NCBI RefSeq assembly: GCF_000761485.1
Contig: NZ_JPMX01000040.1
Location: 51,574 to 92,138, forward strand
DNA length: 40,565 nucleotides
From: Modestobacter caceresii
GTDB lineage: Bacteria > Actinomycetota > Actinomycetes > Mycobacteriales > Geodermatophilaceae
Direction of reading: 5' to 3'
Shown here: positions 1 through 40,565 of the stretch, one piece after another
Layout of the letters: each line of letters starts with the position of its first letter
Numbering within the stretch: the first letter of the stretch is position 1
The notes under the pieces: model-generated
The model's input: the letters and a program-made list of their open reading frames with translations, nothing else
Told to the model about the DNA's origin: nothing
Databases searched by the model: none
Made by a program: the position numbers and the translations under genes

Positions 1-1000
1 CGGACTTCAGCACCCGGTCGAACGCCTCGTTGATCTGCCCGGCGTCGATGACCTCGACGTCGGCGGTGATCCCTTGCTCGGCGCAGAAGTCGAGCATCTC
101 CTGGGTCTCCCGGATGCCGCCGAAGGACGAGCCGGCGTAGGAGCGGCGCTGACCGAGCAGGGCGAACACGTTCACCGACATCGGCTCGGCGGGGACACCG
201 AGGTTGACCAGGGCGCCGTCCATCGCGACCAGCGACAGGAAGGCATCGACGTCGACCTTGGCGCTGACCGTGTTGAGCACCAGGTCGAAGGTGTTGGCCA
301 GTTCGGTGAAGGTCGCCGGGTCGCTGGTCGCGCGGTAGTCATCGGCGCCCAGCCGCAGGCCGTCGTCCTTCTTGCTCAGCGTCTGGGACAGCACGGTGAC
401 CTCCGCGCCCATGGCCTTGGCCAGCTTGACCGCCAGATGGCCCAGCCCGCCCAGGCCGACGACGGCGACCTTGGTCCCCGGGCCGGCGTTCCAGTGCCGC
501 AGCGGCGAGTAGGTGGTGATGCCCGCGCACAGCAGCGGCGCAGCGGCGGCCGGGTCCAGACCAGCGGGGACCTTGACGACGAAGTCCTCGACCACCGGGA
601 CGTGCGTGGAGTACCCGCCCTGGGTGAGCCGGCCGTCCACGTCCACCCCACCGAAGACCAGGGTGTGGCCGTTGAGGCAGTACTGCTCCTCGCCCTTGCG
701 GCAGTTGACGCACTCCCGGCAGGAGTTGACCATGCAACCCACGCCCACCCGGTCACCCACGGCGTGCCGGGTCACCTGCGGGCCGACCTCGGTGACGGTC
801 CCCACGATCTCGTGGCCGGGCACCAGCGGGTTGGGCACGGGACCGAAGTCACCGCGGGCGAAGTGGATGTCGGAGTGACAGATCCCGCAGTAGTCGATCT
901 CGATCATGACGTCCCGCGGCCCGAGATCACGCCGCTGGACGGTCATCGGAGTGAGCGGGTCGGTGGCGGACGTCGCGCCGTAGGCGTTGACGGTGAGCAC
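1..1000 (-). CDS. NAD(P)-dependent zinc alcohol dehydrogenase (AdhC/YahK type), 3' end outside window
   Basis: Medium-chain dehydrogenase that oxidises alcohols or reduces aldehydes with NAD(P)(H) in the cytoplasm. The minus-strand frame stays open from a GTG at 1000 to the left edge, so the C-terminus is missing. The catalytic zinc motif CGICHSD (about residues 38-44) and PGHE (61-64) are present, followed by the four-cysteine structural zinc lobe (CMVNSCRECVNC, near residue 90) and the Rossmann glycine motif VVGLGGLGH. This is the AdhC/YahK/cinnamyl-alcohol branch. The start is supported by a GGAG ribosome site about 5 bases upstream. The 5' region (1001-1218) carries one copy of the shared promoter element at 1125-1148. 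A gutted relative lies at 6000-6290. Substrate cannot be read from sequence. Confidence 0.9.
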   Translation of the reverse strand, partial: MLTVNAYGATSATDPLTPMTVQRRDLGPRDVMIEIDYCGICHSDIHFARGDFGPVPNPLVPGHEIVGTVTEVGPQVTRHAVGDRVGVGCMVNSCRECVNCRKGEEQYCLNGHTLVFGGVDVDGRLTQGGYSTHVPVVEDFVVKVPAGLDPAAAAPLLCAGITTYSPLRHWNAGPGTKVAVVGLGGLGHLAVKLAKAMGAEVTVLSQTLSKKDDGLRLGADDYRATSDPATFTELANTFDLVLNTVSAKVDVDAFLSLVAMDGALVNLGVPAEPMSVNVFALLGQRRSYAGSSFGGIRETQEMLDFCAEQGITADVEVIDAGQINEAFDRVLKS

Positions 1001-1124
1001 GGTTCTCCAGGTGTCGTGGGACGTAGCCGCTCCGGGGTGCCGCCGCTCTTCTGGCGGGGACTTCACCTCGGAGGTGATGACCAGAGAACCCTCGAACAGC
1101 GCGGGTTGGCAGGGCCGGTCGTTC

Positions 1125-1148
1125 CAGGTACCGGCAGAGCCCCCCTCC
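1125..1148 (+). promoter_or_regulatory. Shared redox-regulon element, copy at the adh promoter
   Basis: AGGTACCGGCAGAGCCCCCC matches 19 of 20 positions of the window consensus RGGTACYGRCAGRGCCTCCC. It lies about 125 bases upstream of the minus-strand adh start and downstream of nadK. A partial second arm (TTGGCAGGGCC) occurs in the same orientation at 1106-1116. Confidence 0.6.
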
Positions 1149-1218
1149 CGGCTTGCGGACCGCTCAGGCATGCACGACGTGCCTGGCGTCGTCGGGTCCG
1201 GTCGCCGCGCGGTGCGGC

Positions 1219-2298
1219 TCAGAGGTCGCGGAACAGCTGGGCGATGTCATCGGGCATCGGCACGTCGTCCGAAGGCCGGTAGTCGGCCGGCGGCGTTCCG
1301 TCCGCGGTCGCGGCGGCGGCGTCGGCCAGCCCGAAACGGGCACGCAGCCGACCGTAGAAGTCGGTCGGGCGCAGCCGCACCAACCGCGCCCGAGTGGCGC
1401 CCGCGTGGACCGCCACCCAGTCCCCGGGCTCCAGGACGCCGCGCAGCTGGCCGTCGACGCTGACCGCCACCCGGCCGGAGCGCTCGAGCACCCGGACGCC
1501 GACCGTCTCGTCCGCGGCCAGCAGCAGACTGCGGTCGAACACCATGTGCGGAGCCACCGGGGTGAACACGAGAGCATCCAGTCGAGGCGAGACCACCGGT
1601 CCCCCGGCGGCGAAGCTGTAGGCAGTCGACCCGGTGGAGCTGGCCACGATGAGGGCATCTGCTGAGTAGGAGGCGAACAGCTTGGCGTCCAGGTAGACGC
1701 CCAGGCTGGCCTGCCGGTCGCGCGCCAGTTTCTCGAAGACCACGTCGTTCACCGCGACCTCGTCCACGGGCACGCCGTACCCCACGTCGTCCGGGTCACC
1801 GGGGCGCTGCACCGGTGGCGGCAGCGCCGGCCCTCGGCCGTAGCGGAGCAGGCCCTCGATCTCCGGTGGGATGGACAGCGGCCGACTCGCCCGCATCCGC
1901 AGCGTCAGTCGCGGCTCCACCGGTGCTGTCCCATCTACGCAGGCATCCAGCGCCCGTTCCACCTCCTCCGGTCGCACCTCGGTGAGGAAGCCGACCCGGC
2001 CCAGGTCCACGCCCAGCACCGGAGCGTCGTGCCGCGCAGCCACGCGCACCCCGCGGAGGAAGGTGCCATCGCCGCCCACGGTCACCACCAGGTCCAGCGC
2101 ACCCGTGGCGTCGTCGATACCGGCGCCCATGGTCGCGAAGGCCTCCGCCATGGAGCCGGAACCCGGGTCGGTCCACACGTCGACGTCGATGACAGCCACG
2201 TCACGGCGGCCGGCCCAGGCGCGAACCCGCTCGGCCACATCACGGGCAGCGGGACGGCCCCCGTGGACCACCAGCCCGATCCTCCGCACTGAAACCAT
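1219..2298 (-). CDS. nadK: NAD kinase
   Basis: Phosphorylates NAD to NADP in the cytoplasm and so sets the NADP(H) pool. The 359-residue product has the family signature GGDGT at residues 75-79 (in VVTVGGDGTFLRG), the VNDVVFEK segment at the position of the usual NE motif, and the STGSTAYSFAAGGPV loop. The ATG at 2298 is chosen because GGGGAGGAG sits directly upstream; a longer frame to 2331 exists but has no good ribosome site. It is somewhat longer than typical actinobacterial NadK because of an acidic, alanine-rich tail of about 40 residues. Its position beside many NADP-linked enzymes suggests an accessory copy dedicated to NADPH supply; whether the genome has a second one cannot be seen here. 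Confidence 0.92.
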   Translation of the reverse strand: MVSVRRIGLVVHGGRPAARDVAERVRAWAGRRDVAVIDVDVWTDPGSGSMAEAFATMGAGIDDATGALDLVVTVGGDGTFLRGVRVAARHDAPVLGVDLGRVGFLTEVRPEEVERALDACVDGTAPVEPRLTLRMRASRPLSIPPEIEGLLRYGRGPALPPPVQRPGDPDDVGYGVPVDEVAVNDVVFEKLARDRQASLGVYLDAKLFASYSADALIVASSTGSTAYSFAAGGPVVSPRLDALVFTPVAPHMVFDRSLLLAADETVGVRVLERSGRVAVSVDGQLRGVLEPGDWVAVHAGATRARLVRLRPTDFYGRLRARFGLADAAAATADGTPPADYRPSDDVPMPDDIAQLFRDL

Positions 2299-2421
2299 GG
2301 CTCCTCCCCGGATGAGCAACGCGATGGCCACCTCGTGCCCCGTACCGCGCCGGCGAACACCCGGGTGGGGATAGGACCGGCTCGCCGCACGCGGGAGACC
2401 GCCAGCGTGGGCCGTCCGGTC

Positions 2422-5046
2422 TCAGTCGGTCGAGCCCAGGATCCGGCCGAGAGCGGCCTCGTCGGGATGACGCAGCGTCGTCCCCGTCCGCGGGACGACG
2501 ACGACGGGCAGGTCGGCCTCGGACACGCCGAGCTCGTCCAGGAGGGCGCTGTCGGTGCCGGCCTCCACGTCGACGAGATCGGTCGTGAGGTCGTGCTCAC
2601 GGGCCCATTCGCGCAACCGGCGGGTGTCCGGGCTGCCGGGGCGCCCGATGATGCGCAGGTCGGCGGAGAGCTCGAACCGGATGGCGCGGCGGATGAGGAA
2701 GGCCCGCTGCACCAGCTCGCGCAGCTCCGTGTCCTCGGCGAGGACTTCGCGGAACTGGTCCTGCGACAGGCGGAGCACCTCGCCGGCTCGGATCACCACC
2801 GCCGTCCGGGACACGGGCTGGCTGCTGAACAGGTCCAGTTCCCCGAGGAACCGTCGTTCGCCGTGCACCCGGACGACCGGATCGGCCCCGCCCAGCTGAC
2901 CGACGACCGCCACCGCGCCGGAGAGGATGACGTGGAAGTCGTACCCGGGGTCACCGGGCCGGTAGAGGACGTCCCCGGCGACGACCTGCCGGCGAGTGCC
3001 GAAGCGTTCGAGCCGGCTGATCTGGGCGTCGGTCAGCCGCGGGTGGTCACCGCCGCGGTCCGGTGTCTCCGGCAGGTCGGCCGGGAGGTCCGGCAACGCC
3101 ACGACGGCATCCCGGCCGCGCTCGTCCGAGCCCACCGGAAGGCCACCCCCCGTCGTGGAGTCGGGGGCAGCACCTGTGAACGGACCCGGGACGGCGTCCT
3201 CGTCCGCACTCGCCAGCAGTGCGGCGGCCAGTGTGTCCGCGTCGTGGGTTCCGGTGTGCCGGCGCCCGCCGATGAAGAACGTGGGGATGCCGGTGACGCC
3301 GCTGGCCTCGGCGGAGGCGACGTCCTGCCCTATCCGACGGGCATGGCTGCCGGCGCCGAGATCGCGGGCGAAGCGCGGCAGGTCCAGGCCGATCGCCGCG
3401 GCGTGGTCGAGCAGGTCGGTCGTGGACAGCTGCTCCTGGTGGGCATAGAGCCGGTCGTACATCTCCCAGAACCGCCCCTGCCCGGCGGCGGCCTCCGCAG
3501 CCTCGGCCGCCAGCTGCGCGTGCGGATGGACGTCGGTCAGTGGTGCATGCCGGAAGACGTAGCGCAACCGGTCGCCGAAGCGCGCTCGCAGTTCGTCGAC
3601 CGCGCCGGTGGCGCGGCCGCAGAACGGGCACTCGAAGTCGCCGTACTCCACCAGCGTCAGCGGCGCCTCCGCCGGGCCCCTGATGTGGTCCCGGTCGGCG
3701 TCGACCGCCGGGTGGAGGAGGTCGGGCCGGGAGCCCGTACCCGGGGATCGCCGGGCGGCGAGCAGCAGCGTGCTCGTGCCTATCGCCATGGCCAGCAACG
3801 AGGCGGCCAGCACGCCGACCCGGGCCTGATCGGCGAGCTGTTCGTCGTCGAAGGCGAGGTCGACGATGAACAGCGAGATGGTGAAGCCGATGCCCGAGAG
3901 CGCGCCACCGCCGGCCAGGGTCGAGCCGGTGAGACCGGGCGCCAGGTCACCCAAGCGCAGCCGCACCGCGAGGACGGTGCCCAGCAGGATGCCGACGAGC
4001 TTGCCCAGCACGAGACCGGCGACGACGCCGAGTGTGATGGACGAGGTTGCCGCGGCACGCAGGGTGTCGCCGGACAGCGTCACACCGGCGTTGGCGAGGG
4101 CGAACAACGGCACGATCACGAAGCTGGTCCACGGCTGCCACAGCCGCTGCAGTCGCTCCCCCGGCGGCACGGAGCGTTCGATGGACAGCCGGGCGGCGTG
4201 CGCGAACTCCGGGTTCGGTGACTGCAGGTACGCCCGGGTGCGGCGAGCGGCGTCCTCAACCTCCTCCCGCCGGGCGATGTAGGCCGGCGTCACCAACGCG
4301 ATCACCACGCCCAGCAACGTCGGGTGGACACCAGAGAGGTACAGGGCGACCCATGCGATGGTCCCGAGTACCAAATAGGCTGGCCCCCGCCAGACGTTGA
4401 GCCACCGCAGCCCCAGCATCAGCCCCAGCACCAGCACCGCCAGACCGAGCGGGAGCAACCGCAGGTCCTCGGTGTAGAACAACGCGATGGCGGCGAGCGC
4501 GCCGACGTCGTCGGCGATCGCCAGGGCCAGGAGGAAGACCCGCAGCTGAGGTGGGCAGGCCGAGCCGACCAGGGCGAGGACGCCGAGCAGGAAGGCGGTG
4601 TCGGTCGAGATGACCACACCCCAGGCGGCCACCCCTTCCCCGCCGAGGTTGAACGCCACGTACACCAGGGCGGGGACGACCAGTCCGGCGAGGGCGGCCA
4701 GTGCCGGGACCGCAGCTCTCCGCCGGTCGGCGAGCTCCCCGATGGACAGCTCGCGCTTGACCTCCAACCCGACTACGAAGAAGAAGAAGGTCATCAGGCC
4801 GTCGTTCACCCAGTGCTGCAGGTCCAACGACAGCTCGCTGTCCCCGGCCCCGAATCGCACCGGGGTGTGCCAGAAGTCGTCGTAGCTGTCACCCCACGGC
4901 GAGTTGGCCCACAGCAGCGCGATGACCGTGGCGGCCAGCAACAGGCCCGCCCCACCGGCCTCGGTGCGCAGATGCCGACGCAACGGCGCCATCCTGGCGA
5001 GCAGACCGGTGCCGCCGGCAGTGGACCGGCTGTCAGCGACCGTCAT
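2422..5046 (-). CDS. nhaA: NhaA Na+/H+ antiporter fused to DsbA-like, cNMP-binding and glutaredoxin-like domains
   Basis: An 874-residue multidomain protein. Residues 1 to about 430 are a NhaA sodium/proton antiporter: LLWANSPW near the first helix, STDTAFLLG, and the paired acidic residues D179-D180 in AIADDVGAL, equivalent to the ion-binding Asp pair of E. coli NhaA. Residues about 450-625 are a DsbA/thioredoxin fold with C473-P-F-C476 and the cis-proline loop GVTGIPTFF. Residues about 660-775 are a cyclic-nucleotide-binding beta roll with the phosphate-cassette motif FLGELDLF (E736). Residues about 785-874 resemble the small glutaredoxin-like module that follows the cNMP domain in some actinobacterial thioredoxin-reductase fusions; the stop falls where the FAD domain would begin. 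The ATG at 5046 has GGAGAA upstream. NhaA-DsbA fusions are known in actinobacteria; the two extra C-terminal domains are unusual to me. E. coli NhaA has cytoplasmic termini, which would place the redox domain inside the cell. Confidence 0.88.
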   Translation of the reverse strand: MTVADSRSTAGGTGLLARMAPLRRHLRTEAGGAGLLLAATVIALLWANSPWGDSYDDFWHTPVRFGAGDSELSLDLQHWVNDGLMTFFFFVVGLEVKRELSIGELADRRRAAVPALAALAGLVVPALVYVAFNLGGEGVAAWGVVISTDTAFLLGVLALVGSACPPQLRVFLLALAIADDVGALAAIALFYTEDLRLLPLGLAVLVLGLMLGLRWLNVWRGPAYLVLGTIAWVALYLSGVHPTLLGVVIALVTPAYIARREEVEDAARRTRAYLQSPNPEFAHAARLSIERSVPPGERLQRLWQPWTSFVIVPLFALANAGVTLSGDTLRAAATSSITLGVVAGLVLGKLVGILLGTVLAVRLRLGDLAPGLTGSTLAGGGALSGIGFTISLFIVDLAFDDEQLADQARVGVLAASLLAMAIGTSTLLLAARRSPGTGSRPDLLHPAVDADRDHIRGPAEAPLTLVEYGDFECPFCGRATGAVDELRARFGDRLRYVFRHAPLTDVHPHAQLAAEAAEAAAGQGRFWEMYDRLYAHQEQLSTTDLLDHAAAIGLDLPRFARDLGAGSHARRIGQDVASAEASGVTGIPTFFIGGRRHTGTHDADTLAAALLASADEDAVPGPFTGAAPDSTTGGGLPVGSDERGRDAVVALPDLPADLPETPDRGGDHPRLTDAQISRLERFGTRRQVVAGDVLYRPGDPGYDFHVILSGAVAVVGQLGGADPVVRVHGERRFLGELDLFSSQPVSRTAVVIRAGEVLRLSQDQFREVLAEDTELRELVQRAFLIRRAIRFELSADLRIIGRPGSPDTRRLREWAREHDLTTDLVDVEAGTDSALLDELGVSEADLPVVVVPRTGTTLRHPDEAALGRILGSTD

Positions 5047-5190
5047 CGAGATGCTTCTCCATCGGTTCGGGGCGGCGGTGGACCGGCGGCATCGGTCGAC
5101 GCGAGGTGTGCTGGGCCGTGGGCGGACACAGGCGGTGCCCTCGACAGCGTTGCCGCATCTACAGCCAACCGCAGGACGGGGAGTGGCGCC

Positions 5191-5210
5191 AGGTACTGCC
5201 AAGGCACCCC
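5191..5210 (+). promoter_or_regulatory. Shared redox-regulon element (weaker copy) between nhaA fusion and monooxygenase relic
   Basis: AGGTACTGCCAAGGCACCCC matches 16 of 20 consensus positions. It sits in the divergent interval between the nhaA fusion (start 5046, minus) and the flavin monooxygenase relic (start 5289, plus), so it could serve either. Confidence 0.45.
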
Positions 5211-5288
5211 AGCGCCGTCCGACCACGCGGGCACCGCCGCCCCGGTGAGCCGCGGCGGCGGGTACGGGAGGAACCGGTGTGCCCAGTC

Positions 5289-5761
5289 ATGACAGTGCCT
5301 CGGAGAAGTTCGTCGGTGCGTAGCTACGTCGCGAATGTGACGGGCCCACACATCGTCGACGGGGTCGACCGGACTGTCGCGCCGGCACCTCGGCGTGCAG
5401 TCGTGGTGGGTGCGTCCCTGACGGGTCTGGTGACCTCGCTGCCTCTGGCACGCGCCGGCTGGCACGTGGTGGTCCTGGAACGCGTCGGCATCCTACGGAG
5501 GAGCGGCGCAGCACCGGCCGTGGACCCGCAGGACCTGCTCCGGCTGCTCGGATCGGGGCCTCCGTCACCGTGCCGGCCCGACCTCGCGGTCGATGCGGCG
5601 GCCACGGGCGCTGGACTCCCGGTGACGTGGGAGCGCTGCACGCCGGCTGCAGGCGGCCGCCAGGTGTGGACGTCGCCGGTTCCCGCCACCGCCCACGCGT
5701 GCCCCTCGTCCTGCTCGATCTCCACGACGCGGGACCAGTTGCGCACGTCGATGGTCGCGTG
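5289..5761 (+). pseudogene. FAD-dependent monooxygenase relic with an inverted internal segment
   Basis: Degraded copy of the flavin monooxygenase at 15233-16381. The plus frame gives RRAVVVGASLTGLVTSLPLA, the FAD-binding Rossmann start, then aligns through VDPQDLLRLLG, a short frame-shifted stretch, and LPVTW (about 5620-5634). Directly after that (5662-5761) homology continues only on the opposite strand. Everything beyond the first 150 or so residues of the family, including the GD...H FAD motif, is missing; the sequence then jumps to an SDR tail. It cannot encode a working enzyme. Promoter element copies flank it at 5191 and 5828. Confidence 0.75.
5662..5761 (-). other. Approximately 100-bp segment inverted in place inside the monooxygenase relic
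   Basis: Read on the minus strand this segment encodes RVVEIEQDEGHAWAVAGTGD. The intact paralogue has PVVEVGQDARQAWAATNTGA at about 15604-15663, exactly the stretch that should follow the preceding plus-strand homology. The piece is therefore in the correct place but reversed. I found no obvious long inverted repeat at its edges. Confidence 0.7.
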
Positions 5762-5766
5762 CCCGG

Positions 5767-5817
5767 AAGCTGACGGTCGACGGGCGCCGGACGCGGATCT
5801 ACGCCGCCCACAACTGA
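5767..5817 (+). pseudogene. C-terminal remnant of a short-chain dehydrogenase
   Basis: The frame from 5767 reads KLTVDGRRTRIYAAHN and stops at 5815-5817. This matches the last residues of the SDR at 16451-17212 (ELTVDGGQTQIYAGHN, stop). In the intact cluster that SDR follows the flavin monooxygenase, so the remnant preserves gene order although the 5' part of the gene is gone. Confidence 0.7.
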
Positions 5818-5827
5818 TCGGCGACGC

Positions 5828-5861
5828 GAGGCCCTGCCGGTACAGGTACCGGCAGGGCCTC
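5828..5861. promoter_or_regulatory. Perfect 16-bp palindromic form of the shared regulon element
   Basis: Arms 5828-5843 and 5846-5861 are exact reverse complements separated by AG. The right arm plus two following bases, AGGTACCGGCAGGGCCTCCC, is a 20 of 20 consensus match. It precedes the ADH fragment at 6000. A rho-independent terminator for the SDR remnant is the alternative reading, but there is no U-tract and the arm sequence is the repeated element. Confidence 0.7.
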
Positions 5862-5999
5862 CCTCCTGCGGTGTAGCCCGGACGCCGTCCGGGGAGGACC
5901 GAAGAGTCAGGCCGTGGTGGTACCGGTGCGACGACGCCCGCACTCCCGGCCTCTCGACGTCCCCGGTCCCCTCGCGGACCCTCACCGACAGGAGGCACC

Positions 6000-6290
6000 G
6001 TGCCCGCGAACATCGGCTACGCCACCTCCGACGCCAGCAGCCCGCTCGCTCCCCTGGAGTTCGACCGTTCACCGGTCGGACCCGAGGACGTGCTGATCGA
6101 CATCCGCTACTGCGGCGTCTGCCACTCCGACGTCCACCAGGCCCGCGACGAGTTCGACGGCGCCCTGGCCACCACCTTCCCCTGCATGCCCGGCCACGAG
6201 ATCGTGGGCATCGTCGCCGAGACCGTGGCCAAGGACGTCCGCTTCCGGTTCGTCATCGACAACGCCACCCTGCGCCCAGCGGGCGCCTGA
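6000..6290 (+). pseudogene. Internally deleted zinc alcohol dehydrogenase
   Basis: A 96-residue open frame from GTG 6000 with ribosome site CAGGAGG. Residues 1 to about 78 are the N-terminal catalytic lobe of an AdhC/YahK-type ADH with CGVCHSD and PGHEIVG. The sequence then jumps directly to KDVRFRFVIDNATL, which is the normal extreme C-terminus of the family. About 250 residues, including the structural zinc lobe and the whole NAD(P)-binding domain, are missing, yet the frame is kept. It cannot bind cofactor and is almost certainly non-functional as a dehydrogenase. Related to the intact adh at 1-1000. Confidence 0.8.
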
Positions 6291-6390
6291 CCGCGACGAG
6301 GCACACCCGACCGTGACCAGGCGCATCTCGCCCCGGCCCGGCCACGCTGCGACGCCGCCCGGCGCCCGCTCTCATCCGAAGGAGAACCTC

Positions 6391-7158
6391 ATGGAGACAT
6401 CACCCTCCGACGTGCTCGTCGTCGGAGCCACCGGCAGCGTCGGACGGCTGGCCGTGGAGGAGTCCCTCCGCCGCGGTCACCGGACCCGCGCCCTGGTCCG
6501 GAGCAGCCGCAGAGCCAGGGACCTGCCCGCCGACGCGCACGTCGTCGTGGGCGACCTGACCCGCGCCGAGACCCTCGCCGAGGCGGTGGACGGCGTGGAC
6601 GGGGTCGTCTTCACCCACGGATCGCACGGCGGCGCGCGGGACGCCGAGCTCGTCGACTACGGCGCCGTGCGCAACGTCCTGCAGGCGCTCGGCGACCGGC
6701 CGGCGCGCATCGCCCTCATGACGTCGATCGGGGTCACCCGCCACAGGCCCGCTCTCGACTGGAAGCGCCGTGGTGAGCGCCTGGTACGTGCCAGCGGCCG
6801 CCCGTACACGATCGTCCGCCCGGGTTGGTTCGGCTACAACGACCCCGACGAGCTCAGCCTGGTCATGCTGCAGGGCGACCACCGTCAGTCGGGAACGCCG
6901 GCCGACGGTGTGATCTCCCGCCGCCAGATCGCCCAGGTGCTGGTGGACGGCCTGACCTCGCCTGCGGCGGAGCGGAAGACTCTCGAGCTCGTCGCCGAGC
7001 GCGGCCCCGCCCCGGCCGACCTCGACCCGCTGTTCGCCACCCTCCGGACCGACACCCAGGGAGAGCTGGACGCCGTCCTGGACCCGGACAACATGCCGTT
7101 GTCGCAGGAGCCCGACACGGTGCAGCAGGACCTCGCCTCCCTCGGTCACCGCGCCTGA
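6391..7158 (+). CDS. NmrA-like NAD(P)-binding Rossmann-fold protein, paralogue 1
   Basis: A 255-residue atypical short-chain reductase. DVLVVGATGSVGR near the N-terminus is the glycine-rich dinucleotide loop, followed by RALVRS, the stretch DLTRAETLAEAVDGVDGVVF, and a PYTIVRPGWF segment typical of NAD(P)H-binding proteins of the NmrA/YwnB type. ATG 6391 has AAGGAG upstream. It closely resembles the products at 17221-17994 and 25035-25802 and is the only undamaged gene of this decayed cluster. Members act as isomerase or reductase-like enzymes or as cofactor-ratio sensors; the substrate is not predictable. Confidence 0.88.
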   Translation: METSPSDVLVVGATGSVGRLAVEESLRRGHRTRALVRSSRRARDLPADAHVVVGDLTRAETLAEAVDGVDGVVFTHGSHGGARDAELVDYGAVRNVLQALGDRPARIALMTSIGVTRHRPALDWKRRGERLVRASGRPYTIVRPGWFGYNDPDELSLVMLQGDHRQSGTPADGVISRRQIAQVLVDGLTSPAAERKTLELVAERGPAPADLDPLFATLRTDTQGELDAVLDPDNMPLSQEPDTVQQDLASLGHRA

Positions 7159-7253
7159 GCGTCTTCGCGAACGACAACTCCGATGGGTCAGCTCGGGAAC
7201 AGCCGGCGTGGACCCGACCTCGGTGGCGGGACAGCCAGAGCGAGGAGCGCAGC

Positions 7254-7724
7254 GTGAACATCGACTTCGCGGGAAAGGCCGCCTTCGTCACCGGCGGCTC
7301 GAAGGGGATCGGCAAGGCCATCGCCGAGACGCTGGCCGCCTCCAGCGCCAACGTCGGCGTCATGGCCCGCGGCAAGGACGAACTCGAGGCGACGGTCGCG
7401 GAGCTGAACGCCCGAGAGGGCGGCAGGGCTCTCGCCGTCGCCGGGGACGTCTCGAGCCGCGACGAGCTGGGCGAGGCCGTCCGGCGCACGGCCCGCGAGT
7501 TCGGCGGCCTGCACCTCGCGGTCAACAACGCCGGCATCACGGGGCGAGGGGGCCTGCTCCACGAGACCGGGCCGGAGAACTGGCGCACCGTCATGGGCGT
7601 CAACCTCGACGGCCTCGCCTACGCGATGATGGCCGGGATCGTCGCCTTCCTCCTGTCCGACCTGTCCAGCTGCACCACCGGGACGGACATCCTCCTCGAC
7701 GGGGCCTTCCTGCTCCGGGAGTGA
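7254..7724 (+). pseudogene. Internally deleted short-chain dehydrogenase/reductase
   Basis: A 156-residue frame from GTG 7254 with GAGGAG upstream. It begins like a normal classical SDR (AAFVTGGSKGIGKAIAETLA, VNNAG at about residue 90, then VMGVNLDGLAYAM) and then jumps to MAGIVAFLLSDLSSCTTGTD, the normal C-terminal part. The roughly 90 missing residues hold the catalytic Ser and the YxxxK pair, so the product cannot be catalytic. The frame is intact across the junction, as in the ADH fragment at 6000 and the aldo/keto reductase at 22528. Confidence 0.8.
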
Positions 7725-7818
7725 GGTCCCGCCGGCGGGCGGCAGGAACCGTCCGGGCCCGACGCCTTCGTGAACCCCTTCGATCGTCCGCCTCGTCCTT
7801 CGGAGACCGCTTCTACCC

Positions 7819-9141
7819 ATGGTCGGAACCCTTCTCTTCATCGCCGTCCTCCTGTTCGTGCTGGTGGTGCTGCCGACCTACCTCTGGTGGCGCCTGGTCC
7901 GCGCGACCACGGTGCCTGGCCGCACGCGGCGGTGGCTGACCGCCCTGACCGTCGTGGTCGTGCTCATCCCGCTGACCGCCGGGGGGCTCGATCGCGTCGT
8001 CCCCGAGGACGCTGTCACTCCCCTGTCCTGGATCGCCTACAGCGTGGTGGGCGTCCTCCTGTACCTCTTCCTCGCACTCCTCGTTCTCGAGCCGGTGCGG
8101 CTGGGTCTCCGGGGCTGGACGCGCAGGCCCATCCCGCAACCAGCGCCGGCCCCAGGAGCCGGCGTAGCCGAACGGGAACCGGAGACCGTCCCGAGCGGGG
8201 CCCGCAGCCGATCAGGCAGCGAGGACGCCCCGGCTCGGCCCGACGGGCAGAGCCACGCCCACCGCGATCGTCCGGAGAACGGCCGCGTGGTCGACCCGTC
8301 CCGGCGGCTGTTCCTGGCCCGGAGCATGGCGACCACGGCTGGTGTCGTTGCTCTCGGCACCACGGGCGCCGGCACGTACTTCGCCAACAGCGCTCCGGTC
8401 GTCCAGCGCGTGCCCATCACCTTGCGTGGACTGGATCCCGCGTTCGACGGGTTCCGGATCGTCACCTTCTCCGACGGGCATCTCTCCGAGACGTACGGTG
8501 GACGACGGTTCGAGCGGCTGGTGGAGATCGTCAACGCACAGCGGCCCGACGTCGTAGCGGTCGTGGGTGACCTGGTGGACGGCGAGGTCGACGACCTGCG
8601 CGACGACGTGGCCCCCCTCTCCGACCTGGTCAGCGAGCAGGGCGTGTACTTCGTGACGGGCAACCACGAGTACTTCGTCGACACCCGGGCGTGGCTGCGT
8701 CACCTGCCGACCCTCGGGGTGGAGGTCCTCCGCAACCAGCGCGTCCCGCTGCGCCGGGGGACGGCGACCTTCGATCTGGCGGGCATCGACGACCGCACCG
8801 CGGCCGCCTCGGGTGTTCCCGGACACGGGGCCGACCTCGACGCAGCCCTCGACGGCCGGGACGACAACACGCCCGTCGTGCTGCTCGCGCACCAGCCGGT
8901 GCAGGTGGCGCAGGCGGCAGCGGCCGGCGTGGACCTGCAACTGTCCGGGCACACGCACGGCGGTCAGTTGTGGCCGTTCGACTACGTGGTCAGCCTCGAG
9001 CAGCCCGTCGTGGAGGGACTGAGCCGTTACGGCGACACCCAGATCTACGTCACCCGTGGTGCCGGCTATTGGGGGCCGCCGATGCGGGTGGGGGCCCGCC
9101 CCGAGGTGACCGTCGTGGAGCTCCGGTCACCTCGCACCTGA
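7819..9141 (+). CDS. Membrane-anchored calcineurin-like metallophosphoesterase
   Basis: A 440-residue protein. Three hydrophobic helices at about residues 3-25, 36-58 and 66-92 are followed by a proline/acid-rich linker (about 105-155), then RRLFLARSMATTAG and a fourth hydrophobic segment. The catalytic domain has the metal-binding series SDGHLSE (the second position of the usual SDLH is Gly here), VVGDLVDGE, TGNHEYF, LLAHQP and SGHTHGGQLWPF. This is the YkuE/YaeI-like phosphoesterase group, with the active site probably outside the membrane. ATG 7819 is in line with the first helix. It converges on ltrA. No direct tie to the redox genes is evident. Confidence 0.88.
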   Translation: MVGTLLFIAVLLFVLVVLPTYLWWRLVRATTVPGRTRRWLTALTVVVVLIPLTAGGLDRVVPEDAVTPLSWIAYSVVGVLLYLFLALLVLEPVRLGLRGWTRRPIPQPAPAPGAGVAEREPETVPSGARSRSGSEDAPARPDGQSHAHRDRPENGRVVDPSRRLFLARSMATTAGVVALGTTGAGTYFANSAPVVQRVPITLRGLDPAFDGFRIVTFSDGHLSETYGGRRFERLVEIVNAQRPDVVAVVGDLVDGEVDDLRDDVAPLSDLVSEQGVYFVTGNHEYFVDTRAWLRHLPTLGVEVLRNQRVPLRRGTATFDLAGIDDRTAAASGVPGHGADLDAALDGRDDNTPVVLLAHQPVQVAQAAAAGVDLQLSGHTHGGQLWPFDYVVSLEQPVVEGLSRYGDTQIYVTRGAGYWGPPMRVGARPEVTVVELRSPRT

Positions 9142-9142
9142 C

Positions 9143-9158
9143 CGGGGCGACGGCCCCG
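9143..9158. terminator. Short hairpin between convergent genes
   Basis: CGGGGC (9143-9148), loop GACG, GCCCCG (9153-9158), just after the phosphoesterase stop. It has no T-tract and a short stem; it could act in either direction. Confidence 0.3.
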
Positions 9159-9236
9159 CTCGCCCGGCGCCCGGAATGTTCGCGAGAGCGCATGCACGCC
9201 AACTGGCGGCACGTGTGCCGGAGTCCGCCGCTCCGG

Positions 9237-10457
9237 TCAGGGGGCCGGCGCGTTGCGGTCCTCGTTCCGCTGGTGCGCGTAGCGCCGCGTCTCCACGGCG
9301 ATCAGTGCTACGAGGATCGCCAGCAGCCCGGCGAGCGCGGCGAGTGGCGGCGCGTACGCCGCCAGCGGGGTCACCGCGAGCAACAGAACCGTGGTCACCA
9401 CCCGGGCTCGGCTGACAGGGAGACGTAGCCGGTTGCTGAACAGCAGGTGGCCGGCGAGGTAGACGGCGAACCCGCCGAACAGCGCCACGGCGTAGAAGCC
9501 GTCCAGTCGTTCGGTCTCGTCGGCGTTGGCGATCACTCCCTCCACACCGACCGCGGCCAGGATGACGCCAGCGACGAGCACGAAGTGCCCGTAGGTGTAG
9601 CCCTCGATCGCCATCTTCGCCCGCGCTTGGCCCGGCGCTGCCGCCATCCGCTCCTCCGCAGCGACCGCGATCCCGTCGAAGTACAGCCACCACAGGCACA
9701 ACACAGCAGCGATCCCGAGCACGCAGGCCAGGATCAACGGCGCCCCGACGGTCTGCTCGGCCGCCCCGACACCCATCGCGACCACCGACTCCCCGATGGC
9801 CAGAAGGACGAACAGACCGTGCCGTTCGGTCCAATGGCCGGCGCTCTGCACCCGCCAGCCACCTCGCAGGGAGGTGAGGTACACCCCGCCCCAGTCGACG
9901 ACCAGGGCAGCGCCGAACAACAGCGTCTGAGCCGCGCCGCCAAGCAGCACACCGGCCACAAGCAGGACCGCACCGGCGGCTGTAGGGATCCAGCTCACAG
10001 CGATCTGGCGCCGCAACGACGGGTCCCCACCGGCGGCGATCGAGTACACGGTGAGGTGCAGACAGCGCACCAACAGGAATGCGCACACGAGAACCAGTGG
10101 GCCGTGCAGACCGCCGGGGGCGTCGCGCCACGCCTCAGGAATGGTCACCGCGACGACGAAGACCGCCGCAGTCGCCACCGCCATCGCGGTACGCACCAGC
10201 CCCTCGTCGGCACGCGCATGGTTGCCCAGCCAGGTGTACCCCGTCCACGTCCACCACAGCAGGGCCAGGAGCAGCATGCCCTGCACGACGCCGAGAGCAC
10301 TGTGCGTCCGGAAGATGTACCCAGTGATCTGGATCGCGGCGAAGACGTACACCAGGTCGAAGAAGAGCTCGAACGTCGTCGCGCGGTCAGTTTCGTCGGT
10401 GTGTCGGACGGCGCTCAGCATGTGCAGGCGGCCTCTGGTGTTGCGGTGCTCGACCAT
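9237..10457 (-). CDS. Low temperature requirement protein A (LtrA) family membrane protein
   Basis: A 406-residue polytopic membrane protein with about 12 hydrophobic segments. The family hallmark FFDLVYVFAAIQ appears near residue 35, and HGLFVLLAIGESVVA and YFDGIA are further LtrA signatures. ATG 10457 (MVEHRN) is chosen over a GTG or upstream ATG at 10496 because the longer version would be encoded by the promoter element; TAGGCA lies seven bases before the ATG, so the transcript may be leaderless. It is divergent from the XRE/MmyB regulator at 10526 with a 68-base gap containing the shared element. The biochemical role of LtrA is unknown; it was named for growth at low temperature in Listeria. 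Confidence 0.85.
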   Translation of the reverse strand: MVEHRNTRGRLHMLSAVRHTDETDRATTFELFFDLVYVFAAIQITGYIFRTHSALGVVQGMLLLALLWWTWTGYTWLGNHARADEGLVRTAMAVATAAVFVVAVTIPEAWRDAPGGLHGPLVLVCAFLLVRCLHLTVYSIAAGGDPSLRRQIAVSWIPTAAGAVLLVAGVLLGGAAQTLLFGAALVVDWGGVYLTSLRGGWRVQSAGHWTERHGLFVLLAIGESVVAMGVGAAEQTVGAPLILACVLGIAAVLCLWWLYFDGIAVAAEERMAAAPGQARAKMAIEGYTYGHFVLVAGVILAAVGVEGVIANADETERLDGFYAVALFGGFAVYLAGHLLFSNRLRLPVSRARVVTTVLLLAVTPLAAYAPPLAALAGLLAILVALIAVETRRYAHQRNEDRNAPAP

Positions 10458-10484
10458 GATCGGGTGCCTACCCGCCCGGCCGGG

Positions 10485-10505
10485 AGGTACCAACAAGGCC
10501 CTGTC
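10485..10505 (+). promoter_or_regulatory. Shared regulon element (weak copy) between ltrA and XRE/MmyB regulator
   Basis: AGGTACCAACAAGGCCCTGT matches 14 of 20 consensus positions, with the core GGTACC, CA and GGCC kept. The opposite strand immediately beyond holds a second partial arm, CCGGCAGACAGGGCC (10497-10511). It lies between two divergent genes. Confidence 0.4.
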
Positions 10506-10513
10506 TGCCGGTT

Positions 10514-10519
10514 TACCCT
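10514..10519 (+). promoter_or_regulatory. -10 hexamer of a probable leaderless promoter for the first XRE/MmyB gene
   Basis: TACCCT ends six bases before the GTG start at 10526, the spacing expected when transcription begins at the start codon. There is no ribosome site between them. The second regulator at 36121 has the same arrangement. Confidence 0.5.
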
Positions 10520-10525
10520 GACACG

Positions 10526-11410
10526 GTGAACGCCCAGGCTGAGGTGCGGCAGTTCCTGGTCACGCGACGCGCCCGGCTGACTCCAGAGACGGCCGGCTTG
10601 CCTACTGCCACCGGCCGCCGCCGAGTCCCTGGGCTGCGTCGGGAAGAGCTGGCGAGTCTTGCCGGGGTCTCGGTCGACTACTACATCCGGTTGGAACGCG
10701 GAAATCTGAGCTGCGCCTCCGACGGCGTGCTTGAGGCGATCGCCCGCGCGCTCCAGCTCAATGACGTCGAACGGGCCCACCTCTTCGACCTCGCTCGCGC
10801 GGCACAGGCCCGCGCACCATGGCAGTCCCCTCGGTCGACGTTGCGGCCGGGTCTGCAGGCGATGGTGGACGCCATGACCGGCGTGCCGGCCATCGTCCGC
10901 AACCAGCGCCTGGACATCCTCGCCGGCAATCGGCTCGGTCGCGCGCTCTACTCCGAGCTGTACCGCGCCCCTGCCCGGCCCGTGAACCTGGCCCGCTTCG
11001 CCTTCCTCGAGCCGCGCGCCCACGACTTCTGGGTGGACTGGCCTGAGGCCGCGGACGCCACCGTCGGTGTCCTGCGCACCGAGGCGGCCCGGAGCAACGA
11101 CCCAGGTCTCACCTCCCTGGTCGACGAGCTCTGCGCGCGCAGCGAGCAGTTCCGCGCCCGCTGGGCTGCGCATGACGTCCGTCTGCACGGGGCCGGGACG
11201 AAGCAGCTGAACCATCCGGTCGTCGGTTCCTTGGAGGTTCAGTACGAGACGCTTCAGCCGCCGATCGATCCCGGACTGACGATGCACGTCTACACCGCCC
11301 GTCCGGGGTCGGCGTCCGCCCTGGCGTTAGAGCGCCTCACCGCCTGGTCGCTGGACCAGTTGCCGGAGAAGGACTCCACCCACGATAGGAACGAGGACCT
11401 CGGCGCCTGA
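10526..11410 (+). CDS. XRE-family regulator with MmyB-like ligand-binding domain, copy 1
   Basis: A 294-residue DNA-binding regulator. Residues about 10-75 form an XRE helix-turn-helix (RRVPGLRREELASLAGVSVD, then YYIRLERG). Residues about 100-280 are the MmyB/MLTR-type sensor domain, marked by NRLGRALYSEL, the FLEP...FWVDW stretch, ARSEQFRARWAAHDV and NHPVVGSLEVQYETL. Members of this family typically sit next to an oxidoreductase or exporter that they regulate and are thought to bind small hydrophobic ligands. GTG 10526 is supported by a leaderless -10. It is divergent from ltrA across one copy of the shared element and is the best local candidate to bind that element, together with its paralogue at 36121. 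Confidence 0.92.
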   Translation: MNAQAEVRQFLVTRRARLTPETAGLPTATGRRRVPGLRREELASLAGVSVDYYIRLERGNLSCASDGVLEAIARALQLNDVERAHLFDLARAAQARAPWQSPRSTLRPGLQAMVDAMTGVPAIVRNQRLDILAGNRLGRALYSELYRAPARPVNLARFAFLEPRAHDFWVDWPEAADATVGVLRTEAARSNDPGLTSLVDELCARSEQFRARWAAHDVRLHGAGTKQLNHPVVGSLEVQYETLQPPIDPGLTMHVYTARPGSASALALERLTAWSLDQLPEKDSTHDRNEDLGA

Positions 11411-11723
11411 ACCCGCCAATCACCCGTCCGGCGGATCTCAACCGCTCCTTCCTGCCCCGCCGGCGTCCGCGTCATGCAGGCCCTGCCAGGCCCTCCCTCC
11501 CCCACCCATTCCCGAATAGCCTCGAAGACGTCGCTCGGCACACGCATCCGGATCCTGGATCGAGGTTTTCCCGACGAGCCGACGCACGGCGCCCTGTCCG
11601 CCCATCGTCCGCCGTCGGGTCGGCCGTCCCCGTGTCGCGCCGATTGCCGTGGCGTCCCAGCCGCGGTACACGACGTGCACCCCTGCACATCCGCGTAGCC
11701 GGTCACCGCCGAGGAGGACAAGC
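11411..11723. other. Intergenic region with one element-like site
   Basis: No convincing gene in 313 bases. On the minus strand at 11475-11494, AGGGCCTGGCAGGGCCTGCA matches 16 of 20 consensus positions. It lies about 230 bases upstream of the hydrolase at 11724. The minus frame through here (a stretch reading VPSDVFEAIREWVGEG) is open but has no recognised family. Confidence 0.4.
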
Positions 11724-12638
11724 ATGAAGTTCGACGTCAGGTTCCCCAGCAAGGGGCTGATGCTCGCCGGCCACCTGTACGTGCCCGACACCTACGACGG
11801 CAGCCGGCTGCCTGGCATCGTCGTCTCCCACCCGTGGGGCGGCGTGAAGGAGCAGACCGCTGGCCTCTACGCCGAACGCCTGTCCCGCCAAGGCTTCGCC
11901 GCCCTCGCCTTCGACGCCGCCTACCAGGGCGAGAGCGAGGGTGAACCGCGCGGTGTGGAGGACCCCTTCCAGCGCGCAGAGGACATCAAAAGCGCGGTCT
12001 CCCACCTGGCCGCACGCGAGGACATCGACCCACAGCGGATCGGCGCACTCGGCATCTGCGCCTCCGGCGGGTACGTCCCGTTCACCGCGCAGACCGACCG
12101 GCGCATCAAGGCAGTGGCGACCGTCAGCGCCCTCGACGCCGCAGACCTGTACCTCAACGGTCTGGGGCGGACAAACGACCCGGCCGTCGCCAGCGCCATG
12201 CTCGACCAGGCCGGCGTGATGCGCACCGCTGAGGCGCGGAACGAGGGGGTCGTGTACGCGCGCACCCTGCCCGAGCGCGAGGAAGAAACCGCCGGCTTGC
12301 CCAAGCACTACCACGAGTGTTGGGAGTACTACCGCACCGCGCGAGGCTTCCACCCGCGCTCTCCCAACTGGTGGGTGCCGCGCAGCATCGAGTACTTCGC
12401 CATGTTCGACGCGTACGCGCACATCGAACGGATCTCGCCGCGTCCGCTCCTGATGATCGCCGGCACCCAGGCCGAGACGGCGTACTTCAGCGAAGAGGCG
12501 ATCAAGAGGGCCGACGAGCCCAAGGAGTTGTTCTGGATCGACGGGGCCACCCACGTCGACCTGTACGACAAGGACGAGTACGTCAGCCCCACGGTCGCCA
12601 AGCTCACCGAGTTCTTCGGCGAGCACCTGGCGGCCTGA
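11724..12638 (+). CDS. Alpha/beta hydrolase of the dienelactone hydrolase/YcjY-like group
   Basis: A 304-residue cytoplasmic hydrolase with no signal peptide. The oxyanion region is VVSHPWGGVKEQ and the nucleophile elbow is GICASGGY with Cys112 in the nucleophile position, as in dienelactone hydrolases that use Cys instead of Ser. The acid is probably in LLMIAGTQAET and the histidine in DGATHVDLYD near the C-terminus. ATG 11724 is preceded by GAGGAGGAC. The extended lid (about residues 145-215) fits YcjY-type enzymes. Likely cleaves an ester or lactone; the substrate is unknown. It is followed by a strong hairpin, so it is transcribed separately from the ADH downstream. Confidence 0.85.
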   Translation: MKFDVRFPSKGLMLAGHLYVPDTYDGSRLPGIVVSHPWGGVKEQTAGLYAERLSRQGFAALAFDAAYQGESEGEPRGVEDPFQRAEDIKSAVSHLAAREDIDPQRIGALGICASGGYVPFTAQTDRRIKAVATVSALDAADLYLNGLGRTNDPAVASAMLDQAGVMRTAEARNEGVVYARTLPEREEETAGLPKHYHECWEYYRTARGFHPRSPNWWVPRSIEYFAMFDAYAHIERISPRPLLMIAGTQAETAYFSEEAIKRADEPKELFWIDGATHVDLYDKDEYVSPTVAKLTEFFGEHLAA

Positions 12639-12641
12639 CGA

Positions 12642-12678
12642 CGTGTGCTGCGCCGCCGCTCGGACGGCGCAGCACACG
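12642..12678 (+). terminator. Hairpin terminator after the alpha/beta hydrolase
   Basis: 14-bp perfect arms (12642-12655 and 12665-12678) with a 9-base loop, four bases after the stop codon. GC-rich without a T-run, as is usual in actinobacteria. Confidence 0.6.
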
Positions 12679-12912
12679 GTCCGGCGGCTGCCTCACCCGC
12701 TGTTGCTGAACCGCTGTTCCAGCCTTCGGCGGGATCGAGACCCACCCCGTGCGAGGCGGACGTCGACTGCGCCTGCCACGCGGACCGGCGCCCCACCGCA
12801 CGGCAGGGACCCCTGGACGTCCCCCGTCACCGAAGGCATGCCCCGGCAGCCGAGGTGACGCCAGGGTTCCCCGTCGGAAATTGCGACCCAACACTGCGGA
12901 AAGGTGTTCATC

Positions 12913-13971
12913 ATGCGCGGATATGTCCTGCACGGCAGAGGCGATGCCTCCTTCGGCGAGATCCAGGTGCCGCCCCTGGGCCCCTACGATGCGCTCGTAC
13001 GCACCACGGCCGTGGCGACCTGCACCACGGACGTGCACATGATCAACGCCGCCCCCTATCCCAATGCGATCGGCAAGCCGCTGGGGCACGAGGGAGTCGG
13101 CGTCGTAGAGAAGGTCGGCGACCTCGTCAGGGACTTCACTCCCGGGGACCGAGTGATCCTGTCCGCCGGCGGCGCCGACTGGCGGATCCCCCAGGCACAG
13201 CGCGGGGAGGCGAAGTACTACCCGAACAACATGCCCTACTTCTCGGAGGATCCCCTGCAGGGCGGCGTCTTCGCCGAGTACGTCAGGGCTCTCGACGCCG
13301 ACATGTCGATGGCACCGATCCCCGACGGGGTCAGCGACGAGCAGGCGCTCATGGTGCCGGACATGGTCGCCACAGCCTTCACCGGCGTCGAGCGCATGCA
13401 GATCGAGTTCGGCGACATCGTGGCCGTCCTCGGCGTGGGCCCGGTCGGCCTCATGGGCGTCGCCGGCGCGGCCCTCAAGGGCGCGAGTCGCATCATCGTC
13501 ATCGGCTCCCGCCCCAAGACGCTGGACCTCGCCCGCCGGTACGGGGCGACCGACGTGATTGACTACAAGCAGGGTCCCGTCGTCGATCAGGTCCTGGCCC
13601 TCACCGGAGGGGTGCCCGTGGACTCGGTACTGGTCGCCTCCGGCGGCTCGGCGAGCGACCAGTTCACCGCCGCTTTCCGGATCGTCAAGCCCGGCGGGCA
13701 CATCGCCAACGTGTCGCTGTACTACGAGGACACGGTGACCCTGCCGATGGACGCCTTGTCATACGGCGGCATCGAGAAGTTCTTCACGGGCGTCTTCGTG
13801 CAGACCGGACGAGAGTTCTACACCCGCCTGCTGCGCCTCATCGAGCAGAACCGCCTCGACCCCACCGGCTTGATCACGCATCGCTTCGACGGATGGGACG
13901 AACTCCCGGAGGCGCTCGACCTGATGCGCAGTCGCAACCCCGACGTCATCAAGCCGATCGTGACCGTCTGA
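12913..13971 (+). CDS. NADP-dependent secondary alcohol dehydrogenase (Thermoanaerobacter ADH type)
   Basis: A 352-residue medium-chain dehydrogenase interconverting secondary alcohols and ketones. It aligns without gaps at key positions to the thermophilic TbADH family as I remember it: catalytic zinc ligands C37 (TCTTD), H59-E60 (GHE) and D150 (VPDM), and no structural zinc lobe. The NADP phosphate-binding set G198-S199-R200 and Y218 is conserved, so NADPH is the expected cofactor. ATG 12913 is preferred; a GTG in frame at 12904 adds three residues. The ribosome site is weak (GGAAAGGTG). It stands alone between two terminators. The upstream 270 bases contain only a poor partial element near 12800. 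Confidence 0.9.
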   Translation: MRGYVLHGRGDASFGEIQVPPLGPYDALVRTTAVATCTTDVHMINAAPYPNAIGKPLGHEGVGVVEKVGDLVRDFTPGDRVILSAGGADWRIPQAQRGEAKYYPNNMPYFSEDPLQGGVFAEYVRALDADMSMAPIPDGVSDEQALMVPDMVATAFTGVERMQIEFGDIVAVLGVGPVGLMGVAGAALKGASRIIVIGSRPKTLDLARRYGATDVIDYKQGPVVDQVLALTGGVPVDSVLVASGGSASDQFTAAFRIVKPGGHIANVSLYYEDTVTLPMDALSYGGIEKFFTGVFVQTGREFYTRLLRLIEQNRLDPTGLITHRFDGWDELPEALDLMRSRNPDVIKPIVTV

Positions 13972-13989
13972 GACCTTCACACCTCGGTC

Positions 13990-14022
13990 GGGGCTCGTCG
14001 AGCCATCTGCCCGACGAGCCCC
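13990..14022 (+). terminator. First hairpin after the secondary ADH
   Basis: Perfect 11-bp arms GGGGCTCGTCG (13990-14000) and its complement (14012-14022), about 20 bases after the stop. Confidence 0.55.
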
Positions 14023-14024
14023 GC

Positions 14025-14065
14025 GTGGCGACTTCTCGGTCGGCTACCGGCCGAGAAGTCGCCAC
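14025..14065 (+). terminator. Second, stronger tandem hairpin after the secondary ADH
   Basis: 19-bp arms at 14025-14043 and 14047-14065 with one wobble position and a 3-base loop. It immediately follows the first hairpin and isolates the next cluster. Confidence 0.6.
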
Positions 14066-14170
14066 CTGCAGACCCGGGTTGAAGTAGGACATGCCCGCGG
14101 GACCTCGGGCCTGGCAGGGAAGCACAACGCGAGCGGAAGTCGACTCGGGCGCGCCCGAAACGTCTCCAGG

Positions 14171-14191
14171 GAGGTAGTGACAGGTCCTCCC
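14171..14191 (+). promoter_or_regulatory. Shared regulon element upstream of the intact four-gene cluster
   Basis: AGGTAGTGACAGGTCCTCCC (14172-14191) matches 18 of 20 consensus positions. It ends about 31 bases before the ADH start at 14223, similar to the distance at the XRE gene 36121. Confidence 0.6.
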
Positions 14192-14222
14192 GCGTGCTCA
14201 GCAAGGGTTGTGTCATGGGGAC

Positions 14223-15236
14223 ATGCGAGGAGCTGTCATCCATGGGACCAAGGACATCCGATTCGAGGACCGGCCCGACCCGGTCGTCACCGAGCCGACC
14301 GATGCCGTCATCCGCACCGTCGCCGCCTGCGTGTGCGGATCGGATCTGTGGCGCTACCGGGGCATCCAGGAGGTCCTGGAGTCGACGCCGATCGGCCACG
14401 AGTACGTCGGGATCGTCGAGCAGGTCGGTGACGCCGTCACCACCGTGAAGCCCGGCGACTTCGTCGTCGGCGGGTTCCTGCACAGCGACAACACCTGCGC
14501 GGTGTGCGCCAAGGGCATGCAGGCCAACTGTCAGCACGGCGGCGGCTTCGACGGCTGCCAGGCCGAGAAGATCCGCATCCCGGACGCTGACGGCACGCTG
14601 CTCGCCACGCCCGGACAGCCCGACGCCGACCTCATCCCCAGCCTGCTGGCGCTGTCCGACGTGATGGCTACCGGGTGGCACGCGGCGGTATCCGCCGATG
14701 TCCGGCCCGGCTCGAGCGTCGTGGTCGTCGGCGATGGCGCGGTGGGCCTCAGTGGGGTACTGGCCGCTGCCCAGCTTGGGGCAACCACCATCATCGCGAT
14801 GAGCCGGCACGAGCCCCGCCAGCGGGTGGCCAGGGAGTTCGGCGCCACCCACGTCATCGCCGAGCGCGGCGACGCGGGCCTCGCGCAGGTGCGGGAACTG
14901 ACCGACGGCATCGGTGCGGACGCCGTGCTGGAGTGCGTCGGCACCGAAAATGCCCGCGCCCAGGCCGTGGCCTACGCCCGCCCCGGCGGCATGATCGGCC
15001 TGGTCGGGGTCCCGCACGGCGACCTGCCCACCGACGAGCTGTTCTGGGCCAACAAGGGCATCCGCGGCGGCGTCGCGCCGGTGCGCGCATACCTGCCGCA
15101 CCTCCTGGACCTGGTGCTGCGCCGGGAGATCGACCCGGGCAAAGTCTTCGACCTCACCCTGCCCCTGTCCGAGGTCGCCGAGGCCTACCTGGCCATGGAC
15201 GAGCGGCGCGCCATCAAGGTGCTCCTCCAGCCTTGA
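14223..15236 (+). CDS. Zinc-dependent alcohol dehydrogenase, first gene of the intact cluster
   Basis: A 337-residue medium-chain dehydrogenase. CVCGSD and GHEYVG supply the catalytic zinc site; the structural zinc lobe has CAVCAKGMQANC followed by a further Cys. VVVGDGAVGL is the cofactor-binding loop and SRHEPRQ follows the second beta strand, where Arg suggests NADP. ATG 14223 (MRGAVIHGTK) is chosen; an in-frame TTG lies at 14208. It is a paralogue of the gene at 20812-21834. Its stop overlaps the start of the flavin monooxygenase (TTGA), so the two are probably translationally coupled. One shared regulon element lies directly upstream. Confidence 0.9.
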   Translation: MRGAVIHGTKDIRFEDRPDPVVTEPTDAVIRTVAACVCGSDLWRYRGIQEVLESTPIGHEYVGIVEQVGDAVTTVKPGDFVVGGFLHSDNTCAVCAKGMQANCQHGGGFDGCQAEKIRIPDADGTLLATPGQPDADLIPSLLALSDVMATGWHAAVSADVRPGSSVVVVGDGAVGLSGVLAAAQLGATTIIAMSRHEPRQRVAREFGATHVIAERGDAGLAQVRELTDGIGADAVLECVGTENARAQAVAYARPGGMIGLVGVPHGDLPTDELFWANKGIRGGVAPVRAYLPHLLDLVLRREIDPGKVFDLTLPLSEVAEAYLAMDERRAIKVLLQP

Positions 15237-16381
15237 GCCACGAGCGCGCCCGCTACGGTCCGCCCAGGAGTGAGGGCGCAGGCACTAACCGCCGGCATGC
15301 GGTCGTGGTCGGTGCCTCGCTGGCCGGCCTCATGACCTCCCTCGCCCTGGCGCGGGCCGGTTGGCAGGTCACCGTGCTGGAGCGCGCGGGCGCCCGCCGC
15401 TCCAGCAGCGCGGCGCTGGCGGTCGACCCGCCCGACCTCGTCCGGCTGCTCGGACAGGAGGCCTCCGCCACGGTGCTGCCACACCTCGCGCACGACGCGG
15501 CCGACGTCAGCGGAGGCCTCCCCGTGACCTGGCAGGCCCTCCACTCCGGCTTGCAGGCCGCGGCCGCCGAGCACTCCGGCATCCGGCTGCACCACCACTC
15601 CCCCGTTGTGGAGGTCGGGCAGGACGCCCGCCAGGCCTGGGCGGCCACGAACACCGGTGCGGTCCACGTGGGTGACCTCCTGGTGGGCGCGGACGGGTAC
15701 CGGTCGCTGGTGCGTGCCGCGGTGGCACCGGACCGGCCGGACGCGCGGTTCGCCGGGTACGTGCTGTGGCTGGGCGTCGCCGACGAGCAGGGCCTCGGCT
15801 CGGTGCGGTGGCCGACCGGCCTGGACATCCGTTCCAGCGGCGGGCACTTGCTGCTCGGTTACCCGCTGCCGGCGCCCGACGGCTTGCCGACCGTCGGGTC
15901 TCGGCGTCTTGGCTGGGCCTGGTACGACGCCAGCCGCAACGGGCTCCTCCGCCGGATCGGCGCCGTCGAGGGCAGCGTCGTGCAGCACTCGCTGCGCGAG
16001 ACCGACATACCGGAGGAGACCTACGCCGAGCTGGCCGCAGGGGCCCGTCAGCACTGGCCGGCGCCCTGGTCGACCGCGATCATCGACTCCATCGAACGGC
16101 GCGCGGTCACCGCCACCCCGATCAGCGAGTACCTCCCCGACCGGCTGGTGGCCGGCCGGCTGGTCCTGGTCGGGGATGCCGCGCACGTCCCGACCCCCAT
16201 GACCGGCAGCGGGTTCGCAGCCTCGCTGGCCGATGCGGAGGCGCTCGGACGTGCCACCGCTGCCACGGACGCCCACGAGGTGCCGGTCGCCCTGCTCGAG
16301 TACGAGCAGGACCGCCTGCAGCCGGCTCGGTCGCTCGTCAAGTCCGGACAGAGCTTCAGCCGGTCCTTCGCCGGCCGCTGA
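15233..16381 (+). CDS. FAD-dependent monooxygenase (aromatic hydroxylase-like)
   Basis: A 382-residue class A flavoprotein monooxygenase that would insert oxygen into an aromatic or similar substrate using NAD(P)H and FAD. The N-terminal VVVGASLAGL loop binds ADP, VGADGYRSLVR is the DG motif, and LVGDAAHVPTPMTGSGFA is the GD motif contacting FAD ribityl. The only in-frame start before the Rossmann loop is TTG 15233, overlapping the preceding stop as TTGA; it is accepted because the relic at 5289 also has 20 to 35 residues ahead of the loop. Cytoplasmic. Second gene of the cluster; a damaged paralogue lies at 5289-5761. Confidence 0.85.
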   Translation: MSHERARYGPPRSEGAGTNRRHAVVVGASLAGLMTSLALARAGWQVTVLERAGARRSSSAALAVDPPDLVRLLGQEASATVLPHLAHDAADVSGGLPVTWQALHSGLQAAAAEHSGIRLHHHSPVVEVGQDARQAWAATNTGAVHVGDLLVGADGYRSLVRAAVAPDRPDARFAGYVLWLGVADEQGLGSVRWPTGLDIRSSGGHLLLGYPLPAPDGLPTVGSRRLGWAWYDASRNGLLRRIGAVEGSVVQHSLRETDIPEETYAELAAGARQHWPAPWSTAIIDSIERRAVTATPISEYLPDRLVAGRLVLVGDAAHVPTPMTGSGFAASLADAEALGRATAATDAHEVPVALLEYEQDRLQPARSLVKSGQSFSRSFAGR

Positions 16382-16450
16382 CCAGCGGCTCGGTGTCCAG
16401 CGGTCGCCGACCGGTCGACCGACGACCGGTCCCACAGAAGAGGAGAGGGC

Positions 16451-17212
16451 ATGCCACAGCTCGCAGGCAAGGTCGCGCTGATCACCGGAGGCAACTCCGG
16501 CATCGGCTTCGGCACGGCCAAGCGGATGGTCGAGGAAGGCGCCTTCGTCTACATCACCGGCCGGAACCAGGAGAGCCTGGACCGGTCCGCCGCCGAACTC
16601 GGCGAGAACGCCAGGGCGATCCGGGCGGACGTGACCAGCCGAGCCGCCATGGACGACGTCGTGGCGACGATCCGACGCGACCACGGACGCCTCGACATCG
16701 TCTTCGCCAACGCGGGTGCCGCCTGGTACAGCACGGTCGAAGACCTGACCGAGGAGGAGTTCGACAAGGGGTTCGGCCTGGACGGCAAGGGCACGCTGTT
16801 CACGGTGCAGGCCGCCTTGCCGCTGCTCCGCGAGGGTGCGTCGATCATCGTCAACACCTCCATCACCCAGACCATGGGCCTGCCTACCTTCGGCGTGTAC
16901 GCGGCCAGCAAGTCGGCGCTGCGCAGCTTCGTCCGGACCTGGATGAACGAGCTGCGCGACCGTCGCATCCGGGTGAACGCGATCAGCCCCGGCGTCATCG
17001 AGACCGAGTCCTACGCGAAGGACATGGGCGTCGAGGGCGCGGCTGCCTATGTCGAGCGCGTCGTGGAAGAGATCCCGGTAGGCCGCATCGGCCGGCCGGA
17101 GGACATCGGCAACGCCGTCGTCTTCCTCGCCTCCGACGCTGCCGGCTTCATCAACGGCACCGAACTGACCGTCGACGGCGGCCAGACGCAGATCTACGCC
17201 GGCCACAACTGA
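16451..17212 (+). CDS. Classical short-chain dehydrogenase/reductase
   Basis: A 253-residue SDR. ALITGGNSGIGFGTA is the TGxxxGxG cofactor loop, ANAG follows, and the catalytic tetrad is seen as N (in ANAG region), S in VNTSIT, and Y-x3-K in GVYAASK. TGRNQESL after beta 2 has Arg after Gly, favouring NADPH. ISPGVIET and VDGG complete the family pattern. ATG 16451 is preceded by AGAGGAGAG. It lies 70 bases after the monooxygenase and 8 bases before the NmrA-like gene, so it belongs to the operon. The same C-terminus survives as a remnant at 5767-5817. Confidence 0.92.
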   Translation: MPQLAGKVALITGGNSGIGFGTAKRMVEEGAFVYITGRNQESLDRSAAELGENARAIRADVTSRAAMDDVVATIRRDHGRLDIVFANAGAAWYSTVEDLTEEEFDKGFGLDGKGTLFTVQAALPLLREGASIIVNTSITQTMGLPTFGVYAASKSALRSFVRTWMNELRDRRIRVNAISPGVIETESYAKDMGVEGAAAYVERVVEEIPVGRIGRPEDIGNAVVFLASDAAGFINGTELTVDGGQTQIYAGHN

Positions 17213-17220
17213 GGAGACCC

Positions 17221-17994
17221 ATGAGCACCAACGCCCCCACCGACGTCCTCGTCGTAGGAGCCACCGGCAGCATCGGAGAGCTGGTCGTCGCGGAGTCGAT
17301 CCGCCGCGGCCACCGGACGCGGGCCCTCGTCCGGGACCGTGGCCGGACGGCATCCCTGCCGGGCGACGCACAGATCGTCGTAGGCGACCTCACCCAGGCC
17401 GACACCCTGACCGAGGCCATCGACGGGGTCCACGCGGTCGTCTTCACCCACGGCTCGCACGGCGGGGCGCGGGCTGCCGAGCTCGTCGACTACGGGGCCG
17501 TCCGCAACGTCCTGCAGGTACTCGGGGGCCGGCCGGCCCGGATCGCTCTGATGACCGCCATCGGGGTCACCAACCCCTATCCGGGCCACGACTGGAAGCG
17601 ACGCAGCGAGCGCCTGGTCCGCGCCAGCGGCCTGCCCTACACGATCGTGCGGCCCGGCTGGTTCGACTACAACCAACCCGACCAGTTGGAGCTGGTGATG
17701 CTGCAGGGAGACCGCCGCCACGCCGGCACACCGGCCGACGGCGTGGTCTCCCGCCGGCAGATCGCCGAGGTGCTGGTCGCCAGCCTCTCCTCGCCAGCGG
17801 CGGAGCGGAAGACCCTGGAGCTGGTCGCCGAGCGCGGGCCCGCCCCGACCGATCTGGACCCGCTGTTCTCCGCTCTGCAGCCAGATCCGCAGGGAGCACT
17901 CGACGCGGTCCTGGACATCGACAACATGCCGTTGTCGGCCGAGCCCACCGCAGTCCGGCAGGAACTGGCCGCCTTCTCGGCACGCGGCCGCTGA
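17221..17994 (+). CDS. NmrA-like NAD(P)-binding Rossmann-fold protein, paralogue 2
   Basis: A 257-residue protein nearly colinear with that of 6391-7158, sharing DVLVVGATGSIGE, FTHGSHGGAR, ELVDYGAVRNVLQ, DWKRRSERLVRASG, YTIVRPGWF and a C-terminal DNMPLS. ATG 17221 follows GAGGAG, eight bases after the SDR stop, so it is the last gene of the four-gene operon. It is followed directly by a strong terminator. The conserved HGSHGG segment is where other NmrA proteins carry less conserved sequence and may belong to the active site. Confidence 0.9.
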   Translation: MSTNAPTDVLVVGATGSIGELVVAESIRRGHRTRALVRDRGRTASLPGDAQIVVGDLTQADTLTEAIDGVHAVVFTHGSHGGARAAELVDYGAVRNVLQVLGGRPARIALMTAIGVTNPYPGHDWKRRSERLVRASGLPYTIVRPGWFDYNQPDQLELVMLQGDRRHAGTPADGVVSRRQIAEVLVASLSSPAAERKTLELVAERGPAPTDLDPLFSALQPDPQGALDAVLDIDNMPLSAEPTAVRQELAAFSARGR

Positions 17995-17996
17995 AC

Positions 17997-18036
17997 GGAA
18001 CGGGGACGCCGGCCAGTCGGCCGGCGTCCCCGTTCC
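17997..18036 (+). terminator. Strong terminator closing the intact cluster
   Basis: Perfect 18-bp arms (17997-18014 and 18019-18036) with loop AGTC, one base after the stop codon region of the NmrA-like gene. Confidence 0.75.
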
Positions 18037-18132
18037 CTCCCGCCGTCCTGGCGCCTCCGGACGGCCGGGCACGACCGGGCGGCTGGATGGATCACGCGCT
18101 GCTCCACGCCGCGAGGCGGGCACCACCCAACC

Positions 18133-18154
18133 CGGTACTGACAGAGCCCCCCAG
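18133..18154 (+). promoter_or_regulatory. Shared regulon element upstream of aldo/keto reductase 18190
   Basis: CGGTACTGACAGAGCCCCCC matches 18 of 20 consensus positions and ends about 40 bases before the reductase start. CAGACT at 18183-18188 could be the -10 of a leaderless transcript beginning at ATG 18196. Confidence 0.6.
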
Positions 18155-18189
18155 GACGGTCGCGCGGGGGTGCCACTGCTCTCAGACTC

Positions 18190-19194
18190 GTGTCCATGGA
18201 CTACACCCGACTGGGAACTTCAGGTCTCGAGGTCAGCCGCATCGCGCTCGGTTGCATGAGTTTCGGCCGGCCAGGCAACGGCTTCGACTGGGCGCTGGAC
18301 GCCGAGGGGGCAGAGCCGATCTTCCGGCAGGCCGTGGAACTGGGCATCACCTTCTGGGACACCGCGAACGTCTACAGCGCAGGCACCAGCGAGGAGATCG
18401 TCGGCGAGGCGATCACCAGGTACAGCACTCGTGAGGACGTCGTCCTGGCCACCAAGCTCTTCGCGCCGATGGGCTCGGGCCCGGGCGGCAAGGGCCTGTC
18501 CCGCCGCGCCGTGTTCGAGCAGGTCGACGCCTCGCTCCGGCGTCTGGGCACCGACTACATCGACCTTTACCAGATCCACCGCTTCGACCCGAACACCCCG
18601 GTCGCTGAGACCATGGAAGCCCTGCACGACGTCGTGAAGGCTGGCAAGGTGCGCTACCTCGGCGCGTCGTCTATGTGGGCCTGGCAGTTCTCGAAGATGC
18701 AGTACACCGCGGAACTGAACGGCTGGACGCCGTTCATCTCCGTGCAGGACCAGTACAACCTGGTCATGCGCGAGGAGGAGCGCGAGATGTTCCCGCTGCT
18801 GGCCGACCAGGGCGTGGGCAGCATCCCGTGGTCGCCGCTGGCCGCCGGACTCGTGGCCCGCCCCTGGGGCCAGACGAGCACCACCCGCGGCGGGATGAAC
18901 CCGACCACCGACTCCGCCGGCACCCCGCTGTTCCTCGACAGCGACCAGGGCACCGTCGACGCCGTCCAGCGGATCGCTGAGGCACGCGAGGTCTCGATGG
19001 CCCAGGTCGCCATGGCCTGGGTGCTGCGGAACCCCGTCGTCTCCGCGCCGATCGTGGGTGCCACCAAGCCCCACCACCTGGCCGACGCGGTCGCCGCTCT
19101 GGACGTGGAGCTCACCGACGACGAGGTGGCCGCGCTGGAGGAGCACTACACCCCGCGCACGCCGACCTACTACGGGACGCCGTCCGGGTACTGA
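18190..19194 (+). CDS. Aldo/keto reductase (YajO/Tas-like)
   Basis: NADPH-dependent carbonyl reductase, 334 residues from GTG 18190 or 332 from ATG 18196 (MDYTRLG, more typical of the family). The catalytic tetrad is visible: D and Y in DTANVY, K in VLATKLF, and H in YQIHRFD. MSMAQVAMAWVL and APIVGATKPHHL form the conserved C-terminal cofactor region. The (alpha/beta)8 barrel appears complete. It sits alone behind one copy of the shared element and a strong upstream terminator, and is followed by an SDR in the same direction. Confidence 0.92.
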   Translation: MSMDYTRLGTSGLEVSRIALGCMSFGRPGNGFDWALDAEGAEPIFRQAVELGITFWDTANVYSAGTSEEIVGEAITRYSTREDVVLATKLFAPMGSGPGGKGLSRRAVFEQVDASLRRLGTDYIDLYQIHRFDPNTPVAETMEALHDVVKAGKVRYLGASSMWAWQFSKMQYTAELNGWTPFISVQDQYNLVMREEEREMFPLLADQGVGSIPWSPLAAGLVARPWGQTSTTRGGMNPTTDSAGTPLFLDSDQGTVDAVQRIAEAREVSMAQVAMAWVLRNPVVSAPIVGATKPHHLADAVAALDVELTDDEVAALEEHYTPRTPTYYGTPSGY

Positions 19195-19199
19195 GCGAA

Positions 19200-19232
19200 C
19201 GGGGGCCGCCCGCCTGACGCGGTGGGCCCCCG
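19200..19232 (+). terminator. Weak hairpin after aldo/keto reductase 18190
   Basis: 8-bp arms CGGGGGCC (19200-19207) and GGCCCCCG (19225-19232), five bases after the stop, with a 17-base loop. The long loop makes this uncertain. Confidence 0.35.
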
Positions 19233-19302
19233 ACCGCGCTGGCGGAGAGCACTCCGCGGCCCATCAGTTGTCGGTCGTCCCGGCGGCACAGAGAGAAACC
19301 AC

Positions 19303-20136
19303 ATGAGCAGCGTCCTCGTCGTCATCGGGCCCGGCCAGATCGGGCAGGCCATCGCCCGGCGGGTCGGCGTGGGCAAGCACGTCGTCCTGGCGGACATGCG
19401 CCGGGAGAACGCTGACGCGGCGGCCGGGGTCCTCAGTGACGCCGGCTATGACGTCAGCGTGGCCACGGTGGACGCCTCTTCCCGCGAGGCCGTCCACGCC
19501 CTCGTCGAGACCGTCACCGGTCTGGGTGAGGTCACCGGCTTGATCCACGCGGCCGGCGTCTCCCCCTCCCAGGCGTCGCCCTCGACCATCCTGAGGGTCG
19601 ACCTGTACGGCACCGCCCTGGTGCTGGAGGAGTTCGGCACCGTGATCGCGCCGGGCGGCGCCGGCGTCGTCATCGCCTCGCAGTCCGGCCACCGTCTGCC
19701 GCCGCTGACGGTGCAGCAGAACGAGTTGCTGGCCACCACGCCCGTGGAGGAGCTGCTCGGCCTGCCCTTTCTGCAGCCGGACCAGGTGACCGACTCGCTG
19801 CACGCCTACCAGCTGGCCAAGCGCGGCAACTCCCTGCGCGTGATGGCCGAGGCTGTGCGCTGGGGCGAGCGCGGCCCGCGCATCAACACGATCAGCCCCG
19901 GCATCGTCATGACCCCCCTCGCCCGGGACGAGCTCAGCGGCCCGCGCGCCGAGGGTTACCACCGCATGATCGAGGGCTCCCCCGTGGGCCGGGCGGGCAC
20001 CCCAGACGAGGTGGGTTCTGTCGGCGCACTGCTGATGGGCCCCGACGGTGGGTTCATCACCGGCAGCGACTTCCTCATGGACGCCGGGGTGACCGCCTCC
20101 TACTGGTACGGCCCGCTGGCGCCGGCCAGAGGGTGA
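19303..20136 (+). CDS. SDR family oxidoreductase with divergent cofactor loop
   Basis: A 277-residue SDR. The usual TGxxxGxG loop is replaced by VVIGPGQIGQAIARR, the tag of a small group often annotated simply as SDR family oxidoreductase. IHAAGVSPSQASPS takes the place of NNAG. The catalytic Y-x3-K is in AYQLAKR, with ISPGIVMTPL and a DFLMDAG C-terminal motif. ADMRRE after beta 2 suggests NAD(P) use without a clear bias. ATG 19303 is preceded by AGAGAGAAACC. A hydrophilic insertion of about 35 residues (QNELLATTPVEELLGLPFLQ) precedes the catalytic Tyr. Confidence 0.88.
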   Translation: MSSVLVVIGPGQIGQAIARRVGVGKHVVLADMRRENADAAAGVLSDAGYDVSVATVDASSREAVHALVETVTGLGEVTGLIHAAGVSPSQASPSTILRVDLYGTALVLEEFGTVIAPGGAGVVIASQSGHRLPPLTVQQNELLATTPVEELLGLPFLQPDQVTDSLHAYQLAKRGNSLRVMAEAVRWGERGPRINTISPGIVMTPLARDELSGPRAEGYHRMIEGSPVGRAGTPDEVGSVGALLMGPDGGFITGSDFLMDAGVTASYWYGPLAPARG

Positions 20137-20141
20137 GCAGC

Positions 20142-20173
20142 CGCGGGGGCGGAACGTCGTCCCCGCCCCCGCG
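20142..20173 (+). terminator. Hairpin after the SDR
   Basis: Perfect 11-bp arms CGCGGGGGCGG (20142-20152) and its complement (20163-20173) with a 10-base loop, six bases after the stop. Confidence 0.6.
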
Positions 20174-20228
20174 CGTGGGCCACTGCACCAGCCGTGACCT
20201 GGCGTGACGGCCGTCGGCTGCCCGGGGG

Positions 20229-20257
20229 GCGGTCGGCCGCGCGGTGTGGCCGACCGC
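20229..20257 (-). terminator. Hairpin after the cupin gene
   Basis: 10-bp arms GCGGTCGGCC (20229-20238) and complement (20248-20257), nine bases past the minus-strand cupin stop. Confidence 0.5.
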
Positions 20258-20266
20258 GGACGGGCA

Positions 20267-20671
20267 TCAGCTCCGCTGGCCGTACTCGACGTCGGTGACC
20301 TGCTCGCTCCACTCGGTCTCCGGGCCGTCCTGCCCTTCGGCCAGACCGTCCCAGATCGCCAGGTGGGTCATGAACGTCTCCGGGGAGGCGCCGTGCCAGT
20401 GCCACTCCCCCGGCGGGCACCAGACGGTCTGCCCCGGGTGGATGGTGACGACCTCCCCACCGCGGGACTGGGTCAGTCCGACGCCCTCGGTGACGTGCAG
20501 GGTCTGGCCGTTGGCGTGCCGGTGCCAGGCGGTGCGGGCACCGGGTGCGAAGTGCACGGTGTTGACCTTGCCGCGGGTCTGCGTCCCGGGTGCGATGACG
20601 TCGAAGTACACGTCCCCGGTGAACCAGTCGGCCGGTCCCTTGACCGAGGGCTGCCTGTCCAGCATCTCCAC
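20267..20671 (-). CDS. Small cupin-domain protein
   Basis: A 134-residue single-domain cupin, cytoplasmic. The metal-binding histidines are in AWHRHANGQTLHVTEG (motif 1, His-x-His) and GEWHWHGA (motif 2). GDVYFDVIAPG and KVNTVHFAPGARTAWH are characteristic of the hydroxynitrile-lyase-like or manganese cupin group that is often encoded beside aldo/keto reductases and dehydrogenases. GTG 20671 is chosen because GAGGAG lies six bases upstream; ATG 20665 is two codons in. The 5' region contains a 14-bp tandem repeat. The function could be an isomerase, a lyase or an auxiliary role; not decided by the sequence. Confidence 0.88.
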   Translation of the reverse strand: MEMLDRQPSVKGPADWFTGDVYFDVIAPGTQTRGKVNTVHFAPGARTAWHRHANGQTLHVTEGVGLTQSRGGEVVTIHPGQTVWCPPGEWHWHGASPETFMTHLAIWDGLAEGQDGPETEWSEQVTDVEYGQRS

Positions 20672-20702
20672 GTTCGTCTCCTCATCGGCTGCTCGCTGGT
20701 GT

Positions 20703-20730
20703 CCCGACCGGGGTGGCCCGACCGGGGTGG
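20703..20730. repeat. 14-bp direct repeat upstream of the cupin gene
   Basis: CCCGACCGGGGTGG occurs twice in tandem (20703-20716, 20717-20730), 30 bases upstream of the cupin start on the minus strand. Possible separate operator, or slippage. Confidence 0.5.
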
Positions 20731-20761
20731 CCCGGGGGATGACGTCGGCTGGACGCGGGAA

Positions 20762-20795
20762 CACGGTGGGCCGGGACGGGACCCGGCCCACCGTG
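20762..20795 (-). terminator. Strong terminator after zinc ADH 20812
   Basis: Perfect 14-bp arms CACGGTGGGCCGGG (20762-20775) and complement (20782-20795), loop ACGGGA, seventeen bases past the ADH stop. It separates the ADH from the cupin gene. Confidence 0.65.
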
Positions 20796-20811
20796 GAGTC
20801 GCCCGCGCCTG

Positions 20812-21834
20812 TCAGGGACGGACGAGGACCTTGAGCGCGGTGCGCTCGTCCATGGCGGTGTAACCCTCCGGGGTGGCGTCGAGGGCCACGGTGCGGTCGA
20901 ACACCTTGCCGGGCTCGATGCGGCCCTCCAGCACGTCGGGCAGCAACTCCTCGATGTAGGAGCGCTGGGCGCCGGGACCGCCGGCGAGCCGGACGTTGCG
21001 GCCGAACAGGCTGCCCATCCCGATCGGCGCCTCCTCGTACTGCGGCACGCCGACCCGGCTGATGATCCCGCCGGACCGGACCGTGCCGATGGCCATCTCG
21101 TAGGCGTTCATGTACCCGACGCACTCCAGCACCGCGCGGGTGCCCTTGCCGCCGGTCAGCTCGAGCACCTTGGCGATGCCCTCCTCACCACGCTCGGCCA
21201 CGACGTCGGTGGCACCGAACTCACGGCCCAGATTGGTGCGGGCCTGGTGGCGGCCCATCAGCACGATCTGCTCGGCGCCCAACCGCTTGGCGGCCAGCAC
21301 CGCCAGCAGGCCGACCGCACCGTCACCGATGACCGTCACCGACGTGCCAGGGCCGACCTGGCCCATGACGGCGGCGTGGTGGCCGGTGATCAGGACGTCG
21401 GACAGGGTCAGCAGCGAGGGCAGCAGCGCCGAGTCGTCCCCGACCGGTGCCTTGACCAGCGTGCCGTCGGCCAGCGGGACCCGGACCGCCTCGGACTGCG
21501 CGGTGGAGAAGAAGCCGCCGTGCTCGCAGGACGTGGTCAGTCCCTCGCGGCAGAACTCGCAGGTGTTGTCGAAGTAGGCGAACGGGGCGATGACGAAGTC
21601 GCCACGGCTGATGAGGGAGACTTCGCTGCCGACCTCCTCGACCACACCGATGAACTCGTGGCCCATCTGCGTGCCCTGCTCGGCCGCCGGCATCGAGTGG
21701 TACGGGTGGAGGTCGCTGCCGCAGACGCACGCGCGGACCACCCGCACCAGGGCGTCGGTGGGCTGCTCCAGCTTCGGGTCGGGCAGGTTCTCCACCCGGA
21801 CGTCACCGGCGCCGTACATGACTGTTGATCGCAC
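20812..21834 (-). CDS. Zinc-dependent alcohol dehydrogenase (paralogue of 14223)
   Basis: A 340-residue medium-chain dehydrogenase with CVCGSDLHPYH and GHEFIG for the catalytic zinc, CEFCREGLTTSC plus an upstream Cys for the structural zinc, and VIGDGAVGLL as the dinucleotide loop followed by GRHQAR, where Arg fits NADP. The GTG at 21834 (MRSTVMYGAGDVRVE) is the usual start of this family and has AGAAGG ten bases upstream; ATG 21819 is the alternative. Monocistronic: a terminator follows and its promoter contains a two-armed copy of the shared element at 21926-21967. Confidence 0.9.
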   Translation of the reverse strand: MRSTVMYGAGDVRVENLPDPKLEQPTDALVRVVRACVCGSDLHPYHSMPAAEQGTQMGHEFIGVVEEVGSEVSLISRGDFVIAPFAYFDNTCEFCREGLTTSCEHGGFFSTAQSEAVRVPLADGTLVKAPVGDDSALLPSLLTLSDVLITGHHAAVMGQVGPGTSVTVIGDGAVGLLAVLAAKRLGAEQIVLMGRHQARTNLGREFGATDVVAERGEEGIAKVLELTGGKGTRAVLECVGYMNAYEMAIGTVRSGGIISRVGVPQYEEAPIGMGSLFGRNVRLAGGPGAQRSYIEELLPDVLEGRIEPGKVFDRTVALDATPEGYTAMDERTALKVLVRP

Positions 21835-21925
21835 GGGTTCGTGCCCTTCTGTCGGAACGGGGAACGGGATCGGCTGCAGCGGTCCGCAGCCGATCCCTGT
21901 CGACACAACCCGCGATCGTGTCCAC

Positions 21926-21967
21926 GTGGGAGGGTCTGCCGTGCCAGGTACCCGCAGGGCCTCCCAC
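21926..21967. promoter_or_regulatory. Two-armed shared regulon element upstream of zinc ADH 20812
   Basis: The right part AGGTACCCGCAGGGCCTCCC (21946-21965) matches 19 of 20 consensus positions. The left arm (21926-21940) is a 12 of 15 inverted copy of the right arm (21953-21967), so the site is a dyad about 42 bases long, some 92 bases upstream of the ADH start. Confidence 0.65.
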
Positions 21968-22056
21968 CAAGCACCGCGCTGGAGTTCTCTCGGCGGGCGT
22001 TCCGGACGTGCGCACAGCCGGTCGCCGTCGTCGGCGGCGTCCCGACAGGGCCATGA

Positions 22057-23055
<999 letters not shown>

Positions 23056-23121
23056 CCTCCCAGCACGGACACCGAGGGCCGGCGTCATCGACATCGGGCC
23101 CTGACCTCATCCCGCGTAGCA

Positions 23122-23145
23122 CCGGCACAAATCCACCCGTGCCGG
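23122..23145. terminator. Short hairpin between two aldo/keto reductase genes
   Basis: 7-bp arms CCGGCAC (23122-23128) and GTGCCGG (23139-23145) with a 10-base loop. It is 67 bases past the deleted reductase; it could be a terminator or part of the next gene's leader. Confidence 0.35.
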
Positions 23146-23188
23146 GGGGCCGTCACCCGTCTCACTCACCAGAAGAAGGAGCCAACTC

Positions 23189-24205
23189 ATGCAGTACCGC
23201 CCACTCGGCCGCACCGGCGTCCAGGTCAGCCCCCTGTGCCTCGGGGCGATGATGTTCGGCCCGTGGGGCAACGACGATCGCGCCGACTCCATCCGGATTA
23301 TCCACCGCGCGCTGGACGCCGGCATCAACTTCGTCGACACCGCCGATGTGTACTCCGGTGGCGTGTCCGAGGAGATCGTCGGCGAGGCGCTGCGCGGCCG
23401 TCGTGACGACGTCGTCCTGGCCACGAAGTTCTTCATGCCGATGAGCGAGGACCCCAACCACCGCGGCGGCTCCCGGCGGTGGATCATCAGCGAGGTCGAG
23501 AACTCGCTGCGGCGGCTGGGCACCGACCACATCGACCTCTACCAGGTGCACCGGCCCAGCCCCGACACCGACGTCGAGGAGACCCTCGGCGCGCTCACCG
23601 ACCTCGTCCGGGCCGGCAAGGTCCGCTACATCGGCTCCTCGTCCTACTCCGCCTCCCAGATCGTGGAGGCGCAGTGGGCCTCCCGTGAGCGGCACCTGGA
23701 GCGGTTCGTCACCGAGCAGCCGCCGTACTCGATCCTGGTGCGCGGCATCGAGGAGGACGTCCTTCCCACGACCCAGCGGTACGGCATGGGCACCCTCACC
23801 TACAGCCCGCTCGCGGGCGGCTGGCTGTCGGGCCGGTGGCGCAAGGACGCCGCCGGGACGCCGACCTCGGCTGCCCGGCCCAGCGCCCGGTTCGACATGA
23901 GCAGCCCCGCCAACCAGCGCAAGCTGGACATCGTCGAGGAACTCGCCCAGCTCGCCGAGCAGACCGGCATCACGCTCATCGAGATGGCGATCGCCTTCGT
24001 GATGAACCACCCTGGCGTCACCTCGGCGATCGTCGGGCCGCGCACGATGGAGCAGCTCGAGTCCTACCTCCCCGCCGCGGACATCACGCTGTCCACCGAC
24101 GTCCTGGACCGCATCGACGAGCTCGTCGTCCCCGGAGTGACCGTCAACCCCGACGACAACAGCTACGGCACCCACGAGCTCAGTCCCGCGGTACGACGGC
24201 GCTGA
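23189..24205 (+). CDS. Aldo/keto reductase
   Basis: A 338-residue NADPH-dependent carbonyl reductase. Tetrad residues are in DTADVY (Asp, Tyr), VLATKFF (Lys) and YQVHRPS (His). YSPLAGGWLSGRW and AIVGPRTMEQLESY are the C-terminal barrel and cofactor loops. ATG 23189 follows GAAGAAGGAG. It resembles the gene at 18190 more than that at 30142 (same MQYR...LGRTG start and SxEEIVGEAL helix). I see no copy of the shared element in its own 130-base upstream gap, so it may be read from the promoter at 22434. Confidence 0.92.
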   Translation: MQYRPLGRTGVQVSPLCLGAMMFGPWGNDDRADSIRIIHRALDAGINFVDTADVYSGGVSEEIVGEALRGRRDDVVLATKFFMPMSEDPNHRGGSRRWIISEVENSLRRLGTDHIDLYQVHRPSPDTDVEETLGALTDLVRAGKVRYIGSSSYSASQIVEAQWASRERHLERFVTEQPPYSILVRGIEEDVLPTTQRYGMGTLTYSPLAGGWLSGRWRKDAAGTPTSAARPSARFDMSSPANQRKLDIVEELAQLAEQTGITLIEMAIAFVMNHPGVTSAIVGPRTMEQLESYLPAADITLSTDVLDRIDELVVPGVTVNPDDNSYGTHELSPAVRRR

Positions 24206-25034
24206 CCACGGTCCGGCCTTGGGCGGCGGGGCGCAGGCCAGGTCGTAGGGCAGGTGATCGGGACGGTCGGTCGGCTGGGTCACGGCTTCCCCATCGCAGT
24301 GGTGCCTCCACCGTTGGGTGATGGAGGCCCTGGGCGGACCACCCCACGTCGCCGGTCTCAGGCATCGGCCGGAACCTGCTCCACACCCGGCCGGGCGGGC
24401 CAGAGCTCACCGGTGAGCTCCAGGTTCTCGGCGAGATCCCGGAGCTTCCTGTTGGTGCGCCGGGATGCCTCGGCCAGCAGCCGGAAAGCCTGGTCCACGG
24501 TAATCTCGTGGCGTTGGGATGGCCTTGGCCCGCTCGATGACCGACCGGAACGCTCCCGGCGCAGCTCCTCCCGACGTCCTGCCACGAACGCTGACCCTTC
24601 CGAGACGGGCCGGCCGGCCGGCCCGGAAGGCGTGACAGATGGCGGTCTGCCCCGAGAGGGAAGCCGGTAGTCGAAGAGCCGGCGTCCAACGGTCTCCGCC
24701 ACGGCAACACTCCGGTTCAGGTCACCGTCAGCACCACGCCCATCGGCTGGCTGCTCGACGTCAGTGCTGCCACGACCAACCAGCCACCAGAACTGGCCCA
24801 CGGCCGGGACCCCGCCCTGGATCAGGCACCGACCCACCTACGGCTGGACCGCCACGTGCTCGACCACGCCACCTACCCGACAGCCGCTTCGTCTCCCGGG
24901 CCGGCGCCTCGTCGGCACAGAGGACGATGTGCAGGCAGCCCCTGACCACGGCGCCCTACCTGCCTGCGGTGAGGAACCTCTGCGTGGCACCTGCTGGCCA
25001 GTAGAGGAGCAACTGCGCGAGCGACGGGGTGCGG
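24206..25034. other. Long degenerate region containing a regulator relic
   Basis: About 830 bases without an intact gene. The only recognisable content is the ANTAR relic at 24358-24580. The remaining open frames on both strands show no known motif and have the look of shadows in GC-rich DNA. Confidence 0.6.
24358..24580 (-). pseudogene. Frameshifted ANTAR-domain relic
   Basis: The minus frame ending at 24358 reads HEITVDQAFRLLAEASRRTN then RKLRDLAENL and TGEL, the second and third helices of an ANTAR RNA-binding domain. The preceding helix FRSVIERAKAI is present immediately upstream but in another frame, so there is an indel near 24515. No GAF or receiver domain can be seen further upstream. 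ANTAR proteins bind paired RNA hexaloops to prevent termination; this copy is very probably dead. Confidence 0.6.
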
Positions 25035-25802
25035 TCAGTGCCCCAGGCGCCCCAGGTCCTGCTGGACGACGTCGGGCTCCTCGGCGACCGAGGGCAGGCT
25101 CGACGGGTCGCCGACCGCGTCGAGGCCACCGCTCGGGTCAGCAGCCAGAGCGGCGAACAGACCGGACCAGTCAGACGGCGCCGGACCCCGCTCGGCGAAG
25201 AGCTCGAACGTCCGGCCGACCGCCGTCTCGGTGAGCAGGCTGCGGACGAGCACCTCGGCCAGCTGGTCGCGGCCGATGCCGCCGTTGCCCGTGTCGGTCT
25301 GCTCCAGGACCAGCAGCTCGTCGCCCGGGCCCACGTTGTCGAACCAACCGGGGCGGATGATCGTGTAGGGGGCCCCGCTGGCCCGGACGAGCCGCTCGGA
25401 GCGACGCTTCCAGTCCAGCAGCTGGCCCGTGCTGCCACCGTAGGCGCCGCGGCGGCTCACGCCGATCGAGGTCATGAGCGCGAGCCGGGGCGTCCGGCCG
25501 TCGAGCGCGTGCAGGACGTTGGCGACGCCGCCGTAGTCGATGCGCCGTGCAGCATCCGGATTGCCGTTGCCGCCGTGCGTGAACACGATCGCGTCGACGC
25601 CCTGCAGGGCAGCGGTCAGCGTCGCCGGCTGCTCCAGGTCGCCGCGGACCAGCTGCGTGCCGGGCAGGGTCCGCTCGGCCCGGTGCGGGTCGCGGACCAG
25701 GGCACGGACGTCGAGACCGTGTCGCTCGGCGGCGGCGACGACTCGGCGGCCGATGCCGCCGGTCGCTCCGACGACGAGCACGGACGTGGGGGTCTCGGTC
25801 AT
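25035..25802 (-). CDS. NmrA-like NAD(P)-binding Rossmann-fold protein, paralogue 3
   Basis: A 255-residue paralogue of the products at 6391 and 17221, more diverged: SVLVVGATGGIGRRV, VFTHGGNGNPDAARRIDYGG in place of HGSHGGAR, DWKRRSERLVRASG and YTIIRPGWF. ATG 25802 is followed by the family N-terminus; the ribosome site is GAAGGAG. It is the last gene of a minus-strand series with apbE, the FMN-binding lipoprotein and the NTF2-fold gene. The C-terminus ends VVQQDLGRLGH, like paralogue 1. Confidence 0.88.
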   Translation of the reverse strand: MTETPTSVLVVGATGGIGRRVVAAAERHGLDVRALVRDPHRAERTLPGTQLVRGDLEQPATLTAALQGVDAIVFTHGGNGNPDAARRIDYGGVANVLHALDGRTPRLALMTSIGVSRRGAYGGSTGQLLDWKRRSERLVRASGAPYTIIRPGWFDNVGPGDELLVLEQTDTGNGGIGRDQLAEVLVRSLLTETAVGRTFELFAERGPAPSDWSGLFAALAADPSGGLDAVGDPSSLPSVAEEPDVVQQDLGRLGH

Positions 25803-25885
25803 GGGGTGACTCCTTCGGTTGGGGACGGTGTTGGATCAGCGCGCACGAGGGCCGACGGCTCGGCGAGCAGCTCGGGGTCCAGTCG

Positions 25886-26818
25886 TCATCGGCTGTCCGG
25901 TGGAGCGGGTCGGGTGAACAGCTCGCCCGGGAATCGGGCCGACCTCTCGGCCCGTCCGTCGGCGAACAGACGGACGTGGGAGAACCGGAAGCTCTGCCCC
26001 AGTCGCCGGGGGTCCGTGCTGAACAGCGCTGTCGCGAGGCCGTCGGCGGTGGCCGCGTCGGCGGCGAGGGCCCAGGTGGCCAGCACGCCCTTCACCGGCT
26101 CCCCTGTCCGGGCGTCGAGCACGTGGTGCAGCCCGTCGCCCCAGGCCCGCCGGTTCGTGGCAGACGCGCACAACGAGCCGTTCTGCAGCTCCACGACACC
26201 GATGACCGATCGAGGGTCGAGCGGGTGCTCCAGGCCGACCCGCACCGCGCTCGCACCACGGTGTCGGAGGTCGCCACTCGCGTCGATGACGAACTCGGCC
26301 GCGCCGGTCGCCTCGAGCAGGACCGCGATCAGGTCCACGAGGAGACCCTTGCCCGCGGCACCGACGTCGACCACGAGCGGACGGCGCGTGACCAGCGTGC
26401 CTCCCTCCCGAACGACGTCGGCCGCCCAGGTCGGCCGCTGGTGCACGGCTTGTCGCCGGAGGTCCTCGGGCGCCGGCACGAGCGAGTACGCGGAGTCGTA
26501 GCCGAGCAGCTCCAACTGCCGCCCGACCAGCGGGTCCACGGCGCCGTCAGTCGCCGCGGACAGCCGGTCGAACAGCTCGAACAGCGTCACCGCCTCGGCC
26601 GGGAACGCGAAGACACCACCGTTCTCGGCCGCGGCGATCTCCGCGACCACCGAGTCGGGGCGGAAGCGTGACCAGACGGCGTTGAACCGCTCGACCCGCT
26701 CCAGCACGTGATCACGGACATCCTGGGCGAGCGGTTCGGAGGTCACGACCTCCCAGCGGGTGCCGATCCCGTGGAAGGACCAGCGCGACCGCCCCTCGGT
26801 GTCCGTCGCTGAGCTCAG
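25886..26818 (-). CDS. apbE: FAD:protein FMN transferase (ApbE)
   Basis: Attaches FMN covalently to Thr in target proteins using FAD. About 310 residues. The Mg/FAD site is shown by VDVGAAGKGLLVD (the GxxKG motif), FVIDASGDLRHRG and the segment ADAATADGLATALF near the C-terminus. The early motif FNAVWSRFRPDS is the usual FxxxxSRFxxxS. No ATG, GTG or TTG fits well; the frame-consistent start is CTG 26818, which overlaps the upstream stop as CTGA, or a GTG further inside the upstream gene. I give the CTG as provisional. No signal peptide, so modification would be intracellular unless the N-terminus is longer. Its partner is the FMN-binding lipoprotein immediately upstream. Confidence 0.82.
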   Translation of the reverse strand: MSSATDTEGRSRWSFHGIGTRWEVVTSEPLAQDVRDHVLERVERFNAVWSRFRPDSVVAEIAAAENGGVFAFPAEAVTLFELFDRLSAATDGAVDPLVGRQLELLGYDSAYSLVPAPEDLRRQAVHQRPTWAADVVREGGTLVTRRPLVVDVGAAGKGLLVDLIAVLLEATGAAEFVIDASGDLRHRGASAVRVGLEHPLDPRSVIGVVELQNGSLCASATNRRAWGDGLHHVLDARTGEPVKGVLATWALAADAATADGLATALFSTDPRRLGQSFRFSHVRLFADGRAERSARFPGELFTRPAPPDSR

Positions 26819-27258
26819 CGCGAGGCCTCGTTCTTGATCCGGTCGAGGGCGTCGTTGAAGCCGTCGGGGGTCCCACTCGAACCTGCCAGCTCGGACACCC
26901 GCACCTCGTCGATCGGCCGGCCGATCACGACCTCGGGGACCGCGTCCGCGAACCGCTGCTGGTAGTCCAGCGAGGTCGGGTCGGTGGCATGCGTGGTGAC
27001 GCCGACGTCGGTGATCACGTCGTCCTCGAGGGTCAGCTCGACCCCGATGGAGGAAGGCAGGCTGCCGTACCACCCGTCGGCGGAATAGGCGCCGTCCTGG
27101 TATCTCGACTCCACGTTCTCCTGGCTTTCGTCCTGTGTGGCACTCGTCGACGCGGCGGACCGCCCGTCCGACGACGTCTCGCCGCCAGCGGCACACCCCG
27201 CAATGGCCACGACACCGACTGCCCCGGCGACCGCGGCCCTCCATCGCTGCTCGGTCAT
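26815..27258 (-). CDS. FMN-binding domain lipoprotein
   Basis: A 147-residue secreted lipoprotein. Residues 5-21 are a signal sequence ending in the lipobox AIAG before Cys22. A Ser/Glu-rich linker follows, then one FMN_bind domain: DGWYGSLPSSIGVELTLED, and DALDRI at its end. The flavinylation segment normally reads (S/T)GAT; here it is SGSSGTPDGF-like (ELAGSSGTPDGF), so the acceptor Thr would be in SSGT. Next to apbE, which is the enzyme that loads FMN onto such domains. Probably an extracytoplasmic electron carrier. ATG 27258 follows GAGGAG. Confidence 0.85.
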   Translation of the reverse strand: MTEQRWRAAVAGAVGVVAIAGCAAGGETSSDGRSAASTSATQDESQENVESRYQDGAYSADGWYGSLPSSIGVELTLEDDVITDVGVTTHATDPTSLDYQQRFADAVPEVVIGRPIDEVRVSELAGSSGTPDGFNDALDRIKNEASR

Positions 27259-27395
27259 GCTGATCTCCTCATCCAGGTGGCCCAGACGCGCCCGCAGCGA
27301 TGACCTCGACCTCGCCACCGGCGACCGCTCGGGCACGACGACTGGAGTGGCGCGCCCGGGGCTGGCCCGGCGGCGCCACTCCACTGGCAGCGTGC

Positions 27396-27836
27396 TCAGC
27401 TCTGCAGCGGTCGCTTGTCGTTGATCGAGAAGTGCGAGATCCGGGTCTTGATCATCCATCGGACCTCCTGGCGCACGTACTCGTCGTCGTAGCGGATGCT
27501 GCTGTCGGTGACGAACTCCTGGCCGTCCTCCTCGCTGACCAGCTTGACCTGGCAGTAGGCGATGCCACGCGCGGAGTCGCCGTCGATCTCGACGTCCTGC
27601 TGGCCGTTCATGTGGAAGGAGCGCTTGACGTTGGCGGTGAAGCCGGTGAACGTCTCCTCCAGCTGCTGGGTGCCTGAGATGTCGAACAGCAACGTCTCGC
27701 CCATGTAGACCCGCACCTTGGTGTCCGGGGTGAACAGCGGCATCTGATCTGCGATCCGCTTCTCGTCCGCCAGGTTGGCGAAGGCGTCCACCAGCTCCCT
27801 GAGTGCGACCTTGGCCTCGAGGATCTCCAACGACAT
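27396..27836 (-). CDS. NTF2/SnoaL-fold protein
   Basis: A 146-residue protein of the nuclear-transport-factor-2-like fold: long N-terminal helices (ALRELVDAFANLADEKR, DQMPLFTPD), then beta strands with TGFTANVKRSFHMNGQQDV and RWMIKTRISHFS. SnoaL-type members are small cyclases, isomerases or dehydratases, or binding proteins. ATG 27836. It opens the minus-strand group whose promoter faces that of the EmrB-type exporter at 28267; the element at 28057-28078 lies in the shared interval, oriented toward this gene. Confidence 0.82.
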   Translation of the reverse strand: MSLEILEAKVALRELVDAFANLADEKRIADQMPLFTPDTKVRVYMGETLLFDISGTQQLEETFTGFTANVKRSFHMNGQQDVEIDGDSARGIAYCQVKLVSEEDGQEFVTDSSIRYDDEYVRQEVRWMIKTRISHFSINDKRPLQS

Positions 27837-28056
27837 GGTCTTCCTGCTCTCTGTGATCGGCCCGATCCCGGGCTGACACTGCGGTCCTCACCGCGGTGCG
27901 CGGCTGTGTCCGCACGCCTCCGCGCGAGAGCCCAGGCAGCAGCCGCGCCGTAGCGCGGCATGACCGGGCACCGGTTCGGCCTGTGCGGTGGCAGGCGCGG
28001 AGCGGGGCGTCTGCTCGGCCCCGCGAAATCCAAGGTAGGTCGCCTCGGCGGCCGCA

Positions 28057-28078
28057 GGCAGGCCCTGCCACTGCCTGG
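28057..28078 (-). promoter_or_regulatory. Shared regulon element between NTF2-fold gene and exporter
   Basis: The minus strand reads AGGCAGTGGCAGGGCCTGCC, 17 of 20 consensus positions. A further GGCAGGGTCTGG arm follows at about 28084-28095. It lies in the divergent interval 27837-28266. Confidence 0.5.
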
Positions 28079-28266
28079 AACGCCAGACCCTGCCGCCGGG
28101 CGGACAGAGGCTGTTCTCTTGCTGTGGGCCGAGGCCATCGCCAGCGTTCCGGTGAGCGAGGGGCGACCGCCGCGACAGCGACGCGCTCCGGGGCCCGGAG
28201 CCCGTACCGGGACCCCGGCCACCCTCCCGGGGCCTTCCCCCACCATCACGACCACGAAGGACTTCC

Positions 28267-29742
28267 GTGTCTGCACCGCTCCGCACCGGCACTCCGCCTG
28301 TGCACAAGACGGCGATCCTGTCGATCATCCTGATCAGCTTCTTCATGGTGATCCTGGACAACTCGATCATCTTCACCGGCCTGCCGGTCATCCAGAGCAC
28401 GATGGGCTTCTCCGACGCCGGTCTCGCCTGGGTGCAGGACGCCTACACCCTGACGTTCGGTGGCCTGCTCCTGCTGGCCGCACGCGCGGCCGACATCCTG
28501 GGCCGCCGCCGGCTGTTCGTCATCGGCCTGGTGATCTTCACCGTCGCGTCCATGCTGGTCGGTCTTGCGTGGGACGCACCGTCGATGATCGCAGCGCGGG
28601 CGCTCCAGGGTGTCGGTTCGGCGATCGTCGCTCCCACCTCCCTGGCACTGCTCACAGCGACGTTCGACGAGGGGCGCGAGCGCTCCCGCGCGGTCGCGCT
28701 CTACGCCGCAGTCGCCGGCATCGGCGCAAGCGTCGGCCTGGTGGTGGGGGGCGCGGCGGTCGAGCTCGTCTCGTGGCGCGCCGGCTTCTTCCTCAACCTG
28801 CCCATCGGCCTGCTCATGCTGTTCCTCACCCTGCGCTTCATCCCCGAGCTGCCTCGCACGCCGGGCCGGTTCGACGTGCCCGGCGCCGTGACCTCCACGC
28901 TCGGCACCGCTGCACTGACCTTCGGCATCATCGAGTCGAGCCTGGTCGGGTGGGAGTCCGCACGGACCGTCGGCTCCCTGGTCGCCGGCCTCGTCCTGCT
29001 GACGGTCTTCGTCGTCCTCGAACGGCGTGCCGCCCAGCCGATCGTGCCGCTGCGGCTGTTCGCCAGCGGCGTGCGCTCCGGCTCCTACGCCGTGCGCCTG
29101 CTGTTCATGGGCGCCTTCATGGGCTTCTTCTACTACACGACGCAGTTCTTCCAGGTCGTCCTCGGCTGGAACGCCCTCCAGGCCGGGCTCGGGTTCCTGC
29201 CGATGACGGTGGTCAACTTCGCCGTGGCCATGGCGGTGACCCCGGTGATGCGGAGGATCGGCGCCTTCACCACCTTGGCACTGGGCATCCTCTCGACCTT
29301 GGCCGGCATGGCCTGGCTCAGCACGTTGGACGCCGACACATCGTTCTGGATCGGCATGGCGGTCCCCATGGCCCTCATCGGCATCGGGCAGGGCCTGGCG
29401 CTGGCCCCGATGACCGACTTCGGCATCCACGGGGTGACCAGTTCGGATGCCGGCGCTGCCTCCGGGCTGATCTCCATGGCGCAGCAGCTCGGCCTGTCGC
29501 TCGGCCTGGCCGTGCTGGTCGCCCTCACCGCGGGGGTCCCGGACGACGCCGCCGCCGTCGAGCGGACCACCGACGTCGCCCGGATCGGCTTGACCGGCGC
29601 CGCGGGCATGCTGGTCGTGGCCCTGGTGGTCGTGTTCGCCGCGATCCTGCCCGGGGCGACCTCGGCTCGCCGGACCGCTGCGCAGCGGCAGGACGCCCCG
29701 GAGCCGGCGGATCGTCTCAGGGTCGGCGTCCCCGTCGAGTGA
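28267..29742 (+). CDS. EmrB/QacA-type drug:H+ antiporter (MFS, DHA2)
   Basis: A 491-residue exporter with about 14 hydrophobic helices. Helix 1 contains MVILDNSIIFTGLP, the motif D1 variant LDxTIVN of this family; motif A is ADILGRRRLFVIG between helices 2 and 3; ARALQGVGSAIVAP is motif B and GPxxGG is present in the modified form VVGGAAVELVSWR. GTG 28267 is the likely start (ACTTCC upstream, weak ribosome site). Closely similar to the exporter at 34572-36020. Probably expels an organic compound or its oxidised products. Confidence 0.9.
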   Translation: MSAPLRTGTPPVHKTAILSIILISFFMVILDNSIIFTGLPVIQSTMGFSDAGLAWVQDAYTLTFGGLLLLAARAADILGRRRLFVIGLVIFTVASMLVGLAWDAPSMIAARALQGVGSAIVAPTSLALLTATFDEGRERSRAVALYAAVAGIGASVGLVVGGAAVELVSWRAGFFLNLPIGLLMLFLTLRFIPELPRTPGRFDVPGAVTSTLGTAALTFGIIESSLVGWESARTVGSLVAGLVLLTVFVVLERRAAQPIVPLRLFASGVRSGSYAVRLLFMGAFMGFFYYTTQFFQVVLGWNALQAGLGFLPMTVVNFAVAMAVTPVMRRIGAFTTLALGILSTLAGMAWLSTLDADTSFWIGMAVPMALIGIGQGLALAPMTDFGIHGVTSSDAGAASGLISMAQQLGLSLGLAVLVALTAGVPDDAAAVERTTDVARIGLTGAAGMLVVALVVVFAAILPGATSARRTAAQRQDAPEPADRLRVGVPVE

Positions 29743-31131
<1,389 letters not shown>

Positions 31132-31149
31132 CCCGAACAGGCGTCGTCC

Positions 31150-31189
31150 CAGCGGAGCCCGCCCACCGGGTGTCGGGCGGACTCCGCTG
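31150..31189 (+). terminator. Terminator after aldo/keto reductase 30142
   Basis: 15-bp arms at 31150-31164 and 31175-31189 with one mismatch and a 10-base loop, 18 bases after the stop. Confidence 0.6.
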
Positions 31190-31221
31190 CGACCTGCCCC
31201 CGCGGCCGGCAAGGCGGCGCA

Positions 31222-31242
31222 GGGCAGGTCCTGCCAATACCT
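31222..31242 (-). promoter_or_regulatory. Orphan copy of the shared regulon element between convergent genes
   Basis: The minus strand reads AGGTATTGGCAGGACCTGCC, 17 of 20 consensus positions. Both neighbours (reductase 30142 and gnd) end toward it, so no gene start is served. The 31132-31486 interval otherwise holds two terminators. Confidence 0.5.
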
Positions 31243-31400
31243 CACCCGGTGCCCTCCCGACCGGAGGTGGGCACAGGGACAACAGCTCGATGCTCGTCGC
31301 GACCACTCGGGTCACCGGTGACCCGCACCGGGATGCTGTGGACGTCGGCGTGCGCAGCGGACCCGATCAGGACGTCCTGCCCCTGCCCGCTGCGAGCAGA

Positions 31401-31447
31401 CCGGGGACCTCGTCGGTCGGCGCACCTCGGGCCGACGAGGTCCCCGG
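31401..31447 (-). terminator. Terminator after gnd
   Basis: Perfect 16-bp arms CCGGGGACCTCGTCGG (31401-31416) and complement (31432-31447), 15-base loop, 40 bases past the gnd stop on the minus strand. Confidence 0.65.
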
Positions 31448-31486
31448 GCCGGACGGCTGCCGGCGCTCGCCCAGCAGCCGCCGGGC

Positions 31487-32968
31487 TCAGTGGGTGGAGG
31501 GCTCGGTCGCGATCTCCGTGCGGTCACCGGACCAGAGGGTGTGGAAGGTGCCCCCGGCGTCGGTCCGGCGGTAGGTGTGCGCGCCGAAGAAGTCCCGCTG
31601 GCCCTGGATCAGCGCGGCCGGCAGCCGCTCGGAGGACAGCGAGTCGAAGTACGCCAGCGCGGAGGCGAAGCCGGGCACCGGGACGCCGGACAGCGCGGCG
31701 GCCGACACGATCCGCCGCCACGCCTGCTCGCCACTGGCGACCGCGTCGGCGAAGTACTCGTCCGCGAGCAGCGTCGCCAGTTCCGGGTCGCGCTGGTAGG
31801 CCTCGACGATCCGGTTGAGGAACCGGGCCCGGATGATGCAGCCACCGCGCCAGATCCTCGCGACCGCGCCCAGGTCGATGTCCCAGCCGTACTCGCGGGC
31901 GCCGGCGATGATCGTGTCGAAGCCCTGCGCGTAGGCGACCACCTTGGAGGCGTAGAGAGCGGCGCGGACGTCGTCCTCGAACCCGTCGTAGGTGGGCTGC
32001 ACCTGCGGGCGCCCAGTGATCGCCTGCTGGACGGCAGCCCGCTGCGCGGGCTTGCTGGAGACCGCGCGGGCGAAGACCGCCTCGCCGATGCCGGAGACGG
32101 GTACGCCGAGCCCGACCGCGTTCTGCACGGTCCACACCCCGGTGCCCTTCGAACCGGCCTGGTCGACGATCACGTCCACCAGGGGCTGCCCGGTGCGGGC
32201 GTCGGTCTGCCGGAGCACCTCGGCGGTGATCTCGATCAGGTAGGACTCCAGGTCGCCGTCGTTCCAGGTGGCGAACACGTCGGCGATCGCTGCGACGTCG
32301 TGGCCGCCGATGCGGCGCAGCAGGTCGTAGGGCTCCGCGATCAGCTGCATGTCGGCGTACTCGATGCCGTTGTGCACCATCTTCACGAAGTGACCGGCGC
32401 CGTCGGTGCCCACGTGGGTGACGCACGGCTCCCCCTCGGCGACCGCGGCGATCGAGGCGAGGATCGGCCCCAGCGTCCGGTAGGCCTCCGCCGAGCCGCC
32501 GGGCATGATCGAGGGCCCGTTGAGCGCGCCCTCTTCACCGCCGGAGATGCCCGCACCCACGAAGTCCAGGCCCTTCGCGCGCAGCTCCCGCTCCCGGCGG
32601 ATGGTGTCGGCGAAGTTGGCGTTGCCGCCGTCGACGATGATGTCGCCCGGCTCGAAGCGCTCGGCCAGCTGCGCGATCACAGCGTCCGTCCCGCGGCCGG
32701 CCTGCACCATGATGATCGCGGTCCGCGGCCGGGCCAGGGACGCGACGAAGTCGTCGACCGTCTCCGAGGCCACGAAACCGGCCTCCGGGTGCTCGGCGAC
32801 CAGCGCCCGGGTCCGCTCCGGGGACCGGTTGTACACAGCGACGGTGTTGCCCTCCCGGCTGGCCAGGTTGCGCGCCAGGTTGGAACCCATCACCGCCATG
32901 CCCACCACACCGATGTTCGCCCAGGCGATGGCGTGCTGGCCCGCAGCCCCTTGGATGGTCCCGTCCAT
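31487..32968 (-). CDS. gnd: 6-phosphogluconate dehydrogenase, decarboxylating
   Basis: Converts 6-phosphogluconate to ribulose 5-phosphate and CO2 while making NADPH. The 493-residue length fits the long homodimeric type. NIGVVGMAVMGSNLARNLA is the coenzyme loop with YNRSPERT (Arg for the NADP phosphate), IIVDGGNANFADT and GAGISGGEEGALNGPSIMPG form the substrate site, and the catalytic Lys and Glu are in HFVKMVHNGIEYADMQ. The C-terminal helices and tail are complete. ATG 32968. Monocistronic with its own terminator; its presence in a reductase island fits NADPH supply. An N-terminal extension of about 15 residues precedes the Rossmann loop. Confidence 0.95.
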   Translation of the reverse strand: MDGTIQGAAGQHAIAWANIGVVGMAVMGSNLARNLASREGNTVAVYNRSPERTRALVAEHPEAGFVASETVDDFVASLARPRTAIIMVQAGRGTDAVIAQLAERFEPGDIIVDGGNANFADTIRRERELRAKGLDFVGAGISGGEEGALNGPSIMPGGSAEAYRTLGPILASIAAVAEGEPCVTHVGTDGAGHFVKMVHNGIEYADMQLIAEPYDLLRRIGGHDVAAIADVFATWNDGDLESYLIEITAEVLRQTDARTGQPLVDVIVDQAGSKGTGVWTVQNAVGLGVPVSGIGEAVFARAVSSKPAQRAAVQQAITGRPQVQPTYDGFEDDVRAALYASKVVAYAQGFDTIIAGAREYGWDIDLGAVARIWRGGCIIRARFLNRIVEAYQRDPELATLLADEYFADAVASGEQAWRRIVSAAALSGVPVPGFASALAYFDSLSSERLPAALIQGQRDFFGAHTYRRTDAGGTFHTLWSGDRTEIATEPSTH

Positions 32969-33294
32969 GTCGTCCTGCCTCTCGAAGTGGTGGCGCCGAC
33001 CTCCGGCCGGCAGTTCACGATGACGAGCACGAAGAGCAGTGCCTGCTTCATGACCCCGGCGCGCCTGTTCGGTCGAACGATTCGACGGCGGTGAGCCGGA
33101 GCTTTTCGACGTCCGGCCCGGCTCTGCACTCGCCGCGCCACAGGGTCACCGACCGCGCCTTCGTGCGTGACCTGGATCACCACCTGGCGCTCACGTCCAG
33201 CAGCGTGGAGCAGGCGCTCGTCCCCTCGTCGCGGCTGAGCAGTCAGCACTCGGAGGACCCACGGCGCCCATCGTCGGGGACGCCGATCAGCCCG
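32969..33294. other. Intergenic region upstream of gnd
   Basis: 326 bases with no convincing gene, hairpin or regulon element. It must contain the gnd promoter; I cannot identify it with confidence. Confidence 0.5.
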
Positions 33295-33678
33295 TCATCG
33301 CCAGGTGGAGGCCACCGCTCCGGTAGCGAGCCAGGCATCGCCGGCACGGGTGAAGCTGATCCGCAGCCGGAGTGGCCAGGTGCCGTTGGCCCCCCAGATC
33401 GTCGCCCGGGTGTGGGTGCGGGCGGTGAGCGTCGGAGACCCCCCGGAGACATCGACCGACACGTCGACGTCCAGCATGTCGTGGTAGCTCATGGCCCCCG
33501 ACCGCACGTCGGCCAGCCACTCGTCCCTGGCCTGCCGGTAGCCGGTCATGTGCACGAGGGTGAAGTCCTCGGTGAGCAGAGCGCCGAGCGCGTCGGCGTC
33601 CCCGGCGACCATCGCCCGGCACTGCGCCTCGTAGTTGGCGCGGACGGCGGCCGCAGTGCCGGGCTGGTCAGCGGGCAT
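33295..33678 (-). CDS. NTF2-fold (SnoaL/DUF4440-like) protein
   Basis: A 127-residue protein: helix VRANYEAQCRAMVAGDADAL, then LLTEDFTLVHMTGYRQARDE and strands ending RISFTRAGDAWLATGAVAST. This is the DUF4440/SnoaL_3 pattern, often found near oxidoreductases as a small isomerase or lactone-handling protein. ATG 33678 lies six bases past the stop of the aldo/keto reductase upstream, so the two are co-transcribed with the exporter. Confidence 0.82.
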   Translation of the reverse strand: MPADQPGTAAAVRANYEAQCRAMVAGDADALGALLTEDFTLVHMTGYRQARDEWLADVRSGAMSYHDMLDVDVSVDVSGGSPTLTARTHTRATIWGANGTWPLRLRISFTRAGDAWLATGAVASTWR

Positions 33679-33684
33679 GACGGC

Positions 33685-34575
33685 TCAGGCTTCCGGGATG
33701 TCGACGCCGAACTTCGCACGGGTGATCTCGGCCGGGTCGGGACCGCCGCGCACGCCGGTGTCCAGGGCGTCGATGGCAGCCAGCTGGTCGTCGGTGAGCT
33801 CGAAGTCGAAGACGTCGATGTTCTCGGCGATCCGGGACGGCGTGACCGACTTGGGGATCACCTGCCGGCCCTGCTGCAGGTGCCAGCGCAGCATGACCTG
33901 CGCAGGGGTCTTGCCGACCGCCGAGGCGATGTCCGTGATCGTGGAGTCCTGCAGGGTGCTCTTCCGGTCCCCACCGAAGCCGGGATAGAAGGTGATGCCG
34001 CCGATCGGCGACCAGGCCTGCGACAGGATCCCGTGCTCGGCATTCGCCGCCAGCAGCTCGGACTGCCGGAAGTACGGGTGCACCTCGATCTGGTTGACCG
34101 CCGGGATCACCGAGGTCTCGGCCAGCAGCCGGGTGAGGTGGTCGGGCATGAAGTTGCTGACGCCGATCGCCCGGACGTCGCCGTCGGCCAGGGCCTTCTC
34201 CAGGGCCCGGTAGGCGGCCACCGTGAGGTCGAACTCGTCGGGCAGCGGCTGGTGGAGGATCAGCAGGTCGATCTGGTCGATGCCCAGCTTGCCGGCGCTC
34301 TTGTCGACGGCGTGCCGCGCCTGGTCGTAGCCGTAGTCGGTGATCCACACCTTGGTCTCGACGAACACGTCCGAACGGTCGACGTCCGAGCGGCGGAGTC
34401 CCTCGCCGACCTCGCGCTCGTTGCCGTAGGCAGCGGCGGTGTCGATGTGCCGGTAGCCGGTCGTGAGGGCGGTCTGCACGGCGGCAACGGTCTCCTCGGT
34501 CGGGGTCTGGAAGACACCGAGCCCGACAGCCGGGATCTGGACGCCGTTGTTCAGGGTGAACGAAGAGCTGCTCAT
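33685..34575 (-). CDS. Aldo/keto reductase, 2,5-diketo-D-gluconate reductase type (AKR5)
   Basis: A 296-residue NADPH-dependent reductase. The family start TLNNGVQIPAVGLGVFQTP is followed by the tetrad: Asp and Tyr in HIDTAAAYGNE, Lys in VETKVWI, His in LLILHQP. IGVSNFMPDHL, VNQIEVHPYF and VIPKSVTPSRI are typical AKR5 motifs, the last being the NADPH phosphate loop. ATG 34575 overlaps the exporter stop as ATGA, so translation is coupled. A two-armed copy of the shared element lies just upstream, inside the last codons of the exporter gene, so the reductase may also have its own regulated promoter. Confidence 0.92.
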   Translation of the reverse strand: MSSSSFTLNNGVQIPAVGLGVFQTPTEETVAAVQTALTTGYRHIDTAAAYGNEREVGEGLRRSDVDRSDVFVETKVWITDYGYDQARHAVDKSAGKLGIDQIDLLILHQPLPDEFDLTVAAYRALEKALADGDVRAIGVSNFMPDHLTRLLAETSVIPAVNQIEVHPYFRQSELLAANAEHGILSQAWSPIGGITFYPGFGGDRKSTLQDSTITDIASAVGKTPAQVMLRWHLQQGRQVIPKSVTPSRIAENIDVFDFELTDDQLAAIDALDTGVRGGPDPAEITRAKFGVDIPEA

Positions 34576-36020
34576 GACGATGATGCTGCACCCGCTTCGG
34601 GGCGAGTGGCAGTACCTGTGGGACCGGGTACTGGCAGTGCCCCCTTCGTGCGGCCACCCGGCACCAGGACGACCAGCACGACGACGAGGGCGACGCCCAG
34701 CAGGGCACTGCCGGCCGTCAGGGCGGCGCCCACCTGCTGCGCCACGGCCGCCGGGCCGGTCAGCGCAGTGCCGGCGCGGACGGCGACCGCGGACAGCACC
34801 GCCAGCCCGAGTGCCATGCCCAGCTGGTGGGCGGTGTTGACGAGGCCGGAGGCGGCACCTGCGTCCTGCGGCGGCACGCCGGCGATGCCGGAGCTGGTGA
34901 GCGGCGCGAACGCCAGCCCCTGGCCCGCCCCGACCAGCACCATGGGCAGCGCCACCGAGGTCAGGTAGACCTCGCTGATGCCGGCCCGGCTGAGCCACAC
35001 CATGCCGACCAGCGTCAGCAGCACGCCGCCGGCGAGCAGGAGGGCGTCGGGCACTCGGGTGCGCAGCCGCGGGATCGCCAGCGCGACGATGAAGTTCACC
35101 AGCGACATGGGCAGGAAACCCAGGCCCGCCTCGAGAGGGGTGAAGCCGAGCGCGTCCTGCAGGTACTGGGTGGTGAAGAAGAAGAAGCCGATCATTGCGC
35201 CCAGGTACAGCAGCCGGGCGGCGTAGGCGCCGCTGCGTTCACGGCTGCGGAACAACCTCAGCGGCATGATCGGTTGCGCGACCCGGGACTCCGTGACCAC
35301 CAGCGCCGCCAGCAGGACCACCCCGACGACGAGCGGGACGACCACCCGCGCCGAACCCCAGCCGGTCTCCCCGGACTCGATGATGCCGAAGACGAGGCCG
35401 CCCATACCGAGCGTCGCGCACAAGGCGCCGACGACATCGATACGGCCGCTCTGCCTGGGCGTCTCGATGAGCACGGCCCGCGCGGCGATGATCATGGCTA
35501 TCGCGATCGGCACGTTGACGAGGAACGCGGCCCGCCAGGAGATCAGGTCGGTCAGCGCGCCGCCCACGAGCAGCCCCAGACTGGCGCCGATGCCGGCGGT
35601 GGCGGCGTACCAGGCGACGGCGCGACTCCGTGCCTCTCCCTCGAAGTAGGCGGTGATCAGTGCCAGCGAGGTCGGCGCGACGATCGCGGCGCCCACGCCC
35701 TGCAGCGCACGGGCGGCGATCATCCACCAGCCCGCGGGAGCCAGCCCGATCAGCAGCGAGGCCGTGCCGAAGACCCCCAGACCGATGACGAACAGACGAC
35801 GCCGGCCGACGATGTCTCCGGCCCGGGCGCCGAGCAGCAGGAGTCCGCCGAACACCAGCGTGTAGGCGTCCTGGACCCACGACAGACCGGTGGGTGAGAG
35901 ATCGAGGCCTTCCCGGATGCTCGGCAGCCCGGTGAAGATGACCGAGTTGTCCAGCAGGATCATGAAGTAGCTGATCAAGATGATCGCCAAGATCGCCGCT
36001 GGCTTGCTGTTCCGGGGCAC
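34572..36020 (-). CDS. EmrB/QacA-type drug:H+ antiporter (MFS, DHA2), paralogue 2
   Basis: A 482-residue exporter with about 14 hydrophobic helices. FMILLDNSVIFTGLPSI in helix 1, ARAGDIVGRRRLFVIG (motif A) and ARALQGVGAAIVAPTSLAL (motif B) match the exporter at 28267 closely. GTG 36020 (MPRNSKPAAI) is the start. The last about 20 residues (ALPVPGPTGTATRPEAG) are encoded by the regulon element and its flanks, so the hydrophilic tail is probably incidental to a DNA site. First gene of a three-gene operon with the AKR5 reductase and NTF2-fold gene; divergent from the XRE/MmyB regulator at 36121, which is its likely regulator. Confidence 0.9.
   Translation of the reverse strand: MPRNSKPAAILAIILISYFMILLDNSVIFTGLPSIREGLDLSPTGLSWVQDAYTLVFGGLLLLGARAGDIVGRRRLFVIGLGVFGTASLLIGLAPAGWWMIAARALQGVGAAIVAPTSLALITAYFEGEARSRAVAWYAATAGIGASLGLLVGGALTDLISWRAAFLVNVPIAIAMIIAARAVLIETPRQSGRIDVVGALCATLGMGGLVFGIIESGETGWGSARVVVPLVVGVVLLAALVVTESRVAQPIMPLRLFRSRERSGAYAARLLYLGAMIGFFFFTTQYLQDALGFTPLEAGLGFLPMSLVNFIVALAIPRLRTRVPDALLLAGGVLLTLVGMVWLSRAGISEVYLTSVALPMVLVGAGQGLAFAPLTSSGIAGVPPQDAGAASGLVNTAHQLGMALGLAVLSAVAVRAGTALTGPAAVAQQVGAALTAGSALLGVALVVVLVVLVPGGRTKGALPVPGPTGTATRPEAGAASSS
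34599..34644. promoter_or_regulatory. Two-armed shared regulon element inside the 3' end of exporter 34572
   Basis: The right arm (34627-34644) with GGGTACTGGCAGTGCCCCCT matches 17 of 20 positions; the left arm (34599-34616) is an inverted copy with three mismatches over 18. The dyad is about 24 bases upstream of the AKR5 start. Confidence 0.6.
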
Positions 36021-36069
36021 GGTGCCAGGGCACGACGGCGCGGCCCGGCGTGGGAGTCACGGTCGTTCC

Positions 36070-36089
36070 GGGTACTGGCAGAGCCTCCC
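36070..36089 (+). promoter_or_regulatory. Shared regulon element between exporter and second XRE/MmyB regulator, perfect copy
   Basis: GGGTACTGGCAGAGCCTCCC matches all 20 positions. It is 49 bases from the exporter start (36020, minus) and 31 bases from the regulator start (36121), overlapping where the regulator's -35 would be. Confidence 0.7.
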
Positions 36090-36108
36090 TCGGCTCGCCC
36101 AGGCTGCC

Positions 36109-36114
36109 TACCGT
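36109..36114 (+). promoter_or_regulatory. -10 hexamer of a probable leaderless promoter for the second XRE/MmyB gene
   Basis: TACCGT ends six bases before GTG 36121, the same spacing as at 10514-10526; no ribosome site is present. Confidence 0.5.
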
Positions 36115-36120
36115 GTACTC

Positions 36121-37014
36121 GTGAGTAAGACCGACGTGAACGCCGAGATCCGCGAGTTCCTCAGCACCCGACGTGCGCGGATCACCCCTGAACAGGTGGG
36201 ACTGCCGGCCTACGGAGGCAACCGCCGGGTCAAGGGCCTGCGCCGCGAGGAGGTCGCGATGCTCGCCGGCGTCTCGGTCGACTACTACGTCCGGATGGAG
36301 CGCGGCAGCCTCGCCGGCGCGTCGGAGAGCGTGCTCAACGCCCTGGCCGACGCCCTCCGCCTCGACGAGGCCGAACGGGCTCACCTGTACGCCCTCGCCC
36401 GGGAAAGCGGCTGCCACGGTCCGCAGCGGAAGCGCAGCGCTCCGACCGCCGTCCGGCCGGGGATCCAGCAACTGCTCGATGCGATGACCGACGCCGCGGC
36501 GTGGGTGCGCAACGGCCGGCACGACATCGTGGCCATGAACCAGCTCGCCCGCGCCCTCTACTCCCCCGTGCTGGCCAACCCCCGCCGTCCGGCGAACACC
36601 ACCCGGTTCGTCTACCTGGACCCGGCGGCTCCGGAGTTCTTCGTCGACTACGACCGGATCGCCAACGACGCCGCCGCGATGCTCCGTCTGGAGGCCGGCC
36701 GCAACCCGCACGACAAGGCACTCATCGAGCTCGTCGGCGAGCTGTCCACCCGCTCCGAGCTGTTCCGCCGCCGGTGGGCATCTCACGATGTGCAGTTCCA
36801 CCGCAGCGGCCAGAAGCGACTGCGCCACCCCGTCGTCGGCCAGCTCGACTTGGACTTCGAGGGCATGGAGCTTGCCTCGTCCCCCGGGCTGCACCTCAAC
36901 ATCTACACCGCCGCGCCCGGCACACCGACCGCCGATGGCCTCCAGCTGCTGGCGTCGTGGGCAGCCTCGCTGGAGAACCTGGCGACCGAAACCGCCGCGA
37001 CTCCCGGGGCCTGA
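36121..37014 (+). CDS. XRE-family regulator with MmyB-like ligand-binding domain, copy 2
   Basis: A 297-residue regulator. HTH residues about 10-75 (NRRVKGLRREEVAMLAGVSV, DYYVRMERG), then the MmyB/MLTR sensor domain with NQLARALYSPVL, FVYLDP, FFVDYDRIANDAAAMLR, TRSELFRRRWASHDV, RHPVVGQLDLDFEGMEL and LNIYTAAPGTP. It is strongly similar to copy 1 at 10526, and the recognition helix region (REEVAMLAGVSVDYY against REELASLAGVSVDYY) is almost identical, which fits recognition of the same DNA element. GTG 36121 is favoured by the leaderless -10. Divergent from the exporter operon; autoregulation through the element at 36070 is likely. Confidence 0.93.
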   Translation: MSKTDVNAEIREFLSTRRARITPEQVGLPAYGGNRRVKGLRREEVAMLAGVSVDYYVRMERGSLAGASESVLNALADALRLDEAERAHLYALARESGCHGPQRKRSAPTAVRPGIQQLLDAMTDAAAWVRNGRHDIVAMNQLARALYSPVLANPRRPANTTRFVYLDPAAPEFFVDYDRIANDAAAMLRLEAGRNPHDKALIELVGELSTRSELFRRRWASHDVQFHRSGQKRLRHPVVGQLDLDFEGMELASSPGLHLNIYTAAPGTPTADGLQLLASWAASLENLATETAATPGA

Positions 37015-37355
37015 CTCAGTCTTGCTACGAGCCAATGGTGAACACCGGCCAGCAAGTCGCGGCGGCCAGCGGTCGTAAGCGTCCGTGCGCACCGGAACCC
37101 TGCGGCGACTCCGACGCGGAGCTGTACCGGCTGCTGTAACCGGCTGCACTCACGGCTTCCTCGCAGCCAGGCTTAGGGAGCTCTTACGTACCCTCTTGGA
37201 TGAGGGCCCTGGCCGATCTCGTCCCCTGTGTTCGAGATTGCTGCGAGCCGCCCGTTCACGCCCGGCGAGCAGTTCGGACTGCGGTGGTCGGGCTCTCGAT
37301 GTCGCGGGACGCCAGAACGCCATCTACTTTGGCACGTCCGCTTCCGGGGCCGACG
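37015..37355. other. Intergenic region after the second regulator
   Basis: 341 bases between converging genes. No gene or convincing hairpin seen. The minus strand at 37175-37194 has a shortened element-like string that I do not accept as a site. Confidence 0.45.
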
Positions 37356-38300
37356 TCACGACGCCTGAGGACGACGACCGCCCCGTTGGGATCGGCCGCC
37401 GTCAGGAGCGCGCTGACCCGCCGTTCGTGGGTCGGGTGGGATGCCAGCCGCCGCGACCATGTGAGGGTGGTACTCGGGCCACCGCCCAGTGTGCGGAGCC
37501 CCGGTGGCCAGTTCCGGGCCGATACCGTGATCAGCAGCGAACCGGTCGGCCGCGAACTCGGCACGCCGGCAGACCGTGGCGTCGGCCAACGGACAGATCA
37601 CCGCGAAGAGCGCGAGAGCCCCCAGCACTCCCCCGACCATCCATTGGCCCTGCTGCACGACGCGCACCACGGCCACGGTGATCCCGGAGATGACCACGGT
37701 CCGCAGCGCGCGCTGGGACGGGTGCCCGGACAGGAGACCCGCCAGGCCGGTCAACACTCTTACGGTCATGCGCCACGGCGCGGCCAGCCACATGGCGACC
37801 AGCATCGGCTGGGTCGCCCGGGTGGCGTGATGGCCCAGCTCGTGCACCAGCACGGCCACCATCTGCTCCGCCGCCAGCCGTCCAATCCGGTAGTCCTCCA
37901 GCGCCCGGCTGGTGACTGCAACGCTTCGCCCGCCGGCGGCGTACGCGTTGGGCTGGCGCGAACGCTGGACGAAGAGGTCGACCTCGCTCGCTGGTGTTGC
38001 GGACAGCCGTAGCGCTGCCGCCCACAGCGGCTGAAGCGCCGCAGCCTGGACCGAGCTCGGCGGACGGAACCCGAAAGCCATCCGCACGGCAACCCGCTCG
38101 CCGGCGCGGGTGAGCCCGACTGCCCCGCAGGCCAGCCAGACCAGAACGATCGGCGCCGTCCACGGGTCCAGTCCACTGGTGGCGGCAGCTACGAGGAGCA
38201 GGCTGCAGAGCATGGCCGGCGCCGCCGCGGCCGCGCGCCACAGCCCGAAGCCCACGGCATCTCCCCGTGGACCACTCGTCCGGGCTCGACAGCTCCTCAC
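37356..38300 (-). CDS. M48-family membrane metallopeptidase
   Basis: A 314-residue zinc protease. HELGHH (about residues 151-156) is the HExxH zinc motif and RRAEFAADRFAAD supplies the third ligand Glu. Two hydrophobic segments precede the catalytic part (about 22-42 and 48-64) and two follow HELGHH, the HtpX/Ste24 layout with the site at the membrane. GTG 38300 has GAGGGAGG upstream. The C-terminal 40 residues are low complexity (Arg, Gly, Pro). Shorter than Ste24 proteases and similar in size to HtpX and the BlaR-like M48 proteins of actinobacteria. No link to the redox genes is evident. Confidence 0.85.
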   Translation of the reverse strand: MRSCRARTSGPRGDAVGFGLWRAAAAAPAMLCSLLLVAAATSGLDPWTAPIVLVWLACGAVGLTRAGERVAVRMAFGFRPPSSVQAAALQPLWAAALRLSATPASEVDLFVQRSRQPNAYAAGGRSVAVTSRALEDYRIGRLAAEQMVAVLVHELGHHATRATQPMLVAMWLAAPWRMTVRVLTGLAGLLSGHPSQRALRTVVISGITVAVVRVVQQGQWMVGGVLGALALFAVICPLADATVCRRAEFAADRFAADHGIGPELATGAPHTGRWPEYHPHMVAAAGIPPDPRTAGQRAPDGGRSQRGGRRPQAS

Positions 38301-38508
38301 CAGGGCCTCCCTCGGATGCGGTACGCGCGCTTGTCAGCCTGCCGGCCGCTACTGACATCTGAGCCGGCGCCGGCACCGCGGGGTTCTTCCGCCAGCTACA
38401 CCTTGCGTCAGATTCGATTGCAGTCAAGAGACCTTCGTGTCCGGCGTCAGTACGTGACCAGGAACTGCGCCTTCTCCCGGTGAGCACCAGCTGTCGGGAG
38501 GAGAGCCA

Positions 38509-38952
38509 ATGCCGAGCCACGCCCAAGACCCACTTCCCGTCGATGCGTCCCCCGCCGTCGATCCCGGCGATCAACGGCGCCTCAGCGCAACCGGATCGAC
38601 CGACGCGTGTGACCCAGACCGGCAGGCTGACCGCCGCCAAGCCTGCGAGGCCCTGGTCGCCGCCTACCGCGGAAACACCCACCGGCTGCTGACCGACCTC
38701 GCCGACCACCTCAGCGCCAGCGTGGCCTACGTCGACCGGCCCACGATCGAGGCTCACCTGGAAAGGCCGCTCTCTGACACCGAGTGGTCGGCCAGCGCCT
38801 CCCAGATGACCGGGATGGCCTTCGACGAGCACATCGGAGACGCCGGCACGATCCGCACCGACTGGATCGAGGACGTCCTGCTTCGAGCCGGCGTACCCGG
38901 CCGCCCCCGCACCGTCACCTCCCCGTCGAGTCCGCCACGTCGCCGGCGATGA
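38509..38952 (+). CDS. Hypothetical protein, first gene of a two-gene unit
   Basis: A 147-residue soluble protein with an Asp/Pro-rich N-terminus and a basic C-terminus. The central part (ALVAAYRGNTHRLLTDLADH, WSASASQMTGMAFDEHI, TDWIEDVLLRAGVPG) looks helical. No family recognised. ATG 38509 has GGAGGAGAG upstream. Its TGA overlaps the ATG of the next gene (ATGA), so the two are translated together and probably work together. Codon use is less biased than in the redox genes upstream. Confidence 0.65.
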   Translation: MPSHAQDPLPVDASPAVDPGDQRRLSATGSTDACDPDRQADRRQACEALVAAYRGNTHRLLTDLADHLSASVAYVDRPTIEAHLERPLSDTEWSASASQMTGMAFDEHIGDAGTIRTDWIEDVLLRAGVPGRPRTVTSPSSPPRRRR

Positions 38953-40007
38953 CGGTCACCCGAACCTGCTCGAGCTGCGGCTACACCGCCGCCTACGCCA
39001 GCGCCCCGCTCGCCGACGCCCACCATCCCCGGCACTCCTGCGACAAGCACCGGCAGACCGTCGAGCGAGCCGCTCGCCGAGCCGGCCGCGCCCGGATGCG
39101 GGTGAGACGCGAGTGCGCCCATGCAGGTCGCCCCCACGTCCACGGCACCCGAGCCGCCTACGTCAAGGACCGTTGCCGCTGTACCGCCTGCACCGCCGCC
39201 AACACCACTGCCTCCCGTCTGGCCAACCGCGAACGCTCCTACGGCCGCTGGCAGCCGTACGTCGACGCACGCCCGGTCCAAGAGCACATCGCTGCCCTGC
39301 GGGCAGCCGGCATCGGCGTCGAGCGCATCGCCCACCTCGCCGACATGGCCCTCAGCCACGTTCGCGAGCTCGCCGACCCCGGCTTCAATAGCGAGACCGG
39401 AGCCCGCCGGGTCCGTCCCACCACGGCCGCCCGGATCCTGAGCATCGACATCGACGACGCCAACCGCGCCTCACACAGCCGTGTCCATGCCACCGGCACC
39501 CGCCGCCGCCTGCAGGCCCTCATCGCCACCGGTTGGGCTCCCGAACTCCTGGCCGCCCAACTCGGTCGCCGGCCGAACAGCCTCGAGCGCAGCATGGTCA
39601 GTCCGTCGGTCACCGCACGCACCGCTCAGGACGTCGCCAAACTTTACGAACGCCTGGAGAACACCCCGCCACCACGAGCGACCGGCGAGCAGCGAGCTGC
39701 CGCGAGCGCAGCCCGGGCCCACGCCGCCGCCCAGGGCTGGCAGCCACCACTGGCCTGGGACGACATCGACACTGACCCCGCGCCCCAGCCGACTGTCAGC
39801 ACTCCCCCGTCGGACGACGTCGACCAGATAGCAGTCGAACGCGCACTGACCGGCGACGGCATCCGCTACGACGACCTCACATTGGCCGAACAGCACGAAG
39901 TCATCCACCGACTCACCGCCCGCGGCAGGTCGATCCGCGACATCGCCGCGCAACTCGCCACCACGAAACGCACCGTGTCCCGGCGTCGCTCAACCGTTGG
40001 CCCGTAG
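38949..40007 (+). CDS. Zinc-finger-like and helix-turn-helix protein
   Basis: A 352-residue protein of a kind seen in actinobacterial genomes and actinophages. The N-terminus has cysteine pairs CSSCGY and, near residues 55-80, CAHAGRPHVHGTRAAYVKDR followed by CRCTAC, a likely zinc-binding module. Residues about 115-165 (IAALRAAGIGVERIAHLADM, SHVRELA) form one HTH-like unit and the C-terminal 45 residues (LTARGRSIRDIAAQLATTKR then TVSRRR) form a second, invertase-like HTH. A DNA-binding role is the natural inference. ATG 38949 overlaps the previous stop. It may mark the edge of a mobile or phage-derived segment. Confidence 0.7.
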   Translation: MTVTRTCSSCGYTAAYASAPLADAHHPRHSCDKHRQTVERAARRAGRARMRVRRECAHAGRPHVHGTRAAYVKDRCRCTACTAANTTASRLANRERSYGRWQPYVDARPVQEHIAALRAAGIGVERIAHLADMALSHVRELADPGFNSETGARRVRPTTAARILSIDIDDANRASHSRVHATGTRRRLQALIATGWAPELLAAQLGRRPNSLERSMVSPSVTARTAQDVAKLYERLENTPPPRATGEQRAAASAARAHAAAQGWQPPLAWDDIDTDPAPQPTVSTPPSDDVDQIAVERALTGDGIRYDDLTLAEQHEVIHRLTARGRSIRDIAAQLATTKRTVSRRRSTVGP

Positions 40008-40333
40008 CGAGCCTGGTGGCAGAGAACGGTGCGCCCGGCCCGGATGGGCACGGAATCGACGAAGACCAACTGGGGACATCAGATTGATTGACCCTGCGAA
40101 TTAGTCTTGACCCTTTTGGCTGCGCGACCTTTAACGTGTCATTACAGGTCAGATGCCTATTGATCTACAGAATCGACGAACCAGTAAACGTGGTCGACGG
40201 TCATATTGACTGCCTAAAGGGTTCGAGCGGGTCGAGTTCGCTGCGACTGTTCGCAGACGTGCTGGGCGTACAGGAGACAGCTGACGTGGCCTGCCGCGAC
40301 CTTGACGCCGCGTGCCCAGCCGTCGCCTCGGCA
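40008..40333. other. Lower-GC non-coding patch between HTH gene and BRCT gene
   Basis: From about 40075 to 40240 the sequence is visibly richer in A and T than the rest of the window and has no plausible actinobacterial gene. On the minus strand at 40000-40070 a frame reads LVFVDSVPIRAGRTV, faintly like the catalytic Asp region of a transposase, too short to call. It suggests an insertion scar or foreign DNA. Confidence 0.45.
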
Positions 40334-40565
40334 TCAGGACAGGCCTACCGCTCGCCAGAAGCTGGCTTCGGTCATGATCCGGGTTCCGCACGAGCGCGCC
40401 TTCTCAGCCTTTCCGGACAAGGACTCAGGGTCGACGACGACGAGCACGTCGAGCGCTTTCGTGACGCGTTCGGGACTGCTGCACGGATCGGTGACAGGTT
40501 GGGTCAGGGGACTGCTGCACGAGTAGGTGACATCTGATCTGTGGTGCCGAGAGGTGCCGCTGGAA
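40334..40565 (-). CDS. BRCT-domain protein, C-terminal part (continues beyond the window)
   Basis: The minus frame is open from the right edge to TGA at 40334-40336. It ends VTKALDVLVVVDPESLSGKA, then EKARSCGTRIMTEASFWRAVG, the second half of a BRCT domain as found at the C-terminus of actinobacterial DNA polymerase III epsilon-like exonucleases and DNA ligases. The residues before VTKALD (YSCSSPLTQPVTDPCSSPE) do not look like BRCT and are encoded by an imperfect tandem repeat, so this may be a remnant rather than an intact gene. Confidence 0.55.
   Translation of the reverse strand, partial: SSGTSRHHRSDVTYSCSSPLTQPVTDPCSSPERVTKALDVLVVVDPESLSGKAEKARSCGTRIMTEASFWRAVGLS
40473..40521. repeat. 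Two-copy direct repeat inside the BRCT frame
   Basis: GGACTGCTGCACG occurs at 40473-40485 and 40509-40521 (36-base spacing), each followed a few bases later by GGTGACA. Confidence 0.6.

Follow-up and report, generated by a model that had tools for sequence, protein, structure and literature searches.

Actinobacteria have many MmyB-like regulators, and the available text of the family account proposes that these mark antibiotic and redox genes (PMC3406030). The same text points to a small amphipathic ligand in the MmyB/MltR family, as structure 3pxp contains myristic acid, while the accessible part of it (Xu et al., 2012, PMC3406030) names the "B-boxes" of MmyB without giving their letters. 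A literature search, with the 2009 MmyB paper, supplements and figures outside its scope, found no printed operator for MmyB-like regulators, and a search for the letters of the site described here found none. At PRM of phage lambda, CI binds as an XRE-type dimer beside the −35 place, and adjacent operators lie between divergent promoters. The DNA analyzed here (the window) is a stretch of 40,565 nucleotides from a contig of Modestobacter caceresii and contains three genes or gene remnants of the MltR type.

36121..37014, + strand: MltR-B, an intact XRE/MmyB-like regulator and the probable reader of the sites
10526..11410, + strand: MltR-A, a second intact MmyB-like regulator, ∼50% identical to MltR-B
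22108..22323, + strand: fragment of a third MltR, the C-terminal part of the ligand-binding domain (69.6 bits, positions 96 to 168 of 168)

Both intact proteins matched the PF13560 (HTH_31) profile (44.1 bits for MltR-B and 37.0 bits for MltR-A) and the whole of the PF17765 (MLTR_LBD) profile (188.6 and 192.3 bits, respectively). Orthologues of MltR-B with up to 85% identity were present in relatives. No solved structure was recovered by profile search at an E value of 1e-10; with the single sequence of MltR-B, a weak match to 3pxp was detected (E value of 0.0037). MltR-B is divergent from an MFS exporter gene; the divergent neighbor of MltR-A, of the LtrA family, is not a dehydrogenase/reductase or antibiotic-related gene.

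An earlier note on this DNA had described a 20-base element with many copies, and this was borne out: 11 copies with three or fewer mismatches were detected (at 1126, 5826 on the − strand, 5844, 14172, 18133, 21946, 22434, 28057 on the − strand, 31223 on the − strand, 34626 and 36070), compared with a mean of 0.07 (maximum of 1) in dinucleotide shuffles. Each of the copies at 5191 and 11475/11478 differs from the pattern by 4 mismatches. The three copies said to be perfect (5844, 22434 and 36070) indeed match at 20 of 20 positions, and the positions listed were true to within 3 bases, though several were shifted by 1 to 3. The overlapping inverted copy at 5826 had not been listed, and a supposed weak copy at 10485, with 6 mismatches and absent from a matrix scan down to 9 bits, was rejected. 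As the 20-base pattern had been derived from these very sites, the independent test was a matrix made only from 51 sites of other genomes, these being the best scoring of 79 discovered, with a few (e.g., L149, L096 and L110) off the canonical place. In the window, this matrix scored 11 sites at 15 bits or higher, where a Markov model predicts 0.017, and 12 at 13 bits or higher (0.1 predicted).

36070..36089, + strand: predicted operator of MltR-B (20/20 match, 30.3 bits), at the same place in orthologues
36052..36069, − strand: box A, a second predicted operator abutting that at 36070 and serving MFS_b
34626..34645, + strand: predicted operator with box A, in the 3′ end of MFS_b (26.1 bits)
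31223..31242, − strand: site between convergent gene ends (18.3 bits), with no promoter elements at the canonical places
28057..28076, − strand: predicted operator with box A, facing MFS_a (15.9 bits; TTCTCT at 18 bp)
22434..22453, + strand: site (20/20 match, 29.6 bits) located 100 bp ahead of an aldo/keto reductase gene that has an internal deletion, with no −10 at the canonical place
21946..21965, + strand: predicted operator with box A, between MDR_d and the MltR fragment (23.0 bits; TTGTGT at 18 bp on the MDR side)
18133..18152, + strand: site 38 bp before the GTG of AKR_a (27.5 bits; no clear −10 at 18 bp)
14172..14191, + strand: site before MDR_c (16.9 bits), followed by 18 bp, TGTCAT, 6 nt and ATG
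11478..11497, + strand: site of lower score (13.7 bits, 4 mismatches), having TAGCCT at 18 bp, the canonical distance, and a hydrolase gene (11724) downstream
5844..5863, + strand: site adjoining ADH and FAD-enzyme fragments (20/20 match, 26.7 bits), with the inverted copy at 5826-5845 on the − strand
5191..5210, + strand: site before a flavoenzyme fragment (4 mismatches, 17.4 bits), with no promoter elements at the canonical places
1126..1145, + strand: predicted operator with box A, facing MDR_a (24.9 bits; TTCTCT at 18 bp; regulator-side −10 lost)

Eleven of the 12 window sites were outside genes on our own gene map, in which genes make up 78% of the window and starts and decayed genes were assigned partly by judgement; the 1126 site would fall within the ADH frame if the first ATG (1171) were the start. 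The statement that nearly all copies occupy promoter intervals holds to this extent, but the 34626 site falls within the final codons of an MFS gene, immediately ahead of an aldo/keto reductase gene, and the 31223 site lies between convergent gene ends.

Unseeded motif discovery was performed on the promoters of MltR orthologues with the window excluded. Eighty loci, including a few metagenome bins and one record titled Burkholderiales, were available, of which one was too near a contig end, leaving 79. This analysis returned GGTACTGRCAGTRCCTCCC, located ∼50 bp before the regulator start codon, with a motif total of 1443 (40 starts) compared with 583 to 618 in eight shuffles (12 starts each). 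Together with the preceding base, the motif forms a 17-bp near-palindrome whose consensus is complementary at distances 1 to 7 from the axis. The best site was at the canonical place in 65 of the 79 promoters (61 when held out) and, by our own count in another set of relatives, 20 of 29 loci had a site there with five or fewer mismatches; no self-site of at least 15 bits was present at 24 of the 80 loci. These promoter comparisons indicate that an MmyB-like (MltR, PF17765) regulator very probably has this motif as its operator. Covariation between protein and operator across 60 loci gave weak signals (top z of 5.8), for which relatedness could account and to which no weight is given here.

The 52 loci with a site of at least 15 bits were aligned at their promoters. 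A second operator (box A, called in these counts by a simple GGGAG rule) abuts the first on the opposite strand in 31 of the 52, with mirror-image spacing toward the divergent gene. At a distance of exactly 18 bp toward the target gene, a T....T hexamer was present in 24 of the 31 promoters with box A but in 3 of the 21 without (2% by chance), while a start codon 3 to 11 nt past this hexamer was found in only 19 of 31 versus 7 of 21. In the window, the 36070 operator is followed by 18 bp, TACCGT, 6 nt and the GTG start of MltR-B, and box A at 36052 is followed, toward MFS_b, by its CTCCC, 18 bp, TGCCCT, 6 nt and the GTG at 36020. The promoters of MltR operators are probably leaderless. Six window sites have the twin form, with box A scores of 9.3 to 19.1 relative to a 99th percentile of 2.4 for random window positions, and five of the six face an oxidoreductase or MFS exporter gene. 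The genes concerned, with others nearby, are as follows.

2..1000, − strand: MDR_a, a zinc-type dehydrogenase (PF08240/PF00107) at the window edge; start codon approximate
14223..15236, + strand: MDR_c, a zinc-type dehydrogenase (PF00107/PF08240)
18190..19194, + strand: AKR_a, an aldo/keto reductase (PF00248)
20812..21855, − strand: MDR_d, a zinc-type dehydrogenase (PF08240/PF00107); start codon approximate
28267..29742, + strand: MFS_a, an exporter (PF07690) 58% identical to MFS_b
31487..32968, − strand: 6-phosphogluconate dehydrogenase (PF00393)
33685..34575, − strand: AKR_d, an aldo/keto reductase (PF00248)
34572..36020, − strand: MFS_b, an exporter divergent from MltR-B (PF07690, 176 bits)

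Box A sites face MDR_a, MDR_d, MFS_a, AKR_d (from 34626, with CAGCAT and then 7 nt to the start codon) and MFS_b, and the 14172 site precedes MDR_c. One operator type is, hence, found upstream of several separate transcription units, as judged from gene order. The proposal that the sites stand before redox and exporter genes was supported for several of them by matching promoter geometry but not for 5191, 5844, 22434 and 31223, which provide no evidence of working regulation because the adjoining genes are decayed or there is no gene.

MltR-B is kept near AKR_d and MDR_d in four relatives (L231, L237, L240 and L241), in which a 20-kb stretch contains one to three operators. In these, the copies near MltR exhibited 69 to 82% identity to AKR_d and 79 to 89% to MDR_d, and the MltR-B orthologue is divergent from one or the other; in L240, a 6-phosphogluconate dehydrogenase gene with 87% identity lies between the two. 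Most homologues in relatives (28 of 30 for AKR, 24 of 30 for MDR and 15 of 18 for MFS, with our own copies included in the totals) had no 12-bit site within 300 bp upstream, indicating limited conservation of control over these targets. Clustering was seen elsewhere in L078, with four sites in 14.2 kb. Enrichment across the genome, which the earlier note had suggested looking for, was local: in a genome-wide count with two or fewer mismatches, 8 of 9 matches were inside the window, but with three or fewer mismatches there was no excess over the whole genome (35 versus 32 for the reversed control). In a comparison with congeners at two or fewer mismatches, this genome had 10 matches (reversed control, 3) and the 22 congeners had 0 to 2 each (reversed control, 1 to 5). 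An excess of the motif was, therefore, confined to two or fewer mismatches or to contig 40.

We consider it probable that the element serves as operator for a transcription factor of the MmyB-like (MltR) type, likeliest the product of 36121, and that units have multiplied locally with one regulator acting in trans. An MltR dimer would bind AGGTACTG-R-CAGTACCT, the 17-bp near-palindrome, immediately before the promoter, with the CTCCC end of the operator occupying the −35 place and the −10 another 18 bp on. The ancestral unit would have consisted of two abutting operators, head to head, between the gene of a regulator and that of a divergently transcribed oxidoreductase or exporter. Such units may have multiplied within 48 kb of the genome, some regulator copies being lost or broken and the target-side operator retained, and one remaining regulator would act in trans on the dispersed local set; candidate targets are three zinc-type dehydrogenases, one or two aldo/keto reductases and two MFS exporters. 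A tentative extension, rather doubtful as a whole, is that the regulon grows by copying units of regulator, target and twin operator, most regulator copies then decaying, that one surviving regulator takes over the orphan target-side operators in trans, and that CTCCC replaces the −35 and works only when bound by the regulator. One regulator may, on this sequence evidence, control many scattered genes, as the motif is present at a dozen neighboring positions, most of them ahead of enzyme and exporter genes. The local array would capture one moment on a possible route from a single regulator with a single target to a many-gene regulon, and a consensus operator with fixed spacing would make autoregulation and targets predictable from sequence for a large MmyB-like subfamily.

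As the operator is at the −35 place and its conserved CTCCC is no usual −35 (TTGACA), our guess is slightly in favor of ligand-dependent activation with autoactivation over repression. A repressor role for MltR-B, blocking the −35 of both divergent promoters until released by ligand or oxidation, has somewhat less than an even chance. The operator does cover the −35 place on both sides, and MsrR, an XRE regulator of Corynebacterium glutamicum, represses a divergent MFS gene and itself in the available text (PMC7532634), but conservation of the −35 hexamer as CTCCC fits an activator-dependent promoter and MmyB turns its genes on, according to the part of the family account at hand (PMC3406030).

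MltR-A (10526) is unlikely to be the reader of the sites, whether alone or jointly with MltR-B through cross-talk. In relatives, sites of a similar kind (e.g., TGTACTGACAGGGCACCCC) were detected at the genes closest to MltR-A, and MltR-A and MltR-B have the segment GVSVDYY[VI]R[ML]ERG in common. The description of their recognition helices as nearly identical is accurate for this short segment but is weak evidence for a common site, as MltR-B is 69% identical over the 48-residue helix-turn-helix segment to MltR-A and equally so to paralogue L032, the gene of which is preceded by a different palindrome. Against MltR-A, its own promoter has no good site, only the poor one at 10485 (matrix scan to 9 bits), and the window sites match the B-type consensus. 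The proposal of a regulon read by these regulators was largely upheld for 36121, the element being the conserved site at the promoters of its orthologues, but not for 10526; as the latter has no good site of its own, we infer the reader of the array and favor 36121.

That most sites are functionless relics, the former promoters of deleted MltR copies, is distinctly unlikely. The third MltR is reduced to a fragment, 28057 retains its regulator-side −10 (TACCTT) with no regulator gene after it, several window genes are internally deleted, and 31223, which is probably a relic, and 22434 are without promoter elements at the canonical places. However, 1126 and 34626 have lost the regulator-side −10 and yet their operator, box A and target-side spacing persist, L241 has a separate operator between AKR_d and MDR_d, and L245 has one before an MDR with no MltR within the 10 kb examined. 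Chance, composition (GC content of ∼71%) or a mobile repeat has a negligible probability, given the 11 copies found for 0.07 expected, unrelated flanks (mean pairwise identity of 0.29 to 0.34 in the seven flanking blocks that remain when the site and its −20..0 block are set aside, with no likeness among the window sites beyond the operators) and the recurrence of this element, at a constant distance, in the promoters of orthologues from many species.

The operator arrangement proposed for MltR-B resembles that of lambda CI at PRM in having a dimer site at the −35 place and adjacent operators, CI differing in being a phage repressor. Likenesses to the MmyB/MltR family (PAS-linked XRE), as set out in the available text of PMC3406030, are the combination of an XRE helix-turn-helix with MLTR_LBD and the frequent divergence of the gene from one for a dehydrogenase or an antibiotic-related function. 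In that family, a dimer is expected to contact a pseudo-palindrome through recognition helices spaced by roughly one turn; the site here is a 17-bp near-palindrome, to which MltR-B would bind as a dimer. Unlike in that text, one operator type is found here before many dispersed genes, with former regulator copies missing or broken. MsrR of C. glutamicum is likewise an XRE regulator that is divergent from an MFS exporter, binds between the two genes and regulates itself, the last two features being predictions from sequence here; it differs, in the part of its description available (PMC7532634), in being a thiol-based repressor with a single local target region.

The 20-mer described in the earlier note as one repeated element was present in the window (GC content, ~71%) in 11 copies with ≤3 mismatches, against 0.07 expected, and two more copies with 4 mismatches were located at 5191 and 11478, bearing out that description. 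As the pattern had been built from the window sites themselves, a motif was sought where the window plays no part. Loci of 80 orthologues of MltR-B, the intact regulator at 36121 (helix-turn-helix plus MLTR_LBD domain), were taken, nearly all of them actinobacterial; the closest named orthologues were from Klenkia soli and Trujillonella endophytica (Trujillonella belongs to the Geodermatophilaceae). Unseeded motif discovery with 79 upstream regions yielded GGTACTGRCAGTRCCTCCC, located ~50 bp upstream of the start codon and followed by a TANNNT −10 element beginning 38 bp past the start of the site. The total motif score was 1443, versus 583 to 618 in eight shuffles. The best site was at the canonical place in 65/79 regions and, when held out of training, in 61/79, with 52 of these scoring ≥12 bits. 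A further 29 loci of relatives had a match (≤5 mismatches) at this place in 20 cases. The weight matrix proposed in the earlier note was built from 51 of the 79 orthologue sites instead and detected 11 window sites of ≥15 bits, where 0.017 were expected.

The operator consensus is a near-palindrome that extends seven bases to either side of its central purine. Toward the regulator gene, 18 bp separate CTCCCT from TANNNT in 41 of 52 promoters (25/31 with and 16/21 without box A, the second operator abutting on the opposite strand). In 48/52, this −10 element is followed at 3 to 11 nt by ATG or GTG, irrespective of frame. This spacing is the basis on which leaderless starts and a class-II-like operator position are inferred. 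Site positions 15 to 20, CTCCC(T/A) at the −35 place, are strongly conserved across many genera, are unlike a usual −35 element and, in the orthologue promoters, lie mostly beyond the palindrome. Box A (GGGAG...GTTCC; GGAACGNCAGNNACTCCC on its own strand) abuts in 31/52 promoters, which would provide the divergent gene with a mirror-image promoter. A target-side T....T hexamer at exactly 18 bp was detected in 24/31 promoters with box A versus 3/21 without (chance, 2%), and an ATG or GTG 3 to 11 nt past it in 19/31 versus 7/21.

Six window sites have the twin form, with box A scores of 9.3 to 19.1 (99th percentile of random window positions, 2.4), and the box A side faces a gene in five of them. 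Sites are listed below with zinc-type dehydrogenases (MDR), aldo/keto reductases (AKR) and exporters (MFS).

Predicted operator sites in the window
1126, twin; box A side MDR_a; TTCTCT at 18 bp
5191; adjoins decayed genes or no promoter
5844, twin; adjoins decayed genes or no promoter
11478; TAGCCT retained
14172; upstream of MDR_c; TGTCAT at 18 bp, ATG 6 nt later
18133; upstream of AKR_a; no −10 at the canonical place
21946, twin; box A side MDR_d; TTGTGT at 18 bp
22434; adjoins decayed genes or no promoter
28057, minus strand, twin; box A side MFS_a; TTCTCT at 18 bp
31223; adjoins decayed genes or no promoter
34626, twin; box A side AKR_d; CAGCAT at 18 bp, start codon 7 nt later
36070, twin; box A side MFS_b; TGCCCT at 18 bp, start codon 6 nt later

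The start codons of MDR_a, MDR_d and MFS_a are farther from the hexamer than those of AKR_d and MFS_b. Sites 1126 and 34626 have lost the regulator-side −10 element and retain the target side, which argues for their preservation for the target genes. Of the twelve sites, about six to eight appear usable by their promoter features, and four appear unusable.

Four relatives have a compact unit of MltR-B, AKR_d and MDR_d (69 to 89% identity), which in one of them (L240) additionally includes a 6-phosphogluconate dehydrogenase; the 20-kb stretches contain one to three operators each. In the window, the genes of this unit are dispersed over 16 kb and interspersed with other oxidoreductase genes. 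All that remains of a third MltR is a C-terminal fragment (22108-22323) adjoining MDR_d. Oxidoreductase genes at 5380-5800, 6000-6290, 7290-7724 and 22553-23055 are seemingly truncated or internally deleted; in the latter type the N-terminal part joins the C-terminal part directly, and intact paralogues adjoin. Two overlapping sites in inverted order form a long inverted repeat amid decayed genes at 5826-5863. A single reading frame at 2422-5046 (minus strand) combines a sodium/proton antiporter with thioredoxin/DsbA-like and cyclic-nucleotide-binding domains.

Outside the window, which comprises bases 51,574-92,138 of contig 40, this contig has matrix sites at contig positions 39,686 (22.1 bits), 43,387 (16.4 bits) and 46,602 (21.2 bits); the array extends over ~48 kb, and the contig ends with the window. 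The whole genome (4.95 Mb) contains 10 matches at ≤2 mismatches (reversed control, 3), and 22 congeners contain 0 to 2 each. The 80 orthologue loci (1.51 Mb) contain 26 sites besides self-sites, versus 3.4 expected. The maximum was 4 sites per locus. L078 of Amycolatopsis bartoniae has 4 matrix sites in 14.2 kb around an MltR gene, possibly another local array; mean density is similar to that of the window (11 in 40.6 kb), the densest 14.2 kb of which (21,947-36,071) has 6. The array is thus unusual within the genus, and clustering itself is also found elsewhere.

Homologues of three kinds of target mostly lacked a site: the 300 bp upstream contained none of ≥12 bits in 28/30 AKR, 24/30 MDR and 15/18 MFS homologues, own copies counted. 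Homologues with a site were the genome's own copies, MltR-adjacent genes and two MDR homologues (L152 and L170) near none of their genomes' listed MltR genes. In the L152 genome, from another family, the MDR_c homologue (66% identity) has a site of 26.8 bits (L245:3878-3897) and TAGGGT at 18 bp; no MltR was found in the 10 kb covered (L245). Among seven other MmyB-like paralogues of the Modestobacter genome, four (L032, L034, L036 and L037) have, by eye, a variant site, e.g., TGTCACTGGCAGGGACA, in which the CTGGCAG-like core is shared and the outer bases differ. The earlier note had both intact regulators reading the array. As MltR-A (at 10526) lacks a good self-site in its own promoter, MltR-B, whose orthologue promoters carry the site, is the probable reader.

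The element is real and very probably an operator, and the cis-linked regulon proposed earlier is plausible, as a sequence-based prediction, in the form of a local, partly decayed regulon of a known regulator family. The available portion of Xu et al. 2012 (PMC3406030) describes the family, its divergent dehydrogenase neighbors and an expected pseudo-palindrome, and names MmyB "B-boxes" without sequence. MsrR, in the portion available of PMC7532634, is an XRE repressor with a divergent MFS gene, and the corresponding portions of PMC12565409, PMC10717218 and PMC9739823 give no such operator. Among openly licensed papers, as far as searched, the operator consensus, the twin-promoter geometry and the local multiplication are new.
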